From NCBI RefSeq assembly GCF_001278805.1, contig NZ_CP012602.1:3383501-3447500 (forward strand): a stretch of 64,000 nt of DNA. Direction: 5' to 3'. This document shows, in pieces, positions 1 to 64,000 of this stretch; position 1 is the stretch's first letter, and each line of letters starts with the position of its first letter. The notes under the pieces are model-generated. The model was not told the DNA's origin. It ran no database searches and saw nothing but the letters and a program-made list of their open reading frames with translations. Source of the DNA: Bacillus sp. FJAT-18017. GTDB taxonomy: Bacteria > Bacillota > Bacilli > Bacillales > Cytobacillaceae. The translations under genes and the position numbers were made by a program.

Positions 1-1219
1 CTTTAAAAAAATTCCTGCCACGTTCCAGTGCCTGTTCCCTTGTTTCCCCATACATGACACACTTTGCAATCATCGGATCGTAAAAAGGGGTTACTGTATC
101 ACCGGATTTATAGCCATAATCTACCCGGATTCCTTCACCATCGGGAAATTCGAAGCGATCAATTTTACCCGGAGATGGCAGGAATTTTTCCGGATCCTCT
201 GCGTAAAGTCGGAACTCGATTGCATGTCCCCCGCTGCTTATCTCTGACTGGCTTTTTGGCAGGTCTTCCCCTCTGGCAACAAGAATTTGCCACTCCACAA
301 GATCAATACCAGTAACTTCTTCCGTAACAGGATGCTCTACCTGTAGGCGGGTGTTCATCTCAAGAAAATAAAAGTTCTCGTGTTCATCAAAAATGAATTC
401 AATAGTACCCGCATTTTTATAATCCACTGCCTTCGCCGCATTGATAGCGGTTTCAAAAAGCTTTGAACGAGTCCCTTCGGAAAGAAATGGTGATGGGGAT
501 TCTTCCACCACTTTTTGATTGCGGCGCTGGACTGAGCAATCACGCTCGAAAAGGTGGACGATGTTTCCATTTTCATCACCAAAAACTTGTACTTCAATAT
601 GCCGGGCATTGGCTATGAATTTCTCCAAAAACACTTCATCAGAACCAAAATAAGCCTTTGCCCTTGCCTTGACTGAAGCAAACGCTTTTTCCAGTTCAGC
701 TTCATTGGAGCATTTGACCATGCCGATTCCGCCTCCTCCACTCGAAGCCTTGAGCATGACCGGATAGCCAATACCTTCCGCAACTTCCTTCGCCTCATCT
801 ACAGCGGCTATACCGCCATCGCTCCCAGGTACAACAGGTACACCCGCTTTTTCCATAGCTGCCCTTGAAGCGACTTTATCTCCCATTAATTGGATTGCAT
901 CTGATTTTGGGCCTATAAACACAAGTCCTTCCTTCTCAACAAGCTCAGCAAATTCTGCATTTTCCGATAAAAACCCATACCCGGGGTGAATGGCTTCAGC
1001 CCCTGTACTTTTTGCCGCATGGAGAATTGTTTCCGCTTGCAGATACGATTTGGCGACAGGAGGCTCGCCAATTCTTACAGCTGTAGTTGCTTCCAATACA
1101 TAAGGAAGCCCAGCATCCGCATCAGAATAGACAGCAACCGTTTCGATTCCCATCCTTTTACACGTTCTAATTATTCTTAATGCTATTTCGCCTCGATTGG
1201 CAATTAGTATCCTTTGCAC
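1..1219 (-). CDS. Acyl-CoA carboxylase biotin carboxylase subunit (3' end outside window)
   Basis: Reading from a GTG at 1219 gives 406 codons with no stop before the window edge; the family is about 450 residues, so only the C-terminus is missing. The start follows a GAAAGGGG site. The N-terminus (QRILIANRGEIALRI) is the classic biotin carboxylase start. The ATP-grasp glycine loop (KASSGGGGIGM) and the catalytic stretch EMNTRLQVEHPVTE follow, then the C-terminal domain (EFRLYAEDP). It carboxylates biotin using ATP and bicarbonate. Without a visible carboxyltransferase or biotin-carrier gene I cannot tell acetyl-CoA carboxylase AccC from a propionyl- or methylcrotonyl-CoA type. The sequence reads as a stand-alone subunit, not pyruvate carboxylase, but the missing end leaves some doubt. 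Confidence 0.9.
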   Translation of the reverse strand, partial: MQRILIANRGEIALRIIRTCKRMGIETVAVYSDADAGLPYVLEATTAVRIGEPPVAKSYLQAETILHAAKSTGAEAIHPGYGFLSENAEFAELVEKEGLVFIGPKSDAIQLMGDKVASRAAMEKAGVPVVPGSDGGIAAVDEAKEVAEGIGYPVMLKASSGGGGIGMVKCSNEAELEKAFASVKARAKAYFGSDEVFLEKFIANARHIEVQVFGDENGNIVHLFERDCSVQRRNQKVVEESPSPFLSEGTRSKLFETAINAAKAVDYKNAGTIEFIFDEHENFYFLEMNTRLQVEHPVTEEVTGIDLVEWQILVARGEDLPKSQSEISSGGHAIEFRLYAEDPEKFLPSPGKIDRFEFPDGEGIRVDYGYKSGDTVTPFYDPMIAKCVMYGETREQALERGRNFFK

Positions 1220-1507
1220 ACTATACCCCTTTCTCCCCAAGAATCATTGTTCGCTTACTCTATCCCCAAGGGCAGCCGAAAGAAGGTCACTTTTTCATTT
1301 ATCCAATCCTGCATGCCCTATACTATGGTTCTACCATACATTCTGAATATCCTGCAAATTTTGAAAACACCTTTTCATGCTAAAATGCAGAATTTTTCAT
1401 ATTCGTAGTATATAATTAGAATAATTAAAGAAATTGTTTGGCTTAAGCTTTTTATTTTTTTACTTGTTATGAATGGATAGGGAGAATTTTTAAAAGGGGG
1501 CTACTAA
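1220..1507. other. Divergent intergenic region with TATGGT/ACCATA palindrome
   Basis: This gap lies between the divergently transcribed biotin carboxylase and ylbP. It contains a perfect 6-bp inverted repeat, TATGGT-TCT-ACCATA, near 1323-1337, which could be a repressor operator for the carboxylase. A TATAAT hexamer lies near 1409 on the plus strand and may be part of the ylbP promoter, though no good -35 partner was found. No gene is seen here. Confidence 0.4.
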
Positions 1508-1981
1508 ATGGCAATAAAAGTTGAAAAACTGAAAGTCAATTACAAAACGCTTGAAGAGTTTAAGAAGTTTAAAGAATATGGAGTCCAGGAATTGTCCATG
1601 CTTGAGGATCTGGAAGCAAACATTCTGGAAAACGATAGCGAATCTCCCTTTTACGGGATTTATTTCGGGGATAAATTGGTTGCCCGGATGAGCCTCTATC
1701 AAGTTGATGCAAAGAGAGATCTTTATTTTGACCCTCCGCAAAATTATTTGGAACTTTGGAAACTTGAAGTACTCTCCGCCTATCAAGGCAAAGGATATGG
1801 CTCGGCTCTGGTAAAGTTCGCAAAAGATTTCGGGCTTCCTATCAAGACAAACCCTCGTGTCGGATCAAGAGGATTTTGGGAAAAGCACGGATTTATAAAC
1901 GTTGAATATGAAGTAGAGCGTGATCTTGGCGAAAACCCGCTGGTATGGTATCCGGAAGGGGTAAGCGCCCAGCATCATTAA
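1508..1981 (+). CDS. ylbP: GNAT family N-acetyltransferase YlbP
   Basis: 157 residues starting at ATG behind AAAAGGGGG. The acetyl-CoA binding motif of the GNAT fold is visible around residues 97-105 (AYQGKGYGSALV, matching Q/RxxGxG/A), preceded by a beta strand ending in LEVLSAY. Its place next to the gerR-type regulator and rpmF matches ylbP in B. subtilis. The substrate is unknown. The gene stands alone on the plus strand. Its transcript carries a copy of the dispersed 3' UTR repeat, which begins three bases after the stop codon, and then a terminator. Confidence 0.85.
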   Translation: MAIKVEKLKVNYKTLEEFKKFKEYGVQELSMLEDLEANILENDSESPFYGIYFGDKLVARMSLYQVDAKRDLYFDPPQNYLELWKLEVLSAYQGKGYGSALVKFAKDFGLPIKTNPRVGSRGFWEKHGFINVEYEVERDLGENPLVWYPEGVSAQHH

Positions 1982-1983
1982 AT

Positions 1984-2134
1984 AAGGAAAGCGGAAGCGC
2001 CTTGCCCAGCGCCGTATGACCTGGAGTCTCTCCAACTGAGATAAAGGAAACACGAAGAGCGTAGCGATTCGATGTTGACTTATCGTAGGGCGGAGAGCGA
2101 AGGGCACTAGGCGCTAGGCGCTGGAGCTAGACAG
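1984..2134 (+). repeat. Dispersed 3' UTR repeat, copy A (type 1)
   Basis: Begins two bases after the ylbP stop codon with GGAAAGCGGAAGCGCC and ends with GGAGCTAGACA. The interior carries the type-1 block GAGATAAAGGAAACACGA ... GATGTTGACTTATCG also found in the ctaF and pdhD arrays. AGCGCC near the head and GGCGCT near the tail could close a long hairpin. It lies in the same orientation as ylbP and ahead of its terminator. Confidence 0.85.
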
Positions 2135-2170
2135 TTCTCAAAGAAAAGATATACTTTCTGATAAAAGAAC

Positions 2171-2203
2171 AAAAGCGTAAGCGCCCTCGCGCTGAAGCTA
2201 GAC
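2171..2203 (+). repeat. Short remnant of the same 3' UTR repeat (copy B)
   Basis: A 33-bp stretch joins a repeat head (AAAAGCGTAAGCGCC) almost directly to a repeat tail (GCTGAAGCTAGAC). It looks like an internally deleted second unit behind copy A. Same orientation as copy A. Confidence 0.6.
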
Positions 2204-2248
2204 GTAGACAAGTTGAATAAAAAATTTCTAATCTCATTAACAATAAAC

Positions 2249-2284
2249 AAGGCTGTACGGATTTTCTTCCGTTCAGCCTTTTCA
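2249..2284 (+). terminator. Terminator for ylbP, shared with gerR
   Basis: Inverted repeat AAGGCTG-ACGGA / TCCG-TCAGCCTT followed by TTTT on the plus strand. It sits between the ylbP repeats and the convergent gerR-type gene, so it may end both transcripts. Confidence 0.75.
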
Positions 2285-2285
2285 C

Positions 2286-2921
2286 TTACTCTACCCTTTC
2301 AAGGTTTCCAAACTTATCAATCTGAAATTTTGCTTTATGCTGGCCCTGTGCCGCTTCTTCCTTATCGGCAGCCATTTTTCTCGCCCTGTCAAGGATGGAC
2401 ATTAATGCTTGATAGTCTTCTTCAAGAGTGTTCAGCTCTTTTAACAGCCTTTCATTTTCCCTTTCAAGTTCTCGTATCCTTACAAGGGCTTGCTCATATT
2501 CATTTGCCGAATTCCCCGCGCTTGCATAAAGATTCTCTAAATAGGCCAGCACATCCTTAAATTCTGGAATTGAGGAGCCTGGGTTTGGCTGGACAGATTG
2601 AACATCCTCAACTGATTGGGAATCTTCAAGCAGTTGAACTACCGGCTGTTTTGGTGTTTCAAGCTGCTGTTCCTTGGATTCACGCGAGTTCCTTTTTGCT
2701 TCCTTGCGTTGTTTTTTTGCATGTTCAATACCAGCCTTGTATTGTTTCCTCACATGGGAATTCCATCGGAACCCGCATGCCGCGGAGGTTCTGGACAGCT
2801 TCCTTCCCACCTCCTCGAATGCCTGAAGCTGTGTGCCGCCTTCTCTTATATTGCGCAGGATTACCTCGGCTAGAAGCAGGTCTTCATCCGCGGTCCATGC
2901 GTCCTGTCGTGTCGATGACAT
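2286..2921 (-). CDS. gerR: RsfA/GerR-family sporulation transcription regulator
   Basis: 211 residues. The N-terminal third has the pattern of a Myb/SANT-like DNA-binding domain of the RsfA family ([16 protein letters not shown] ... [14 protein letters not shown]). A charged linker follows, and residues about 140-185 form a heptad-rich coiled coil ([23 protein letters not shown]). The location beside ylbP and rpmF matches B. subtilis ylbO, renamed gerR, a regulator acting in the mother cell during sporulation. The start is ATG behind GAGGGATCAGAAGG. It is monocistronic as far as can be seen. The paralog RsfA has the same domain plan, so the gerR assignment rests mainly on context. Confidence 0.8.
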
Positions 2922-3009
2922 CCTTCTGATCCCTCCTATCGTTTTACCTCATACTTATGCAGGTAATAGGAAAGATAGAATTAGTATGCAAGTCTCATTT
3001 TTTGAATTG

Positions 3010-3768
3010 CTATTTACTTTTCTCGAGGAATTTAGCCACCTGTTTATGATGGGCTTCTGTTTGCCACAGTTCTGCACAAAGCTCGACTTCTTTATCAATT
3101 CTCTCCTGTAGGCCAGCACGCTCCCATTTGTTGACCCAGACACGTTTATATCCTCCTAGGACTGCTCCTTCTCTTAAAAGCATTTCACTGCAGAATTCGC
3201 GGAGCGCGTCTGCTGGCTGACCATCAAAGACGCTGTCTATGAATCCAGTTACCGTCAGTTCCTCAACTGAATGAAGGCTTGCATCCATTACTAGCTTCAT
3301 TGCAACAGGACCTGACAGCTTTTCTGATAAAAGTGATGCACCGCCCCAGCCGGTGATGATTCCTTGCCTCCCTTGAATAAATCCAGCTTTTGCTCCTTTT
3401 GCAGCAATCCTGAAATCACAAGCTGAAGCAAGTTCGCAGCCACCGCCCACAGCAGCCCCATTCAGGACAGCGACAGTAGGTTTTAATAAGGTTGCAAGAG
3501 AGTAAAGAATGGCAGCCGCCTTAGATAGCATTGGATATGCATCCTCTTTAGTTTTTAATTTATGGAACTCAGACAAATCCCCGCCAGAGCAAAAAGCTTT
3601 TGAACCAGTTCCTGTAACCGCGACTATTTTTACCTTATCGTCCTTAGATAGTTCAATTAACTGATTCAATCCATCCAGGACTTCGAAACTAATCGCATTC
3701 CGCTTTTCTTCCCTATCGATTGTAAATAAGAGAATTCCTTCTTCGAGCATGGTAATCGTATATGCCAA
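3010..3768 (-). CDS. Crotonase-fold (enoyl-CoA hydratase/isomerase family) protein
   Basis: 252 residues from a TTG start behind GGAGGGAACGCAC. The crotonase fold shows in the oxyanion-hole segments FCSGGDLSEF (about 60) and GGGCELASACDF (about 110). The two glutamates that activate water in true hydratases appear to be replaced: the segment usually reading LPELKLGIIPGAGG is FIQGRQGIITGWGG here, and the second position holds a hydrophobic residue. It is therefore unlikely to be a standard hydratase. Decarboxylase, isomerase or thioesterase activity is possible, since the superfamily is broad. The acyl-CoA carboxylase gene lies about 2 kb downstream on the same strand, but not in an obvious operon. 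Confidence 0.8.
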   Translation of the reverse strand: MAYTITMLEEGILLFTIDREEKRNAISFEVLDGLNQLIELSKDDKVKIVAVTGTGSKAFCSGGDLSEFHKLKTKEDAYPMLSKAAAILYSLATLLKPTVAVLNGAAVGGGCELASACDFRIAAKGAKAGFIQGRQGIITGWGGASLLSEKLSGPVAMKLVMDASLHSVEELTVTGFIDSVFDGQPADALREFCSEMLLREGAVLGGYKRVWVNKWERAGLQERIDKEVELCAELWQTEAHHKQVAKFLEKSK

Positions 3769-3817
3769 GTGCGTTCCCTCCTGAAAGACTAATATGTAAA
3801 AGAATGAACTTAAAACC

Positions 3818-3965
3818 GTGATTTCGGAAAGCTCCAGCGAATTAACATCGCAGAGACAGGCGCATTTTGCCTGCCGCGAGGCGTTCTTTTCCTGTCACGA
3901 GGCGCTTCGCTTTACGCGGGCAGAAAATGCGTTTTTTGCTTTTTCGACGAGCCTCGCGTCTTCCT
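3818..3965. repeat. Diverged copy of the 43.3-kb type repeat element
   Basis: Lies in the 370-bp gap between the crotonase gene and rpmF. Positions 3841-3862 match 43341-43362 at 21 of 22 bases (ATTAACATCGCAGAGACAGG, then CG). Both copies then show a GCTTTCCG/GCTTTACG stretch and a hairpin of the GAAAATGC ... GCATTTTC type. The outer ends are not recognisable. Nothing else was seen in this gap apart from the rpmF terminator. Confidence 0.6.
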
Positions 3966-4092
3966 CTTCAATCATAGGGTATCTTCAAATCAGAATTTTT
4001 TCCATAACACTTTAAAGGCATGTTCGTCCTTTTAGCAGTGTAAGGCCCACGTAATCTCGCCATAAAGTATTTTATATTCTTTTATTATAACG

Positions 4093-4124
4093 AAAAAAGC
4101 ACAGGGGATTATCTCCCCTGTGCT
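4093..4124 (-). terminator. rpmF operon terminator
   Basis: A perfect stem AGCACAGGGGA / TCCCCTGTGCT with a short loop, followed on the minus strand by TTTTTTCG. It ends the ylbN-rpmF transcript. Confidence 0.9.
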
Positions 4125-4139
4125 TGTTCGAACGGAAAA

Positions 4140-4322
4140 TTAGTCGTTAACTACTTCTTTTCCTTTGTATGTTCCGCAAGCTTTGCAAACGCGGTGAGCA
4201 AGTTTCATTTCTCCGCAGTTTGGGCATGCCACCATTCCAGGAACATTTAATTTGAAATGAGTGCGACGTTTTCTTTTCGCAGTTTTAGAAGTCCTTCTAA
4301 AAGGTACAGCCATTCTTCCCAC
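4140..4322 (-). CDS. rpmF: 50S ribosomal protein L32
   Basis: 60 residues beginning [19 protein letters not shown] after an optional two-codon extension. The expected L32 start is the internal ATG at 4313, so the mature protein is 57 residues. The start follows a strong TAAGGAGGTGGG site, which places the ATG at 4313 at good spacing. Four cysteines in a CPNC ... CKAC pattern form the zinc ribbon, so this is the zinc-binding (C+) form. It follows ylbN with a 75-bp gap and is co-transcribed with it, as in most Bacilli. Confidence 0.97.
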
Positions 4323-4397
4323 CTCCTTAAAGAGTTATAAGAAAGTTATGAAGGCCAGAAATTGCTGGTTCTTCACTTGCTTACTTTTTTTTGCCGA

Positions 4398-4922
4398 TTA
4401 TGAATCGGATGGTTTGTTGTCGTCAAAAAACTTGGCCAGGCCAGCAAGCCTTGGATCAATTTTGTTGCGTACGTCCTCTTCGCTTACGACCTCCCAATCC
4501 TTTCCGGATTGCGGAGCCGCGCCTTCAGGATTTGCTTCGTCACTGAAAACTTGCATCGGAACTTCAAGCAACAGAATTTCCCTGATGACAGGCATCAAGT
4601 CGACCACATCGCCTTTAACCTGGTGAGCTTCCTCATCAGTTTCATATCCAGACATATTGAAAAGGAACGTTTCCGTTGTCTCTACATCAACTGGATAAAT
4701 GACATCAACTAGAGTCCGTGAACAAGGGAGGACCAGATGGCCTTTAATCCTGATATGAAAGGTCACACGCGATGACCCGATATCGGCCCGTCCGGTTACG
4801 TGAATCGGGGATACATCCCTAATGGTTGGGTCAGTTTCCCTAATCTCGTCCGCACTCACTGTATCATCAATCAGCATTTCCTTGTTGCGGTTTTTTTGTA
4901 GTTGGCTAATTGTCCATTTCAT
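4398..4922 (-). CDS. ylbN: YlbN, DUF177/YceD family protein
   Basis: 174 residues from ATG behind GGGGTGATG. The family (DUF177, E. coli YceD) almost always lies just upstream of rpmF and is linked to ribosome/23S rRNA maturation. The core motif region FLFNMSGYETDEEAHQVKGDVVDLMPVIRE is present in the second half; the N-terminus carries the usual hydrophilic MKWTISQLQKNRN. It is the first gene of the ylbN-rpmF operon, driven by a near-perfect SigA promoter about 30 bp upstream. Confidence 0.92.
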   Translation of the reverse strand: MKWTISQLQKNRNKEMLIDDTVSADEIRETDPTIRDVSPIHVTGRADIGSSRVTFHIRIKGHLVLPCSRTLVDVIYPVDVETTETFLFNMSGYETDEEAHQVKGDVVDLMPVIREILLLEVPMQVFSDEANPEGAAPQSGKDWEVVSEEDVRNKIDPRLAGLAKFFDDNKPSDS

Positions 4923-4949
4923 TTACATCACCCCAAGGCAACAAAGGTA

Positions 4950-4978
4950 ATTATACTTTTATGCATACTATTTGTCAA
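4950..4978 (-). promoter_or_regulatory. Consensus SigA promoter for ylbN-rpmF
   Basis: On the minus strand TTGACA, a 17-bp spacer and TATAAT, both hexamers perfect. Transcription would begin about 20 nt ahead of the ylbN start codon, which is fitting for a strongly expressed ribosomal operon. Confidence 0.9.
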
Positions 4979-5162
4979 TATTTTTTCTTTACACCGAAAT
5001 TGCAGGTGCAATCAGTGTTTTTAACATTTTAATTTCCTTCCTAAATAGTTTATCCCTAATATAGCTGAAGGAAACATTATAGCATACAGGAGCTGTTTTA
5101 CTTAAGTGGTATTGATGATTTATAGTAGAAAGAAGAAATTCAGTAGAAAGGAGGCTACACTT

Positions 5163-6380
5163 GTGAATGCTGTCGGGATTGTAGTTGAATATAATCCTTT
5201 TCATAACGGTCACTTATACCATCTTCACGCTTCAAAAGAAATCTCTGGTTCAGATATTGTCATCGCCGCGATGAGCGGCAACTTCCTCCAACGCGGGGAA
5301 CCTGCGCTCGCCTCAAAGTGGTCCCGTGCAAAAATGGCGCTTTTGAATGGAGTGGATATTGTATTCGAGATTCCTTACCAATACGCTGTACAAAAGGCTG
5401 AAATTTTTGCCTCAGGAGCTGTTTCAATTTTGCAGGCTGTGGGTTGTTCAAGTTTATGCTTTGGAAGCGAAGCAGGTGATGCCGCCAATTTTATTAGCAC
5501 AGTGGAATTCCTCGAAGAACACGAGGAAGAATTTAATTCTTTTATTAAGAAGCATATGAAGTCCGGGGTCAGTTACCCTCGGGCAGCTTCTCTTGCACTT
5601 TCGGAATTAAATGGGCCGGATGGAATGATCCCGCTTTCCCAGCCAAATAATATACTCGGCTTCCATTATGTAAAAGCCATTCGTGATCAGGGCAGCAGCA
5701 TGAAGCCCTTAACTGTAAAAAGAAAAAACGCCCAGTACCACGATGAAGACTTCTCATCAGCAACTATTGCAAGCGCAACAAGCATCAGAAAAGCATTTTT
5801 TTCCGATGCACTTGATATACCGGCAATCTCAGCCTATATACCCACAGCCTCAGCCAGCGTACTGCAGGAATATATTAATACATACGGAAGTCTGCATCAA
5901 TGGGAGCAGTATTGGCCTTTGTTAAAGTATAAATTGCTTCAGGCAAGGCCTGGTGAATTGGCTGGCATTTATGAAGCCGAGGAAGGCCTTGAAAATCGTC
6001 TTGCTGAATGCGCAAGGAAGGCAGATACCTTTGCCAGCTTTATGGAGCTTGCTAAAACCAAGCGCTATACATGGACAAGGATACAGCGTCTTTGTACACA
6101 CATTCTGGTTAATGCTAATAAGAGCGAAATGGACGTCCGTGATGGAGGGCAGCCTGGTTATTTGCGTTTGCTCGGAATGACTGCTTCTGGCAGGAGCTAC
6201 CTGAACAAAATGAAAGGAAGTTTCCCTATCGAGCTTGTTTCAAAGCTTTCAGGATTCTCTAATCCGGGTATAGAGCTTGATACCCGTGCTGCATCTATTT
6301 ACTCGATGGCCATTCCAGGCAGCAACGGACAAAGATTGCTGAAACTTGAGTACAGGCAGCCACCTATATACATAGAGTAA
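5163..6380 (+). CDS. tmcAL: tRNA(Met) cytidine acetate ligase
   Basis: 405 residues from GTG at 5163, chosen because AAGGAGG lies eight bases upstream and the family begins right there (VGIVVEYNPFHNGH). The HxGH-type nucleotidyl-transferase motif NPFHNGHLYHL is at about residue 12-22. This is B. subtilis YlbM/TmcAL, which activates acetate with ATP to make N4-acetylcytidine at the wobble base of elongator tRNA-Met. Further conserved stretches are MSGNFLQRGEPA and the basic region TWTRIQRLCTHI. Divergent from ylbN and convergent with ylbL. Confidence 0.95.
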   Translation: MNAVGIVVEYNPFHNGHLYHLHASKEISGSDIVIAAMSGNFLQRGEPALASKWSRAKMALLNGVDIVFEIPYQYAVQKAEIFASGAVSILQAVGCSSLCFGSEAGDAANFISTVEFLEEHEEEFNSFIKKHMKSGVSYPRAASLALSELNGPDGMIPLSQPNNILGFHYVKAIRDQGSSMKPLTVKRKNAQYHDEDFSSATIASATSIRKAFFSDALDIPAISAYIPTASASVLQEYINTYGSLHQWEQYWPLLKYKLLQARPGELAGIYEAEEGLENRLAECARKADTFASFMELAKTKRYTWTRIQRLCTHILVNANKSEMDVRDGGQPGYLRLLGMTASGRSYLNKMKGSFPIELVSKLSGFSNPGIELDTRAASIYSMAIPGSNGQRLLKLEYRQPPIYIE

Positions 6381-6423
6381 AATGTGAGCGGATATCCCAG
6401 TCCCGCACGTTTCCTTAAAAGCG

Positions 6424-6456
6424 AAAAAAAGAGATGAAGCGCTAAACCGCTTCATC
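6424..6456 (-). terminator. ylbL operon terminator overlapping its stop codon
   Basis: Perfect 9-bp stem GATGAAGCG / CGCTTCATC with a 6-nt loop. On the minus strand it is followed by TCTTTTTTT. The ylbL stop codon (6452-6454) lies inside the upstream arm, so termination and translation stop are interlocked. Confidence 0.9.
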
Positions 6457-7480
6457 TTCCTTCTTTTTCAGGCTTTAATTTTTCCAGATAGTCGACAGCG
6501 TCATCAAAGGTATCGACCGGTACAATTTTCATCTTGGTACCAATATCTTTGGCAGTCTTTACGGCAGCCCTGTAATTTGAGTCCTTTGCTCCTTTTTGAT
6601 TTGGTGCAAAGAAAATATCGGCTCCTGCTTTGTCAGCTGCGACAATTTTTTGCTCAATCCCGCCTATCGGCCCTACAATTCCTTCGGATAAAGTACCCGT
6701 TCCGGCGATTTCATATCCTTTTGTCAAATCGTCCTTGGTCAGCTGGTTGTATATTTCCAACGAGAACATCAATCCTGCTGACGGACCGCCTATTTCATCC
6801 GTTTTTATCTCAACTTCCGGCTCAACAATGATTTCCCTGTCATCAACAATTGCTACACCAAGTCCTGCACGTTTTGGATCCTCTTTAAATGTTTCTAATT
6901 CAACGCTTACTGTTCTCTCTTTGTTATTCCGTGTAAGGACCAATTCAACTGATTCCCCCGCTTTTTTCTCAGCAAGGTACTTCATGAACTCATCCCTCGA
7001 TTTTAACGTTTTTCCATCTACCTTCAACAGCCGGTCACCAACTTCAAGTTTCCCTTCCGCAGGCATCCCAGGAACGACTTCCATCACATACACACCATTA
7101 TAGCGATAATCCACTGGTAAGCCAGCCTTCGTATAGGCAGCCTCAATGGCGCTTGCTTTCGATCCTTCCATTAAATGAAGCTGCTTTTGATTGTATTCCT
7201 GTTCACTTTCATCGGGTCTTAGTATATCCTCCAGAGGATATACTACCTGATATTTACTGAAGGTTGCCATCAAATAGGTGTAAATATTAGCCCTGCCCAT
7301 CCTGACTGTTGTCAGCATAAAGCTTCCTTTCTCATCATATCCACCTTCCACTTCAATAATGGGTTCAAGCTCCTTTGCTAGTCCAGGCTTGGAAATATAA
7401 TAGGGAAGCGTATAAAAAACGCTTGCCAAAACCAGGACCGCCGCAAGGATCCAGGGCATCCGAGGGTATTTCTTGCGCAT
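6452..7480 (-). CDS. ylbL: PDZ-Lon-type membrane serine protease YlbL
   Basis: 342 residues: an N-terminal signal anchor (about 8-26), a PDZ domain (about 120-190, VYVMEVVPGMPAEGKLEVGD) and a C-terminal Lon-like protease domain with the catalytic serine in GGPSAGLMFS and the lysine in GGIEQKIVAADKAGA. It is a homologue of SepM and B. subtilis YlbL, an extracytoplasmic protease reported to act with CtpA on the SOS division inhibitor YneA. The start codon sits directly on the ylbK stop (TAG ATG), so the two are translationally coupled. The usual length is about 340 residues. Confidence 0.95.
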   Translation of the reverse strand: MRKKYPRMPWILAAVLVLASVFYTLPYYISKPGLAKELEPIIEVEGGYDEKGSFMLTTVRMGRANIYTYLMATFSKYQVVYPLEDILRPDESEQEYNQKQLHLMEGSKASAIEAAYTKAGLPVDYRYNGVYVMEVVPGMPAEGKLEVGDRLLKVDGKTLKSRDEFMKYLAEKKAGESVELVLTRNNKERTVSVELETFKEDPKRAGLGVAIVDDREIIVEPEVEIKTDEIGGPSAGLMFSLEIYNQLTKDDLTKGYEIAGTGTLSEGIVGPIGGIEQKIVAADKAGADIFFAPNQKGAKDSNYRAAVKTAKDIGTKMKIVPVDTFDDAVDYLEKLKPEKEGR

Positions 7481-8263
7481 CTACTGCTGCTCCTTCCACC
7501 GTCCAATAACTTGCCTTATCGGTTCGATATGTTTTCGTGCTTCTTCTTCTCCTATTTTAATGATGTCTTCGATATTGGTAAAGGCACGCGAACTGAATTT
7601 GCCTACTGAAGGGCGGATCATGATGTCAGAAGCGACTTCGCGATTAACCAACAGTTCTGCCTGCATAATGTCTATGCTCTGCATAATTACATCATAGATC
7701 GAATCGATTTCCGCATTTTGTTTGACGCCGGAAACATCGACCGCAATGACGATGTCTGCTCCCATCTCTTTTACGACTGAAACAGGAATCCTATCTGCAA
7801 CACCTCCATCAACAAGAATTCTGCCGTTTATTTTTTCAGGAATAAAGATGCCCGGGATTGAAATGCTTGCCCGTACTGCATCGGCAGCAGGACCGGTTGT
7901 AAAAACCACCTTTTCCCCGTTCATCAAATCTGTTGCGACAATGGCAATCGGCAAATTAAGATCCTCTATATTTTTGTTATGGGTGAAAACCCTGATAAAC
8001 TCCTTTACCCGCTTACCTGCAATAAAGCCCATCTTGGGTACGGCAAAGTCAAGAAAATATTTCCGTTTAAACCCAATCGAGAATTTATAAAACCGATCCA
8101 AATCTATGCCGGTCCCATACAAGCATGCAATAAGCGCTCCCATGCTGCTACCGGCAATCATGTCGATAGGTATTCCCTCATCTCGGAATACCTTTATTAC
8201 ACCGAGATGGGCAAACCCCCTCGCCCCGCCGGAGCCGAGCGCCAAGCCGATTTTTGGGGCCAT
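7481..8263 (-). CDS. ylbK: Patatin-like phospholipase/esterase YlbK (RssA family)
   Basis: 260 residues. The patatin signature is complete: oxyanion loop GSGGARGFAHLGV at the N-terminus, nucleophile elbow AGSSMGAL (GxSxG) near residue 40 and catalytic aspartate in LVDGGVADR near residue 152. It is predicted to be a cytoplasmic or membrane-associated serine hydrolase whose substrate is unknown. Starts at ATG behind GGAGG and is directly followed by ylbL with no gap, the same pair as in B. subtilis. Confidence 0.93.
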   Translation of the reverse strand: MAPKIGLALGSGGARGFAHLGVIKVFRDEGIPIDMIAGSSMGALIACLYGTGIDLDRFYKFSIGFKRKYFLDFAVPKMGFIAGKRVKEFIRVFTHNKNIEDLNLPIAIVATDLMNGEKVVFTTGPAADAVRASISIPGIFIPEKINGRILVDGGVADRIPVSVVKEMGADIVIAVDVSGVKQNAEIDSIYDVIMQSIDIMQAELLVNREVASDIMIRPSVGKFSSRAFTNIEDIIKIGEEEARKHIEPIRQVIGRWKEQQ

Positions 8264-8461
8264 ATCCTTGCTGCCTCCTCTAAAGTGGATACCGTGATTA
8301 AATCTCCTTCAATCTTATGGTCTAAATAAATATTCTATGAGTATATTGTTTTACAGGGACAAGGCTTTGCCTGCCCGGTTCCCGACAGTGCTAAAGCCAC
8401 ATTGTTCAAATCATCCGTAACACCCTGAAATACTCCGCCATTCTCCTTAAGGAGGCCCTAT

Positions 8462-9673
8462 ATGTTCCGTTCAAAAATCAAAACTATCTTTTTGGCAGCC
8501 TCAGTTACCATTATGGCAGCTTCCTTGATTACATATCCGCAGGAGTCCTTCTCAGCCTCAGTCCGTGGCCTTAATATGTGGTGGGAAATCGTTTTTCCCT
8601 CTTTGCTGCCCTTTTTTATTGTTTCCGAAATGCTGATTGGCTTCGGCGTTGTCAAGTTTATCGGAGTTCTGCTCGAACCATTCATGCGGCCTCTTTTTAA
8701 GGTGCCAGGTGTGGGTGGATTTGTCTGGGCGATGGGTATGGCTTCTGGCTATCCTGCCGGTGCGAAACTGACTGCAAGACTCAGGCAGGAAGGAAGCCTG
8801 ACCAGGGTTGAAGCGGAACGCCTGGCATCCTTCACAAATTGCTCTAACCCCTTATTCATCTTTGGGGCGGTCTCAGTCGGATTTTTCCATAATGCCCATC
8901 TTGGCTTCATTCTTGCCGCTTCCCATTATCTTGGCAACTTTTGTGTTGGCTTACTCATGCGCTTTCATGGAAAGGATGAACGAATGACAAGAAGCAGCCG
9001 CCATAAGCGGCTGAAAATAAGGGAAGCTCTTGCCGCCCTACATAGAACGAGGATTAAGGACAATCGTCCAATTGGTAAATTGCTGGGTGATGCCGTGACC
9101 TCATCCATCCAAACACTGTTAATGATCGGCGGGTTCATTATCTTGTTTTCTGTTGTTAATAAAATTTTGTTCCATCTTCACATAACAGCATTTTTGGCAA
9201 AAGGAGTCGAAGTCTTTTTTTCTACGGTTGGATTTCCTGAAATGCTCAGCATCCCGTTTATTTCTGGCCTATTCGAAATCACCCTGGGCAGCCAGCTAAC
9301 AAGTCAGGTGCAGGAAGCGACTCTTCTCCAACAGGCAATGGTTACCAGCTTTATACTTGCCTTCAGTGGCTTTAGTGTTCAAGCCCAGGTAGCCAGTATC
9401 CTGGCACAAACCGACATCCGTTTTCAGCCGTTCTTTATCGCAAGGATTATGCACGGCTTTTTCGCCAGCATTTTTGCCTTTTTGCTTTGGGAACCTATAT
9501 ACACAAGGTTTGCGGATAGCGGGGCTCCTTCCGATGCCATACCAGTCCTTTTACAAAACAATGCGAATTTCTTAACATCAGCCCACTCAATTATCGGATA
9601 TGCAGGGCCGCTCCTTACAATTGGTTCCCTTCTAATCTATATTGCCATTCTATTCAGAAGGAGAAACGGTTGA
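8462..9673 (+). CDS. ylbJ: Sporulation integral membrane protein YlbJ
   Basis: 403 residues with about eight hydrophobic segments and two nucleoside-recognition (Gate) type regions, including GMASGYPAGAKLTARL and FTNCSNPLFIFGAV. In B. subtilis ylbJ is a mother-cell SigE gene needed for a normal spore cortex and for resistance. ATG starts nine bases after AAGGAGG. Transcribed alone, divergent from ylbK, and ended by a shared terminator with coaD. No clear SigE promoter could be fixed by eye in the 200-bp upstream gap. Confidence 0.93.
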   Translation: MFRSKIKTIFLAASVTIMAASLITYPQESFSASVRGLNMWWEIVFPSLLPFFIVSEMLIGFGVVKFIGVLLEPFMRPLFKVPGVGGFVWAMGMASGYPAGAKLTARLRQEGSLTRVEAERLASFTNCSNPLFIFGAVSVGFFHNAHLGFILAASHYLGNFCVGLLMRFHGKDERMTRSSRHKRLKIREALAALHRTRIKDNRPIGKLLGDAVTSSIQTLLMIGGFIILFSVVNKILFHLHITAFLAKGVEVFFSTVGFPEMLSIPFISGLFEITLGSQLTSQVQEATLLQQAMVTSFILAFSGFSVQAQVASILAQTDIRFQPFFIARIMHGFFASIFAFLLWEPIYTRFADSGAPSDAIPVLLQNNANFLTSAHSIIGYAGPLLTIGSLLIYIAILFRRRNG

Positions 9674-9702
9674 TAGTGAAATTCAGCTTATTAGGCCATA
9701 TG

Positions 9703-9730
9703 AAAAGCCAGGTGCAAGCACCTGGCTTTT
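9703..9730. terminator. Bidirectional terminator between ylbJ and coaD
   Basis: Perfect 13-bp stem AAAAGCCAGGTGC / GCACCTGGCTTTT with a 2-nt centre. It has U-runs in both directions and sits directly at the 3' ends of the convergent genes ylbJ and coaD. Confidence 0.92.
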
Positions 9731-9731
9731 A

Positions 9732-10788
<1,057 letters not shown>

Positions 10789-11139
10789 GTCTATCACCGC
10801 TCATTACTATTTACTATTTCATAATCCTACCATACTTGCAGGACCTCGCCAAATCCCAAATGAAATTTGACAGCTCCTGAAAATTTTGTGGAAAAATGTG
10901 TATAAGCATTGCATCACTGGAGATAATGACAGTAACAACATCATTGAGGATGTTGTTGCCAACCGCGGAGAAGACTTACGTTTCCCCATAAGTTCTTCCT
11001 CCGGTTTCTCCTCTCCCTTTGCCTTCTGTCCCTTTGGGATATAGAAGGACCCTGCAGGATTCCTGCGGGGTTTTTTCTTTTTTGCCGTGGACATCTATGC
11101 TAATGTTAATTTATATACTAAACCGAAGGAGAGTTTCCT
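10789..11139. other. Non-coding gap with plus-strand terminator and 9-bp hairpin
   Basis: No convincing gene is found in these 351 bases. There is a perfect 9-bp inverted repeat (AACAACATC / GATGTTGTT, 10934-10957). Further on is a plus-strand terminator-like hairpin near 11049-11075 (CCCTGCAGGATTCCTGCGGGG then TTTTTT) with no annotated plus-strand gene ahead of it. A 21-codon ORF starts at 10926 behind GGAG. A small plus-strand RNA between about 10900 and 11080 is possible. A 91-codon minus-strand reading frame starting at 11094 has no ribosome site and a low-complexity lysine-rich start; I do not call it. Confidence 0.4.
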
Positions 11140-11529
11140 GTGATTCAGCGTTTTGTAGAACTTGGCAGTGGCTATGGTGACCTATATGAATTAATCGAGC
11201 TTGCAAAAACGAACTCAGCCCGATTGCGCCATATGATGGCTCTTTATTCCGAAGTAGATGGAAAAGAGGTTGTTTCCCTCGCAATCATACTGAACCCTGC
11301 CAGTGAAGGCAAGTTTCAGCCAGTATATATATGCAGAGAGGGCATCCCTGACCCGAGAAGGATCCCAAACAAACGGTACACTTTATTTGAGGAGACAGCA
11401 GCGTCACTGAACAAAACCGTTTGTGAGTTGACAGTAAAGCCTTCCAGCATGTTTGCCGAACGCGACTTATATTTTCAGTATTTAATTGGGATATTGCACC
11501 TTAACCATTTCATCCAGCCGCTACATTAG
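11140..11529 (+). CDS. DUF7147 family protein
   Basis: 129 residues from GTG behind GAAGGAGAG. It resembles a conserved single-domain Bacillaceae protein found at this place (MIQRFVELGSGYGDLYELIELA, then YICREGIPDPRRIPNKRY), which I recall as DUF7147. Some databases carry a wrong methylthioribose kinase label for it, but no kinase motif is visible. The function is unknown. Its stop codon is followed after three bases by copy D of the 3' UTR repeat. Confidence 0.75.
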   Translation: MIQRFVELGSGYGDLYELIELAKTNSARLRHMMALYSEVDGKEVVSLAIILNPASEGKFQPVYICREGIPDPRRIPNKRYTLFEETAASLNKTVCELTVKPSSMFAERDLYFQYLIGILHLNHFIQPLH

Positions 11530-11532
11530 ACT

Positions 11533-11698
11533 AAGGAAAGCGAAAGCGCCTGGATCAGCGCCGTATGGCCTCCTCGAAAATCACTTTACGGCTATCGCGT
11601 AATTTCGTGCGATGTATTTCGGGGACGCTTTCCTTGTCTATCACTTTTTCTTCGTGCGAAGCCTATGCTGCTGAAGCCTTCCCTATGGAGCTAGACAG
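11533..11698 (+). repeat. Dispersed 3' UTR repeat, copy D (type 3)
   Basis: Head AAGGAAAGCGAAAGCGCC begins three bases after the stop codon at 11529; the tail is GGAGCTAGACAG. The interior shares GCTATCGCGTAATTTCGTGC with copy F at 33.7 kb, so these two form a third unit type. Same orientation as the gene, and located before its terminator. Confidence 0.85.
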
Positions 11699-11725
11699 TT
11701 ACAAAGTCCCACCATATAAACACAA

Positions 11726-11751
11726 AAAGTGAGGGGATGCCCCCTCACTTT
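11726..11751. terminator. Bidirectional terminator, overlaps ylbG stop codon
   Basis: Stem AAAGTGAGGGG / CCCCTCACTTT around a 4-nt loop. Serves the plus-strand DUF7147 transcript and the minus-strand ylbG, whose stop codon overlaps the stem by two bases. Confidence 0.9.
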
Positions 11752-12025
11752 AGATTCCCATTTTATAATCGTATTCTTTTGCTTTATCAGGAGCAGAATT
11801 CTCATATTCCATCTTTACAAATGGCTTGTAAGAAGGCTCGACTTTTTTAACAAATGAGTACGACTTCAATTTTTCCATCACGGTCTCTATTTCACTTTGA
11901 TTACAATATATGACGGCGTACTTCAGCTTCTTGGAAACATAGTGAACATTCCCAAATCGCCTTAGCATTTTGGCCTGCTTCAGTGTATAGAGCCAAACCA
12001 CCAATCCTTGCCTTTGCCCAAACAT
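11750..12025 (-). CDS. ylbG: YlbG, DUF2129/UPF0298 family protein
   Basis: 91 residues, the family length. Starts [25 protein letters not shown] and contains [13 protein letters not shown], both family hallmarks. The function is unknown. A small basic cytoplasmic protein always found near ylbF/ricF and rsmD in Bacillaceae. Start ATG follows AAGGGGAAA. It is transcribed separately from ricF because a plus-strand gene lies between them. Confidence 0.93.
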
Positions 12026-12184
12026 AGATTTTCCCCTTCTTACACGATGTTTCTTATAAGTCTAGCATATTATTGCCATTTAAATCAATCCTGCCATAGC
12101 CGAGTCCTATTGACTGCTAGAACAAATAAAACTGACATAAGTTCGGTATTTGCTCTTCAATTAAGAGAAAAAGGATGATGAAGT

Positions 12185-12517
12185 ATGGAAATGGAACAAG
12201 TCTGGTCAACATTCTTAAAGGAAATCAGCCTAATCCCTAGTATTGCCTCTGTTGACCTGAAAAGAATTGCTGGCATCCCTTTCCTCTATTTGAAAATTAC
12301 CTCTCCTATTAATCCAGAAATACTTGAAAGAAGCATTCGCCGCTGTTCTTCCACAGCCATGAAAGGCAAAAAACTGAGCAGTGAGACTATATTTGTGAGA
12401 AGCGAACAAAATTTCTTTGTATTCCGTCACCGCTTCCTCGTGCCCCAAAGAAAGATGTTTTGCTGCGGTAATTTATGCGTAGATTGCGTTCGCTTCAATC
12501 CAAATGGATGGTATTAA
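12185..12517 (+). CDS. Conserved small protein with Cys-rich tail, function unknown
   Basis: 110 residues from ATG behind AAAGGATGATGAAG. The body looks like a small alpha/beta domain (SIASVDLKRIAGIPFLYLKI). The C-terminus ends in a basic and cysteine-rich stretch, RKMFCCGNLCVDCVRF, with a CCxxxCxxC arrangement that could bind zinc or an iron-sulfur cluster. I do not recognise the family. It is convergent with ricF, whose own C-terminus also carries a cysteine cluster, and shares a terminator with it. Confidence 0.7.
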   Translation: MEMEQVWSTFLKEISLIPSIASVDLKRIAGIPFLYLKITSPINPEILERSIRRCSSTAMKGKKLSSETIFVRSEQNFFVFRHRFLVPQRKMFCCGNLCVDCVRFNPNGWY

Positions 12518-12524
12518 CAACAAA

Positions 12525-12559
12525 AAAATCAGCAGAAGCCATTAGCTCTGCTGATTTTT
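12525..12559. terminator. Bidirectional terminator before ricF
   Basis: Perfect 12-bp stem AAAATCAGCAGA / TCTGCTGATTTT with a 10-nt loop and U-runs on both strands, between the convergent 12185 gene and ricF. Confidence 0.92.
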
Positions 12560-12564
12560 CATTA

Positions 12565-13011
12565 TTAAGCGGAACAGCCGCAGCTTCCGCCCGATCCACA
12601 TCCGCCGCCACAGCTCGAACCAGAATCAAAGAATGGGTTTCCGGTTGGAACCTTGACGTGTATTGAAACGGAGTGTCCAATCAGCATGCTGATTTGGTCC
12701 AGCAATGCCTGAAGGTCATTTTCTGCCCTTTTGAATTCGGCAACATGATCATCAAGATCCATCTCACGCTTCGCTTCGCGGATATTTTTCATAATGCTTT
12801 TATAATCCGGGTGGTACTTCCCAAAACGCTGAACGTCCTCGTATTGGTCCTTCAGTTTGACAAAACGTGCGATTTTCAATTGCGTTTCCTGGCTTGTACG
12901 CAATTTATATAGGCAATCCCGATAGTATTCAGCAACATCAGACTCAAGAACCATGTTGCCCACCTGATCGGCATAATCGATCAATTCTATTCTTTCGCTA
13001 GTAGCAAGCAA
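12565..13011 (-). CDS. ricF: RicF (YlbF), Y-complex / RNase Y specificity factor
   Basis: 148 residues from TTG behind GGAGGTGGGC. The helical core motif QYEDVQRFGKYHPDYK is diagnostic of YlbF. The C-terminal tail CGGGCGSGGSCGCSA holds the cysteines that, in B. subtilis, help RicA-RicF-RicT bind [4Fe-4S] clusters. This complex steers RNase Y cleavage of operon mRNAs and promotes competence, biofilm formation and sporulation. Located as in B. subtilis between ylbE and ylbG, though two other genes are interposed here. Confidence 0.95.
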   Translation of the reverse strand: MLATSERIELIDYADQVGNMVLESDVAEYYRDCLYKLRTSQETQLKIARFVKLKDQYEDVQRFGKYHPDYKSIMKNIREAKREMDLDDHVAEFKRAENDLQALLDQISMLIGHSVSIHVKVPTGNPFFDSGSSCGGGCGSGGSCGCSA

Positions 13012-13185
13012 ATTTGCCCACCTCCATTGCTTATTCTACCATGAAGGTAGGGTAAAGGTGAAATTTTCTTATTTACTTCCTGGATTTACCTTTTATAAGG
13101 CTAAACTGCTTATTTATGAAAACGTGCAGTTACATTATACTTAAACCGGACAGCATGCTCTGTATCAATTTCAATGGTGACGCTT

Positions 13186-14172
13186 ATGAATATAGCATTA
13201 TTTACACCTTATTTTAATCAGCCAAGAGGCAATTCTACAACGGCAAAACGCCTCATTTATTTTTTAAATAAGGCGGGTGTCCGTCCCTCAGTGGTCACCT
13301 ATCAGGAAAACAACAGCAGTACGCAAAAAATTAATGGGGATTTCTTTCACATTTTACATGCTACCAGATTTGTAAAATGGGCAAAAGAACAACATTTTAC
13401 TTTTAACCGCCCTTATATCGTTACAATGGGTGGTACGGATATAAATGTAGATTTACAAACCAGCATGAGCTCTGATATCTTCTTATTTTTAAATGGCGCG
13501 AACTTTATTACTGTTTTTACCGAGGATGCAAAAAACAAAGTCGGGGAGCTCTACCCTGCCTGGTTGAATAAAACATACGTAATCCCACAAGGCCTTTGGC
13601 TTCCCTGGAGTATCTCTCCAAGAAGAGATAGACTTAAACCTTCTATCCTTCTTCCAGCAGGTTTGCGGCCTGTCAAGGATGTCCTAAACGTCCTTCCGGG
13701 ACTTGATGAGATAATTCACCATTATTCTGATATGACTTTTACAGTAATTGGCGCAAATTTAGATGAGTCCATTCATCAACAGGTGCTAAGGCAGGCAGAA
13801 CAAAGAAAATGGTTTAACTATGTTGGGGCGGTCCCCCACGAATTAATGATAGAAGAATATGATAAAGCAGATATTATCATTAATTCTTCCCTGTCCGAAG
13901 GCCAGCCGCTTGCATTAATGGAAGCTATGGGATTAGGCTTGCCAGTTATAGGGCGAAAAAACAAAGCCAACCTGCAGCTAATTTTACATGAAGAGACAGG
14001 CTGGCTTTACGAAACTATTTCAGACTTCAAAGAAGCCATCCATTCAATCGTCAACAATATTCCTTTACGAGAAAAAGTAGTCCGTCAGGCAAGAGAGTCA
14101 ATGTTTGAAAAATTTTCACCTGAAAAAGAGGCGTTGGCTTACCTTTCATTGTATAAACGGATCGGATGCTAG
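13186..14172 (+). CDS. Glycosyltransferase family 4 (GT-B fold)
   Basis: 328 residues from the ATG at 13186; GGTGA lies just upstream, so it is preferred over the ATG at 13174. The N-terminus MNIALFTPYFNQPRGNS is a typical GT4 sugar-acceptor domain opening. The C-terminal nucleotide-sugar domain has SSLSEGQPLALMEAMGLGLPV, the E(x7)E retaining signature. The protein is short for the family and has no membrane segment. The acceptor is unknown. B. subtilis, as I recall, has no glycosyltransferase between ylbE and ylbF, so this is a lineage-specific insertion. Confidence 0.85.
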   Translation: MNIALFTPYFNQPRGNSTTAKRLIYFLNKAGVRPSVVTYQENNSSTQKINGDFFHILHATRFVKWAKEQHFTFNRPYIVTMGGTDINVDLQTSMSSDIFLFLNGANFITVFTEDAKNKVGELYPAWLNKTYVIPQGLWLPWSISPRRDRLKPSILLPAGLRPVKDVLNVLPGLDEIIHHYSDMTFTVIGANLDESIHQQVLRQAEQRKWFNYVGAVPHELMIEEYDKADIIINSSLSEGQPLALMEAMGLGLPVIGRKNKANLQLILHEETGWLYETISDFKEAIHSIVNNIPLREKVVRQARESMFEKFSPEKEALAYLSLYKRIGC

Positions 14173-14302
14173 CTTGACTTATATCAAAAAGAGCTAGCCT
14201 CTCCGTTACAGGAAAAAAAACGCCTGTCCCTTATGGATTATTCCAAAACTCAAGGGAAAGCAGTATAGGGAAGATGCACAGCCACTTACAGCAATGAGGG
14301 GA

Positions 14303-14318
14303 ATGGTGTATACACCAT
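14303..14318. promoter_or_regulatory. Perfect 16-bp palindrome downstream of glycosyltransferase gene
   Basis: ATGGTGTATACACCAT is fully self-complementary and lies in the gap between the convergent glycosyltransferase and ylbE genes. No U-run follows, so it does not look like a terminator; it may be a protein-binding site. No standard terminator was seen in this 166-bp gap. Confidence 0.4.
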
Positions 14319-14338
14319 GTACAGCCTCGTAAAGCGCT

Positions 14339-14581
14339 TTATCCACTAGGGCTTTTCATCGACTGGAACATATGGAACATCATGGACGCCATCTGTACCC
14401 CATTGGCGAATTTGGCTACCCGATGCGGAATTGTTTTTTCAAAATGGTGAAGGGATGCTATTTCAAACTCATCTAGTGCTCCCGGGTTTCGGGATAGCTT
14501 GCGGTACCAAACGGGCTGTTCCCTGAGAAATTGCCGTAAATCTTTTCTTGAGTTAATATACTCATTGATTTCCTGCCTCAT
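14339..14581 (-). CDS. ylbE: YlbE-like protein
   Basis: 80 residues from the ATG at 14581. Here AGGAGG lies at ideal spacing; a longer reading frame exists upstream but would overlap ylbD. Hallmark stretch FLREQPVWYRKLSRNP and IPHRVAKFANGVQMASMM. The function is unknown; it is a helical small protein of Bacillaceae. Follows ylbD after 13 bases, so they form an operon. Confidence 0.92.
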   Translation of the reverse strand: MRQEINEYINSRKDLRQFLREQPVWYRKLSRNPGALDEFEIASLHHFEKTIPHRVAKFANGVQMASMMFHMFQSMKSPSG

Positions 14582-14594
14582 CACTGGCCTCCTA

Positions 14595-14996
14595 TCAATC
14601 CTTTCGGAACGGGAACGGGTGCTGTGGGATTGGTTCAGATGGCGGAGCTTGTTGGCTAGGCTGTTGTTGAAACTGGCCAATGAGACCCTGTATGGCACCC
14701 AATGCCTGGCTCAAATTGTAAAGGTGGGATTGAATCTGTCCAGGTTCCACCTTCTTCGCCAGCTCAGCCAATTGCCCCATCCAATCCTTTTTAGAACTAT
14801 CATCTTCAACCTCTTCTTTTTTTACCCCACTGTTTTTATCCCATCGAGGATCTTCTTCACCTAGAAGGTACCATTCTTCATATAGCTGCTGCCATGTAGT
14901 ATCCCCATTACGGACGTCTCGGATCAGATGGGGATTTTCCGCCACAAACTCCTTGAATTTATTTACAGATGGATGCAGCTTCCTTCCTTGCGCCAA
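14595..14996 (-). CDS. ylbD: YlbD, putative spore coat protein
   Basis: 133 residues if started at the TTG at 14996, which is seven bases after GAGGAGGGG and matches the B. subtilis length. A farther ATG at 15041 would add 15 unrelated residues. The family core is KLHPSVNKFKEFVAENPHLI and WQQLYEEWYLLGEEDPRW. The C-terminal half is low-complexity and rich in Gln and Pro (QFQQQPSQQAPPSEP). YlbD is reported as a coat protein. Upstream gene of ylbE. Confidence 0.9.
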   Translation of the reverse strand: MAQGRKLHPSVNKFKEFVAENPHLIRDVRNGDTTWQQLYEEWYLLGEEDPRWDKNSGVKKEEVEDDSSKKDWMGQLAELAKKVEPGQIQSHLYNLSQALGAIQGLIGQFQQQPSQQAPPSEPIPQHPFPFRKD

Positions 14997-15166
14997 AGTC
15001 CATCCCCTCCTCTTAACTTGCCTATAATACCGTATGCCCATATGCGGAATTTGTGAAAGTGCCGCTAAAAAATTGTATCGGGAAGAATTATTCTCTTTCT
15101 TTTTCTAACTCTGTAAAAATAAATGCAATAATGATAGTATTTTTATTAGAAAAGGAGAGAAAAACT

Positions 15167-15667
15167 TTGGACCATGAACTAGAATTATTGCTAAAGCAAT
15201 ACCTTGAAAAATCAACTCAAGAAGACGTTGATGTCTTAAAATATGTTCTTACCGGGTTGAAGGATAAAGTAGATGGAAACACAGGTACATATATAGGCGG
15301 GCTCCTCCATTATGAAAAAGTCCCAGACGATAATGCCTGGGAAGTCACAATTCCGATAAATCCGCTAATCTATAACTCCCTGGGTATTGTACATGGGGGA
15401 ATTACGGCCACCTTACTCGATTCCGGAATGGGTACACTTGCAAACGCTCTTGTCCCTGAAGGATATGGTGCGGTAACTTCCCAGCTGAACGTACATTACC
15501 TGGCACCGGGAATTGGCGACTACCTTCGCTGCCGGGCCGAAGCCGTCCATATTGGAAGAAATACGCTTATCGTCAGTGGCGAGGTATTCCGGAGCGATGG
15601 AAAAAAAGTTGCCCATTCGACTGGAACTTTCTTTATTGTAGAAAAAAAGCCAAGCAGCGGAGAGTGA
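15167..15667 (+). CDS. PaaI-type hotdog-fold thioesterase
   Basis: 166 residues from the TTG at 15167 behind AAAGGAGAG; an upstream ATG at 15053 lacks a ribosome site. Hotdog motif GIVHGGITATLLDSGMGTLA holds the conserved HGG and the catalytic aspartate position of the YdiI/PaaI group. The protein should hydrolyse short or aromatic acyl-CoA. The next gene starts six bases after its stop, so the two are co-transcribed. It is inserted between ylbD and ylbC relative to B. subtilis. Confidence 0.88.
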   Translation: MDHELELLLKQYLEKSTQEDVDVLKYVLTGLKDKVDGNTGTYIGGLLHYEKVPDDNAWEVTIPINPLIYNSLGIVHGGITATLLDSGMGTLANALVPEGYGAVTSQLNVHYLAPGIGDYLRCRAEAVHIGRNTLIVSGEVFRSDGKKVAHSTGTFFIVEKKPSSGE

Positions 15668-15673
15668 TATCCT

Positions 15674-16027
15674 TTGGTCACTGCAATTTTAATTCCTATC
15701 ATTATCCTCTATTTTTTATGGATTTCCATAAAAGAAACAAAGGAATATGAAATTAAATGGCGTGAGGCTGGCTTCGCAAAGGAAGAAGCGATCGTATCGG
15801 GGACGATTATTTCTTTTTCTCAGGAAAAACAACGCTTTTACTATCACCGCTACCTTCTTGTCCAGGAAATGATGGTCAGAACTACAACGGGTTCGGTCAA
15901 GGTAAGAATCCAGATCCCGCTTATTAAGGACGCTGCCATAAAGGAATTTTCTATAGGTGAACAGGTCAAAATATACGGAAGCTGGCAAGATAGATGGTTC
16001 CATGCCAATCGGGTTGAGCTTGTATAA
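15674..16027 (+). CDS. Small membrane-anchored protein, function unknown
   Basis: 117 residues from TTG behind GGAGAG, six bases after the thioesterase stop. One N-terminal membrane segment (about 3-17, TAILIPIIILYFLWIS) is followed by a soluble, beta-rich domain (GTIISFSQEKQRFYYHRYLL ... KIYGSWQDRWFHANRVELV) that resembles a small OB- or SH3-like barrel by pattern only. I do not recognise the family. Translational coupling suggests a role with the thioesterase. Confidence 0.75.
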   Translation: MVTAILIPIIILYFLWISIKETKEYEIKWREAGFAKEEAIVSGTIISFSQEKQRFYYHRYLLVQEMMVRTTTGSVKVRIQIPLIKDAAIKEFSIGEQVKIYGSWQDRWFHANRVELV

Positions 16028-16055
16028 AAAAGGATGGCAGCCGCCATCCTTTTTT
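16026..16055. terminator. Bidirectional terminator
   Basis: Perfect 13-bp stem AAAAAAGGATGGC / GCCATCCTTTTTT with a 4-nt loop. It ends the thioesterase operon on the plus strand and is close enough to serve ylbC on the minus strand. Confidence 0.92.
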
Positions 16056-16105
16056 ATACAATATAAGAAAAATATCTTATCAGTTCTAAGTTTCAATGGA
16101 AACCT

Positions 16106-17170
16106 TTATTCTAGCCACTTCTGAATGAAATTTTGTGTATAATATTTCCGGTGAACTCCAACACCAAGATGTGTGAATTCTTCATTTAATAGTGCTTCCC
16201 TATGTCCTTTAGAATTCAGCCAGCCTTCAACCGCCGCGGGGGAGTCCGTGTAATTGGCGGCAATATTTTCACCTGCAGTCTGGTAAACTACCTTTGCCTG
16301 TTTTAACCGGTCGGTCAGCTTGCCATATTTTTCTGATTCGTGCGAGAATGTGTTTGTTTCATACATGTCCAGACTATGCCCATATGCAACCTGTGCTGTC
16401 CGTTCGTCCCATTGCAGCGGCTCGAGCTCAAATCGGAGCCGGAGGACATTTGTCAGATCAAATACCTGTTGTTCATTGCCTGCTTCTACTTTCTTCCACT
16501 CTTCCTCCTCTAGAGGTTTCGACTCAATCAATTGCCCCCTGTAGGCGACTTCATACGGCCTTTGCTTAATGAGTGTCTCCGCATTAAGGAAGCGAATGCT
16601 TGATAGGGTGCTAGTAAATTTATCAATATAAAGCTGTGCGTAAATATCTCCAAATTGGATAAGCGGTCTTGTGTTAACGTCTGTATCGGTAAGCTCAAGC
16701 CTATAAGAGTTACCATCAAAATCAATTATAATATCTGTCTGGATAGCGAATGCTGCAAAGATTTCTTCAAGAGGCTGACCAATTATAAAAGGACTAACAT
16801 CGGTGTCTGAACCAATTGCAAACACTGTTACTACTTTGCCATCCTCAATACCTGCTTGAAGGTAGTTATCTAGATTCCCATTGTAAATATGCCAATCATA
16901 ATCATAACTTGATTTATCAATTCTGTTTGGTTTACCAAGAACCTTCTCAACAGCCTTTGCCGATTTCCCTATTAATGTAGATAACCCGGTTTTAGGCCGA
17001 GGCGGTATTTCGTAGCCAGTCCGCTTTTCAAGCTTCGATTGGTCCGCCGGCTCTGGCACCGGCTCTTCCCTTATAAGGGTGTCCTTTTCTGGGGCCTCAT
17101 TATGGCTGACATAAAAACCGACTGCCAAAAAGATCGCTGCAAAAAATAAAATACGAATTAAGGACTTCAG
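16106..17170 (-). CDS. ylbC: YlbC, membrane-anchored CAP/SCP-domain protein
   Basis: The first conventional start is a TTG at 17128, but it lies inside a hydrophobic anchor and lacks a ribosome site. Extending in frame to CTG at 17170 restores MKSLIRILFFAAIF-type sequence directly behind a strong GGGGGGAGGGG stretch, giving 354 residues (B. subtilis YlbC is about 346). After the anchor come a CAP-associated N-terminal domain (about 60-200) and a C-terminal CAP (PR-1/SCP) domain, with LNSKGHREALL and FTHLGVGV motifs. The role is unknown; probably extracytoplasmic. CTG or ATT initiation is an inference. Confidence 0.85.
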   Translation of the reverse strand: MKSLIRILFFAAIFLAVGFYVSHNEAPEKDTLIREEPVPEPADQSKLEKRTGYEIPPRPKTGLSTLIGKSAKAVEKVLGKPNRIDKSSYDYDWHIYNGNLDNYLQAGIEDGKVVTVFAIGSDTDVSPFIIGQPLEEIFAAFAIQTDIIIDFDGNSYRLELTDTDVNTRPLIQFGDIYAQLYIDKFTSTLSSIRFLNAETLIKQRPYEVAYRGQLIESKPLEEEEWKKVEAGNEQQVFDLTNVLRLRFELEPLQWDERTAQVAYGHSLDMYETNTFSHESEKYGKLTDRLKQAKVVYQTAGENIAANYTDSPAAVEGWLNSKGHREALLNEEFTHLGVGVHRKYYTQNFIQKWLE

Positions 17171-17274
17171 ACCCCTCCCCCCTCTCTTTCATTCTTTATA
17201 CTATATGTTTTTCTTATTTAATTATATCACCATAAATATTTCAAAAAATAGAGCCCCAGCGAATTATAGAAAAA

Positions 17275-17302
17275 AATAAAAAGGCGCCGTCAGGACGCCT
17301 TT
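17275..17302 (-). terminator. ylbB terminator
   Basis: Stem AAAGGCG / CGCCTTT with a 9-nt loop, followed by TTTTTA on the minus strand; touches the ylbB stop codon. Confidence 0.85.
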
Positions 17303-17739
17303 CAATGCTGTACACCGTTATAATTGGATTCGGAAATTTCCGATAGTGCTTTCTTAGCCTGACTGTCTGTCATATCACGTACAGCAAAGTCACCAAGCGA
17401 TACAATTCCAACAAGCTTCCCATTTTCAACTACCGGAAGCCTTCTGACCTGATTGTCAGCCATAAGCCGAGATGCTTCCTCAGTTGTTGTCTCAGGAGTG
17501 ACAGTTATTAATTCTTTACTCATAATTTCTTCCACTTTTGTTGAACCAGAATGTTTTTCAGCCGTCCCGCGAATGACGATATCCCTGTCGGTAATCATTC
17601 CTACAAGTGTACCTTCATCAACAATTGGAATTGCTCCGACATTCAACTCTTTCATTTTCAGGGCTACTTCGTACATATTATCGAGAAGGGAACAGGTTTC
17701 TACATTTTTAGTCATAATTTCACTAACTTTATCCATCAT
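17302..17739 (-). CDS. ylbB: Twin CBS-domain protein YlbB
   Basis: 145 residues, two CBS modules: residues about 1-60 (VSEIMTKNVETCSLLDN ... VGMITDRDIVIRG) and 68-130 (VEEIMSKELITVTPETT ... LVGIVSLGDFAVRD). CBS pairs bind adenine nucleotides; the ligand here is unknown. Two ATGs are adjacent; the second (17736) has better spacing from GGGAGG. It has its own promoter region and terminator. Matches the B. subtilis ylbB position. Confidence 0.92.
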   Translation of the reverse strand: MMDKVSEIMTKNVETCSLLDNMYEVALKMKELNVGAIPIVDEGTLVGMITDRDIVIRGTAEKHSGSTKVEEIMSKELITVTPETTTEEASRLMADNQVRRLPVVENGKLVGIVSLGDFAVRDMTDSQAKKALSEISESNYNGVQH

Positions 17740-17935
17740 AATTCCTCCCGTTCAAAATCTGCCGCTTTTAGACAGGAACTTCTCACTTATCTTTTGTTTT
17801 ACTGGTTCGTTTTATTCCAATACCTGAACCTAATAACAGGTGAATTCATTGCATAATAAGACATTTTAAACTATTATAAAAATGAATTACGTGCCAATGT
17901 GAAAGCATATGCATGTTTAAAGGGGGATATCAACA

Positions 17936-18295
17936 GTGAAGTTTGAAAACACGGGGATTGAAAACCTGAAAGCGGACCTTAACAGGCTCGATGAAATCAT
18001 GCTTGAGCATGGGCTTGTCCGTGAGGGCCAATGGGATTATGAAAGAGTTACATACGACAAAAAAATTCAAATAAAAGACAGCATCTATTATTTGAGGCTG
18101 CGTGGTTACGCTGTCGAAGGTGATGTTGGGGCGCACCGAGCGGTTATACAGCTTCTGCCTCCACTTCTTGGAAAGCATTATTACCCTCATGGAGTTGAGT
18201 ATGGTGAAGGTGAAGACTTCCCTGCATCACTGGTTACACAATGCAAAAACTTAATAGACCAGGTAAAAGAGGAAATAGAAATCTTTGCTCTTTAA
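17936..18295 (+). CDS. ylbA: YugN-like family protein (YlbA position)
   Basis: 119 residues from GTG behind AAAGGGGG. Sequence pattern (LEHGLVREGQWDYERVTYD, then YYLRLRGYAVEGD) fits the YugN-like family, and the place next to ylbB fits ylbA. The function is unknown. Single gene with a strong terminator directly after the stop. Confidence 0.85.
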   Translation: MKFENTGIENLKADLNRLDEIMLEHGLVREGQWDYERVTYDKKIQIKDSIYYLRLRGYAVEGDVGAHRAVIQLLPPLLGKHYYPHGVEYGEGEDFPASLVTQCKNLIDQVKEEIEIFAL

Positions 18296-18303
18296 GAAAT
18301 TTC

Positions 18304-18331
18304 GGAAGGCATTCAATATGCCTTCCTTTTT
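18304..18331 (+). terminator. ylbA terminator
   Basis: Stem GGAAGGCAT / ATGCCTTCC with a 5-nt loop, followed by TTTTT. Confidence 0.92.
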
Positions 18332-18385
18332 ATTTGTTCAAAAGGATATAATTGTAGTATTCACTTATATTTAAGGGGTATTGGC

Positions 18386-19444
18386 ATGTCTGCATTTTTT
18401 TCAAAAAAAAGAATCATCCGGATTATTGGAGTTTTACTTGCAGTTGTTGCTGCCTATTTTCTTATACCTGCTTCTGCCCCAATCCTCCTGTCACTATTAA
18501 CAGCACTTCTGCTCGAACCCGCAGTTCGGTTTATGGGTGTACACCTTAAATTGAGCAGGCGGATGTCAGTCCTTCTCGTTTTCCTTTTGTTTCTATCTTT
18601 AATTGCTCTTGGGGGCTATTTTATAACAACAAAGGTAGCTGCAGAGGGATTTGCGTTAGCTAATGAGGTGCCAGCCTACGTAAATCAAGTTTCAAAGCTT
18701 TGGGCCGAGACCAAATGGAATTTGACAAAAGCATTGGAAGACTTACCCGCTCCCCTTGTCCACCAGGCAACACTTCGTATTGAACATACTATTTATTCGA
18801 TTATCGGTGTACTGCTGGAATATGTAAATATTGAAACCATCAGAACGGTCCTGACTAAAATTCCGAACCTTTTTATTTCATTTATCGTTTATCTTGTCGC
18901 TTTATTCTTATTCATGTTAGAAATTCCTGCATTAAAGAAAACAGTTTACCAGTACCTCTCAACATCTACAACCGAGAAGGCCAATATAATCTCATCAAGG
19001 CTATTTTACGTTATAACTGGATTCCTGAAAGCTCAGTTGCTTGTAAGTATAGTGATTCTCGCTTTTTCTCTTCTATATCTCTATCTTTATTTTCCTGAAG
19101 CAGCAATTATCGGCGCATTTTTAATTTGGGTATTTGATTTCATTCCAGTTGCAGGATCATTGTTAATTTTAATACCATGGGCATTGTTCTATGCTGTAGC
19201 GGGAAATATGGGAATCTCGTTTAAACTCGTATTTCTGGCTGCCATCCTTTTCTCAATCCGGCATTACCTCGAACCAAAAATGCTTGGAAACTATTTAAAG
19301 CTTTCCCCGTTGGCAACACTCGCATCTATGTATATCGGGTTTAAAATGGCAGGAATAATAGGAATTATATTTGGACCTATTATAGTCATAAGTATAAGCG
19401 CGGCGAGGGAAGCGGGAATCATTAAATTCAATTTCAAGCTCTGA
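18386..19444 (+). CDS. YtvI/AI-2E family membrane permease
   Basis: 352 residues with about eight membrane helices. A long extracytoplasmic amphipathic stretch (about 95-150) follows the third helix. The AI-2E/YtvI signature near the C-terminus is VFDFIPVAGSLLILIPWALF, then RHYLEPKMLGNYLKLSPLATL. YtvI proteins are sporulation-associated permeases of unknown cargo; other members transport AI-2 or act as Na+/H+ antiporters. ATG follows AAGGGG. The gene is not at this place in B. subtilis as I recall. A terminator follows directly. Confidence 0.85.
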   Translation: MSAFFSKKRIIRIIGVLLAVVAAYFLIPASAPILLSLLTALLLEPAVRFMGVHLKLSRRMSVLLVFLLFLSLIALGGYFITTKVAAEGFALANEVPAYVNQVSKLWAETKWNLTKALEDLPAPLVHQATLRIEHTIYSIIGVLLEYVNIETIRTVLTKIPNLFISFIVYLVALFLFMLEIPALKKTVYQYLSTSTTEKANIISSRLFYVITGFLKAQLLVSIVILAFSLLYLYLYFPEAAIIGAFLIWVFDFIPVAGSLLILIPWALFYAVAGNMGISFKLVFLAAILFSIRHYLEPKMLGNYLKLSPLATLASMYIGFKMAGIIGIIFGPIIVISISAAREAGIIKFNFKL

Positions 19445-19474
19445 CTGACAGACCGTACCTCATACTTATAACAA

Positions 19475-19509
19475 ACGGGCCACTCTATTGCCGAGTGGCC
19501 CGTCTTTTT
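19475..19509. terminator. Terminator between permease gene and ctaM
   Basis: 11-bp stem ACGGGCCACTC / GAGTGGCCCGT with a 7-nt loop, followed by CTTTTTT on the plus strand. It abuts the convergent ctaM stop codon. Confidence 0.92.
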
Positions 19510-19976
19510 TATGTTCCCAAAATTGCTTTTATGACAGATGTTGTTTCACCGCCACTGTAAAAAACGTACAGGAGAAGATAAACTGCAACTCCAGTTATCG
19601 CCGTGGCAAACCAGACAATACTTGTAATCGGCCCAAGCCTTTTATGTGTGGCAAGCTTGTTTTTAAATCCAGTATAAAAATTAATTATTCCAAGAACAGC
19701 ACCTGTAGTTGCCAACGTAATATGGAATATTAGAAAGACAGTATAATAAATTTTTATATCATCAGGCCCGCCAAAGGATGTATTACCGATAAAAATGGTT
19801 CTGGATGCATAAATAATGAAAAAAATCAGTGCGGCCACGCCAGCAAAGAACATAGTCCTCTTATGAGCTTCAATCTTTCGCTTGGAAATTTGATACCAGC
19901 CAATTGCAACAAGAATAGCGCTCAGCACAATGAAGGTAGTGCTGATAGTTGGGAGAATAGGTAGGGAATGCTCCAT
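19509..19976 (-). CDS. ctaM: DUF420 protein, CtaM-type oxidase maturation factor
   Basis: 155 residues with four or five membrane helices and histidine-bearing segments (KRKIEAHKRTMFFAG, FLIFHITLATTG, KLATHKRLGPITS). DUF420 proteins include Staphylococcus CtaM, needed for a functional heme A-containing quinol oxidase, and B. subtilis YozB. Placement next to ctaG strongly supports a role in caa3 oxidase assembly. It is separated from ctaG by about 185 bases containing a terminator, so it is probably transcribed on its own. Confidence 0.88.
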   Translation of the reverse strand: MEHSLPILPTISTTFIVLSAILVAIGWYQISKRKIEAHKRTMFFAGVAALIFFIIYASRTIFIGNTSFGGPDDIKIYYTVFLIFHITLATTGAVLGIINFYTGFKNKLATHKRLGPITSIVWFATAITGVAVYLLLYVFYSGGETTSVIKAILGT

Positions 19977-20135
19977 TTGTATTTGTCCTCACAATCTTAT
20001 GTACTACTATAAGTGTAGACGAGCCTCCGTGCTTTTTCAATTATAAAGTTAAGCTTCTAAAATTATTATATGCATTTATGCCAGTTATTTAGGGATGAAG
20101 GATTAAGCCAAACCCGGAATAATTTGATTGATTGA

Positions 20136-20163
20136 AAAAAAACAAGGCCCCAACTGGGACCTT
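20136..20163 (-). terminator. ctaG terminator overlapping its stop
   Basis: Stem AAGGCCCC / GGGACCTT with one mismatch, followed by TTGTTTTTTTTC on the minus strand; the ctaG stop codon overlaps the arm. Confidence 0.85.
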
Positions 20164-21055
20164 ATTCTGCAAGGAAAGGTTCGGGTTCTGGATCGATGCC
20201 GGTTTGCTCATCTCTATACCATTGGAAGAACACTTTTGCCAGCGCAATTCCGTATACAATTTCTTGAATGACTTTCATTAATACACCGCCAAGCCGCTGG
20301 TCTTCGAGAAGCGACATCGAACTGAACATTTGAGGCCCGCTTAAATCGAGTCCGGCAAGCAAGGTAGGTGAGACACACAATTCCAGAGCCTTCGCCCAGG
20401 CTCGTGGGTCTGAGAATGTAACATAAAGCGGTGTGTTAGTAAAGATAATCAGTGCACAAGCAGGTGTAATCAATATACCATTAGCAAAAATATAGCCCAC
20501 TTTTCTTAAGCCAGATAGGGTTTGGTATTCCTTAAGCGGAGCGACAATTGGCCACCACATAAAAATCGCGAGGATAAAGAGCAAAGAAGTAATTCCCGCA
20601 TGCATCCAAATTGATTGTTTTACTGTATCAAAAATAAGCGGGATATGATAAAAAGAAAATGCTCCATTGAAAACAATTAATGCGATTAGTGGCTTGGTCA
20701 CGACAGAAAACAACTTTCCGATAATCGGAAGCCTAAGGATAGCTCTCCAGAGCCATTCCGGTATACCAAGAATCAGAAGTGGCGGGACTACTAAGTAAAG
20801 TGTTGCCATTTGGATCATATGGGCATAAAACGTAATATGGCCTAGTAAATCCAGCGGTGAACCCTTAATTACGTACAATAATGCCATGGCAGTAACAAAG
20901 AAACCTGCCTGGCCCCTCCTTAAAGGCTCGCTTCCTTCAATTTTTCCTCTAAACTTTACGGTTATCAAAAAATAACCCGCGATTATAGCCAAGATAAATA
21001 GTAAGAAATACGGGCTCCAAAGCGCTTGAAAACCAAATATGTTTAAACTAAGCAC
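20162..21055 (-). CDS. ctaG: Cytochrome c oxidase assembly factor CtaG (CtaG_Bacillus type)
   Basis: 297 residues with seven predicted membrane helices. Family hallmarks: LNIFGFQALWSPYFL start, HITFYAHMIQMATLYLVVPPLL (His-rich helix) and AFSFYHIPLIFD. Bacillus CtaG is needed for a functional caa3 oxidase, probably in CuB/CuA delivery or assembly, and is unrelated to mitochondrial Cox11. Starts at GTG behind TGAGGTGAAAG. A terminator and the 3' UTR repeat array of ctaF separate it from ctaF, so it needs its own promoter or read-through. Confidence 0.95.
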   Translation of the reverse strand: MLSLNIFGFQALWSPYFLLFILAIIAGYFLITVKFRGKIEGSEPLRRGQAGFFVTAMALLYVIKGSPLDLLGHITFYAHMIQMATLYLVVPPLLILGIPEWLWRAILRLPIIGKLFSVVTKPLIALIVFNGAFSFYHIPLIFDTVKQSIWMHAGITSLLFILAIFMWWPIVAPLKEYQTLSGLRKVGYIFANGILITPACALIIFTNTPLYVTFSDPRAWAKALELCVSPTLLAGLDLSGPQMFSSMSLLEDQRLGGVLMKVIQEIVYGIALAKVFFQWYRDEQTGIDPEPEPFLAE

Positions 21056-21136
21056 CGTCTTTCACCTCAATTTAATAGATTTCCCCTATATTATAGACCT
21101 GCAGGAATCTGTAAGCAAAGCTCTTGCTTTTGTTCT

Positions 21137-21172
21137 AAAAAGAAAATCGGCTTGCGCCGATTTTCTTTTTTT
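21137..21172. terminator. Bidirectional terminator ending ctaF transcript
   Basis: Perfect 9-bp stem AAAATCGGC / GCCGATTTT with a 4-nt loop and U-rich flanks on both strands. For the minus-strand ctaCDEF transcript it lies past the repeat array, so the array is transcribed. Confidence 0.88.
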
Positions 21173-21194
21173 ATTTTGTTTTAGAAAAATGTAG

Positions 21195-21221
21195 AGCTAA
21201 ACGGGAACTTCCGCTTTTCTT
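21195..21221 (-). repeat. Truncated third unit of ctaF 3' UTR repeat array
   Basis: On the minus strand, the head AAGAAAAGCGGAAGTTCCCG and then TTTAGCT; the unit breaks off after 27 bp. Its head matches unit 1 of the same array (GAAGTCCCCGTTTAGC). Confidence 0.75.
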
Positions 21222-21407
21222 TGTCCAGCTGCAGCGCCGAGTCCCTCGAGGTTGCTTCGGTCCCTCAGTGGAAGTCAAAGAACAACTTCCTCTTTGGGCC
21301 ACCCACAAGAGTATGCTTCGGAAGCATACTCATCGCACGAAGAAAATGCGTTTTTGCATTTTCGAGGAGTGCTTCTCGGGACTGACCACGGCGCTTCCGC
21401 TTTTCCC
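21222..21407 (-). repeat. ctaF 3' UTR repeat unit 2 (type 2)
   Basis: Runs from GGAAAAGCGGAAGCGCC to CTGCAGCTGGACA on the minus strand. It contains a perfect 11-bp hairpin, GAGTATGCTTC / GAAGCATACTC (21309-21331), and a GAAAATGC / GCATTTTC hairpin. It shares the block TTCTTTGACTTCCACTGAGG with unit 1 of the pdhD array. Confidence 0.85.
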
Positions 21408-21556
21408 TGTCTAGCTGCAGTCCCCACCGCCTAGTGTCCTTCGGTCCCCTCACTACGATAAGTCAACATCGATTCACTACGTTCATCGTGTTTCCTTTAT
21501 CTCATGTCGAGGCCCTCCAGGCCATACGGCGCTAAACGGGGACTTCCGCTTTTCTT
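21408..21556 (-). repeat. ctaF 3' UTR repeat unit 1 (type 1)
   Basis: Begins one base after the ctaF stop codon with AAGAAAAGCGGAAG and ends CTGCAGCTAGACA. The interior matches copy A and unit 2 of the pdhD array: GCGCCGTATGGCCTGGAGGG and GATGTTGACTTATCGTAGTG. Confidence 0.88.
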
Positions 21557-21557
21557 G

Positions 21558-21890
21558 TTACCACCAGACTATGGTTAGGAATGTCAGAATGGTAAGCAAG
21601 CCAACAGCTAGGCCTCCGTATAGGAACATAGCTGGCATTTCATGTCCTTTATGGTTCATATGCATGAAGTAGTAAAGCTGGAAGATTACCTGAATAACCG
21701 CAAGGAGAACAATTAGCGGAACGGTAAACCAGGATGAAAATCCTACTCCAACTGCCCCAAATGCTATAAAGGTAAGAAATAGCATCATCGAGAATGAGAT
21801 AATCTGGTAACGCATTTCCTCTTTGCTTTTCTTCTTCCGATATTTAAGGTCAATTTTGGGGTTCCCTGAGTTCACATTTTGATTAGCCAT
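21558..21890 (-). CDS. ctaF: Cytochrome caa3 oxidase subunit IVB
   Basis: 110 residues with three membrane helices (about 31-50, 56-75, 85-107). The segment QLYYFMHMNHKGHEMPAM is typical of subunit IV (COX4_pro_2). It is a structural subunit of the terminal oxidase, cotranslated with ctaE from which it is four bases away. Its 3' UTR holds the repeat array. Confidence 0.95.
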   Translation of the reverse strand: MANQNVNSGNPKIDLKYRKKKSKEEMRYQIISFSMMLFLTFIAFGAVGVGFSSWFTVPLIVLLAVIQVIFQLYYFMHMNHKGHEMPAMFLYGGLAVGLLTILTFLTIVWW

Positions 21891-21894
21891 CAGT

Positions 21895-22524
21895 TTATCC
21901 CACCATTCCCATTAAGTAGACTACTGTAAAGATAAATACCCAAACTACGTCAATGAAATGCCAGTATAGGCTGGCAATATAAAACTTAGGAGCGTTGTAC
22001 AGGCTTAGGCCCCTCTTTGCATTACGAATCATAAGAGATAGTATCCAGGCAAGGCCAAAGATTACGTGCGCGCCGTGGAAACCGACAAGCGCATAAAATG
22101 AAGATCCGAATGCCGAGCTTGTAAAGGTATGCTTATAAGCATGAACATAATGCTGGAATTCATAAATCTCCAAAACCAGGAATGCAGCACCAAGTGCAAC
22201 TGTAACACCAAGCCAGATCATCATTTTTTTATGGTCAAAGTTCTTCATGTGGTACATTGCATACACGCTTGTCAATGAGCTGGTCAAAAGCAGCATCGTC
22301 GCGACAAATGTAAGTGGCAAGTCGAATATATCCTGCGCCAGTTTATGGGAATCATCTGGAACTTTATCCTTCAGCGCCAAATAGGTTGCAAACAGCGAAG
22401 CGAACAAAACGGTCTCGCCGCCAAGGAATAACCAGAAGCCTAAAAATTTATTTTTTCCTTCAAGGGTTGCTTTTTCGGGCGAAGCAGGCCATGTTTCGTA
22501 CGTCATTTTTTCTTCAGCTTGCAT
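21895..22524 (-). CDS. ctaE: Cytochrome caa3 oxidase subunit III
   Basis: 209 residues, five membrane helices, the usual length for the short bacterial subunit III. Motifs: LGFWLFLGGETVLFASLFATYL near the N-terminus, YALVGFHGAHVIFGLAWI and LYWHFIDVVWVFIFTVVYL at the C-terminus. Its ATG overlaps the ctaD stop (TAATG), so translation is coupled. It is a structural subunit that guards the proton uptake path of subunit I. Confidence 0.97.
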   Translation of the reverse strand: MQAEEKMTYETWPASPEKATLEGKNKFLGFWLFLGGETVLFASLFATYLALKDKVPDDSHKLAQDIFDLPLTFVATMLLLTSSLTSVYAMYHMKNFDHKKMMIWLGVTVALGAAFLVLEIYEFQHYVHAYKHTFTSSAFGSSFYALVGFHGAHVIFGLAWILSLMIRNAKRGLSLYNAPKFYIASLYWHFIDVVWVFIFTVVYLMGMVG

Positions 22525-24401
22525 TATGCCTTTACCCCCCTATCGTCCTCATCAACAAGATCTTCCTTATGAATATGGAATCCATGATCATCTTTAATAG
22601 AACGGAATAGCATGGAGCCAAATGTAATAAGGAGACCCAGAACTAGTACCGGGATTGCCCAGGCCTTTGGATCATCCCCTGACTGGTACATTGCACCAAA
22701 TGCTGCAATGAACAAACCAAGTGAAATCACAAACGGTACAAATGATGAATTCGGCATATGGATATCACCGACCGGTTCTGCCGGCATCATACCTTTTTTG
22801 CCTTCCATTTTTTCAAGCCATAGAGCATCCAACCCCCGTACAAGCGGAGTCTGCTTAAAGTTGTAGAAAGGTGGAGGTGAAGCAACAGCCCATTCAAGTG
22901 TCCTTCCATCTTCCCACGGATCTGCTCCGACCCGGACATTCTTTACCTGTGTCATGACGATGTTATAAAGCAGTACAATGACGCCGGCAGCCATCAAGAA
23001 TGCCCCCACAGTACTCACGAAGTTCCCTGCGTCCAGTCCCTGTCCCGGCAAGAATTTAAAGATCCTGCGCGGCATGCCCCAAAGACCAAGGAAATGCTGG
23101 ATGAAGAATGTCAGATGGAAGCCGATTAAGAACAGCCAGAAAGTAATCTTGCCCAATGTTTCGTTAAGCATCGTTCCAAATATTTTTGGCCACCATAAAT
23201 GAGTGCCAGCCAAAAGGGCTAATACGACACCACCAACGATAACATAATGGAAGTGAGCGACAACGAAATACGTATCATGGTACTGGTAATCCTGTGCTGC
23301 AGACGCAAGCATGATACCAGTTACGCCACCTGCAGTGAAACTTGGAATAAACGCAACTGCATATAACATAGGTGTTGTGAATTTAATGCTTCCTCCCCAC
23401 ATTGTAAGGAGCCAGTTAAAGATCTTAATACCCGTTGGCACAGCAATTGCCATTGTTGCAACCGCGAAAATAGAGTTGGCAATCGGGCCGAGCCCTGTTG
23501 TAAACATGTGGTGAGCCCATACCATGAAGCCAAGGAAACCAATCAGGACAGTCGCAAATACCATCGAGGAGTATCCGAATAGGCGCTTCCTTGAAAAAAT
23601 TGAGAATATTTCAGAAAAGATACCGAACGCCGGAAGTATAAGGATATAAACTTCAGGGTGTCCGAAAATCCAGAATAAATGTTCCCAAATGACAGTGTTG
23701 CCCCCATTTGCAACATCAAAGAAGTTGGCGCCGAACAGGCGATCAAACATCATTAGCGTTAAACCTACTGTTAATGGAGGAAACGCAAACAGAATAAGTG
23801 CTGAAGCAACGAAAGTAGTCCAAGTAAACAACGGCATACGCATATAGGTCATACCTGGAGCACGCATATTAATGATAGTGACAAGGAAGTTGATACCGGC
23901 AATTAAAGTACCAAAACCGGATATTTGTAGTCCTAGTACATAAAAATCAATGCCGTGCCCTTCGCTATAAATTGATAGTGACGCATAGGATGTCCAGCCG
24001 GCATCAGGAGCGCCGCCCATGAACCATGAAAGGTTCAGGAACACACCTCCAAAGAAAAACAGCCAGAATCCAAGCGAATTCAAGAATGGAAACGCGACAT
24101 CGCGCGCTCCGATTTGTATTGGTACGACCGCATTCATAAATGCGAATAATAAAGGCATTGCTGCAAGGAATATCATTGTTGTCCCATGCATTGTCAAAAT
24201 TTCATTATATAACCCTGCACTGACAAAATCATTGTCCGGTACAGCTAGCTGAATGCGGATAACCATCGCTTCCAGCCCGCCGACGATAAAGAAAAATCCG
24301 CCGGCTATTAAATAAAGGATTGCAATTTTTTTATGGTCGACAGTCGTCAAATAGTCCCATAAGACTGCCCCGAAACCCCTTTTTTGAGCGTAGGTACTCA
24401 C
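22524..24401 (-). CDS. ctaD: Cytochrome caa3 oxidase subunit I
   Basis: 625 residues; the long C-terminal extension beyond twelve helices is typical for Bacillus CtaD. Heme a and CuB ligands are visible: HGTTMIF (low-spin heme His), FWIFGHPEVYILILPAFG (CuB His and cross-linked Tyr), WAHHMFTTG (two CuB His) and HDTYFVVAHFHYVIVGG (heme a3 and heme a His). It reduces O2 to water and pumps protons. Starts at GTG behind GGGAGG. Middle gene of ctaCDEF. Confidence 0.98.
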   Translation of the reverse strand: MSTYAQKRGFGAVLWDYLTTVDHKKIAILYLIAGGFFFIVGGLEAMVIRIQLAVPDNDFVSAGLYNEILTMHGTTMIFLAAMPLLFAFMNAVVPIQIGARDVAFPFLNSLGFWLFFFGGVFLNLSWFMGGAPDAGWTSYASLSIYSEGHGIDFYVLGLQISGFGTLIAGINFLVTIINMRAPGMTYMRMPLFTWTTFVASALILFAFPPLTVGLTLMMFDRLFGANFFDVANGGNTVIWEHLFWIFGHPEVYILILPAFGIFSEIFSIFSRKRLFGYSSMVFATVLIGFLGFMVWAHHMFTTGLGPIANSIFAVATMAIAVPTGIKIFNWLLTMWGGSIKFTTPMLYAVAFIPSFTAGGVTGIMLASAAQDYQYHDTYFVVAHFHYVIVGGVVLALLAGTHLWWPKIFGTMLNETLGKITFWLFLIGFHLTFFIQHFLGLWGMPRRIFKFLPGQGLDAGNFVSTVGAFLMAAGVIVLLYNIVMTQVKNVRVGADPWEDGRTLEWAVASPPPFYNFKQTPLVRGLDALWLEKMEGKKGMMPAEPVGDIHMPNSSFVPFVISLGLFIAAFGAMYQSGDDPKAWAIPVLVLGLLITFGSMLFRSIKDDHGFHIHKEDLVDEDDRGVKA

Positions 24402-24431
24402 AGTTTTACCTCCCTTTCCACCATTCCCCGG

Positions 24432-25493
24432 TTATTCCTGAACTTTTAATCCCATCAAATATTCTGCAAGCTGATCGAGCTGCTTTTCATCTAACTTGCC
24501 ATATTGGCCAGTCATTTTGTTGCCCGGCTTATACTTCTCAGGGTTTTTGATCCAGTTTTTCAAGTTTTCTTTATCATGTGGGAGAATACCGGCCACAAGC
24601 TCCCGGTCACCAAAGTTAGTCAAGTTAGGCCCCATCCTAGCTGCTTCAGGTGTTGTGTTTGCTGGAGTGACAGCATGGCAGCTCAGGCAGCTTTGATTGA
24701 AAATTTCCTGGCCAGCCTGTGCATCAGCAGTAGTTGCCGCAGCAGGTTCCTTTACATCCTGCATTGCAGTCACCCAACTATCGAACTCATCGCGTGAAAC
24801 TGCTTTTACTTTGAAATCCATTAAGGCATGTGATGGTCCGCATAATTCTGCACACTTACCATAGAAGAGGTTTCCTGCTTCATTGGCTTTCTGCGAGTCA
24901 AATTCCAGCCAAAATTTATTCAACGTGTCCGTGTTTGTATCCATCTTTCCCCCAACTGCTGGAATCCAGAAGGAATGTTTAACGTCGGAAGCCTTAAGGT
25001 TAAAGTAAACCTTTTCATCTGTCGGCACGACAAGATCCTGGCTCGTAACGATTTTCTGGTTAGGATATTCAAATTCCCACCAGTATAAATTCGCACGTAC
25101 ATTGATAACGAGCGCATCCGAATTTTTCTTTTCCGCTTCGGAAACATCAGCAAGCTTGAAAGTAGCTGATACAGTAGGGACAGCCAAAATTAATAACAAT
25201 AAGATTGGGATAACAGTCCAAACGATTTCAAGTGTGTGATTTCCTTCAACTTGTTTCGGAATTTCATCTTCACTTTTACGGCGGAATTTAAGCAACACTA
25301 GAACGAACAGTACTGTCACAACAAGGATAACTCCTACCATGATACCGGTACTGAGCTTCATTAATCCGTATTGCATTTCCGCAACTTCTCCCGCAGGCTG
25401 CAGTGTGGACAGGAATGGCTTTCCACAGCCCGATAGGAATAGCGCCAACATTGAAAAAATTGATACCAAGCGCCAATTCGCAAGCCTTTTCAT
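24432..25493 (-). CDS. ctaC: Cytochrome caa3 oxidase subunit II with fused cytochrome c
   Basis: 353 residues. A lipoprotein signal peptide ends in LFLSGC, then two membrane helices, the CuA cupredoxin domain (HSFWIPAVGGKMDTN, CAELCGPSHALMDF with the two Cys, His and Met ligands) and a C-terminal cytochrome c domain with CLSCH heme motif near residue 270. The fused cytochrome makes this a caa3 enzyme taking electrons from cytochrome c. ATG follows GAGGGG. First gene of the ctaCDEF cluster. Confidence 0.98.
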   Translation of the reverse strand: MKRLANWRLVSIFSMLALFLSGCGKPFLSTLQPAGEVAEMQYGLMKLSTGIMVGVILVVTVLFVLVLLKFRRKSEDEIPKQVEGNHTLEIVWTVIPILLLLILAVPTVSATFKLADVSEAEKKNSDALVINVRANLYWWEFEYPNQKIVTSQDLVVPTDEKVYFNLKASDVKHSFWIPAVGGKMDTNTDTLNKFWLEFDSQKANEAGNLFYGKCAELCGPSHALMDFKVKAVSRDEFDSWVTAMQDVKEPAAATTADAQAGQEIFNQSCLSCHAVTPANTTPEAARMGPNLTNFGDRELVAGILPHDKENLKNWIKNPEKYKPGNKMTGQYGKLDEKQLDQLAEYLMGLKVQE

Positions 25494-25530
25494 AGATTAA
25501 TCAAACCCCTCTTTCGTATTAAGTTTGTTG

Positions 25531-25567
25531 ACAGGACGCTTCACCCCGCAGCAGGGAAGCATCCTGT
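25531..25567 (-). other. Intercistronic hairpin between ctaB and ctaC
   Basis: A 12-bp imperfect stem (ACAGGACGCTTC / GAAGCATCCTGT) with a 13-nt loop. There is no U-run, so it is more likely a processing or mRNA-stability hairpin between ctaB and ctaCDEF, or a partial terminator. Confidence 0.5.
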
Positions 25568-25574
25568 AGCGAAA

Positions 25575-26495
25575 CTAAATGACTGTTACAATGACCATCG
25601 CTGTAAATATGATTGTTACGTATTGCAGCGAGTACACAAACATAAGCTTCGCCCATTTGATATCATCTTTCATCATATATCCATAAATCCCCAATGCTAA
25701 CCAGCCAATATTAAGCAAGGTGGCCAGCACTAGAAACGGGATTCCAAGGGAAGTCAGGAAAAGTGGTATTGGAAGCAGTGCAGCAACCCAAAGGACTATA
25801 TGGAGTTTAGTAGTTCCAAATCCTTTTACAACCGGTAGCATCGGAACGCCTGCTGCCCTGTATTCTTCCACCCTTCTCATTGCAAGAGCATAAAAATGCG
25901 GCGGCTGCCAGATAAACATTAGTGCAAACAGCGCCCATGCAACCGGGTCCAGATTACTGTCAATAGCAGCCCAGCCAATCAGTGGCGGTACTGCCCCGGA
26001 TACACTTCCTACAATCGTGTTCGAAACAAACTGTCGCTTTGACCACATCGTATAAAGGACGACATAACTAAAAACCCCAACGATGCCTATGACAGCAGCA
26101 GTAACTGTTGTAAACAGCAACGAGATGGTCCCAAGTATAATTAGCGCTATTCCCAGCCATAAGACTTTCATGGGCTGTACGGTTCCGTTAACCGTAGGCC
26201 GGCTCTTTGTCCGTTCCATTAAAGGATCAATGTCCCGGTCATAAAAATTATTGATTGCACACGATCCCGCTATAATAAGGGATGATCCTGCAAGTGTGAA
26301 AAAAACTATATCAAGGTTTTCCAGGAAACGCATGCCCGAAAATTCCAGTGCAAGCCATAACCCAGTAAACGTTGTTATCATATTTGAATTTACAATTCCA
26401 ATTTTAATTAAGGCCAGAAAATCTTTAAATACCATTGACCTATCAAGGCTGCCTTGATTAATCGAAGCCTCACTGTATGCCTTCGGATTGGACAT
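25575..26495 (-). CDS. ctaB: Protoheme IX farnesyltransferase (heme O synthase)
   Basis: 306 residues, UbiA-type prenyltransferase with about eight or nine membrane helices. The first aspartate-rich motif [19 protein letters not shown] (about 83-101) and the second loop [18 protein letters not shown] are complete. It transfers farnesyl diphosphate to heme B to give heme O, the substrate of CtaA. Starts at ATG behind AAGGAGGAAG. First gene of the block, probably transcribed with ctaCDEF from the ctaA-ctaB divergent region. Confidence 0.98.
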
Positions 26496-27102
26496 TCTTC
26501 TTCCTCCTTCATGCCTGCATAAAAAGCAAAGCCCCTATTTGTTTTCCTTCTATAGTAAAAAGGTTAATTAAAAAATTAATTAGAATTAAATACGCTTTCT
26601 CTGTATATTAAATCACACTTATAGGCTTTTTTGTGAACTTTTTTTGAATTTAATATAACTATTTTTCATATAGTCATTGCATCATTCCGCATTTAATATT
26701 TTCGGAGCATAATAAATTAAGATAATGGAAAAGTGCCTGTCTTGAGCCTTTTTATAGTTCAGCTTTTAATCAAGTGTTGTTTTTTGGATGTGGCCGCCCT
26801 TTAAAAGGCTGCATTCAACAATATTGTTTTATAATAGTAAAATAATGGTGTGTTGAAAAAGATATTATTGAAAGAAAATTCGCACTTTACTTCACTATAT
26901 TGAATTTACTGCTTGCCCTTCAACTTTTATGCTTACATTTTAGTAAATCAGATGGTAGAAGGTATCCGGATTTTCTTTCGACATTTATTCTGTTCTTTTT
27001 TTGTTTCCTCAGCTATTATGTATAGGGGGTACATCCCCACTCATTATACTGACTGTTTTATTTTATGACAAATTTTTGAACTATTTTAAGAAGGTGAAAG
27101 AT
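26496..27102. promoter_or_regulatory. ctaA-ctaB divergent control region
   Basis: 607 AT-rich bases with no gene. In B. subtilis this region is controlled by the ResD response regulator, whose sites resemble TTTGTGAAT. TTTGTGAAC lies at 26630-26638 with a second similar TTTTGAATTT just beyond, consistent with such control. A TTGTTTTATAAT stretch near 26825-26835 may contribute to the ctaA promoter. Exact promoters cannot be fixed by eye. Confidence 0.45.
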
Positions 27103-28071
27103 TTGAAGCGTTCGTTGAAGTGGTTTTCGGTGGCTACAACTATCGGGATGATCTTTATCCTGCTTGGCGGAGCATTGGTAACCAAAACAGATTCCGGTAT
27201 GGGCTGTGGAAGGTCGTGGCCGCTTTGCAACGGGGAAATCGTTCCTGGTGATATCACACCGGAGTTAGTCATCGAACTTGCCCACCGTGTCGTATCAGGT
27301 GTGGTTGGTTTAATGGTATTAATTCTTTCTATTTGGACTTGGCGCGCGATAGGCCATATTAGGGAAACAAAGTTCCTGTCCGCTCTGTCGTTTGCTTTTC
27401 TCGTCCTGCAAGGGCTGATTGGTGCTGCCGCTGTTGTATGGGGACAATCGGATTTTGTTTTGGCTCTCCATTTCGGGATATCGTTGATTTCATTCGCGGC
27501 TGTTTTCCTTTTAACCTTACTTATATTTGAAATTGATAAGAAGTTTGACGCAGAAAGAGTAATAATCGATACAAGAATGGCATTCCATATTATTGGTATC
27601 TCTGTTTACAGCTATATTGTCATATATACCGGCGCCCTGGTCAGGCATATGAACGCAAGTCTTGTGTGTCCTTCCTGGCCGCTTTGCTCAAATGGTGTTT
27701 TCTCTCTTCCTGACAATATTTACGAGTGGGTCCAAATGGGGCACAGAGCAGCTGCAGGGTTGATATTTTTATGGGTAGCGTATATAACCTGGCTTACGAT
27801 AAAGCAATATAAATCGGAACGGGTCCTATATTGGGGATGGATAATTTGCCTTATTCTAGTATCATTACAAGTCATTGCTGGGGCAATGATTATATTCACA
27901 AGGTTAAACCTCTATATCGCCCTGTCACATGCTTTCTTTATTACATGCCTCTTCGGTGTTTTCAGTTATTTCCTGCTGCTAGTATACAGAAGTAAGCAAA
28001 ATCAGCGGCAAGTTAATGATACTTTTCAACTCCTTCAGCCAGATGGGGATATGAATACCTTTAAGTCGTAA
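27103..28071 (+). CDS. ctaA: Heme A synthase
   Basis: 322 residues from TTG at 27103, which follows AAGGTG at good spacing and restores the family N-terminus [13 protein letters not shown]; an upstream ATG at 27001 has no ribosome site. Eight membrane helices. Conserved extracytoplasmic cysteine pairs CGRSWPLC (about 45) and CPSWPLC (about 190) and the heme histidines in [25 protein letters not shown] and ALSHAFF are present. It oxidises heme O to heme A for the caa3 oxidase. Divergent from ctaB. Confidence 0.97.
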
Positions 28072-28073
28072 AA

Positions 28074-28114
28074 AAAAAGCCTCGCAGCAATATTAACGCT
28101 GCGAGGCTTTTTTT
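28074..28114. terminator. Bidirectional terminator ctaA/ftsW
   Basis: Perfect stem AAAAAGCCTCGCAGC / GCTGCGAGGCTTTTT with a 9-nt loop and long U-runs both ways, between convergent ctaA and ftsW. Confidence 0.95.
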
Positions 28115-28147
28115 GAACATCCAGCTCCATAAGTGACGCTTTTGCGT

Positions 28148-29365
28148 TTAAAGTGATCTTCCTGTCCTAGCTTTGTATACCTTCTGCCGGACTGGCTGTT
28201 TTTCAGGTACAGGCTTAACATTTCCTTTTTTAGAATTGGTTTCTAGTCTCGTATACATGGACACATTCACCAATATACCAGCCGACATAGCTAATTGCAT
28301 AATCGAGGAACCTCCATAGCTGACAAATGGCAGCGGAACCCCAGTAAGGGGAATGACTCCTGAAACACCTGCAAGATTAATGATTGACTGTACGCCTATC
28401 ATACTCGAAATTCCGATTGCCAGCAGGCTGCCAAACGGATCCTTGCATCTCATCGCAATTCGGTATCCTTTTAAGACAATGAAACATAGGGATAGTACAA
28501 CAAATGCAACACCGATCAGCCCCAGCTCTTCGGCCACGACAGCAATAATAAAGTCTGTATGGGATTCTGGAAGATACCCCAGCTTCTGTACACCTTGTCC
28601 TAATCCCAGGCCTGTAATCCCTCCCGAACCTATTGCAATCAAGGAGTTCGATAAATGGAAGCCCTCATCCTTCACATCCTCAAAGGGATCCTCAAGAACG
28701 GATAATCGGCTAAGCCGCTCCTCAGAGAAAATCCAGTCCTGAAAGCCAAGCGCGAATATCGTTAATACTGCTGCCCCTATCGCAACAAGCTTCATAATAT
28801 TTTTTATATTCATGCCTGAGGAAAGAATGATGAGAATCGCAATTGCGATAACAATCGCAGCTGTTCCAAAATCGGGTTGCATGATAATCAGCCCTGAAAT
28901 AATAATCAAATACGCAAGAGGAGGAACTACACCTTTATTAAAATTATTTATATAGCTTTGTTTTTTGGCATATACAGCTGAGAGGTAAATAATTACGCTA
29001 ATCTTCGCAAATTCTGCTGGCTGGATACTAAAAAATCCCAAGTCAAACCAACTTTGTGCATTTCCAGCTACCTTGCCGATAATGAGTACAGCACCTAGTG
29101 CGCCAAAAGAAATCAGGACAATCATAATCAGCCAAGCTGTTTTTTTCAGAAGCCTGTAAGGGAAAACATACGCAAACACTATAAATATGGCGGCTGACCC
29201 AAGTAAAGCCATTTTCTGCTTTTGATAAAAGAAGTCGTGCTCATAACCGTACCGATTGAGCGCAGCTCCCATACTGGCACTATAAACCATTACTAACCCA
29301 AAAATGGAAAGTACAATGATTGCCAGAATTAACGTATAATCATAGGATTTAAGTTTATTTTTCAT
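28148..29365 (-). CDS. ftsW: Peptidoglycan polymerase FtsW (SEDS family)
   Basis: 405 residues from the second of two adjacent ATGs (29365), seven bases after GGGAAGGG; the frame is open to 29386. Ten membrane helices. SEDS signatures: VYSASMGAAL, PAEFAKISVIIYLS, LSNSLIAIGSGGITGLGLGQG, PESHTDFIIAVVAEELG and SYGGSSIMQLAMSAGILVNV. It polymerises lipid II at the division septum together with a class B PBP. It lies next to ylaN as in B. subtilis, but pycA, which follows ftsW there, is absent. Confidence 0.96.
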   Translation of the reverse strand: MKNKLKSYDYTLILAIIVLSIFGLVMVYSASMGAALNRYGYEHDFFYQKQKMALLGSAAIFIVFAYVFPYRLLKKTAWLIMIVLISFGALGAVLIIGKVAGNAQSWFDLGFFSIQPAEFAKISVIIYLSAVYAKKQSYINNFNKGVVPPLAYLIIISGLIIMQPDFGTAAIVIAIAILIILSSGMNIKNIMKLVAIGAAVLTIFALGFQDWIFSEERLSRLSVLEDPFEDVKDEGFHLSNSLIAIGSGGITGLGLGQGVQKLGYLPESHTDFIIAVVAEELGLIGVAFVVLSLCFIVLKGYRIAMRCKDPFGSLLAIGISSMIGVQSIINLAGVSGVIPLTGVPLPFVSYGGSSIMQLAMSAGILVNVSMYTRLETNSKKGNVKPVPEKQPVRQKVYKARTGRSL

Positions 29366-29526
29366 CATTACCCTTCCCACTATCATTATGAATAGGTCTA
29401 TTATAAATGAAAAAGGGACTATTTAGTTGAAGAAAATACGATTTCGTTAAATTGAAATGAAACTGTAACTCTTATTCATAAAAAAGTTACCCTTAGCCGC
29501 GATATACAGAATTTTCGTTCCTAATA

Positions 29527-29556
29527 TAAAAACCCAAACAACTCGTGTTTGGGTTG
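29527..29556 (-). terminator. ylaN terminator
   Basis: Stem AACCCAAAC / GTTTGGGTT with a short loop, followed on the minus strand by TTTTATATT. Confidence 0.88.
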
Positions 29557-29561
29557 GCAGA

Positions 29562-29846
29562 TCATTTTCTTAAAGATGCTTCGTGAAGGGCTGACAGCTC
29601 CCTTTCCAACTTTTCAAGGATGGCCTTCCCATCCCTTTCATCTATAAGACCAAGTCTAATAGCAAAATCTATTTCCCTGGATAGGCCAAACATCTGCGTG
29701 TCCAATACCTCTTCATAAAGAGGACACTGGGGCATCGTTAAGTTATCCATTTGGACTTTAATTAATTTTAATATTTTTTCAGCATCAGCCTGCAACAAGG
29801 CCTGCGCTTTTTCCTGATGATTAATGATCATTTCGGATGCCAACAT
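29562..29846 (-). CDS. ylaN: YlaN, small iron-linked regulator of Fur activity
   Basis: 94 residues, the family length, all helical. Diagnostic stretch [32 protein letters not shown]. YlaN is essential in some conditions; in Staphylococcus aureus and B. subtilis it has been shown to bind Fe(II) and interact with Fur, relieving repression. ATG follows GGGGGGATAG. Transcribed alone before a terminator; ftsW lies downstream on the same strand. Confidence 0.95.
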
Positions 29847-30017
29847 CTATCCCCCCGTTTCCGAGCGATTACCCAACTATCTTTAAATTTTAACGTCCTT
29901 ATGGAAAAATTGCAAGAACAATCAGGATTTGGAGTGATAATCCTTAGTGCTATTCACTATGACTTTTTTTCCAAAAGCGGTATACTCTAGATGCAGAGAA
30001 CGGATGGAGGAATACAT

Positions 30018-30515
30018 ATGGCGGAAATCATTCAAGTTACAGGGAACGTTAATTTCCCTATTACTATTGACCCGAGTGTTTGGATATTCGATGAACGAAA
30101 AATTGATTTGGATACATATTTTGACCGTTCAAAAGAGGTAGCAGATGAAGCTGAAAAGTATAAGCAGTCTGTCTCCAAACAATGGGATAAAGAATTAACA
30201 GAAGGAGCTCAGCCTCCGGAACAGATTCAACCAAAGAAAAAGCTAAAGAAAATGGAAATCCTTGAAGGCAGCTTTGGGATGGAACTTGCTCCCTTCATTA
30301 AAAATACCGAGCCTCGGGAGGATGCCCATTCCTTAATCATTACTGCCTCCAACCAGGAATATACCTTTCCACTTGAAGAAGCACATACCCTTATTGCTGC
30401 TTTTTCGAAAAAAGGAAAACCACTCCGTGAAGATGGGCCTATCCATATTTATAAGGGAGACGGTTCCAACCGGGACAACCCTTTGACAAATGTAACCGAG
30501 TTTAAAATTATCTGA
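30018..30515 (+). CDS. ylaL: YlaL-type protein (peptidyl-prolyl isomerase-like label in databases)
   Basis: 165 residues from the ATG at 30018, placed seven bases after GGAGG; the frame is open to 29991. The opening EIIQVTGNVNFPITIDPSVWIFDERKID fits a conserved Bacillaceae family at the ylaL position. It has a charged, lysine-rich middle (PKKKLKKMEIL) and a C-terminal GPIHIYKGDGSNRDNP. Members are often labelled peptidyl-prolyl isomerase, but no FKBP or cyclophilin motif is seen, so the function remains unknown. Confidence 0.8.
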   Translation: MAEIIQVTGNVNFPITIDPSVWIFDERKIDLDTYFDRSKEVADEAEKYKQSVSKQWDKELTEGAQPPEQIQPKKKLKKMEILEGSFGMELAPFIKNTEPREDAHSLIITASNQEYTFPLEEAHTLIAAFSKKGKPLREDGPIHIYKGDGSNRDNPLTNVTEFKII

Positions 30516-30518
30516 CCA

Positions 30519-30547
30519 AGAAGGCAGCCAGCAGCTGCCTTCTTTTT
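30519..30547 (+). terminator. ylaL terminator
   Basis: Perfect 11-bp stem AAGAAGGCAGC / GCTGCCTTCTT with a 4-nt loop, followed by TTT. Confidence 0.92.
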
Positions 30548-30681
30548 AAAAGGATGTTTCTAAAAATACGAAGTAGTAGGAGTTGATTTCAGCTACATTA
30601 AGGGAAGCAACCGAGAATATTCACTGCAGCGAGCTATCAAGCTCCCCCTTACCTGTTCCTCTAGTGAAGCAGTATATTTCC

Positions 30682-30780
30682 GGCTCTATTACCTTTTCAA
30701 GCTCTATGACTCTGTTCGGGCACTAATCAGGCTTCTCTGTTACTTTTTCAGGCTCCGACAACTCTGTTCGGGCACTGAGA
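30682..30780. repeat. Two tandem ~50-bp direct repeats
   Basis: Unit 1 (30682-30729) and unit 2 (30730-30780) share CTCTGTTCGGGCACT exactly, and a GTTACTTTTTCAGGCTC-like block ahead of it. Located in the 305-bp gap between the convergent ylaL and phoH2 genes. The rest of the gap holds only the ylaL terminator and AT/GC-mixed sequence with no gene. Confidence 0.75.
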
Positions 30781-30820
30781 TAACCCTCCCCGTTTATCCG
30801 AGGTATGTTGATTGTATTTT

Positions 30821-32149
30821 TTATAATAAATCCGCCGCAAGCCTTGCAAGTCCTGATCGCTCACCTTTCAATAGCTTCACATGGCCGGCAATTGGCTGAT
30901 CCTTAAATTTTTCAACCACATATGTGAGCCCATTATTATATGCATCGAGATAAGGATGATCAATTTGCTCCGGGTCGCCCATCAGGACTATTTTACTTCC
31001 TTCCCCTACTCTGGTAAGTATCGTTTTAACTTCGTGTTTGGTAAGATTTTGGGCTTCATCAATAATTATATACTGATCCGGAAGGCTTCGGCCCCTAATA
31101 TAAGTCAACCCTTCCACCTCAATTGAGCCAAGCCCTGCTAGGATGGCATCCAGTTCACCAGGTTTCTTCGTATTGAATAAAAACTCAAGATTATCATAAA
31201 TTGGCTGCATCCAGGGCCGGAGCTTCTCTTGTTTTTCTCCAGGTAAGAAACCAAGGTCCTTTCCGAGCGGAACAATTGGCCGGGCAACGAGCAGTTTTTT
31301 AAATTCCTTAAGATCTTCAATCTGCATTAACCCGGCTGCAAGCGCCAGCAGCGTCTTTCCGGTTCCAGCTTTGCCTATCAGGGTTACTAGTGGAAGGTCC
31401 TTCCTCAACAAGAGCTCTAATGCCATCGTTTGTTGAACGTTTCGCGAGTGAATCCCCCAAACATGTTCATGTTTACCTACTAGTTTTTTTGCAACCCTGA
31501 CAGACTTGTCTATAAGTCCTAAAGCGGAAGCCGAACTTCCAAGGGAATCCTTCATGATTACAAATTGATTGGGGTAAAATCTCTGTTTGCCAAGCTGGGT
31601 GACAGGGAGCTCTCCGCTCTTGTAAAATGCATTTATTAACTCAAGCGGAATTAAAACCTCCTGAAAACCATCATATAAATGGTCAGCTTCAACAACGCGA
31701 TCATTAAGGAAATCCTCCGCATTCAGTCCAATAGCGTCTGCCTTAACGCGCACAAGCGCATCCTTACTGACTAGAATGACAGTTTTTCCATTCTCCTTCG
31801 CCTGTTCCTCTAAGAACAAATTCTTCGCTACCGCCAAAATTCTGTTATCATTCGTTTTTTCTGTGAAAATCTCCTGAAGTTCATGAAATGATCTGTGATT
31901 TAATTCTATTCGGAGATTCCCGCCATTTTCCAAAGGAATTTTTTCATGGAGTTTCCCTGTTTCCCTGAGGCCGTCTATTAGCCTTGATACCTGGCGGGCA
32001 TTGCGGCCCACCTCATCCATATACCGTTTTTTCGAATCGACTTCCTCTAGTACAACTGCAGGAATAACAACTTCATTGTTCTCAAATGAAAAAAGTGAAT
32101 ACGGGTCCTGCAACAATACATTGGTGTCCAATACATATATTTTACTCAA
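30821..32149 (-). CDS. phoH2: PhoH-family ATPase with N-terminal PIN domain
   Basis: 442 residues from TTG at 32149, seven bases after GGGAGG, matching B. subtilis YlaK in length; an ATG at 32236 would add 29 unrelated residues. PIN domain residues 1-140 (IYVLDTNVLLQDP, KKRYMDEVGRNARQ, NDNRILAVA) with the acidic nuclease residues. PhoH ATPase about 230-440 with Walker A LIGKAGTGKTLLALAAG and Walker B YIIIDEAQNL. PhoH2 proteins are ATP-driven RNA helicase-ribonucleases. Confidence 0.95.
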   Translation of the reverse strand: MSKIYVLDTNVLLQDPYSLFSFENNEVVIPAVVLEEVDSKKRYMDEVGRNARQVSRLIDGLRETGKLHEKIPLENGGNLRIELNHRSFHELQEIFTEKTNDNRILAVAKNLFLEEQAKENGKTVILVSKDALVRVKADAIGLNAEDFLNDRVVEADHLYDGFQEVLIPLELINAFYKSGELPVTQLGKQRFYPNQFVIMKDSLGSSASALGLIDKSVRVAKKLVGKHEHVWGIHSRNVQQTMALELLLRKDLPLVTLIGKAGTGKTLLALAAGLMQIEDLKEFKKLLVARPIVPLGKDLGFLPGEKQEKLRPWMQPIYDNLEFLFNTKKPGELDAILAGLGSIEVEGLTYIRGRSLPDQYIIIDEAQNLTKHEVKTILTRVGEGSKIVLMGDPEQIDHPYLDAYNNGLTYVVEKFKDQPIAGHVKLLKGERSGLARLAADLL

Positions 32150-32305
32150 GTGAATGCCTCCCGCTTCTATGGCCTCTATTCGACTTTTGGTAAAATATAT
32201 GTTTTCAGGAATAAAGATAGACGATTTTCCGGACAATAATCTATATTAGCCGCGGCGAACTGGTATGATCTCTTTCGCGGCGCGCAATAAAGGAGATTGT
32301 GTTCC

Positions 32306-32899
32306 ATGCGAAATTTCACTTTGTTAGCCGTGCTCCTTTTCCTGATTTCGGGATGCGGAGCAAATGGACAGTCGGCACAAAATCAGAAGAATAACAATGA
32401 GAATCAAGTGAAAGTACAAAGGGTTGAAACGACAGAGACTGACAGGGAAACTGGAAAACTCGCTGCAAGGCGGCTTGAGAAATTGGCGGCGGCTGTTCCC
32501 GAAGTAAATGGCGCCAATGCAGTTGTACTTGGCCGCTACGCAATTGTCGGCATAGATATTAATGCGGGAGTTGAAAGGTCGGAAGCAGGCGTTATTAAAT
32601 ATTCAGTTGCGGAGGCACTTAAGGATGACCCCCATGGAGCTCGTGCCATGGTTGTTGCCGACCCGGATATGAATGCAAGACTAAAAGAAATATCCGCTGA
32701 TATCGACGCTGGGAGGCCCATTCAGGGGATCATGTATGAGTTAGCTGATATAGCAGGCAGGCTAGTCCCTGAAGTTCCTGCGAGGCATCCACAACCTGAA
32801 ATTGGTAACGAAGTCGACGAACCCAAAAACCAGCTGAATTCAAATGAGAGAAAAAAACTTGAACAAAAACAAGAAGAAGAATCAAACTATCAAAAATAA
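32306..32899 (+). CDS. ylaJ: YhcN/YlaJ-family sporulation lipoprotein
   Basis: 197 residues from the ATG at 32306 behind AAAGGAGA. Lipoprotein signal peptide with lipobox LISGC (Cys near 20). The YhcN/YlaJ domain follows (about 50-160: RRLEKLAAAVPEVNGANAVVLGRYAIVGIDI). Family members are spore or outgrowth lipoproteins. The C-terminal tail is charged (NERKKLEQKQEEE). A GGTATGAT extended -10 lies about 50 bp upstream. Confidence 0.92.
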   Translation: MRNFTLLAVLLFLISGCGANGQSAQNQKNNNENQVKVQRVETTETDRETGKLAARRLEKLAAAVPEVNGANAVVLGRYAIVGIDINAGVERSEAGVIKYSVAEALKDDPHGARAMVVADPDMNARLKEISADIDAGRPIQGIMYELADIAGRLVPEVPARHPQPEIGNEVDEPKNQLNSNERKKLEQKQEEESNYQK

Positions 32900-32926
32900 A
32901 GCTTAGTCTGTTGACTAAGCTTTTTT
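32899..32926. terminator. Bidirectional terminator, overlaps the PPOX gene end
   Basis: Perfect 10-bp stem AAGCTTAGTC / GACTAAGCTT with a 4-nt loop and TTTT. The downstream arm lies within the 3' end of the convergent PPOX gene. Confidence 0.9.
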
Positions 32927-33370
32927 CATCGCTTCCATGACCTGGATATCCAATTTTTCTGCGGCCTCTTTATCGTACGTTTTATCATATTGCGGCTCGC
33001 TGATCATTTTTGAACCATAAAACATGACATCACGAACCTCATGTATTTTAATTTCCACAAGCGCAAGCTTTAATGGGATTTCTTCTATTTTCTCGATTTT
33101 TATTGTTGCATGTCCATTAATTGAATAAGTTGATTCGTTTGCGATAACACTTATGGCTACCGAATTGTTTTGTCTGATATTTTTAATAATCCTGGAACGG
33201 TTATCAACCGCAAAGAAAATGGTGGACTCATCTTTTGCCAGCAGCCATGATATCGCACTTACATTGGGCCCTCCTGTTTCATGATCAACAGTGGCCAGTG
33301 TGACGAAACGCTCATGCTGCAATTCATCAAATAACGGCTTGATGAGTTTTGATTCAACTTGATTAGGCAT
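32915..33370 (-). CDS. Pyridoxamine 5'-phosphate oxidase-fold protein
   Basis: 151 residues from ATG at 33370, about nine bases after GGAGGG; the frame is open to 33496. Flavin-reductase-like split barrel with RFVTLATVDHETGGPNVSAISW and DNRSRIIKNIRQNNSVAISV, a pattern of FMN- or heme-utilising PPOX-fold proteins. The substrate cannot be told. Not part of the B. subtilis yla order as I recall it. Confidence 0.85.
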   Translation of the reverse strand: MPNQVESKLIKPLFDELQHERFVTLATVDHETGGPNVSAISWLLAKDESTIFFAVDNRSRIIKNIRQNNSVAISVIANESTYSINGHATIKIEKIEEIPLKLALVEIKIHEVRDVMFYGSKMISEPQYDKTYDKEAAEKLDIQVMEAMKKA

Positions 33371-33528
33371 GCCTATCGCTCCCTCCCCTTCCATACTTGC
33401 CAGTAACCACATCTTACTATTTTTGGCCGGGCTCTTCAACCGGATTACAGCCATAGGGCTATATATAGGGAGTTGTCCATGATATAATTGGAACAAAGTG
33501 ATAGCACAGAAGCTGAGGTGGGTTTAAC

Positions 33529-33729
33529 TTGAAGGTAAAATGTGTTTTATGCGATAAAATAGAGAGCATCCCCGATGATGCGTTGGAGGCTAAACGGCTT
33601 CGAAATCGTCCGATACATACGTACATGTGCGAGCCTTGCCATGAGAGGATATCCGAAAAGACTAATGAACGGATTGCTAGCGGCAATTTCCGTTTGTATC
33701 GAACTAAAGTAAACCAGGATGATTTTTAG
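33529..33729 (+). CDS. ylaI: YlaI, DUF2197 zinc-ribbon protein
   Basis: 66 residues from TTG behind GAGGTGGG. Two CxxC knuckles, CVLCDK near the N-terminus and CEPCHE in the middle, form a rubredoxin-like zinc ribbon. The function is unknown. The 3' UTR repeat copy F starts right at its stop codon. Confidence 0.93.
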   Translation: MKVKCVLCDKIESIPDDALEAKRLRNRPIHTYMCEPCHERISEKTNERIASGNFRLYRTKVNQDDF

Positions 33730-33816
33730 AAAAGCGCAAGCGCGCTCCTCCAGTGAGCTATCGCGTAATTTCGTGCGATGCAATTTCGGAGAAGCTTTCC
33801 TTGTGGAGCTAGACAG
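33730..33816 (+). repeat. Dispersed 3' UTR repeat, copy F (type 3)
   Basis: Directly after the ylaI stop codon: AAAAGCGCAAGCGC ... TGGAGCTAGACA. The middle is nearly identical to copy D (GCTATCGCGTAATTTCGTGC). Shortest full unit at about 87 bp. Same orientation as ylaI, ahead of its terminator. Confidence 0.85.
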
Positions 33817-33854
33817 TTCTTAAAGTAAAGACATATTTTCTGATATTTCAAATT

Positions 33855-33893
33855 AAAACACCCCCTGATCGAATTCCATCAGGGGGTGTTTTT
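33855..33893 (+). terminator. ylaI terminator (3' of the repeat)
   Basis: Perfect 13-bp stem AACACCCCCTGAT / ATCAGGGGGTGTT with an 8-nt loop, then TTT. Confidence 0.93.
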
Positions 33894-33917
33894 AGGTTTG
33901 GATTTTCGGGCACTAGC

Positions 33918-34208
33918 CTAGTTATTTGGGTAGTTGACGAATTTATCCGGTTCGAGGTTAATCTGATTCAACATGACCTCAATCAACTCTCTTGGGAATC
34001 TTGTCTTTTTCGATTCACCTTCACGAACATAATGGACATAGTACATTTCTTCGTCTGTTTCAATTTTAATATCCGAAACTCCGTGATTCTCTACAAGCAT
34101 TTCATCAAACATCTGCTTTGTTTCCTGGGCTGCGGTATCATCCGGGCGAGCATCACAAACCACTTTAATTGTAAGCCAATTATAAAGAGTATCCTGTACA
34201 GATCTCAC
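33918..34208 (-). CDS. Conserved hypothetical protein
   Basis: 96 residues from GTG behind AGGGGGAATGG. Acidic, with an alpha/beta pattern (LTIKVVCDARPDDTAAQETKQMF, then EEMYYVHYVREGESKKTRF). I do not recognise a family. It begins 17 bases after the ylaH stop, so it is the last gene of a typA-ylaH-linked unit. Confidence 0.75.
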   Translation of the reverse strand: MRSVQDTLYNWLTIKVVCDARPDDTAAQETKQMFDEMLVENHGVSDIKIETDEEMYYVHYVREGESKKTRFPRELIEVMLNQINLEPDKFVNYPNN

Positions 34209-34224
34209 TTGCCATTCCCCCTGG

Positions 34225-34533
34225 TCAAGCTTGTTTACTTTCTTTCCTTTCCTGGTGGAGGCGGATCTTATAAATTATAAGGATAAGCGCCGCTACAACC
34301 AACCCTTCAGCGACAGGAAGAAAAATGCCCAATGCTGTCAGGATAGTTCCACCCAAAGCAAGAAAGATATAGATAACTGCCTGTTTTAACAATGGGAGTT
34401 TTTTTGCGAAACCAAGCTTGTATACAATGATGGAAAGTACAACAATTGTCAAATACAAAGGCCAAGTTCCGTTTTCCTCCACATTGAAAAGAGCTGCAAA
34501 AAAGGATAGCCGATCATTCAGCAATGTTTCCAT
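34225..34533 (-). CDS. ylaH: YlaH-like membrane protein
   Basis: 102 residues. Three hydrophobic segments (about 24-42, 52-68, 70-88). N-terminus [16 protein letters not shown] and [29 protein letters not shown] match YlaH. The function is unknown. ATG follows GGGGAGGATC; starts 22 bases after typA, so it is co-transcribed with it. Confidence 0.9.
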
Positions 34534-34555
34534 TTCTGCCGATCCTCCCCTACTC

Positions 34556-36400
34556 CTAATTCATATCTGCGTACTTTTTCTTCTTGGCAATCCGTTCCCG
34601 CTCGTTCTTGTCAAGAATCTTTTTGCGAAGGCGGATTGATTCCGGTGTAACTTCACAATACTCGTCTTCGTTCAAATATTCAAGAGATTCCTCAAGCGTC
34701 AGGATACGAGGCTTTTTAATTGTTGAAGTTTGATCTTTATTTGCTGAACGGACGTTTGTGGCTTGCTTGACCTTCGTAATATTAACGGTAATGTCGCTTT
34801 CGCGGGTATTTTCGCCAACAATCATTCCCTCATATATTTCAGTACCCGGTTCCACAAAAATCGTACCTCTGTCTTCCACTTGCATGATTCCATAAGTGGA
34901 AGCCTTACCGGATTCCATTGAAACAAGCACTCCCTGGCGCCTTCCACCTACCTGGCCTGCAAGCATAGGCTGGTAGCTGTCGAATGTATGATTAATGATT
35001 CCATATCCACGTGTTAGTGTCAGGAACTCTGTTGTGTATCCAATCAAGCCCCTTGCAGGGACCATGAAAATCAAACGGACCTGTCCGTTTCCACTATTGA
35101 TCATATCAGCCATTTCACCTTTACGGGCACCAATTGATTCCATGACTCCACCTGTATATTCCTCAGGAATATCAATTTGAACCCTCTCAATTGGTTCACA
35201 GCGAACACCGTCAATTTCTTTTACAATAACTTCTGGCTTGGATACCTGTAGCTCGTATCCTTCACGGCGCATATTTTCAATTAAAACAGAAAGATGCAAT
35301 TCACCCCTGCCGGAAACGATCCAGGCATCTGGCGAATCTGTATTTTCTACCCTTAAGCTAACGTCGGTTTGGAGCTGAGCGTGCAAACGTTCTTCAATTT
35401 TTCTCGAAGTTAAGTATTTGCCTTCCCTGCCAGCAAACGGGCTGTTGTTTACAGCAAAAGTCATTTGCAAAGTCGGTTCATCGATATGAAGGATAGGAAG
35501 CGCTTCTTGATGCTCAACTGGTGTAACAGTCTCACCTACATTTATATCTTCCATTCCTGATACAGCAACGAGATCACCTGCATATGCTTCTTGGATCTCC
35601 TGTCGTTTCAAACCAAAGAAACCGAACAATTTCGAGACACGGAATTGTTTCACTGTTCCGTCGAGTTTCATAAGTGCGACTTGTTGGCCAACTTTCATCG
35701 TTCCGCGGAATATGCGTCCAATTCCGATACGGCCAACATAGTCGTTATAATCAAGAAGGGCAACCTGAAACTGAAGAGGTTCTTCCCTGTTATTTATCGG
35801 TGCCGGAATATGTTCGATAATGGACTCATATATCACTTGCATATTATCTTCCTGTTTTGCAGGATCTGGATCCAGGCTAGCCGTCCCATTAAGTGCAGAA
35901 GCGTACACAACTGGGAACTCTAGCTGGTCTTCATTGGCATCAAGCTCAATAAACAAATCGATAACTTCGTCGATCACTTCCGCTGGACGAGCGAAATCAC
36001 GGTCTATTTTATTTACAACAACAATTGGTGTCAGGTTTTGCTCTAGTGCTTTCTTTAACACAAATCTAGTCTGAGGCATTGTTCCTTCATACGCATCAAC
36101 AACCAGAAGTACACCGTCAACCATTTTCATGATTCTTTCTACTTCTCCGCCAAAATCGGCGTGCCCCGGGGTATCCAGGATATTAATTTTCGCATCTTTG
36201 TATTGAATGGCTGTGTTTTTAGCCAATATTGTAATTCCGCGTTCCCTTTCAAGGTCACCGGAATCCATCGCCCTCTCTTCAACATGTTCATTTGACCTGA
36301 AAATACCAGACTGTTTTAAAAGCTGGTCAACGAGCGTGGTCTTACCATGGTCGACGTGGGCAATGATTGCTATATTCCGGATATCATTTCTTAATTGCAT
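34556..36400 (-). CDS. typA: Ribosome-associated GTPase TypA/BipA
   Basis: 614 residues, the family length. GTPase motifs: G1 [10 protein letters not shown]2 region RERGITI, G3 DTPGHADF, G4 NKID. EF-G-like domains II, III and V follow, and a BipA-specific C-terminus ends in a lysine-rich tail ([13 protein letters not shown]). It assists 50S assembly and stress or cold growth. ATG is about ten bases after CAGGAG. First gene of typA-ylaH. Confidence 0.97.
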
Positions 36401-36591
36401 TTATTTCCAACTCCTGCCTTATTATAAGGGATTTCGTGAATTTTATGGTAGTCCTAATGTACAACTAAAACATTATACCATAATTATCGTGAAAACATAG
36501 TATTTTTCTTCCAACCACAGATTTTATATTATTTTACCCAAAAATTGTCCGCGACCTACATATAAATATGTATACCCTGTTTATAGCCAAT

Positions 36592-36619
36592 AAAAAAGCC
36601 AGCGGAATCCCGCCAGCGT
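36592..36619 (-). terminator. suhB terminator
   Basis: Stem GCTGGCGG / CCGCTGGC closed with G-U pairs, followed on the minus strand by TTTTTTATT. Confidence 0.75.
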
Positions 36620-36623
36620 TTTG

Positions 36624-37421
36624 TTACCATTTTCCACCTTTTAAGTATTGGTTCAGGATTTCTTCATGAAGTGCAGGATCGGCAGCAAAAATAGACGATT
36701 TGTTTAGGAAGTCGAGTTTATTGCCATGAAGGTCGGTAACTTTTCCGCCTAGCTCTTCGACAATAACGGCCCCTCCAGCAAAATCCCATGGAGCCAGCCT
36801 AGGGGACAAATATGCATTCACCCTTCCTGTAGCTACATATATAAGCTCCAGTGCTGCAGAACCGTACGATCTGGCGCCGCGTGCATCCCGTACAAGAGGG
36901 ATGACCATGTTATGGTCAATCATGTCATTTTGCATCACCCATGTTATGTTAAGGGCAAGAATTGCCTCTTTCACTACCGATTTTCCGAGTTTAGGGAGCT
37001 CTTTTTCGTTTAAGAAGGCACCCTTCCCGATAAAAGCATGGTAAAGCTCATCATGGACAATATCATAAATAAGACCTATTTTACCAACGCCATCCTCATA
37101 AATACCAATTGAAATAGCAAAGTTACGCTGCTGATGGACAAAGTTCATTGTTCCATCAATCGGATCAATTATCCAAACAATTCCATCCAAATCAGTAAAT
37201 GTATCTCCAAAACCTTCCTCGCCCAAAATTCGATGACCCGGGTAGGCTTCCCTAATTTTTTCAATAAAAAATTGTTCCGTTTCTCTATCCATGTCAGTAA
37301 CAAGATCGTTCGGATTTGATTTCGTGTGGATATTTAAGGTTTTATCAAAAGAAGAACGAATTCTGTCTCCTGCTTCATATACCCATTCCTTTGCGTTCTC
37401 ATATAATTTCTCCCAATCCAT
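36624..37421 (-). CDS. suhB: Inositol monophosphatase family protein (YktC)
   Basis: 265 residues from ATG at 37421 behind GGAGG; the frame continues to 37451. Metal-binding motifs: GEEGFG (Glu), WIIDPIDGTMNFVH (the DPIDGT motif) and WDFAGGAVIVEELGG. Mg2+- and Li+-sensitive phosphatase of the IMPase/SuhB type; the substrate may be inositol phosphate or NADP-like molecules. Located between typA and yktB as in B. subtilis. Confidence 0.95.
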   Translation of the reverse strand: MDWEKLYENAKEWVYEAGDRIRSSFDKTLNIHTKSNPNDLVTDMDRETEQFFIEKIREAYPGHRILGEEGFGDTFTDLDGIVWIIDPIDGTMNFVHQQRNFAISIGIYEDGVGKIGLIYDIVHDELYHAFIGKGAFLNEKELPKLGKSVVKEAILALNITWVMQNDMIDHNMVIPLVRDARGARSYGSAALELIYVATGRVNAYLSPRLAPWDFAGGAVIVEELGGKVTDLHGNKLDFLNKSSIFAADPALHEEILNQYLKGGKW

Positions 37422-37518
37422 GCCATAACCTCCAATGATTTCACGACGCATTCACTGTTTAGATTATCCAAAAAAGGCCTTGCCTTCAACTTCTAGGATT
37501 CCCTTTCGACAAAATAAT

Positions 37519-37552
37519 AAACGAACTCACCAGCATGGCCAGGAGTCCGTTT
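37519..37552 (-). terminator. ykzI terminator
   Basis: 10-bp stem AAACGAACTC / GAGTCCGTTT with one mismatch, followed on the minus strand by ATTATTTTG. A weak U-run. Confidence 0.65.
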
Positions 37553-37609
37553 AAATCAGGGGGTTTCGTTCTTTTCATTATCTCTATTTGACTTCCTCTC
37601 CGCATTCCT

Positions 37610-37804
37610 TTATAGTGCCTTGAGCCTCAGCAGTTCCTGTCGGATTTTTTCAAGACGGAGCTTACAAGTGCGCTTTTCCTCTTCGTTGTTTTCACTCATC
37701 GCATCAAACAAAGTTGCCAGTTCATAATCCATCTCAAGTTTCAATACTGCTGTTCTTTCTTTATCGTATGCCTTTTTTCTAGTCGAGTTAATTAACTGTT
37801 TCAT
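37610..37804 (-). CDS. ykzI: YkzI-type small protein
   Basis: 64 residues from the ATG at 37804, ten bases after AAAGGAG; an in-frame ATG at 37825 lies upstream of that site. Highly charged helical protein (KQLINSTRKKAYDKERTAVLKLE, then KIRQELLRLKAL). It sits between suhB and yktB, the ykzI position in B. subtilis. The function is unknown. Confidence 0.75.
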   Translation of the reverse strand: MKQLINSTRKKAYDKERTAVLKLEMDYELATLFDAMSENNEEEKRTCKLRLEKIRQELLRLKAL

Positions 37805-37981
37805 AATTGGAGCACTCCTTTTCATCTATATACTGATTTTTCAGTTTTTTACTATCATAGTATGAGCCAATTAAGAAAACGGCATTAAAATGTGCTTTTG
37901 ACTCATATGAAATGTTTATAAATTTCCCTATCTTTCACGATATGCTAAAATAGCAATAGTTTGTGAAAGCGGGAGGTCTAT

Positions 37982-38602
37982 ATGGGATTTAATGGTTTTA
38001 CTGAAGATGATTTCAATGTATTTAAAATCGATGGGCTTGAATCCCGGATGGATGGGATCATAACACACATCCGTCCTAAACTTGAATTTCTCGGCAATCA
38101 TTTTGCATCAGCCTTATCCATTGCTGCCGGGGAAGAATTGTTTGCCCATGTTGCTAAACATGCCAGGAGGACTAAGAATCCCCCTAATGATACATGGGTT
38201 GCGTTTGCTGCTAATCCCCGCGGATATAAAATGGTACCCCATTTTCAGATTGGCCTTTGGGAAACCCATTTGTTTGTCTGGTTTGCCGTCATTTATGAGT
38301 GCCAGGGAAAGCAATCCATCGGTAAAGCGTTTATAAATAACCTAACTGAAATCCATCAATCAATTCCCGGGAATTTTGTCTGGTCCGAAGACCATACCAA
38401 ACCTGGTGCAACGAAGCATAGCAGCCTTAGCAAGGTTGATCTGGAAGCTTCTTTTCAGCGGCTATTAGATGTTAAGAAGGCTGAAATTCTTTGTGGCTAT
38501 CACTTCGATCGAGATTCGGTTATTAAGATGGGCCCATCGGAATTACTTAAGGATATTGAAGATGTATTTAAGAAAATATTACCCCTATATAAATTGTCAT
38601 AA
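37982..38602 (+). CDS. yktB: YktB, DUF1054/UPF0637 family protein
   Basis: 206 residues from ATG behind GGGAGG. Family stretches GFTEDDFNVFKIDGLESRM and PHFQIGLWETHLFVWFAVIYE. Structures of this family show an alpha/beta fold of unknown role. Extended -10 TGCTAAAAT about 35 bp upstream. Convergent with yktA. Confidence 0.93.
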   Translation: MGFNGFTEDDFNVFKIDGLESRMDGIITHIRPKLEFLGNHFASALSIAAGEELFAHVAKHARRTKNPPNDTWVAFAANPRGYKMVPHFQIGLWETHLFVWFAVIYECQGKQSIGKAFINNLTEIHQSIPGNFVWSEDHTKPGATKHSSLSKVDLEASFQRLLDVKKAEILCGYHFDRDSVIKMGPSELLKDIEDVFKKILPLYKLS

Positions 38603-38648
38603 ACCTGCAAATTATTATTGAAAAATAAAGCTGTCGTAATAGCCATCC

Positions 38649-38685
38649 AAAAAAGGTCACAGAGGACTCTCTGTGACCTTTTTTT
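38649..38685. terminator. Bidirectional terminator yktB/yktA
   Basis: Perfect stem AAGGTCACAGAG / CTCTGTGACCTT with a 4-nt loop and U-runs on both sides. Confidence 0.93.
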
Positions 38686-38763
38686 ATTGATATACCTGTG
38701 CCAATCGATGCTCTAACTACACATCCTACTCGCTATACCTGATATGAAGGCAGGGTTTTTAGT

Positions 38764-39042
38764 TTATTTTCGTTTCATCCTAATTGTTTCCCCACTTGAT
38801 TCTTCCTTTGCTTTGGTTACGGTTCGATAAGGGGAATAGCCGCTCATTTGCTCAAACTCCCCAAATAGTTTCTTCTCTTCCGCTTTAGATGGAACAACAT
38901 CCTTAAAGCTTCTATAAGCATGCATCAGCTTATCCCGATTAACGCCTTTTTCATATGCTTCCTCTATTACCTGGAAAAATTGAATAACCTGAATTGTTTC
39001 ATCTGTAGTCCAGGTATAATCAATTGGATATTGATAGTCCAT
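38764..39042 (-). CDS. yktA: YktA, UPF0223 family protein
   Basis: 92 residues. Starts [33 protein letters not shown], the family signature (B. subtilis YktA, S. aureus UPF0223). Small helical protein of unknown function. ATG behind AGGTGATA. Follows the nitronate monooxygenase-type gene by 31 bases on the same strand, so the two may share a transcript. Confidence 0.93.
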
Positions 39043-39073
39043 TCTATATCACCTGCTTTAACTAACTTTTGTA

Positions 39074-40033
39074 TTACTTTCCCCACTTATTTCTTATTGC
39101 AGCAGCTTCCCTTATTAGCCTGTCAACCAGTTCCTTCGCAGTCGGAATATCTTGAATCAGGCCAATTGCCTGGCCGGCCCATCCAAAGCCCTCATCCTCT
39201 TTCCCATCATGAATAAACCTCATGTTAGCTGCCCCACTGATATATTCCCTTAATTCTTCGTACCCGGCACCTTGTTGTTCCAGTTCAAGGATTTTGTTTG
39301 TCCATTTATTTTGAATCGCTCTCCCCGGAGCACCCAGTGACCTTTTTATAATAGTAGTGTCCAACTCACTAGATTCAATTAACGCCTTCTTATAAGCATC
39401 ACTTGCATGTATACATTCTTTTACGGCAATAAACCTTGTCCCCATTTCTATACCCTCTGCACCAAGAGCCAGGGCAGCCATGAGGCCTCTTCCATCTGCA
39501 ATTCCGCCAGAAGCTATAACCGGGATTGAAACCGCATCGACCACACTTGGAATTAACACTACTGTACCAACATCATCCTTGCCAAGATGGCCGCCTCCTT
39601 CCTGGCCAACTACCATAACAGCATCAGCACCTAGCTGTTCAGCCTTTAGCGCCTGTCTCCTCGAGGCAACCAGTACAAGTTTTTTGATCCCCGTGCTACC
39701 GAGCCGCTCCAGCAATGGTGCTGGATTTCCCCCGGTTACAGATATTGCTGGAACCTGTTCTTCGGTGGCGACTTCCAGGAATTCTTCGTAAGGCCTTCCA
39801 TGTTGACCGATTGCAAAATTCACACCGAATGGCTTTTCTGTCAGTTTTCTAACGTTTTTGATTTCATTACGTAAATCATCAGGCGTTAACAAGGACATTG
39901 CCGTAATTTGCCCTAAGCCACCCGCATTCGAAACAGCAGCAGCGAGCTCTGAGTAAGCTAGATGGGCAAGTCCTCCTTGAATAATTGGATATTCAATTGA
40001 CAATAGCTCAGTCACTCTTGTATTCCAATCCAT
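39074..40033 (-). CDS. Nitronate monooxygenase / FMN-dependent enoyl-ACP reductase II-like protein
   Basis: 319 residues, FMN TIM barrel. Phosphate-binding loop PVIASGGIADGRGLMAALALGA and the upstream VGQEGGGHLGKDD motif are typical of the NMO/FabK family; the N-terminus YPIIQGGLAHLAYSELAAAVSNAGGLG is also standard. It could oxidise nitronates or be a FabK-like reductase; the sequence does not decide. Inserted between speA and yktA relative to B. subtilis. ATG behind GGAGGGG. Confidence 0.88.
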   Translation of the reverse strand: MDWNTRVTELLSIEYPIIQGGLAHLAYSELAAAVSNAGGLGQITAMSLLTPDDLRNEIKNVRKLTEKPFGVNFAIGQHGRPYEEFLEVATEEQVPAISVTGGNPAPLLERLGSTGIKKLVLVASRRQALKAEQLGADAVMVVGQEGGGHLGKDDVGTVVLIPSVVDAVSIPVIASGGIADGRGLMAALALGAEGIEMGTRFIAVKECIHASDAYKKALIESSELDTTIIKRSLGAPGRAIQNKWTNKILELEQQGAGYEELREYISGAANMRFIHDGKEDEGFGWAGQAIGLIQDIPTAKELVDRLIREAAAIRNKWGK

Positions 40034-40373
40034 TGGTTACCCCTCCAATTGTTATGTATTCGTTTCTTCAAATCCATTATAGGTTATTTTAATGATGGTA
40101 AGGGAAACTACACTTATATAAGGAAAATTTTAAGATTTCTTTTTTCTGTCTTGTGCCGCTCCGAGAAGAAGTTAGGGCAGTTTCCTTTGTGGATAATACT
40201 TCCTCTCATTTTATAACAAAAGCAGGAAACAATCTCTTTCTATGCAAAACGAAGCATAAGTGCTATAATTCTTTTGTTTTATGCCTATAAAAAATTACTG
40301 GTTTATAATTGGCGCCAATACGGACGCATCATGCGCCCATAAAGATATTTTTAGCAAAGAGGTGTGGAGAAAT
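40034..40373. promoter_or_regulatory. speA upstream region with extended -10 promoter
   Basis: 340 bases between the divergent NMO-type and speA genes, no gene seen. TGCTATAAT at 40261-40269 is an extended -10 for speA and would give about a 100-nt leader; no good -35 was found. Confidence 0.5.
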
Positions 40374-41846
40374 TTGTCCCAAAACGAAACACCGCTATTC
40401 AGCGGACTAGTTGCTCACGCAAAGAAAAACCCAATTCAATTCCATATCCCCGGCCATAAAAAAGGCTCAGGCACAGACCCTGAGTTCCGGGAATTTATTG
40501 GAGACAATGCTTTGAGCATTGACCTTATCAATATTGGTCCACTCGATGACCTTCATGCCCCAAAAGGAATTATAAAGCAGGCACAGGATCTTGCTGCGGA
40601 AGCATTTGGTGCAGATCATACATTTTTCTCTGTTCAGGGAACTAGCGGAGCGATTATGACAATGGTCATGACTGTTTGTGGACCTGGAGATAAAATTATC
40701 GTTCCAAGGAACGTCCATAAGTCTATTATGTCGGCAATCGTTTTTTCAGGGGCGATTCCGGTCTTTATTCATCCTGAAATTGATAAAGATCTCGGTATTT
40801 CACATGGAATTACCACGGAATCCGTCGCGAGGGCTCTTGACCAGCATCCAGATGCCAAAGGTGTATTGGTCATTAACCCAACCTATTTTGGCGTCTCGGC
40901 CGATCTCCGTAAAATTGTCGAGATTGCCCACTCTTATAACGTACCAGTTCTTGTCGACGAGGCGCATGGTGTCCATATACATTTCCATGAGGAACTCCCT
41001 CTTTCTGCAATGCAAGCCGGAGCCGACATGGCAGCGACTAGCGTCCACAAGCTAGGGGGTTCTATGACCCAAAGTTCGATATTGAATGTTAGGGAAGGAC
41101 TTGTATCTTCAAAACGGGTTCAATCCATTCTCAGCATGCTGACAACAACTTCAACATCCTACCTCCTGCTTGCTTCCCTGGATACAGCACGCAGACGGTT
41201 AGCTATGGATGGCCGCGAGCTCATCCAAAAAACAATCGAACTTGCCCAGTGGATTCGCAAGAGCATAAATGATATTGATAAACTCTATTGCGTAGGTTCA
41301 GAAATCCTGAATTCCAAAGCAGCATTTGATTATGATCCAACCAAACTGATCATCTCCGTGAAGAATCTTGGAATAACAGGCTATGAAGTGGAAAAATGGC
41401 TTCGAGAAAAATACAATATTGAAGTCGAATTATCAGACCTTTATAACATTCTCTGTATTATTACACCAGGAGATACACAGAATGAGGCAGAGATCCTTGT
41501 CAACGCGCTTGCAGAATTAGCGGATGAATTTGCTCATAAAGCAGAGGAACCAAAGCCACTAGAAGTGTTTCTTCCTGAGATCCCTCTGCTTGCTCTTACA
41601 CCAAGGGATGCGTTTTATAGTGAAACTGAGGTCGTTCCTTTTGAAGAATCTGAAGGCAGGATTACAGCAGAATTTGTGATGGTTTATCCTCCAGGTATTC
41701 CGATAATGATTCCTGGTGAAATTATTACAAGCGAGAACCTCCTTTATATTAGAAAAAATCTAGAGGTTGGCCTGCCTGTCCAAGGACCCGAAGACGATCA
41801 AATCAAATCGATTCGGGTAATCAAGGAATACAAAGCGATAAAATGA
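40374..41846 (+). CDS. speA: Arginine decarboxylase (Orn/Lys/Arg decarboxylase family, fold III)
   Basis: 490 residues from TTG at 40374 four bases after GTGGAG, the same length as B. subtilis SpeA. The PLP lysine is in SVHKLGGSMTQSS and the PLP-binding aspartate in VLVDEAHGVHIHF. N-terminus FHIPGHKKGSG is characteristic. It makes agmatine for spermidine synthesis. It lies next to the SR1 locus exactly as in B. subtilis, sharing a bidirectional terminator with it. Confidence 0.95.
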   Translation: MSQNETPLFSGLVAHAKKNPIQFHIPGHKKGSGTDPEFREFIGDNALSIDLINIGPLDDLHAPKGIIKQAQDLAAEAFGADHTFFSVQGTSGAIMTMVMTVCGPGDKIIVPRNVHKSIMSAIVFSGAIPVFIHPEIDKDLGISHGITTESVARALDQHPDAKGVLVINPTYFGVSADLRKIVEIAHSYNVPVLVDEAHGVHIHFHEELPLSAMQAGADMAATSVHKLGGSMTQSSILNVREGLVSSKRVQSILSMLTTTSTSYLLLASLDTARRRLAMDGRELIQKTIELAQWIRKSINDIDKLYCVGSEILNSKAAFDYDPTKLIISVKNLGITGYEVEKWLREKYNIEVELSDLYNILCIITPGDTQNEAEILVNALAELADEFAHKAEEPKPLEVFLPEIPLLALTPRDAFYSETEVVPFEESEGRITAEFVMVYPPGIPIMIPGEIITSENLLYIRKNLEVGLPVQGPEDDQIKSIRVIKEYKAIK

Positions 41847-41855
41847 TGATTAATA

Positions 41856-41889
41856 TAAAAACAGGATTCCAAATGGAATCCTGTTTTTA
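41856..41889. terminator. Bidirectional terminator of speA and SR1-like RNA
   Basis: Perfect 10-bp stem ACAGGATTCC / GGAATCCTGT with a 4-nt AAAT loop; U-runs on both sides. Confidence 0.93.
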
Positions 41890-42082
41890 TATTGAAAAAT
41901 AGTTGATTTTTAAAGATCCTCATCGTGAGAATGGCATTTATTGCAGGAGCACTTTGAATAAAGTACAGTTACTTTTTCATCTTCAAAATGATCAATCGTT
42001 GAATTGCAATCTTGGCATACAATTGTTCCCATCTTGATCAACTCCTCTTTGAGTTCGGAATAGTTAGTAGTATTTGTTTCTT
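41857..42082 (-). ncRNA. SR1-like dual-function small RNA
   Basis: The unit has its own promoter (TTGATT, 17 bp, TATTAT at 42089-42117), a predicted start near 42082 and a strong terminator, giving about 225 nt (B. subtilis SR1 is about 205). It encodes the SR1P peptide and lies beside speA as in B. subtilis. SR1 is known there to base-pair with ahrC mRNA and, through SR1P, to stabilise gapA operon mRNA. Base-pairing activity here is not tested. Confidence 0.8.
41910..42032 (-). CDS. SR1P peptide, GapA-binding
   Basis: 40 codons from ATG at 42032, seven bases after GAGGAG. The opening MGTIVCQDCN and the following EDEKVTVLYSKC match SR1P of B. subtilis, a 39-residue peptide encoded on the SR1 RNA that binds GapA and promotes RNase J1 binding. 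This copy ends with an unusual Cys/His-rich tail (CSCNKCHSH), giving CxxC plus CxCxxC, so metal binding is likely. RnjA is encoded about 11 kb away. Confidence 0.88.
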   Translation of the reverse strand: MGTIVCQDCNSTIDHFEDEKVTVLYSKCSCNKCHSHDEDL

Positions 42083-42088
42083 AATTCT

Positions 42089-42117
42089 ATAATAGTATAA
42101 CCTTATTAAAAAATCAA
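42089..42117 (-). promoter_or_regulatory. Promoter of the SR1-like RNA
   Basis: TTGATT, 17-bp spacer and TATTAT on the minus strand. In B. subtilis this promoter is repressed by CcpN under glycolytic conditions; CcpN sites were not identified by eye. Confidence 0.65.
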
Positions 42118-42300
42118 GCTATAAAGTATGACACTTTTAAAATTTATTGCACTATATATTCCCGAAATATATGTATATATGTGTTTTTTGTATTAGGCTC
42201 ACCTATATATTAGGTAAGAAATCTTGGCGTTCCCATTTAAAGCACGAATTAAGCAAATATAATGGCTGACCCAAAGTTCTGGGACAGCCAAATTATAAAG

Positions 42301-42600
42301 CTATTCATATTGTGGTTGGAATGGTACTGATGGCAGGATTCCAGTAAGGAACTCCGCCAAGTCTTCAGCCTGCCCTTCTCCATTAATACGGAATACTTGC
42401 TGGAGATAATGCAGATCATTCAGGTCATTGGGATCAAGGAGGACAGATCGGCCGGTTTGCATACAAACGACAAGGGGTTTTCCGAAAAACAGGGAGGAGT
42501 ATACAATCCCAAAATCATAGCGGGCATTATCAGTGGCGAATCCAGTGAATCGGACTTTTACATTTTCATGTTCGTCATATAGCTTTTCGAAAAAATCCAT
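42301..42600 (-). CDS. DUF3055 family protein
   Basis: 99 residues from ATG behind AAGGAGG. Pattern VRFTGFATDNARYDFGIVYSSLFFGKPLVVCMQTGRSVLL followed by DLNDLHYLQQVF is that of DUF3055, a small cytosolic Bacillaceae protein. The function is unknown. A hairpin GGCTG-CCCA / TGGG-CAGCC with a weak U-run lies directly downstream (42262-42289). Confidence 0.85.
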   Translation of the reverse strand: MDFFEKLYDEHENVKVRFTGFATDNARYDFGIVYSSLFFGKPLVVCMQTGRSVLLDPNDLNDLHYLQQVFRINGEGQAEDLAEFLTGILPSVPFQPQYE

Positions 42601-42757
42601 AACATTCCTCCTTATTAGTTATTAGAATATTATTATAATTCAGATATCTGATTTTATCAAGTATAAACCCTTTTTATTCTTTTAACGTTGTTCAAAATTT
42701 TTAAACAATGCTACAATGTAGGGGAACAGAAATATCGGATTACAAGGGGGAATGGTG

Positions 42758-43195
42758 ATGGCTGAGAATGCGTATATTAAACTTGTGCCTTCATCTGCTA
42801 AACTATCAATAACATTAGATGAATTGAAGGAATACTTCCATTACTACAAAGAAATTACCTCTAAAACAGGTAAACAAGTTAATTGGGAATATGGAGAAAC
42901 AGCATTTCCCTATGAGCTTAAGGAAACATCTGAAGGCAAGGGCCAGTGGTTTTATCTTTCTTCAGCCAACCCTGAATTATATTATGCCATTATCCTTGGG
43001 GTAGGACAGGAAGCAGTGGAAGCCGATGATGGGACAATCGCGCTTCAGCAATACATACAAGTAACCTTGCCGGAAGGCGCAACCGCTGGGGACAAAGGAA
43101 AAGCAAATGAGTTCTGCAAATTCCTTGCTAAAAAACTCCAGGCAGAACTGCACTTATTCAATGGAAGAATCATGTATTATAATCCAAGAAAATAA
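42758..43195 (+). CDS. DUF1885 family protein
   Basis: 145 residues from the ATG at 42758, seven bases after AAGGGGG; an ATG at 42752 is too close to it. Core pattern AYIKLVPSSAKLSITLDELKEYF and GQWFYLSSANPELYYAIILGVG matches DUF1885, whose structure resembles an FKBP-like fold. The function is unknown. TTGTTC-18-TACAAT promoter about 40 bp upstream. Confidence 0.88.
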   Translation: MAENAYIKLVPSSAKLSITLDELKEYFHYYKEITSKTGKQVNWEYGETAFPYELKETSEGKGQWFYLSSANPELYYAIILGVGQEAVEADDGTIALQQYIQVTLPEGATAGDKGKANEFCKFLAKKLQAELHLFNGRIMYYNPRK

Positions 43196-43213
43196 TTTGG
43201 ACATTAAAGTGTG

Positions 43214-43240
43214 TCGCACCCTCTTTCGGGTGCTTTTTTT
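43214..43240 (+). terminator. DUF1885 gene terminator
   Basis: Stem GCACCC / GGGTGC with a 6-nt loop followed by TTTTTTT. Confidence 0.9.
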
Positions 43241-43268
43241 GTTTATATTTAGCTTTGGCAAACTAGAC

Positions 43269-43525
43269 TGTTGATTTCCGTTACAGAAAGGAAACTCCTG
43301 AGAATTTTCATCGCAGTGACACAAGGAAAAGCAACCCTAAATTAACATCGCACAGACAGGCGGCTCTTTGCCTGGCTCAAGGCGTTTCGCTTTCCGTGGG
43401 GCTGGCGGTGAGCGTGTCTAGCTGCTCCCACAGGACGCTGAATAATCGTCACTAAAAAACACCGCAGGAGAAAATGCGCCCTTTGCATTTTCGAACGAGT
43501 CTTCAGCCTTCCGCTCCAATCAACA
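43269..43525. repeat. 257-bp MITE-like element with TGTTGATT terminal inverted repeats
   Basis: Bounded by TGTTGATTTCCG on the left and CCGCTCCAATCAACA on the right; TGTTGATT and AATCAACA are perfect inverses. The interior holds GCTTTCCGTGGGG, typical of repeats I recall between genes in many Bacillaceae, and a GAAAATGC ... GCATTTTC hairpin. No coding capacity. It fills most of the 496-bp gap between the DUF1885 gene and the next; the remaining bases hold nothing recognisable. Confidence 0.75.
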
Positions 43526-43691
43526 CTGCTATAAAATCAACAATATCCAACTAATAACACAGCTAATTATTTAATTCTGCTTGAGGCATTTTGTTTATCC
43601 AGCTTTTAACATCCAGCTCAACTAGGATATCAGCCCACCTTTACCCGCACAAAAAAATTATCCCTTCCTCCTCCCCATCAGTAACCCATTT

Positions 43692-43931
43692 TTAATGAAG
43701 CCAGGACATTGTGAAATGAAACAATGCATATAATCCAAGACTGAGGGATGTTACAACTATAGTCTTTACCCAAGAGTTAACCAATCTCTTGCAGATAGTC
43801 ATACCTAAATTTAAAAAGACAAGGAACATAAGAAAGTTATAAAGTGGATGGTCATGTTTTGAAAGCCATTCGGTTAATGTATATCCGCTCCATACCATAA
43901 ATTGGAGGACCAATGCTACGTATATTTTCAT
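43692..43931 (-). CDS. Small membrane protein, unknown
   Basis: 79 residues with three hydrophobic segments (about 3-19, 33-48, 58-75) and short charged links (EWLSKHDHP). ATG follows GGTGATCCG. No family recognised. Divergent from slp with about 200 bases between. Confidence 0.7.
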   Translation of the reverse strand: MKIYVALVLQFMVWSGYTLTEWLSKHDHPLYNFLMFLVFLNLGMTICKRLVNSWVKTIVVTSLSLGLYALFHFTMSWLH

Positions 43932-44133
43932 CGGATCACCAGCCTGTAATAATCAAGCAAGCGAAAGGCGCTTCCTTATTGGATTATATGCAGGTGTATC
44001 CTTGTCTATTTTTCATTTCTGTAACATTTAGATGACAACCAAAGTTTGTAAAAATTACTGTGATAAAATAAGGGCGATGTAAGAGAAATATTCATACGGG
44101 GGTAAATTCCGGAAAGAAAATGGAGGCAAATTG

Positions 44134-44517
44134 ATGAAGGCTTTTCCTCTTTATATACTTGTTTTAGTCCTAGTAGTCACATCATCCTGCAGCAGAGACA
44201 ATCATGATAAACTACCCCTGGATAAAAATATCAAACAGGTTATATTCTTTTCGGAAGAGAATCAGTATGAACATGAAGCGGCGTACTATGACGCCTTAAT
44301 TGAACTAAAAAAGGAATATCCAAATGAAATGGAAAACCTTATGGTTCTCTCCGAAAAGGAATACTTTGATGATTTCGATATTCCTTCAGGCCCGGCGCTG
44401 ATTGTTATTTATAAAGAAGAAATTATGGTAAAGATAAATGGAGACGTGTCAAAAGATCAAATTTTCAAACCAGTATCCCAGGCATTTTCTACCTCCAAAC
44501 CTTTAAAAGCAAATTAA
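44134..44517 (+). CDS. slp: Small peptidoglycan-associated lipoprotein
   Basis: 127 residues from ATG at 44134, seven bases after TGGAGG. Signal peptide with lipobox VTSSC (Cys near 20). The remainder looks like a small thioredoxin-like fold by pattern (KQVIFFSEENQYEHEAAYYDALIELKK, then GPALIVIYKEEIMVKINGDV), but no CxxC is present. It lies between pdhD and speA, the place of B. subtilis slp. Convergent with pdhD. Confidence 0.82.
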   Translation: MKAFPLYILVLVLVVTSSCSRDNHDKLPLDKNIKQVIFFSEENQYEHEAAYYDALIELKKEYPNEMENLMVLSEKEYFDDFDIPSGPALIVIYKEEIMVKINGDVSKDQIFKPVSQAFSTSKPLKAN

Positions 44518-44545
44518 AGCCCTTCCCACAGCGGGAAGGGCTTTA
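44516..44545. terminator. Bidirectional terminator slp / pdh operon
   Basis: Perfect 12-bp stem AAAGCCCTTCCC / GGGAAGGGCTTT with a 5-nt loop, starting at the slp stop codon. For pdhD it lies beyond the repeat array, so the array is inside the pdh transcript. Confidence 0.88.
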
Positions 44546-44578
44546 TCTATAATATTTGTGCTTTAGCACCCGGTGACC

Positions 44579-44618
44579 AGGCCATACGGCGCTGAACGGG
44601 AGCTTCCGCTTTTCTCTC
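44579..44618 (-). repeat. Truncated third unit of pdhD 3' UTR repeat array
   Basis: On the minus strand AGAAAAGCGGAAGCTCCCG, then TTCAGCGCCGTATGGCCTG; breaks off after about 40 bp, in the same general place as the truncated unit in the ctaF array. Confidence 0.78.
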
Positions 44619-44773
44619 TGTCCAGCTGCAGCTCCCAACGCCTAGTGTCCTTCGGTCCTCTCACTACGATAAGTCAACATCGAATCGCCCTTAAGGGGCT
44701 CTTCGTGTTTCCTTTATCTCATGTCGAGGCCCTCCAGGCCATACGGCGCTGAACGGGAGCTTCCGCTTTTCTT
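44619..44773 (-). repeat. pdhD 3' UTR repeat unit 2 (type 1)
   Basis: Runs from AAGAAAAGCGGAAGCTCC to AGCTGCAGCTGGACA on the minus strand, with the type-1 interior (GACATGAGATAAAGGAAACA and GATGTTGACTTATCGTAG). Nearly identical to unit 1 of the ctaF array apart from an inserted CCCCTTAAGGGC palindrome. Confidence 0.88.
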
Positions 44774-44894
44774 TGTCTAGCTGCAGCGCCTAGCCCCTCG
44801 AGCGTTTCAGTCCCTCAGTGGAAGTCAAAGAACGACTTCCTCTTCAGGCCCTCCAACGCTTGTCGGGGCTAACCAAGGCGCCTCCGCTTTTCTT
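44774..44894 (-). repeat. pdhD 3' UTR repeat unit 1 (type 2)
   Basis: Begins one base after the pdhD stop codon with AGAAAAGCGGAGGCGCC and ends GGCGCTGCAGCTAGACA. It shares the block TTCTTTGACTTCCACTGAGG with type-2 unit 2 of the ctaF array. Confidence 0.88.
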
Positions 44895-44895
44895 A

Positions 44896-46305
44896 TTACT
44901 TCATGATGTGGATTGGGTTACCTAGTGCAACTTCTGCAGTTTCCATTGTAATTTCACCAAGTGTTGGATGCGCATGAATTGTCATGGCAACATCTTCAGC
45001 TGTCATCCCGCCTTCAATAGCAAGACCAAGCTCAGAAATCATGTCTGATGCACCTGCACCCGCAATTTGGCCACCAATTAGCAAACCATCTTCCTTACGG
45101 GTGATAAGCTTCATAAATCCGTCTGACTCGTTAAGAGAAAGAGCACGGCCGTTAGCTGCAAATGGGAACTTGGCTGCAACGACTTCAATACCCTCTTCTT
45201 TTGCTTGCTGCTCTGTGTATCCAACAGAAGCCAATTCAGGATCTGAGAACACAACGGCAGGAATTGCAAGGTAATCAATTTCAGAAGGATGGCCAGCAAT
45301 CGCTTCAGCTGCAATTTTAGCCTCATAAGAAGCTTTATGTGCCAGCGGAGGACCTGCAACAACATCACCAATAGCGTAAATGTTGCTTACACTAGTGCGG
45401 CATTGCTTATCAATCTTGATAACTCCGCGATCAGTCATTTCGACTCCAGCTTGTTCAAGTCCAATTTCATCCGTATTAGGACGGCGGCCAACCATAACGA
45501 ATACATAATCAGCATCAATTTTCTTTTCTTCGCCTTTTACTTCATATGTTACAGTTACGCCATCTTCTCTTTCTTCTACACCTTTAGCAAGTGCTTTAGT
45601 AACAACCTCAGCACCTTTTTTCTTAAGGTTCTTCTTAACTAATGCAGACATTTGCTTTTCAAATCCATTGAGGATTTCGTCCGCACCTTCAAGAATGGTT
45701 ACTTTCGTTCCAAAGGCAGCGTAAGCACCGCCAAGTTCAGTACCGATATAACCACCACCGATTACAACAATGCTCTTAGGAAGTTCCTGAAGGTTTAGAG
45801 CGCCTGTTGAATCGAGAACACGTTTAGAGTATTTGAACGCTGGAATCTCGATTGGACGGGATCCTGTAGCGACAATAGCATTTTTAAAAGTATAAGTTTG
45901 AGATGACTTTTCGTCCATGACTTTAAGTGTATTGGCATCTACAAAGTATGCTTCACCATACACAACATCTATTTTATTTCCTTTTAATAATCCCGCAACT
46001 CCACCTGTCAACTTCTTCACAACGCCCGCTTTGAACTCTTGTACCTTTGAGAAATCCAAAGTGACATTTTCAGCTTTAACACCCATATCTTCTGAATTTT
46101 TCGCATGTTCATAACGGTGTCCCGCAGAAATTAGAGCTTTAGAAGGAATACAGCCGACGTTTAGGCAAACACCGCCAACAGTCCCTTTTTCAACAACCGT
46201 TACTTTTTGGCCAAGCTGTGCGGCACGGATGGCGGCAACATATCCGCCAGGGCCCGCGCCGATTACTATTGTATCTGTTTCAATTGGAAAATCTCCTACT
46301 ACCAT
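44896..46305 (-). CDS. pdhD: Dihydrolipoamide dehydrogenase (E3) of pyruvate dehydrogenase
   Basis: 469 residues. FAD-binding [17 protein letters not shown], redox-active disulfide [18 protein letters not shown]-binding [20 protein letters not shown] second site [16 protein letters not shown] and C-terminal catalytic His-Glu dyad ([15 protein letters not shown]). Reoxidises dihydrolipoamide using NAD+. ATG behind GGAGGGG, three bases after the pdhC stop. Last gene of pdhABCD; its 3' UTR holds the repeat array. Confidence 0.98.
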
Positions 46306-46308
46306 GTT

Positions 46309-47670
46309 TTACCCCTCCATTAACAAGAGTTCTGGATCGTTCAATAAACGCTTGATGTGGTTCAATGCATTTTGTGCAGTTGCACCATCAATCATCCTGT
46401 GGTCAAAGCTTAGCGACAATGCAAGTACACGCGCAGGTACAATTTCACCATTTCTTACTATTGGTTTCTCCGCAATTCGGCCTACACCAAGGATTGCTAC
46501 TTCCGGATGGTTGATTACTGGAGTAAACCATTGGCCTCCAGCAGATCCGATATTTGAAATTGTACAAGAAGCACCTTTCATTTCGTTCGGTGCAAGTTTG
46601 CCATCACGTGCTTTTCCTGCAAGCTCATTAATTTCATTAGAGATGGAGAAGACTGACTTGCGGTCCGCATCTTTAACTACTGGCACCAACAAACCTTTTT
46701 CAGTATCTGCTGCAATACCAATATTGTAGTAATGCTTATGAATTATTTCACTGGTTTCATCATCTAATGATGTATTCAACGCAGGGAATTCACGCAATGC
46801 ACTTGTCAAAGCCTTAACGATATAAGGCAAGAATGTGAGCTTAATGCCTTTTTGGGCAGCTACTTCTTTGAACTTTTTACGATGATCCCAAAGCTTCGAA
46901 ACATCAACTTCATCCATAAGAGTAACGTGTGGTGCAGTATGTTTCGAATTAACCATTGCTTTTGCAATAGCCTTTCTAATTCCGCTCATTTTTTCCCTTG
47001 TTTCAGGGTACTGTCCTTCTGGAACAACTGTAGCTGCCGCTTTAGTTTCTTCTTTTGCTTCAGCAGCTTGGGCAGCAGGTGCTGCTTGTGCAGGAGCTTG
47101 GGAAGCCTGGCCGCCTGCAAGGAAAGTATCGATATCGCCTTTCAGAACTCGGCCGTTGTTTCCAGTACCAGCTACCATACGGATATCCACGCCTTTTTCA
47201 CGAGCGTATTTCCGTACAGAAGGCATTGCAATTATCCTGCGGTCAGGGTCAACTTCAACCTGTGGAGTTGCCGCTGCGCCAGCGCCTGTTGCGCCAGTTG
47301 CCTCAGGAGTCTTAGCCTCTTCTTTTTTAATATCCTGTCCTGCTTCAAGAGTGGATTGGACCTGAGCTTCTGTTTTCTCCTGTGCAGGAGCTTCATCAGT
47401 CTCGTCACCTTTGAATGACATATTTTCATATCCAGGTGCATCAAAAGTTATTAGTACTTGTCCAACAGTTGCAACTGTACCTTCACCGACCATTACATCA
47501 AGTACAGTTCCTTCTACTGGAGACGGAATTTCAACAACAGCTTTATCGTTTTGTACTTCACAAAGAACATCGTCTTCCTGTACTTTATCGCCTGGCTTTA
47601 CAAACCATTTGACGATTTCTCCTTCATGAATGCCTTCACCGATGTCAGGCATTTTGAATTGGAATGACAT
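46309..47670 (-). CDS. pdhC: Dihydrolipoamide acetyltransferase (E2)
   Basis: 453 residues. One lipoyl domain (1-75) with the lipoylated lysine in [12 protein letters not shown]; an Ala/Pro/Glu-rich linker; E1/E3-binding domain near 135-170 ([23 protein letters not shown]); a second Ala-rich linker; acetyltransferase domain (about 225-453) ending with the active-site [14 protein letters not shown]. It forms the 60-mer icosahedral core. ATG behind TAGGAGGG. Confidence 0.98.
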
Positions 47671-47697
47671 GAATTCACCCTCCTAAAATTTTCGCAA

Positions 47698-47742
47698 GCC
47701 TGCCGCCACAATCAAGGGCAGCCCTAACAGAAGCGGTCAGGC
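47698..47742 (-). other. Stable intercistronic hairpin between pdhB and pdhC
   Basis: Arms AGCCTGCCGC and GCGGTCAGGC pair with one mismatch, with an internal GGGC-A-GCCC mini-stem in the loop. It lies in the unusually long 100-bp pdhB-pdhC gap, while all other pdh gaps are 3-4 bases. A processing or stability element is likely, setting E1 versus E2/E3 levels. Confidence 0.55.
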
Positions 47743-47770
47743 CTGCATAAAACGCGGTATTTTCCTCAAT

Positions 47771-48748
47771 TTAGAATGAAAGAACCTTTTTGGCTGTTTC
47801 GATAATATCTTTATAATTTGGAAGCCATACTGCTTCTGCTTGCGGGAATGGGAATACTGTATCAGGTGCTGCAACACGCAATACAGGTGCTTCAAGGCTA
47901 AGGATTGCACGGTCGTTGATTTCCGCGACTACCTGAGCTGCAACACCAGCCTGCTTTTGAGCTTCCTGGACAACAATCACACGGCCTGTCTTCTCAACCG
48001 ATGCAATGATTGTTTCAATGTCAATTGGCCAAACAGTACGAAGATCGATAACTTCAGCAGATTGGCCTTCTTTTTCAAGCTCTTCTGCAGCCTTCAATGA
48101 CTCATGAACCATTGCACCATAGGTTACAATAGTTATGTCTTTACCTTCACGCTTTATATCGGCTTTCCCTAGTGGAATTGTGTACTCCTCTTCAGGAACC
48201 TCCTGGCGGAAAGAGCGGTATAACTTCATATGCTCCAAGAAAATGACTGTATCATTATCACGGATAGATGAAATCAATAGACCTTTTGCATCATAGGGAG
48301 TTGAAGGGATAACAACTTTAACACCTGGTGTTTGAGCCATCAACCCTTCAAGGCTATCTGCGTGCATATCTGGAGTATGTACTCCACCACCAAAAGGAGA
48401 ACGGATTGTTACAGGTGAAGTGTAACGGCCTCCTGAACGGTACCGCATACGCGCCAATTGGCCGGCAATTGAATCCATGACTTCGAAAACAAACCCGAAG
48501 AACTGGATTTCTGGAACGGGACGGTATCCTTGTAAAGCAAGGCCGACAGCCAGGCCGCCAATACCTGATTCCGCAAGCGGAGTGTCAAAAACGCGGTCTT
48601 CGCCAAATTCGGCATGAAGGCCTTCCGTCGCACGGAATACACCGCCGTTTACGCCCACATCCTCACCGAATACTAATACATTCGGATCATTACGCAATTC
48701 TGTGCGCAATGCATCAGTAATTGCTTGAATCATTGTCATTTGCGCCAT
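47771..48748 (-). CDS. pdhB: Pyruvate dehydrogenase E1 beta subunit
   Basis: 325 residues, the usual length. Transketolase-like domain with [37 protein letters not shown] and the C-terminal [18 protein letters not shown] and [13 protein letters not shown] motifs. It forms the alpha2beta2 E1 with PdhA. Starts at ATG with AAAGGAG at a long spacing of 12 bases, within the end of pdhA. Confidence 0.98.
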
Positions 48749-48751
48749 GGC

Positions 48752-50181
<1,430 letters not shown>

Positions 50182-50187
50182 AAATCG

Positions 50188-50217
50188 AGTGTACAACATA
50201 TTCAATAAACCCGTCAA
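50188..50217 (-). promoter_or_regulatory. Candidate SigA promoter for pdhABCD
   Basis: TTGACG, 18-bp spacer, TACACT on the minus strand. It is the best promoter-like pair in the gap between ykyA and pdhA. Confidence 0.6.
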
Positions 50218-50339
50218 TCATATTGCTTCACAAATTTGTAACTATATCAATATTGGAATATAATTTCGCTTTTCCTCAAACTGTACCATTGGTAACCATA
50301 CACCTGTTTCACTTTGTATGCATAAAAAATTATACTAAA

Positions 50340-50371
50340 AAAAGAAGACAGCCAGTAACCCCGGCTGTCTT
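50340..50371 (-). terminator. ykyA terminator overlapping its stop
   Basis: Perfect 9-bp stem AAGACAGCC / GGCTGTCTT with a 9-nt loop followed on the minus strand by CTTTTTTT; overlaps the ykyA stop codon. Confidence 0.9.
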
Positions 50372-51044
50372 AAGATTCGTTTTTACCATCAAGACCCGCT
50401 AATTTAAAGAAAGCTAGCTTTTCTTGGTTGTATTTTTCCGTCAATTCATTGAATTGCTTATTGGCTTCCAAAACGTTTGTATATGACCCGTTCACCGAGG
50501 TAATCTGGCCTTCAAGATCCTTAAGGTTGACATCCTTGGTTTTGAGTAAAGTATACAGCTTTTGGTCATTTTCAATAGCAATCATATATTCTTTGTACAG
50601 CTTTTCATGCGCCAAATATCTTTTCTCCATTGTCGCAACGAGCAATTCTGCTTTTTCTTTTAATTTCGGATCTTTTATTTCCTTCAGATGATCTGCTGCT
50701 GCACCAAACTGTTTGCGGGATTCGTCAAGGCTTTCCTTTTCGAGAGCTATATGTTCTTTCCTTTTATCCACAAGCTTTAACGCCTCATTGGACAGCTTCT
50801 CCACTTGGTCGAATTCCTTCTGTCCCATTTCCACTATTTGATCAAAAAGCTCTTTTTCCTTCTTTTCCAGCTCAACTAAAGGTCCCTGTTGCTCCTCAAA
50901 CTTTTTCTCGGCAGCAACGGCCTTTTCCATAACATCATAGATTTGTTCAGCAGGAGATTTTTGGCCAAGGCATCCAGCCAGCAAAACTAAAGGAAGAACC
51001 AGGCAGAAAACAATCCGCAAGAATTTCAGTGAGGAAAATTTCAC
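50370..51044 (-). CDS. ykyA: YkyA-type lipoprotein
   Basis: 224 residues from GTG. Signal peptide with lipobox LLAGC (Cys near 25), then an almost wholly alpha-helical, Lys/Glu-rich region with coiled-coil character (VELEKKEKELFDQIVEMGQKEF). It matches the putative cell-wall-binding lipoprotein YkyA, located upstream of pdhA in B. subtilis as here. The role is unknown; in B. cereus a relative affects sporulation or wall functions. Confidence 0.9.
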   Translation of the reverse strand: MKFSSLKFLRIVFCLVLPLVLLAGCLGQKSPAEQIYDVMEKAVAAEKKFEEQQGPLVELEKKEKELFDQIVEMGQKEFDQVEKLSNEALKLVDKRKEHIALEKESLDESRKQFGAAADHLKEIKDPKLKEKAELLVATMEKRYLAHEKLYKEYMIAIENDQKLYTLLKTKDVNLKDLEGQITSVNGSYTNVLEANKQFNELTEKYNQEKLAFFKLAGLDGKNES

Positions 51045-51257
51045 GTTAATACCCTCCTATCATAACACTTATACTATATCGGTACTTGCCGTTTTTGACA
51101 ACTTCCGTCGATTCAGCTTGTCCGTATTAAAGATATTCGGGGCTAGAAGAATGTATGTCTGGGCATCGGCCCAAACTTTTATTCTGTTTCTGCATAGGCT
51201 GTAATAATCCCCCGGGGCTTTTGTCCATGGGAGGCAAATTTATGAGGAGGGGCTTGA

Positions 51258-51389
51258 ATGTACGGTTATTATGGGCATTGTGGATACGGATATCCGGGCG
51301 CAGTTGGCGGAGTTGGCTTTGGCAGAGGCTTCGCATTGATTGTAGTCCTGTTCATCCTGCTGATTATCGTGGGTTGCGCCTGGCTATAA
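51258..51389 (+). CDS. YjcZ-family sporulation peptide
   Basis: 43 residues from ATG behind GAGGAGGGGC. Gly/Tyr-rich N-terminus ([18 protein letters not shown]) and a single C-terminal membrane segment [18 protein letters not shown], the typical YjcZ/YrrS-type plan. Such peptides are made in late sporulation and may be small membrane or coat components. Not in this place in B. subtilis. Its stop codon is directly followed by 3' UTR repeat copy I. Confidence 0.88.
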
Positions 51390-51390
51390 T

Positions 51391-51647
51391 AGAATGCGGA
51401 AGCGCCTCGGTCATCGCCGTACAAAATGGAGGGGCTTCGACTGAGATAAAGTGAAACTTCCATCAGCGATTTTTGCTGATGGTTAGTTGAACGAATCGGA
51501 CCTTTAGGATCAGTTGCCGACGGAGGAGGCTTACTGAGCCTTAAGAGTGGGATAAAGGAATCACGAAGAGCGTTAGCGCATTCGTGCATGACTTATCGCA
51601 GGGAGGAGACCTGAAGTTTGCGCACGCGTAGGCGATGTAGCTAAACT
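51391..51647 (+). repeat. Dispersed 3' UTR repeat, copy I (diverged, about 257 bp)
   Basis: Starts one base after the YjcZ-type stop with AGAATGCGGAAGCGCC. Contains two type-1 segments (CTGAGATAAAGTGAAAC and GGGATAAAGGAATCACGAAG, then GCATGACTTATCGCAGGG) and a CATCAGCGA / TTTGCTGATG hairpin, and ends in the altered tail GATGTAGCTAAACTA. Same orientation as the gene, ahead of a terminator. Confidence 0.75.
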
Positions 51648-51651
51648 ATAA

Positions 51652-51685
51652 AGAAGAGAGGGTGCTTGCCTTCTCTTTTTCTTAT
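51652..51685 (+). terminator. Terminator behind copy I
   Basis: Imperfect hairpin AAGAGAGGG / CCTTCTCTT with a short loop followed by TTTTCTT. Confidence 0.7.
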
Positions 51686-51796
51686 TCCCATTTAAATTAA
51701 CTTTTTAAAGAATCTTTGATAGACTTAGGTAAGAACAGCTTTCCCGGTTCTCCGGAACGCGTACTTAAAAGCAATTGGTTTACAGGAGTGAAAAAT

Positions 51797-52351
51797 ATGA
51801 TAACAATGGAAGATATCATCCGTGATGGACATCCTTCCTTAAGGTTACCCGCAGAGGAAGTAGCAATGCCGCCAAGTGAGGATGAAAAACGAATTCTTGC
51901 AAGCATGCTTGAATACGTTATTAATAGCCAAAATCCGGAAATCGCTGAAAAATATAGCCTGAGGCCAGGTATTGGTTTAGCTGCACCACAAATTAATGTA
52001 TTAAAAAGGATGATAGCGGTTCATGCCCATGACGAAAAAGGCAATCTTCATAGTTACGCCCTTTTCAATCCGAAGATTGTCAGCCATTCCGTTGAGAAGT
52101 CATATTTGACTTCCGGAGAGGGATGTTTATCCGTGGATGAACCACACCCTGGCTTTGTCCCGCGGCACGCAAGAATTACCGTCAAGGCATTCGACTCAGA
52201 TGGAAAAGAAATAAAGTTACGCCTAAAAGGAATGATTGCTGTAGTTTTCCAGCATGAAATCGACCACCTGAATGGCATTTTGTTCTATGACCACATTAAC
52301 AAAAATGACCCACACAAGCCGATTGACAATGCCATTCCAATTGAAAGGTAA
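51797..52351 (+). CDS. def: Peptide deformylase
   Basis: 184 residues from ATG at 51797, six bases after CAGGAGTG; equal to B. subtilis YkrB (DefB). All three motifs are visible: GIGLAAPQI, EGCLSV and QHEIDHLNGILF, which supply the Fe/Zn ligands (Cys and two His) and catalytic Glu. It removes formyl groups from nascent proteins. The insert between motifs 1 and 2 makes it a type II enzyme. Confidence 0.97.
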   Translation: MITMEDIIRDGHPSLRLPAEEVAMPPSEDEKRILASMLEYVINSQNPEIAEKYSLRPGIGLAAPQINVLKRMIAVHAHDEKGNLHSYALFNPKIVSHSVEKSYLTSGEGCLSVDEPHPGFVPRHARITVKAFDSDGKEIKLRLKGMIAVVFQHEIDHLNGILFYDHINKNDPHKPIDNAIPIER

Positions 52352-52359
52352 CTCATGGG

Positions 52360-52398
52360 AAACTGCCGGGATCATCTGCTGGCAGTTTTTATTTTTTT
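52360..52398 (+). terminator. def terminator
   Basis: Stem AAACTGCC / GGCAGTTT with a 13-nt loop then a long T-rich run. Confidence 0.88.
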
Positions 52399-52595
52399 AA
52401 AATATTTATATTTGACAATTTGTTAACAACTGCCAATTCCATGATTAACCATGAAAATATCATCCAAATCAACATATACTAATAGTACAAAACGGACTGA
52501 ATGCCCAAAAAAACAAAAATTTGGCGACAATCTGCCTGCCCTGCTTTACTTTGGACAAGGATAGTTTAAAATATAAGGTAAGGAGATGATCCACT

Positions 52596-52667
52596 ATGTT
52601 AAAGAAGCTAAGAAAGAAGCTTTTAAAACAGTGGAAAGAATTACTCAGAAAAAAATCCATTGCCTAA
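52596..52667 (+). CDS. 23-residue basic amphipathic peptide
   Basis: ATG ten bases after AAGGAG; peptide MLKKLRKKLLKQWKELLRKK then SIA. Eleven of 23 residues are basic (Lys/Arg) and leucines recur every three to four positions, giving an amphipathic helix. It has its own terminator hairpin (52674-52707), and a terminator of the preceding gene lies upstream, so it sits in a separate transcription unit. No family is recognised. It could be a membrane-active or RNA-binding peptide, or a leader. Confidence 0.55.
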   Translation: MLKKLRKKLLKQWKELLRKKSIA

Positions 52668-52673
52668 TGTTTT

Positions 52674-52707
52674 GAGCCCTTCAAACTTGCGGAGGGCTCC
52701 TTCCTTA
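52674..52707 (+). terminator. Terminator behind the 23-residue peptide ORF
   Basis: Perfect 7-bp stem GAGCCCT / AGGGCTC with a 12-nt loop, followed by CTTCCTTATT. The U-run is interrupted. Confidence 0.65.
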
Positions 52708-52943
52708 TTGTAAATTGAAAAGCAGTAGTGAAAATTTAGCAATTGTTCCTTTATAATCCGGCTAGCACCGGAAATAAATGAAGAATAGGGAAAAACCAAA
52801 TAAAATACTCGCCAATAGCTTGACCTCTGGTTTCTGGCAATGCGATGTTGAATTTAGGCTAAGTAGATGCATAACCAAGAAAAAACTATGCATTTCTATA
52901 AGAGAAAATAGACAAGTTATTTTGGAGACAGGAGCGATTTAAA
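52708..52943. promoter_or_regulatory. rpoY-rnjA upstream region
   Basis: 236 bases without a gene. AT-rich stretches occur, but no unambiguous promoter pair was identified. Confidence 0.3.
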
Positions 52944-53153
52944 ATGTTATTCAAGATTTACTACCAGGAGAGTCTTAACGAGGTTCCGGTAAGGGAAAAA
53001 ACTAAATCCCTCTATATCGAGGGAGATTCTGAAAGAGATGTCAGGAAGAAGATTTCCGACCGGGGCTATAACATTGAATTTGTACAATCTGTAACCGGTG
53101 CCCACCTGGAGTACGAAAAACAAAAAGAAGACTTTAATGTATTGGAGATTTGA
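52944..53153 (+). CDS. rpoY: RNA polymerase epsilon subunit
   Basis: 69 residues. The start [27 protein letters not shown] is diagnostic of RpoY (YkzG), a phage Gp2-like small subunit of Firmicute RNA polymerase. ATG about ten bases after ACAGGAG. Six bases ahead of rnjA, the universal partner in this order. Confidence 0.97.
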
Positions 53154-53159
53154 TAATTT

Positions 53160-54827
53160 ATGAAATTTGTTAAGAATGACCAAACCGCTGTTTTCGCACT
53201 TGGCGGGCTTGGCGAGATTGGGAAAAATACGTATGCTGTACAGTTTCAGGATGAGATTATCGTTATTGATGCCGGAGTTAAGTTTCCGGAAGACGAATTA
53301 CTTGGAATTGACTATGTTATACCTGATTACTCCTATCTTGTAAAAAATGAAGATAAAATAAAAGGCCTATTCATTACCCATGGACATGAGGATCACATCG
53401 GCGGTATTCCTTACCTTTTAAAAGAGGTCAACATTCCGATATACGGTGGTAAACTTGCACTCGGACTTATTAGAAATAAGCTGGAAGAGCATGGATTATT
53501 AAGAACCGCCAAACTTATTGAAATCAAGGAAGACGACATTATTAAATTCAGGAAAACTTCTGTTACGTTCTTTAGAACAACACACAGCATTCCGGATTCT
53601 TATGGTATAGTTGTTAAAACTCCGAATGGACAAGTTGTCCATACCGGAGATTTCAAGTTTGATTTCACTCCTGTTGGTGAGCCAGCGAACTTGACAAAAA
53701 TGGCTGAAATTGGCAAAGAAGGCGTACTATGCCTCCTTTCTGATAGTACCAACAGTGAAATACCTGACTTTACCATGTCCGAGCGCAAAGTTGGCGAAAG
53801 CATTGATGATATCTTTATGAAGGTAGACGGAAGGATCATTTTCGCTACATTTGCTTCAAATATCCACAGGCTGCAGCAGGTTGTAGAAGCGGCAGTCGCC
53901 AACGGCCGAAAAGTTGCAGTATTCGGCAGAAGCATGGAAGCCGCTATTAATATTGGACAAGAGCTTGGCTATATTCGCGCACCTAAGGAGACTTTTATTG
54001 ATGCTCAGACCATCAACAAGCTCCCTGCCAATAAAGTAACCATTTTGTGTACCGGAAGCCAGGGCGAACCGATGGCAGCTCTTTCAAGAATTGCAAATGG
54101 TACACACAGGCAAATTCAAATTATCCCTGGGGATACGGTTGTGTTCTCGTCTTCACCAATTCCTGGTAATACAATCAGTGTAAGCCGCACAATCAATATG
54201 CTTTTCCGTGCGGGTGCAGATGTCATTCACGGAAAACTCAGCAATATTCACACATCAGGTCACGGTGGACAGGAAGAGCAGAAACTAATGCTCCGCCTCA
54301 TCAAGCCAAAATTCTTTATGCCGATCCACGGTGAATATAGAATGCAGCGGATGCATTCAAAGCTTGCAATTGATTGCGGTGTACCTGAAGAAAATTGCTT
54401 CATTATGGATAACGGTGAAGTGCTGGCCCTTTCCGAGGATACTGCTCAAATAGCAGGTAAAATTCCTTCCGGTTCTGTCTATATTGATGGAAGCGGCATC
54501 GGGGATATTGGAAATATTGTTCTTCGGGATAGAAGGATTCTTTCTGAAGAAGGCCTCGTAGTCGTTGTGGTCAGCATCAATATGAAGGAATTCAAGATTG
54601 TTGCTGGACCGGATCTTATCTCGAGGGGCTTCGTATATATGAGAGAATCCGGCGACTTAATCAATGATGCCCAAAGCTTGATTTCGAAGCACCTGAATAA
54701 AATCATGGAACGCAAAACCACACAGTGGTCTGAGATTAAAAATGAAATCACCGACACGCTTGGACCTTTCCTTTACGAAAAGACTAAGCGCCGTCCAATG
54801 ATTTTGCCAATAATCATGGAAATTTGA
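53160..54827 (+). CDS. rnjA: Ribonuclease J1
   Basis: 555 residues, identical length to B. subtilis RNase J1. Metallo-beta-lactamase/beta-CASP fold: [12 protein letters not shown] metal motif, [20 protein letters not shown] (beta-CASP) and [18 protein letters not shown]. 5'-3' exonuclease and endonuclease for mRNA decay and 16S maturation. In B. subtilis it is the partner recruited by GapA-SR1P, and an SR1P is encoded 11 kb away. Confidence 0.98.
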
Positions 54828-54880
54828 GAACCGGAGTGGTAACTCTCACCGGTCACTGTTTAATTTATTGAATAGCTAAT

Positions 54881-54914
54881 AAAAGGAGAAACCTAAATAG
54901 GCTTCTCCTTTTTT
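54881..54914. terminator. Bidirectional terminator rnjA/ktrC
   Basis: Stem AAGGAGAA-CCT / AGG-TTCTCCTT with a 4-nt loop and U-runs both ways. Confidence 0.92.
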
Positions 54915-54918
54915 ATTG

Positions 54919-55578
54919 TTATTCCATCTCTTTATGTCTGAACCTTTCAATATCATCATCCGATCCAATCACGATCAGTATATCCCCTAACCAAATTCTT
55001 TCGCTCGCCTGCGGGGAAACTATGATATCGGTGCCCCGTTTGATTGCAACAATATTCAAACCGTATCTGGCTCGGATATTAAGTCCGATGATTGTATTGC
55101 CCCCCAGCTTTTCATTAGCCACAATTTCCACAATACTGTGGTGATCGGATAATTCAATATAATCAAGGACATTATTCGTCGAGATTGTATTTGCAATCCG
55201 GATTCCCATATCCCGTTCAGGATGTGCAACCACATCCGCTCCAATTTTCACTAAAACCTTCTCATGATAATCGCTTAGAGCTTTCGCAGTAATATGACGC
55301 ACCCCTAGTTCCTTAAGAATTAGTGTCGTCAGAATACTCGCCTGGATATTATCACCGATTGCAACGATTACATGGTCAAAATTTCTGATTCCAAGGCCTT
55401 TCAAAACCGCTTCATCCGTTGAATCTCCTACAACCGCGTGCGAAGCAATTGAAGCATATTCGTTTACTCTATCCTCGTTGTTGTCAATTGCCAGGACCTC
55501 CATCCCCAATTCAGAGAGTCTTTTGCATATACTCCCTCCGAACCTTCCCAGCCCAATGACTGCAAAATCTTTTTTCAC
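54919..55578 (-). CDS. ktrC: Potassium uptake regulatory subunit KtrC
   Basis: 219 residues from GTG at 55578 behind GGAGGAATT; the frame is open to 55623. RCK_N domain with FAVIGLGRFGGSICKRL and acidic AIDNNEDRV (NAD/ATP pocket), then RCK_C (about 135-215). KtrC gates the low-affinity KtrD K+ channel and is a c-di-AMP target in B. subtilis. It lies next to rnjA, as there. Confidence 0.95.
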   Translation of the reverse strand: MKKDFAVIGLGRFGGSICKRLSELGMEVLAIDNNEDRVNEYASIASHAVVGDSTDEAVLKGLGIRNFDHVIVAIGDNIQASILTTLILKELGVRHITAKALSDYHEKVLVKIGADVVAHPERDMGIRIANTISTNNVLDYIELSDHHSIVEIVANEKLGGNTIIGLNIRARYGLNIVAIKRGTDIIVSPQASERIWLGDILIVIGSDDDIERFRHKEME

Positions 55579-55689
55579 CGAAATTCCTCCAATGCCTTGA
55601 CTATCTTTCTTACATAGTACCAAAAAAAATCGATGTTGTTTACTCTTTCAGTTTCTGCAAACGGAGGAATTATAGCTGGTAAACTCAGG

Positions 55690-56619
55690 TTACCCTTTAT
55701 CACGGAACAGCTTCTTAACACTAATAAAAAGAATAAACCCAGCTGCTGCGAGGCCGAGAATAATCGGCAAGTTCCCAAAGAAAAAAACAATGAATCCTGA
55801 TATCCCCGAGAGCAGCATATTGGCACTGCTTAAGAATTGCTTCTTTGTCCTCTCCCACGTATTAAGTTCCTTTGGTGTAGTTCCACTAACGACAACTTTT
55901 GTTTCAAAAAAAGAAATGGTAATAGTAGAAAGAGAAGCCCTGTCTTTTAAGTATTTCATTTTCCCAATCAACTGCTCAATTTCCTCCTGTACAACTGCCA
56001 GATCAGAAGATATTTTTAAAAGGTCCTCTGTTCTTTCGGCTCCCTTCATAAAATCAAGGAGCCTAGCCTCTACTGCACGTTTTGATTTGAGCCTTGATTC
56101 CAGATCCACATAGTCTTCGGTTACATCATCACCCCTGACAACCCGTTCAAGTACTTCAGCTGCTTCCTTTTCGGTTTCATGAAGGAATTTTTCAAATTGT
56201 GATGCTGGGACTCGAATAGTTACTGCCCCGCTCATTCCTTCCCCGCCATCCCTGGATACCGTAGAATCAACAATAAAGCCTCCGTATTGTTTAGCTTTTG
56301 TTTCAAGGGATTGCTGTGCCTTAGCAAAGTCCTTTACTCGTAAATGAAGCTCTGCTTCGTGAATAACCATTCTGCCTTTTTGGCTCGCCACATCTCTATC
56401 TGCAGTTTCAATTCCCTCGGGTGAAGCACTATCTGTTGAATCATTAGAGGTATTATTCCGTTCTACCTCTCCTATCTCATTCCCGCTAACACCTTTTTCG
56501 CTTTTTCCACTATCTGCCCTATCCATGCCGCTCTCTGAGGTATCACTCGAGCTGCAGGACACTAAAATAGCTAGTAATAAGGAAATTAACAGAAAGAAAA
56601 ACCTTTTTATCACAGCCAT
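55690..56619 (-). CDS. DUF4349 lipoprotein
   Basis: 309 residues from the ATG at 56619, eight bases after GGAGAG. Lipobox ILVSC (Cys near 22), a Ser/Asp/Glu-rich low-complexity stretch (about 23-80), the DUF4349 domain (IHEAELHLRVKDFAKAQQSLE to LSTITISFFET, about 85-245, with a coiled coil) and a C-terminal membrane helix (about 270-300). It is anchored at both ends to the membrane. The function is unknown; it is lineage-specific between ktrC and ykuV. Confidence 0.88.
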   Translation of the reverse strand: MAVIKRFFFLLISLLLAILVSCSSSDTSESGMDRADSGKSEKGVSGNEIGEVERNNTSNDSTDSASPEGIETADRDVASQKGRMVIHEAELHLRVKDFAKAQQSLETKAKQYGGFIVDSTVSRDGGEGMSGAVTIRVPASQFEKFLHETEKEAAEVLERVVRGDDVTEDYVDLESRLKSKRAVEARLLDFMKGAERTEDLLKISSDLAVVQEEIEQLIGKMKYLKDRASLSTITISFFETKVVVSGTTPKELNTWERTKKQFLSSANMLLSGISGFIVFFFGNLPIILGLAAAGFILFISVKKLFRDKG

Positions 56620-56722
56620 AAACGTCACTCTCCATGTTCATTTATTAATTAGACGTATTGGCTGGGATGTTGTGACAGTCCCATCTTGAAAGCTCCCTTT
56701 AGGTTGAAGATGGGAGAAACAT

Positions 56723-56746
56723 GAAAAATGGTGGCTTGCCCTCCTT
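56723..56746 (-). repeat. 24-bp direct repeat, distal copy (terminator-like)
   Basis: Identical to 56776-56799. On the minus strand it reads AAGGAGGGCAAGCCACC and then ATTTTTC, a small GG-GG / CC-CC hairpin with a U-run, downstream of ykuV. Confidence 0.8.
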
Positions 56747-56775
56747 TATTTGCCTTATGAAGACGGGAACAGTAC

Positions 56776-56799
56776 GAAAAATGGTGGCTTGCCCTCCTT
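56776..56799 (-). repeat. 24-bp direct repeat, proximal copy (ykuV terminator-like)
   Basis: Same 24 bases as 56723-56746, 53 bp apart. Closest to the ykuV stop and probably its main terminator. Confidence 0.8.
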
Positions 56800-56848
56800 C
56801 ATTGGTCCAAAAAGAAAAAGACTAGCACCCTGGCCAGTCAATATACTT

Positions 56849-57304
56849 TCAGTCTGTATTTTCCATCTCATCCAGTATCCTGTTGACACGCTTTTCCAGC
56901 ATTTTCATCCCGCTTCCTCCAGCCTGAAAATGGCGGAGTTTGCCTTCACGGTCAAAGACGTAATAAGCTGGTACATACTGATTCTCAAATTCCTCAGCCA
57001 GTATATGCTCGCTATCAACAAAAATCGGCTGGTTAATCCCATGTTCCCCTGCTACTTTTTTGATCTCGTCTATATTGAGATCAGCTTCGGACCTTGGCAA
57101 ATGGACAGCAATAACATTTAGCTTATCCTTATAAGTGTCACGGAATTGGTTGAGCTGTGGCATTGCCACCTTACAGAGATGACAGCTAACCGACCAGAAG
57201 TGAAACACGGTTGGTTTCCCCCCCACTAGCTCTTCCCTGGTTACTTTACCATTCAGCCATTCCGTTGCCCCGGATAGCGCCGGCATTTGTTGGCGTAATT
57301 TCAT
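56849..57304 (-). CDS. ykuV: Thiol-disulfide oxidoreductase YkuV
   Basis: 151 residues from the ATG at 57304 behind GAGGGG. Thioredoxin fold of the TlpA/ResA type; active site WSVSCHLCKVAMPQ (CHLC). No signal peptide, so cytoplasmic. YkuV of B. subtilis reduces disulfides and is paired with ykuU as here. It may be the reductant of YkuU. Confidence 0.93.
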   Translation of the reverse strand: MKLRQQMPALSGATEWLNGKVTREELVGGKPTVFHFWSVSCHLCKVAMPQLNQFRDTYKDKLNVIAVHLPRSEADLNIDEIKKVAGEHGINQPIFVDSEHILAEEFENQYVPAYYVFDREGKLRHFQAGGSGMKMLEKRVNRILDEMENTD

Positions 57305-57335
57305 CGAGATCCCCTCCATGATTGTTCACTTTTCC

Positions 57336-57370
57336 CAAAAAAAGACCTGCCATTCTGCAAGTTAGGTCTT
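57336..57370 (-). terminator. ykuU terminator
   Basis: 7-bp stem AAGACCT / AGGTCTT with a 15-nt loop, followed on the minus strand by TTTTTTTGGG. Confidence 0.82.
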
Positions 57371-57410
57371 GATTTGTTGCAAAGCACTGACATTTATCCT
57401 GGTCAGTGGT

Positions 57411-57953
57411 TTAAAGCGTTTTCTGCCCTGGTTTCCAGTTAGCGGGGCATAGGCCTCCTGTTTGAAGCGCCTGGAGTACCCTTAGTGTTTCATCTACATC
57501 ACGGCCGATATTGTTATGATTTACAACTTGATACATCAGTTCTCCTTCAGGGTTAATTATGAACAAGCCTCTTAAAGCGACTCCCTCTTCTTCTATCAGA
57601 ACACCATAGTCACGTGAAACAACATGGTTGGTATCTGCTGCAAGCGAATAGGTTAAATCGCCAAGTCCATTATCTTTTCGGTCAGTTTTTATCCATGCAA
57701 GGTGAGTATAGATAGTATCTGTAGAAACACCTATTACCTCTGCATCCAGATCCTCGAACTCATCATGGCAATCTGAGAGAGTGGTAATTTCCGTTGGGCA
57801 AACAAAGGTGAAGTCCATGGGATAGAAAAATAGAACTGTCCACTTTTCGTTTTTAATATTATCTTCAAGACTTACTTTTCCAAATACCTTATTCGGTAAA
57901 ACGGCATCCATTTCAAAACGTGGTGCTTGTTTTCCAACCATGCGTTCTGGCAT
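57411..57953 (-). CDS. ykuU: 2-Cys peroxiredoxin YkuU
   Basis: 180 residues, AhpC/TSA family. Peroxidatic Cys in FYPMDFTFVCPTEI (PxxxT/VC) near residue 52 and resolving Cys in GGLCPANWKPG at the C-terminus. Typical 2-Cys enzyme that reduces peroxides. ATG is about 15 bases after the GGAGGG-like stretch. Lies ahead of ykuV, the probable electron donor. Confidence 0.95.
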   Translation of the reverse strand: MPERMVGKQAPRFEMDAVLPNKVFGKVSLEDNIKNEKWTVLFFYPMDFTFVCPTEITTLSDCHDEFEDLDAEVIGVSTDTIYTHLAWIKTDRKDNGLGDLTYSLAADTNHVVSRDYGVLIEEEGVALRGLFIINPEGELMYQVVNHNNIGRDVDETLRVLQALQTGGLCPANWKPGQKTL

Positions 57954-58141
57954 GTTCTTTCCCTCCGAATTTCAATTTAACAACGGAATAGCGTTCAAAA
58001 AGGTGTTATCATTTACTCTAACTTGATCTTAGGACAAGGCTTTCTCACAATCAAAATTACCATGTTATCCGTAAGCCTTGCATCCTCTTTAACTATCCAT
58101 ACCCATTCCCTACGCACACTGGAAATTTAATAAAAACTCTT

Positions 58142-59263
58142 TTAGTTTCCCGATTTATAGATGATATACGATTTTATCAGATCGATTGCCTTTGGAATTG
58201 CTGATTCATCCGGGGAAAGCTTCGAATGGTGTAATCCATACGGGGAATCCACTCCAAGCCAGAACATAAAGCCTGGAATATCCCTGAGCATAAACCCAAA
58301 ATCCTCTCCAGTCATCGCCTCCTTGCAACGAATCACTTCAATATCTTCCGAGTTTGAAGCAAATTCATAGAAATCCAATGCCAGTGCAGGATCATTGTAA
58401 ACCTGATGATACATTGAGCCGTAATCAATTACCGCTTCACATGCAAACCCCTCTTCAATCCCTCTGACCAATGATTCGATTCTTGATTTGACTGTCTTCA
58501 TCGACTCAGGCGATAGTGTTCTGATGGTTCCTTCCAAACGCGCCTTGTCGGCAATCACGTTTTGGACGGTCCCTCCAGTAATCTTTCCAATCGTAATGAC
58601 AGCACTGTCAAGAGGGTCAACATTCCTCGATATAACCGTCTGAAGCTGAGTAACAAGGTGACAGGCAGCCACAACCATATCATTCGCTGTATGTGGGTAT
58701 GCAGCATGTCCACCCTTACCCTTTAAATCAACGAAGAGTTCCGAAGTATTCGCAAAAAGCAGGCCTTCTTTCAATGCTATTGTTCCTGCAGGATATTCAG
58801 GGGCAATATGTAAAGCAATAATCATATCTGGCAGCCACTTCTGCATCGTTTCGGATTTAAGCATTGGTTCAGCACCCCCAGGGCCTTCCTCTGCAGGCTG
58901 GAAAATAAACAAAAGATCATCATTGATAGGGTTATGAACAAAAAACTCAACCAATCCAAGGGCAATGCTCATATGAAAATCGTGTCCGCAGGCATGCATA
59001 TTCCCTTCATGCACGGAAGTAAAAGGATATCCTGTGTCCTCTTTTATCGGGAGGCCATCGATATCTGTTCTGTAGCCGATTATTTTGGTTGGGTTAAGTC
59101 CTTTTACACGTACAAATAAACCGGTACGCCACTCAATGATCTCAAGCCTTTCCTGTAGAAGTGAATTTAAGAAATTTAATAAGTAAGCCTGTGTTTTAAA
59201 TTCTTGAAAACCCAGCTCCGGTATTTGATGGAGTTCACGGCGGATTTTAATAAAGTGATCCAT
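58142..59263 (-). CDS. ykuR: N-acetyldiaminopimelate deacetylase
   Basis: 373 residues, M20 peptidase. Metal-ligand motifs: [41 protein letters not shown] and [11 protein letters not shown]. It deacetylates N-acetyl-LL-DAP in the acetylase branch of lysine and meso-DAP synthesis, matching the neighbouring dapH. ATG behind GGAGG. Ends without an evident terminator near 58140. Confidence 0.95.
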
Positions 59264-59377
59264 TCCTTTATATGCCTCCTAATTGTTAACAGAGAGCCAA
59301 GCTCTCTTTTTTCCCTGTATGCTTTACACTTTGATTTTAATGATCTCTATTCATTATAAAGGCAAGGCCTGAGATAC

Positions 59378-59411
59378 AAAAGAAAGTGCGGATTGCTCCA
59401 CACTTTCCTTT
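59378..59411 (-). terminator. Terminator or attenuator between dapH and ykuR
   Basis: Stem GAAAGTG-GG / CC-CACTTTC with a 6-nt loop, followed on the minus strand by TTTTG. If it terminates partially it sets ykuR below dapH. A second hairpin, AGAGAGC / GCTCTCT, lies at 59290-59310. Confidence 0.75.
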
Positions 59412-59440
59412 TCGTACCACGAAACGAAGCGTTTGCTTGA

Positions 59441-60151
59441 TTACAGCTGGCGCAATTCGTTCATGATCTCAGTTTTTGATTTTGTTTTTTCATCAATTTC
59501 CTTGATTACTCTAGCAGGCGCACCAGCAACAAGAGTGTTTGCCGGTACATCACTGAGGACAATCGATCCCGCTGCAACAACTGCACCTTTGCCAACTGTG
59601 ACACCTTCAATGACAACAGCATTGGCACCGATAACAACATCATCCTCAATTACAACAGGCTTTGCTGAAGGCGGCTCAATTACGCCTGCCAGTACGGTTC
59701 CAGCCCCAATATGGCAGTTTTTGCCGACAGTAGCCCTGCCGCCCATGATAACGCCCATATCAATCATTGTACCCTCGCCAATCACCGCACCAATATTAAT
59801 GAGAGCTCCCATCATAATAACGGCATTGTCACCAATTTCAACTTGATCACGAATAACCGCGCCTGGTTCAATCCTGGCTTTAATATTTTTAGTATCCAAA
59901 AGCGGGATAGCGGAATTCCTGCGGTCACTTTCAATGACATAATCGTCAATTTTTGCCTGGTTTTGCTCGATGATTGGATTGATATCCGACCACTCACCAA
60001 AAACCACACCTGTATTACCAGTGATAAACGTTTTGGATTCTGCACCAAAGTCAAGGCCTTCGAGATCGCCTTTTATGTAAACCTTAACTGGCGTGGATTT
60101 TTTTGCATTCTGAATGAACGAAATAATTTCGTTGGCGTCCATCATTTTCAT
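59441..60151 (-). CDS. dapH: Tetrahydrodipicolinate N-acetyltransferase
   Basis: 236 residues from the ATG at 60151, the length of B. subtilis DapH; the frame is open to 60166. Hexapeptide-repeat left-handed beta helix from about 90 ([21 protein letters not shown] through [18 protein letters not shown]). It acetylates tetrahydrodipicolinate with acetyl-CoA in the lysine/DAP pathway. Confidence 0.96.
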
Positions 60152-60225
60152 TATATACCCCTCCATTATGCATGTACTGAATCATACTTTACCAAACAGC
60201 TAGATTGAAAACAAGAAAAGCATTA

Positions 60226-61107
60226 TCATTTTCCTTCGTTAATATGCTCGAGGACAAGTTCGGTAAAGGCTCGTACTTGCTTTAGTTCAAATGAGGATTC
60301 GTACCCTAGCAACCAGGTATCCCTTTTGATAGGCTGGTTATCTTCATTGAGTAATTCAAGCTTGAAAATATCGTCCCCTGCTCCATCAAGAGTGATTTCA
60401 GGAAGGATTGCATATCCAATCCCATTAAAGGCCATTTGCTTGCATGTTTCAATCTGGTCTACAATGACTGTCCTTTTAGGCGGCAGCTTAAATTGGCGGT
60501 GCCACCATTCCTGGATTTCCTGATAATAATTAGAATCACTTTTAAACTGGATGAATGGCCTGTCTGTCTTAAGAACTTGATCGATTGATGAAATCTCTCT
60601 GTCCACCAAGAACAGCCTATCTTCAAAAAGGTGAACCTTCTTCCCTTTCCAGTCTGGAGTCCCTCTAATGATGCCTATATGGGCCTGATGGTCATATAAC
60701 GACTTGAGGATTTCACTGCTCCATCCTGTTACCAGTGATATTTTAGCCTGTGGATAACGCTCGACGAACTTTTTCAAAACCCTCGGCAGCCAATGCTGTC
60801 CAACAATTGTAGCCACTGCTATTTTAAGAGTACCGGCAACTCCGGATTCCATCGAGTGAATGGCTTCCCTGACCTTTTCCTCCTCACTGAGAACCTCGTT
60901 AACGAAACGAATGACCTCCTCTCCCTGAGGAGTAAGCGATAGCCCTTTTTGAGAACGGATAAACAGTTTTGTCCCCCACTCCTTTTCAATGGTCTGAAGA
61001 CGCTGGGACAGGGCTGGCTGTGAGACAAAAAGACGTTCAGAGGCCTTTCTCATATTCATTTCCTGCGCCAGGACCGAAAGCAGGTGGAACTCTGAAAGCG
61101 ACGACAT
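60226..61107 (-). CDS. ccpC: LysR-type regulator CcpC
   Basis: 293 residues, the length of B. subtilis CcpC. N-terminal HTH (AQEMNMRKASERLFVSQPALSQRLQTIEKE) and a C-terminal effector domain binding citrate in the known protein. It represses citZ and citB and so controls the TCA cycle entry fed by pdhABCD. ATG behind GGAGGAAAACGG. It sits between dapH and darB as in B. subtilis; the intervening flavodoxins ykuN-P are missing here. Confidence 0.93.
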   Translation of the reverse strand: MSSLSEFHLLSVLAQEMNMRKASERLFVSQPALSQRLQTIEKEWGTKLFIRSQKGLSLTPQGEEVIRFVNEVLSEEEKVREAIHSMESGVAGTLKIAVATIVGQHWLPRVLKKFVERYPQAKISLVTGWSSEILKSLYDHQAHIGIIRGTPDWKGKKVHLFEDRLFLVDREISSIDQVLKTDRPFIQFKSDSNYYQEIQEWWHRQFKLPPKRTVIVDQIETCKQMAFNGIGYAILPEITLDGAGDDIFKLELLNEDNQPIKRDTWLLGYESSFELKQVRAFTELVLEHINEGK

Positions 61108-61167
61108 CCGTTTTCCTCCATAGGTTTTTTATTATTATATCGTAAATTTCAGATTTAAACATTTCTA

Positions 61168-61191
61168 GAAAAAACCCAGTCCCGTGGGTTT
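61168..61191 (-). terminator. MFS gene terminator overlapping its stop
   Basis: Perfect 7-bp stem AAACCCA / TGGGTTT with a 6-nt loop, followed on the minus strand by TTCTAG; overlaps the MFS stop codon. Confidence 0.82.
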
Positions 61192-62701
61192 AACCTTTCT
61201 GTTTTACCTTTATTGGTAAAAAAGCTATCAAAACCATACTGATAACAGCAAACAGCAAGACACCCAGATATACAGTATGAAGGGAAATCGTCAAGCCTTC
61301 CTGAAGTATTTCAAGGACACCTGCAGGCAAGTTTTCCCTTTCCGCTTTATCGAGGAGAATATTTGCGCTATCAAGAGTCAGACCTTCTCCTTCGTCTCCT
61401 TTGTCAGCAAGGTAAGCAGAGAAGCGGCTGTTGAGGATGCCGCCTAAAAGTGCTGCACCGATTGTATTTCCCAAATTCCTCATGAACATATTCGATGCTG
61501 TTGCAATTCCCCTCTGTTGCCAGCTTACCGTACTTTGAATCAGGACAATAAACGCTGTTGATGTTAGCCCCATTCCTAAACCTATAATGAACGACCCAGC
61601 TGCTGCCATGGCAGGGCCCGCTTCTGGCGTCATAAATGCGAAAACCGTACCACCAACAATAAGGAAGACACCACCCAGCAAGGAGGTTGTCCGATAGCCC
61701 TTCGTTAGGATCAGCCTGCCTGAAATTGAGGAAGCAATCGGCCAGCCAATAGACATGGCTGTCAAGGTAAATCCGGCAACAATGGGGGATTGTTCCATGA
61801 CACCTTGTACGAACGCTGGCAAAAAACTTGAAATCCCTATCAGCATGATTCCTGTAGTTAAAGAGACACTGTTAGCTACGAGAATAGATTTTTCCTTCCA
61901 AATTGAAAATGGCATCATTGGCTCTGCTGCCCGTTTCTCCTGGATCACAAATAAGCCTAATGCCAAAATGGTCACTGCAATTAAGGACAAAGTCGGTGTG
62001 GAGGCCCATTCCCACCTAGTGCCGCCTTCCACAAGAATAAACATGAGTGCAGATATCCCAAGTGTCAAAAGAATGGCACCCATATAATCAATTTCTCGTT
62101 TCTTTTTCTCGACATTCTCTTGAAGAAAGAACCAAAGGCCAACCATAGAAAGGAGTCCAAGCGGAATATTAACCCAGAATACATAATGCCAGCTGACATA
62201 TTCGACAAGCAGGCCCCCAATTGCCGGCCCCATTACAGCTGATATCCCCCAGACACTGGACAGATATCCCTGGATTTTCGCCCGTTCCTCGGTTGTGTAA
62301 ATATCACCAACTATTGTTGATGCTATCGGTGTTACGGCACCTGCTCCAAAACCCTGGATCAGTCTGAATACAATCAACATTTGCATTGATTCAGCAAAAC
62401 CACAAAGAATAGAACCAATCATGAAAAAGGTTAGGCCAAAGAGAATAACAGGTTTTCTCCCAAAAAGATCTGCCAATTTACCATAAATGAGTACTGTAAT
62501 GGCGTTCATTAATAAATAAGCAGAAAACACCCAGCTATAAAGCGAAAAACCCCCTAAATCACCGACAATTGCCGGCATAGCAGTAGAAACGATTGTAGCT
62601 TCAACAGCACTCATAAACATGGCCAGCATGACAGAAGCAAGAACTAAAGGCCTATTCGTTTTTTTACCGTTATGTAATCCTTTATTAATGGCTTCCCACA
62701 C
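61190..62701 (-). CDS. DHA2-family MFS multidrug exporter (14 TM)
   Basis: 503 residues from GTG at 62701 (seven bases after AAAGGGG; the frame is open to 62710). Fourteen predicted helices, the QacA/EmrB plan. MFS motif A GKLADLFGRKPVILFG, the DHA2 motif C stretch GISAVMGPAIGGLLVEYVSWHYVFWVNIPLG, and motif D1-like MLAMFMSAVEATIVSTAMP. Probable drug/proton antiporter, but the substrate is unknown. Inserted between ccpC and darB relative to B. subtilis. Confidence 0.92.
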   Translation of the reverse strand: MWEAINKGLHNGKKTNRPLVLASVMLAMFMSAVEATIVSTAMPAIVGDLGGFSLYSWVFSAYLLMNAITVLIYGKLADLFGRKPVILFGLTFFMIGSILCGFAESMQMLIVFRLIQGFGAGAVTPIASTIVGDIYTTEERAKIQGYLSSVWGISAVMGPAIGGLLVEYVSWHYVFWVNIPLGLLSMVGLWFFLQENVEKKKREIDYMGAILLTLGISALMFILVEGGTRWEWASTPTLSLIAVTILALGLFVIQEKRAAEPMMPFSIWKEKSILVANSVSLTTGIMLIGISSFLPAFVQGVMEQSPIVAGFTLTAMSIGWPIASSISGRLILTKGYRTTSLLGGVFLIVGGTVFAFMTPEAGPAMAAAGSFIIGLGMGLTSTAFIVLIQSTVSWQQRGIATASNMFMRNLGNTIGAALLGGILNSRFSAYLADKGDEGEGLTLDSANILLDKAERENLPAGVLEILQEGLTISLHTVYLGVLLFAVISMVLIAFLPIKVKQKG

Positions 62702-62774
62702 AAAGCGCACCCCTTTAAAAGTCTCACTAAACCATCATACAATGTAAGATGGCTCCCGTTCCCGGGAGCCTATA

Positions 62775-63227
62775 TTAGCCATGTTTTTTATTTAGTTTTT
62801 TCAAATGTCTGTTCAACTGGTTCAATACTGTACTTCGCGGAAGAATCCCTTCAAAGTACCCCTCACCAGACTCAATGCAAAGAAAAGGATGATTGATCAA
62901 CAATTCAATGCACTTGTTAATTGGAACATCCATTTTTACACGAGGGACCGTAACGTTCATAACTTCTTCGACTCTTTTTCTTTCAAGCAATTCAAATTCG
63001 ATCCGCTCGAGGCCAAGAATTGAATCCATAATAAGAGTCGTGCTTATCAGCCCGCGAAGCCGATAATGAGGATCTAACACCGGAACTGCGGTATACCTGC
63101 TTTTGGTAAGGACGAGTAAAGCATGTTCAAGGTTATTCCCTACCTGTACGTGAGCAGTCCTTTCTGATGGGATCATCAAATCCCTTATGTTCATTTCCAG
63201 GAATTCTCCACTATGAAGACTTATCAT
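62775..63227 (-). CDS. darB: c-di-AMP-binding CBS protein DarB (YkuL)
   Basis: 150 residues, two CBS motifs. The stretch VQVGNNLEHALLVLTKSRYTAVPVLDPHYRLRGLI and GLERIEFELLERKRVEEVM is almost identical to the known family core. B. subtilis DarB binds Rel and pyruvate carboxylase when free of c-di-AMP. A GGCTCCCG / CGGGAGCC hairpin (62751-62770) follows without a U-run. Confidence 0.93.
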   Translation of the reverse strand: MISLHSGEFLEMNIRDLMIPSERTAHVQVGNNLEHALLVLTKSRYTAVPVLDPHYRLRGLISTTLIMDSILGLERIEFELLERKRVEEVMNVTVPRVKMDVPINKCIELLINHPFLCIESGEGYFEGILPRSTVLNQLNRHLKKLNKKHG

Positions 63228-63407
63228 TTACGAATACTCCTCAAATTAGGTTTATACACTATTATATTCTAACATAAAAGATTATGTATGGGTTATTTCG
63301 AAGCGCTGATACCAAACTTAACCACCTATCATAACTGATGCTCTCCTGCATCATTTCGTGAATTATTTTTAATATGATGCTGGCGTCGGATTAGCGGTTA
63401 CCAAACA

Positions 63408-63432
63408 GAAAAAGGAACCCTTAGGTTCCCTT
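63408..63432 (-). terminator. ykuJ terminator
   Basis: Stem GGAACC / GGTTCC with a 4-nt loop, followed on the minus strand by TTTTTC. Confidence 0.85.
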
Positions 63433-63436
63433 GGTG

Positions 63437-63673
63437 TTATTGGATCAAGTCAAAAATTTCAATCGTAATCATGTCGATATTATCGAATTGATAACGTTTT
63501 GGCTTTTCCTTTTCGTTGTATACTTCCAGTTCAAAAGTTTCAGTCTTTGGGTGGAAAGTGACCTGGCACTTCCTCTCACCATTCACTTCAAAATATCGCT
63601 GGGCAGGTTCACCGCTATTCGATTGTTCCTGAAGGTTTTTTAAACGGGTAATGATCCCTTGAAGCTGTGACAT
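63437..63673 (-). CDS. ykuJ: YkuJ family protein
   Basis: 78 residues from the ATG at 63673 behind AAAGGAGAGAG; the frame is open to 63697. Family stretch MSQLQGIITRLKNLQEQSNSGEPAQRYFE and CQVTFHPKTETFELEVY. Small alpha/beta protein of unknown function. Upstream of darB; in B. subtilis ykuK and abbA lie between, but this 209-bp gap contains neither. Confidence 0.92.
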   Translation of the reverse strand: MSQLQGIITRLKNLQEQSNSGEPAQRYFEVNGERKCQVTFHPKTETFELEVYNEKEKPKRYQFDNIDMITIEIFDLIQ

Positions 63674-63863
63674 GCTCTCTCTCCTTTCAAAAAACAAACA
63701 AGCCCTTGTAATTAGATTTCTCTACATAACTATTTCTATCCATACAGGGAATATCCATAATCTGCAAATAGGTTTTCTTGCTTGCCAATATTAACAGCAT
63801 AAAGTAAGTGAGTGGGTATAGACAAGTAAAAACTGATGTTTTAAGAAAAAATATTGTGGAATT

Positions 63864-63896
63864 TAAAAAGCCGCCCTTAATTTTAAGAAGCGGCTT
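63864..63896 (-). terminator. Terminator of the gene at the right edge
   Basis: Perfect 7-bp stem AAGCCGC / GCGGCTT with a 15-nt loop, followed on the minus strand by TTTTTAAATTC. Confidence 0.87.
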
Positions 63897-63909
63897 AAAA
63901 CTGTTTTAG

Positions 63910-64000
63910 CTAATATCCCATTACAAGCTGCTCGTCATTTTGTTCAAATAGCGCCGTGATGCTTTCAGTCTCACCTGAGCTTATGATTGCCCCATATTGA
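63910..64000 (-). CDS. 3' end of an unidentified gene
   Basis: 29 C-terminal codons and a TAG at 63910. The last residues read GAIISSGETESITALFEQND and then EQLVMGY. Too short to identify. In B. subtilis ykuI (an EAL-domain protein) precedes ykuJ, but I cannot confirm a match. A terminator follows directly, which supports it being a real gene end. Confidence 0.55.
   Translation of the reverse strand, partial: QYGAIISSGETESITALFEQNDEQLVMGY

Follow-up and report, generated by a model that had tools for sequence, protein, structure and literature searches.

Repeat elements in the analysed window

The window, i.e. the whole stretch of DNA that was analysed, comprises 64,000 nt of Bacillus sp. 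FJAT-18017 (assembly GCF_001278805.1, contig NZ_CP012602.1, positions 3,383,501–3,447,500 of the forward strand). It carries copies of a repeat behind six genes, whose names (ylbP, DUF7147, ctaF, ylaI, pdhD and YjcZ-type) are labels assigned in an earlier note from the sequence alone; all six loci were found where that note had placed them. The elements have the ends AAG(AAC)AAAAGCG (head) and AGCTAGAC plus an extension (tail), and measure mostly about 25–470 nt from head to tail. The elements and the terminator-type hairpins that follow them are listed below, each hairpin with its mode of detection.

1982–2168, plus strand: family I element behind ylbP, with head, module-free rod core, tail and family-specific 3' extension
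2166–2205, plus strand: minimal element, made up of head and tail alone, immediately after the ylbP copy; the relative G301 has it too
2250–2282, plus strand: hairpin after the ylbP elements (hairpin test)
11533–11698, plus strand: element behind the DUF7147-type gene
11729–11750, plus strand: hairpin after the DUF7147 element (hairpin test)
21195–21556, minus strand: array behind ctaF, made of three units arranged head to tail, with the last unit cut short and tailless
21141–21168, minus strand: hairpin after the ctaF array (by eye)
33730–33816, plus strand: short element behind ylaI, carrying a single module-B-like insert
33857–33893, plus strand: hairpin after the ylaI element (hairpin test)
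44579–44894, minus strand: array behind pdhD, likewise made of three units, with the last unit cut short and tailless
44516–44546, minus strand: hairpin after the pdhD array (by eye)
51391–51647, plus strand: family II element with nested module C behind the YjcZ-type gene, TATAA on both sides
51651–51681, plus strand: hairpin after the YjcZ element (by eye)

As the earlier note had claimed, every one of the six copies lies on the strand of its upstream gene and has a hairpin downstream. The heads do adjoin the stop codons, at a measured distance of 0–6 nt rather than within the proposed four bases or so, and at ylaI the G of the head doubles as the last base of the TAG stop. An Rfam search of the window and five element-bearing loci at the gathering score gave five matches in all, none of them overlapping an element. 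Two more module-bearing stretches, absent from the original list, are found on the minus strand at ∼3.8–4.0 and ∼43.3–43.5 kb.

Placement in the genome

The genome contains 95 copies of the exact head AAAGCGNAAGCGC and none of the same sequence read backwards. With genes called by our own hexamer model, which missed small genes, 39 of the 95 heads lie 0–12 nt after a same-strand stop codon, compared with 2.7% of intergenic positions (p about 1e-35), a placement that is not due to chance and that is strong, though not universal, across the genome. The stops at these 39 heads are TAA or TAG in 38 cases and TGA in one. Among the matches listed for other Bacillales, which came from at least 80 loci (17 non-Bacillales by title and three edge matches were left out), 21 of 69 heads were stop-adjacent, a figure that has no matched control. 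When the two sets are pooled (n = 60, the other Bacillales again from among the matches listed), there are 44 TAA, 15 TAG and a single TGA; the shortage of TGA has a p of 2e-4 relative to its 16.9% share in this genome.

The proposal that the repeat is always gene-oriented and forms the 3' UTR breaks down on this scale: co-directional gaps contain 26 sense and 28 antisense copies, with 34 copies in convergent and seven in divergent gaps (n = 95). More general than stop adjacency is the direction of the tail, which faces a terminator-type hairpin. In the 61 of 95 heads for which the test was possible, a hairpin of −12 kcal/mol or lower was found within 130 nt 3' of the tail in 38, as opposed to nine with the same cut-off in the 110 nt upstream of the head and 33 of 150 control windows. 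The stem starts where the family-specific tail extension ends: for family I the median distance is 35.5 nt (stem found in 14 of 25), for family II it is 60 nt (20 of 36), and for the short forms 9 nt (8 of 28). At position 3458429, the element lacks a stop codon and sits directly on the A-tract of the terminator.

With the replication terminus placed at 2.63 Mb from gene strand, 64 of the 95 heads are on the lagging strand, a tendency that partly reflects gene strand; the count in convergent gaps is 24 of 34 (p 0.024). By eye, a few copies follow a tRNA-like end or a terminator, or lie shortly upstream of a ribosome-binding site. A role of TTATCCACA from the family II tail as a DnaA box was considered and discarded, as tails hold only seven of its 35 occurrences in this genome and four of 16 in G301 in the sampled sequence.

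Analysis of 299 sampled genomes of the order showed between 0 and 121 exact heads per genome, with a patchy distribution within genera: 40 genomes carry 20–121 heads and 154 carry at least one, where single matches may be due to chance. One family I element had no blastn match in phages or plasmids; 15-mer matches in viral contigs, among the matches listed, are probably due to chance.

Presence and absence in related genomes

Close genomes differ in whether a whole element lies between a TAA or TAG stop and the terminator stem, and a congener that is 94–97% identical lacks some of them. Such empty and filled sites support the suggestion of the earlier note that the repeat inserts in the stop-to-terminator interval. 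In the mapping for these comparisons 40 of 78 candidates were scored, and the 12 anchors left unmapped need not be absent.

The six window copies are young or patchy across relatives. The YjcZ family II element and the larger ylbP copy, which has TAAA flanks on both sides, are absent from the same places in both mapped relatives (G301 and G305), and gain in this lineage is therefore the simpler reading. The DUF7147 element is missing from three of four relatives, while its G301 ortholog is longer by 119 nt, representing module-A units inside. The ylaI element is missing from at least three of five, with no recognisable copy in G305, G300 and G302, at most a fragment in G303 and a version without the insert in G301. 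The pdhD array is missing from two of four (G300 and G302 have empty sites and G301 lacks one 121-nt unit) and the ctaF array from one of five (G302 has an empty site and G301 only a head remnant). The case for gain is strengthened by the two-relative absences at YjcZ and ylbP and weakened by partial losses in G301, where the tail is kept without the head at 3250450 and scraps seemingly remain at 1644475 and 1662730.

Candidate target duplications (TAAA, TATAA, TAA and TATA) are short and consist of A/T only, and A/T duplications containing TA are seen at some sites only. At several sites, 1–35 nt had been replaced, without a clean insertion, and the terminator was kept. Two sites, 339048 and 5170037, have TAG in the empty allele and TAA in the filled one.

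Variation also affects parts of elements. Orthologous elements differ by one module at a time, be it module A (58–59 nt, site CCTT^GG), module B (about 57 nt, site GCGCT^GGAG) or module C (about 106 nt, site GATAAAG), with no interruption in the shorter allele; single-module differences from the congener are scarless and go in both directions. Two partly sampled genomes yielded 122 matches of the module A/B type with recurrent contexts.

Fold and covariation

The head-to-tail (sense) strand forms one long rod that covaries strongly among the copies of this genome and across genera of Bacillales, and the long-range stem of AGCGCC with GGCGCT postulated in the earlier note is backed by both folding and covariation. 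On alignment A1, from which two of the 32 core-length elements were omitted for carrying modules, the rod has 45 pairs, 11 of them with double changes, and 96% of the cells are paired, a percentage biased upwards by taking the minimum-energy fold of one member as the tested structure. None of 500 shuffles was as good on four of five measures; the fifth, further pair types, showed no excess (202 of 500). The choice of structure matters less for the double changes and for the arm test across genera. RNAalifold on the same alignment missed the second outer helix; in the arm test, the second-helix arms were fully (6/6) paired in 25 of 31 sets, some of which share a genus and are not independent, compared with a mean of 6.3 and a maximum of 12 after shuffling. 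The remaining six sets (three with five pairs, two with four and one with three) were kept.

In three copies, the sense fold is better than the antisense one by 8–13 kcal/mol; the antisense strand, too, has a better fold than shuffled sequences (z −3.5 to −4.3). Sense-strand cells contain 69 G.U as against eight A.C, 52 of the former coming from two nearly fixed columns. At eight orthologous loci, stems and loops changed with equal frequency, and of the 18 stem changes 15 broke a pair; these loci give no sign of upkeep of the fold in place.

Mobility and rival explanations

In our assessment, the repeat is quite likely a non-autonomous, modular mobile hairpin repeat that is inserted in trans at the foot of terminators and whose fold is kept for spreading. 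The element would enter as a folded single strand, presumably landing on a TA-containing target where a terminator hairpin has its A/T-rich foot; in that case the head would abut the stop codon whenever the terminator serves the upstream gene. Selection for spreading could maintain the fold with no function at each site, and strong covariation together with a recurrent 3' UTR position need not imply a host function. The repeat, which adjoins many ordinary genes, is probably a spreading genomic parasite of many soil bacilli and not a regulator of the adjacent gene. The earlier note raised an RNA module with a 3' UTR function as an option. In this competing reading, as framed here, the rod would be co-transcribed with the gene and retained because it shields the 3' end of the mRNA or takes part in its processing; this reading fits the location ahead of the terminator, the covariation, the better sense fold and the prevalence of G.U over A.C. 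It appears unlikely and is not supported by the data: antisense copies are equally common in co-directional gaps, the window copies are young or patchy, copies vary between close genomes and stems decay like loops at the eight orthologous loci.

As to what moves it, no transposase, uniform target duplication or, by eye in families I and II, clear terminal inverted repeat was found for this repeat. That a Y1 (HUH) transposase of the RAYT type moves the repeat as a REP-like element is possible, if doubtful. Hairpins, fixed asymmetric insertion sites and the lagging-strand tendency fit single-strand transposition; there are stand-alone Y1 genes, presumably RAYT-like, and all eight congeners have a PF01797 match. 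However, the two intact Y1 genes have no flanking repeat, with one lone tail-like AGCTAGAC ∼1.1 kb from one of them, and the association across genomes is weak: a relative of one Y1 gene is found in 28 of the 40 copy-rich genomes and in 143 of the 259 others (p 0.09), and six of the 12 copy-rich genomes without it have no PF01797 match, which later gene loss may explain. An IS630-type MITE that, like RUP of pneumococci, duplicates a TA target would account for the use of TAA and TAG with hardly any TGA and for the several sites readable as TA-containing duplications; with no match to PF13358 (DDE_3) in any of the eight congeners and no clear inverted termini, it is very unlikely and largely refuted for this genus. 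A SINE-like retroelement that spreads via RNA could exploit the stop codon as a point of mRNA cleavage linked to ribosomes. Sense orientation at stops, the near absence of TGA, the TAG-to-TAA change between empty and filled alleles and the G.U-containing sense fold agree with such a retroelement, but 28 of 54 copies in co-directional gaps are antisense and this genome has no match to the reverse transcriptase RVT_1 (present in four of eight congeners) even though it contains copies absent from relatives, making the idea hardly credible. Finally, and improbably, the system could be hierarchical: the hairpin modules would be the units of movement, inserting scarlessly at their own fixed sites inside other modules, so that a branched strand is built up and folds; as a whole it would home to the terminator foot, often on the stop codon, by a mover other than a reverse transcriptase, an IS630-type DDE enzyme or a Y1 enzyme present in every host. 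If true, the mover might be an unrecognised transposase or a function of host replication or repair.

Since close relatives differ in whole elements as well as in single modules, the mover of the mobile hairpin repeat could be found by genetics. Three larger indels were inspected by eye as candidates for an autonomous parent and rejected, as they hold ligase-like, glycosidase-like and unassigned frames and no element ends.

Comparison with known repeat families

Searches of a literature with few subscription papers, for this repeat's sequence and for Bacillaceae, EFAR and REP-type repeats, gave no description of it among the papers listed, those listed for the sequence being on unrelated subjects; an earlier description is possible. 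In the best reading, it is a variant akin to the BOX and EFAR elements that is targeted to the terminator foot. EFAR are miniature palindromic elements whose variable make-up draws on many sequence types; they enter stem-loops, part of which they replace. Unlike EFAR, the repeat studied here leaves the downstream terminator in place and has an outer frame that is common across Bacillales.

PMC3733652 names EFAR of Enterococcus faecalis and describes REP sequences as short palindromes located mostly downstream of genes, with frequent GT pairs in their stems, traits that recall our repeat; the ends of GTAG REPs often supply a TAG stop codon. REPs, however, measure 20–40 bp and carry a GTAG/CGTC tag, whereas our elements are mostly ∼25–470 nt long, modular and untagged, and, unlike REP/RAYT systems, have no consistent Y1 partner, the Y1 genes being without flanking repeats.

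BOX of Streptococcus pneumoniae, according to the accessible text of PMC3049150, consists of boxA, boxB and boxC, with boxB absent or repeated, is bounded by terminal inverted repeats, has had an IS proposed as its partner, and is found on the leading strand in about 61% of cases. Our repeat shares with BOX that it is modular, intergenic, structured when transcribed, enriched between convergent genes and presumed mobile, and orthologous loci here vary in how many internal modules lie between the fixed ends. In contrast to BOX, modules here also occur nested within other modules, every one at a recurrent site of its own, the heads favour the lagging strand, and no IS partner or terminal inverted repeats shared with a resident IS were found (DDE_3 tested in eight genomes). 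Stop-codon abutment, seen here, is not mentioned for BOX in that part of PMC3049150.

Within Bacillus, PMC2267715 tabulates Bcr1 (Bacillus cereus group) and Bhal-1 (B. halodurans; 74 bp, 36 copies), which resemble our repeat in being families with conserved stem-loops; Bhal-1 could be a relative.

Repeats behind stop codons

The earlier note placed a repeat family at six loci in the window (G000:C1:3383501–3447500 of the source genome G000, a single contig of 5.27 Mb), and we confirmed it at all of them; gene names are those assigned in that note from sequence alone. At each of the six loci read, the head, (A)AAAGCGNAAGCGCC or a variant, lies 0–6 nt past the stop codon (in ylaI the last base of the TAG stop is the G of the element head) and a terminator-type hairpin is found downstream. 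This hairpin follows the tail AGCTAGAC at ylbP, DUF7147 and ylaI and the tail AGCTAAAC at the YjcZ-type gene. The ctaF and pdhD loci carry arrays of three consecutive units each, with AGCTAGAC or AGCTGGAC closing the inner units and the hairpin coming after a shortened, tailless last unit.

An exact search for the head, AAAGCGNAAGCGC, found 95 sites in the G000 genome and none when the motif was read backwards. Stretches covering all 95 heads and 14 control stretches were analysed, with genes called by a purpose-built hexamer model that missed some small genes, such as ylaI. A same-strand stop codon is located 0–12 nt upstream of 39 of the 95 heads, compared with 2.7% of intergenic positions expected. 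This adjacency is, if anything, understated, because diverged copies escape the exact search (at ctaF, pdhD and YjcZ the unit nearest the stop is outside the 95) and later array units are scored as non-adjacent. The stops at adjacent heads are TAA (27), TAG (11) and TGA (1), compared with 62%, 21% and 17%, respectively, for called genes in G000. Among other Bacillales, 21 of 69 heads, a figure that stands without a matched control, lie 0–12 nt past the stop codon that closes an open frame of 70 codons or more (TAA 17, TAG 4, TGA 0); in the pooled set TGA accounts for 1/60 stops (p 2e-4 against G000 usage). One copy, L065 (G000:C1:5130727), was seen by eye to begin a few nt past an apparent tRNA 3' end and not a stop codon.

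Orientation and the downstream hairpin

The suggestion that the element is always oriented with its gene does not hold genome-wide: co-directional gaps in G000 show no orientation preference, with 26 heads sense and 28 antisense. The remaining heads fall in convergent (34) and divergent (7) gaps, convergent gaps being over-used (34/95 heads vs 241/1168 gaps of at least 30 nt, p 6e-4). A more general feature is the hairpin past the tail: 38 of 61 testable copies have one of −12 kcal/mol or stronger within 130 nt downstream of it, compared with 9/61 in the 110 nt upstream of the head and 33/150 control windows. In family I the stem starts at a median of 35.5 nt past AGCTAGAC (14 of 25 copies with a stem) and in family II at 60 nt (20 of 36), distances that approximate the length of each family's own 3' extension. 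Thus, the foot of a terminator tends to be where the element ends, and the element abuts a stop codon when that terminator belongs to the upstream gene. The head-to-tail orientation favours the lagging strand (64/95 heads), although about two-thirds of called genes are leading; between 1.3 and 2.63 Mb, 33 of 41 heads are on the minus strand.

Presence and absence in relatives

The congener G301 is 94–97% identical across aligned window blocks. It has an empty site at ylbP and at YjcZ, only a head remnant at ctaF, an element without module at ylaI and an element with extra modules at DUF7147; a second mapped relative, G305, is empty at ylbP, DUF7147, ylaI and YjcZ. The comparison of G000 and G301 stretches (40 of 52 anchors mapped in G301, with 40 of 78 candidates scored) yielded 65 clean indels, of which 27 contain a head motif.

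Whole-element differences abutting a stop codon (element on the G000 side; G000:C1 positions)
ylbP
YjcZ, placed by eye
339048
2002394
2455006, placed by eye
2523565
2692867
3598687
4445085
5170037

Three other G000-side differences are not past a stop, a split of ten to three that covers G000-side cases, with 54541 and the G301-side cases left out of the placement against called genes. At one of the three, 3458429, the element lies directly upon the A-tract of a terminator; the other two, 1644475 and 1662730, where apparent element scraps are kept in G301, seem to be losses in that genome. The difference at 3250450 is clearly a loss, since G301 retains the tail without the head. Short A/T duplications (TAAA, TATAA, TAA, TATA) are readable at several sites, and at other insertion sites 1–35 nt are replaced. 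The empty sites in G301 and G305 and the ten differences past stop codons support the earlier proposal of insertion in the stop-to-terminator interval.

Fold and constraint

The same note offered an RNA module with a 3' UTR function as another reading. Each of three module-free elements is predicted to form a single rod (−55 to −63 kcal/mol at 146–148 nt, z −4.5 to −5.5), their antisense strands folding 8–13 kcal/mol more weakly (z −3.5 to −4.3). Among 30 distinct copies, 45 pairs are kept in 96% of cells and 11 of these pairs have changes on both sides. Four of five measures were matched by 0/500 shuffles; further pair types showed no excess over shuffles (202/500). Across genera the second helix is swapped wholesale (AGCCCC/GGGGCT, ATCGAC/GTCGAT, AGCGAC/GTCGCT, AGACAC/GTGTCT and others), with 25 of 31 arms pairing 6/6 (shuffled mean 6.3, maximum 12). 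The excess of G.U over A.C cells (69 vs 8, 52 of the 69 in two nearly fixed columns) suggests that the strand that folds is the head-to-tail one. At the eight loci with the same form in G000 and G301, changes were found at 18/701 paired and 9/426 unpaired sites, and 15 of the 18 paired-site changes break the pair. In this small sample of eight loci, the fold decays in place with no visible constraint, and a 3' UTR function is not supported. The covariation would then stem from those copies that did the spreading, which is what one would expect of a fold required for movement.

Modules

Single modules are present or absent within orthologous elements of G000 and G301, the shorter allele being uninterrupted.

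Modules differing between G000 and G301 (G000:C1 positions)
Module A, 58–59 nt at CCTT^GG: additional unit in G000 (1371728, 2918258) or in G301 (2121726, 3018794)
Module B, ~57 nt at GCGCT^GGAG: additional unit in G301 (825329) or in G000 (2918258)
Module C, ~106 nt at GATAAAG: additional unit in G301 (1462824)

A 147-nt form of module C in G301 (counterpart of 1464887) is flanked by ATAAAG on either side, and the adjoining 40 nt contain neither head nor tail. The census of sampled G000 and G301 sequence comprised 47 matches to A, 40 to B and 35 of A/B type left unassigned; their contexts recur, and B in B and A in A are among these. At window position 61140–61200, G301 has ~500 nt more, a different structured repeat ending in GGAGCGGAAATCA and hosting a module-A-type unit; a relative of this repeat lies near G000:1715937. 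Modules are thus common to different parent repeats.

Candidate movers and known repeats

No mover was found in a search that covered reverse transcriptase, IS630-type DDE and Y1 transposase. Reverse transcriptase is encoded in 4/8 congeners and absent from G000, IS630-type DDE is found in 0/8, and Y1 transposase in 8/8, including two intact genes in G000, presumably RAYT-like, neither of which is flanked by the repeat. A relative of one of these genes is present in 171 of 299 genomes of the order and in 28 of the 40 genomes with at least 20 heads. Six of the other 12 copy-rich genomes lack any Y1 match (five listed as 100% complete, one as 80%); the presence of Y1 today need not mirror that at the time of copy spread.

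Among known repeats, EFAR is probably the closest kind. No Rfam match overlapped an element in the stretches searched. Published accounts include those of BOX, RUP and SPRITE repeats (PMC3049150), REP sequences (PMC3733652) and stem-loop families, Bhal-1 included (PMC2267715). Identity with BOX, REP or an IS630 MITE was rejected, because the defining partners or ends of these were looked for and not found; we class the element with the modular interspersed repeats, as a further variant of that kind.

The family II 3' extension holds TTATCCACA or near variants (e.g. copies L024, L033 and L048), the 9-mer known as the DnaA box; of the exact matches to it in sampled sequence, 7/35 in G000 and 4/16 in G301 fall in family II tails.

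Other features of the window
3820–3960 and 43290–43490, minus strand: sequence of module-A type, with GACAGGC...GCCTGTC hairpins and a head-like start at most, outside the six loci; both differ in G301
10963–11080, minus strand: ylbH leader (Rfam match, RF00516)
41853–42079, minus strand: SR1 sRNA (Rfam match, RF02376)
56705–56803: 46-nt repeat in two tandem copies, with more copies in G301 at the same place
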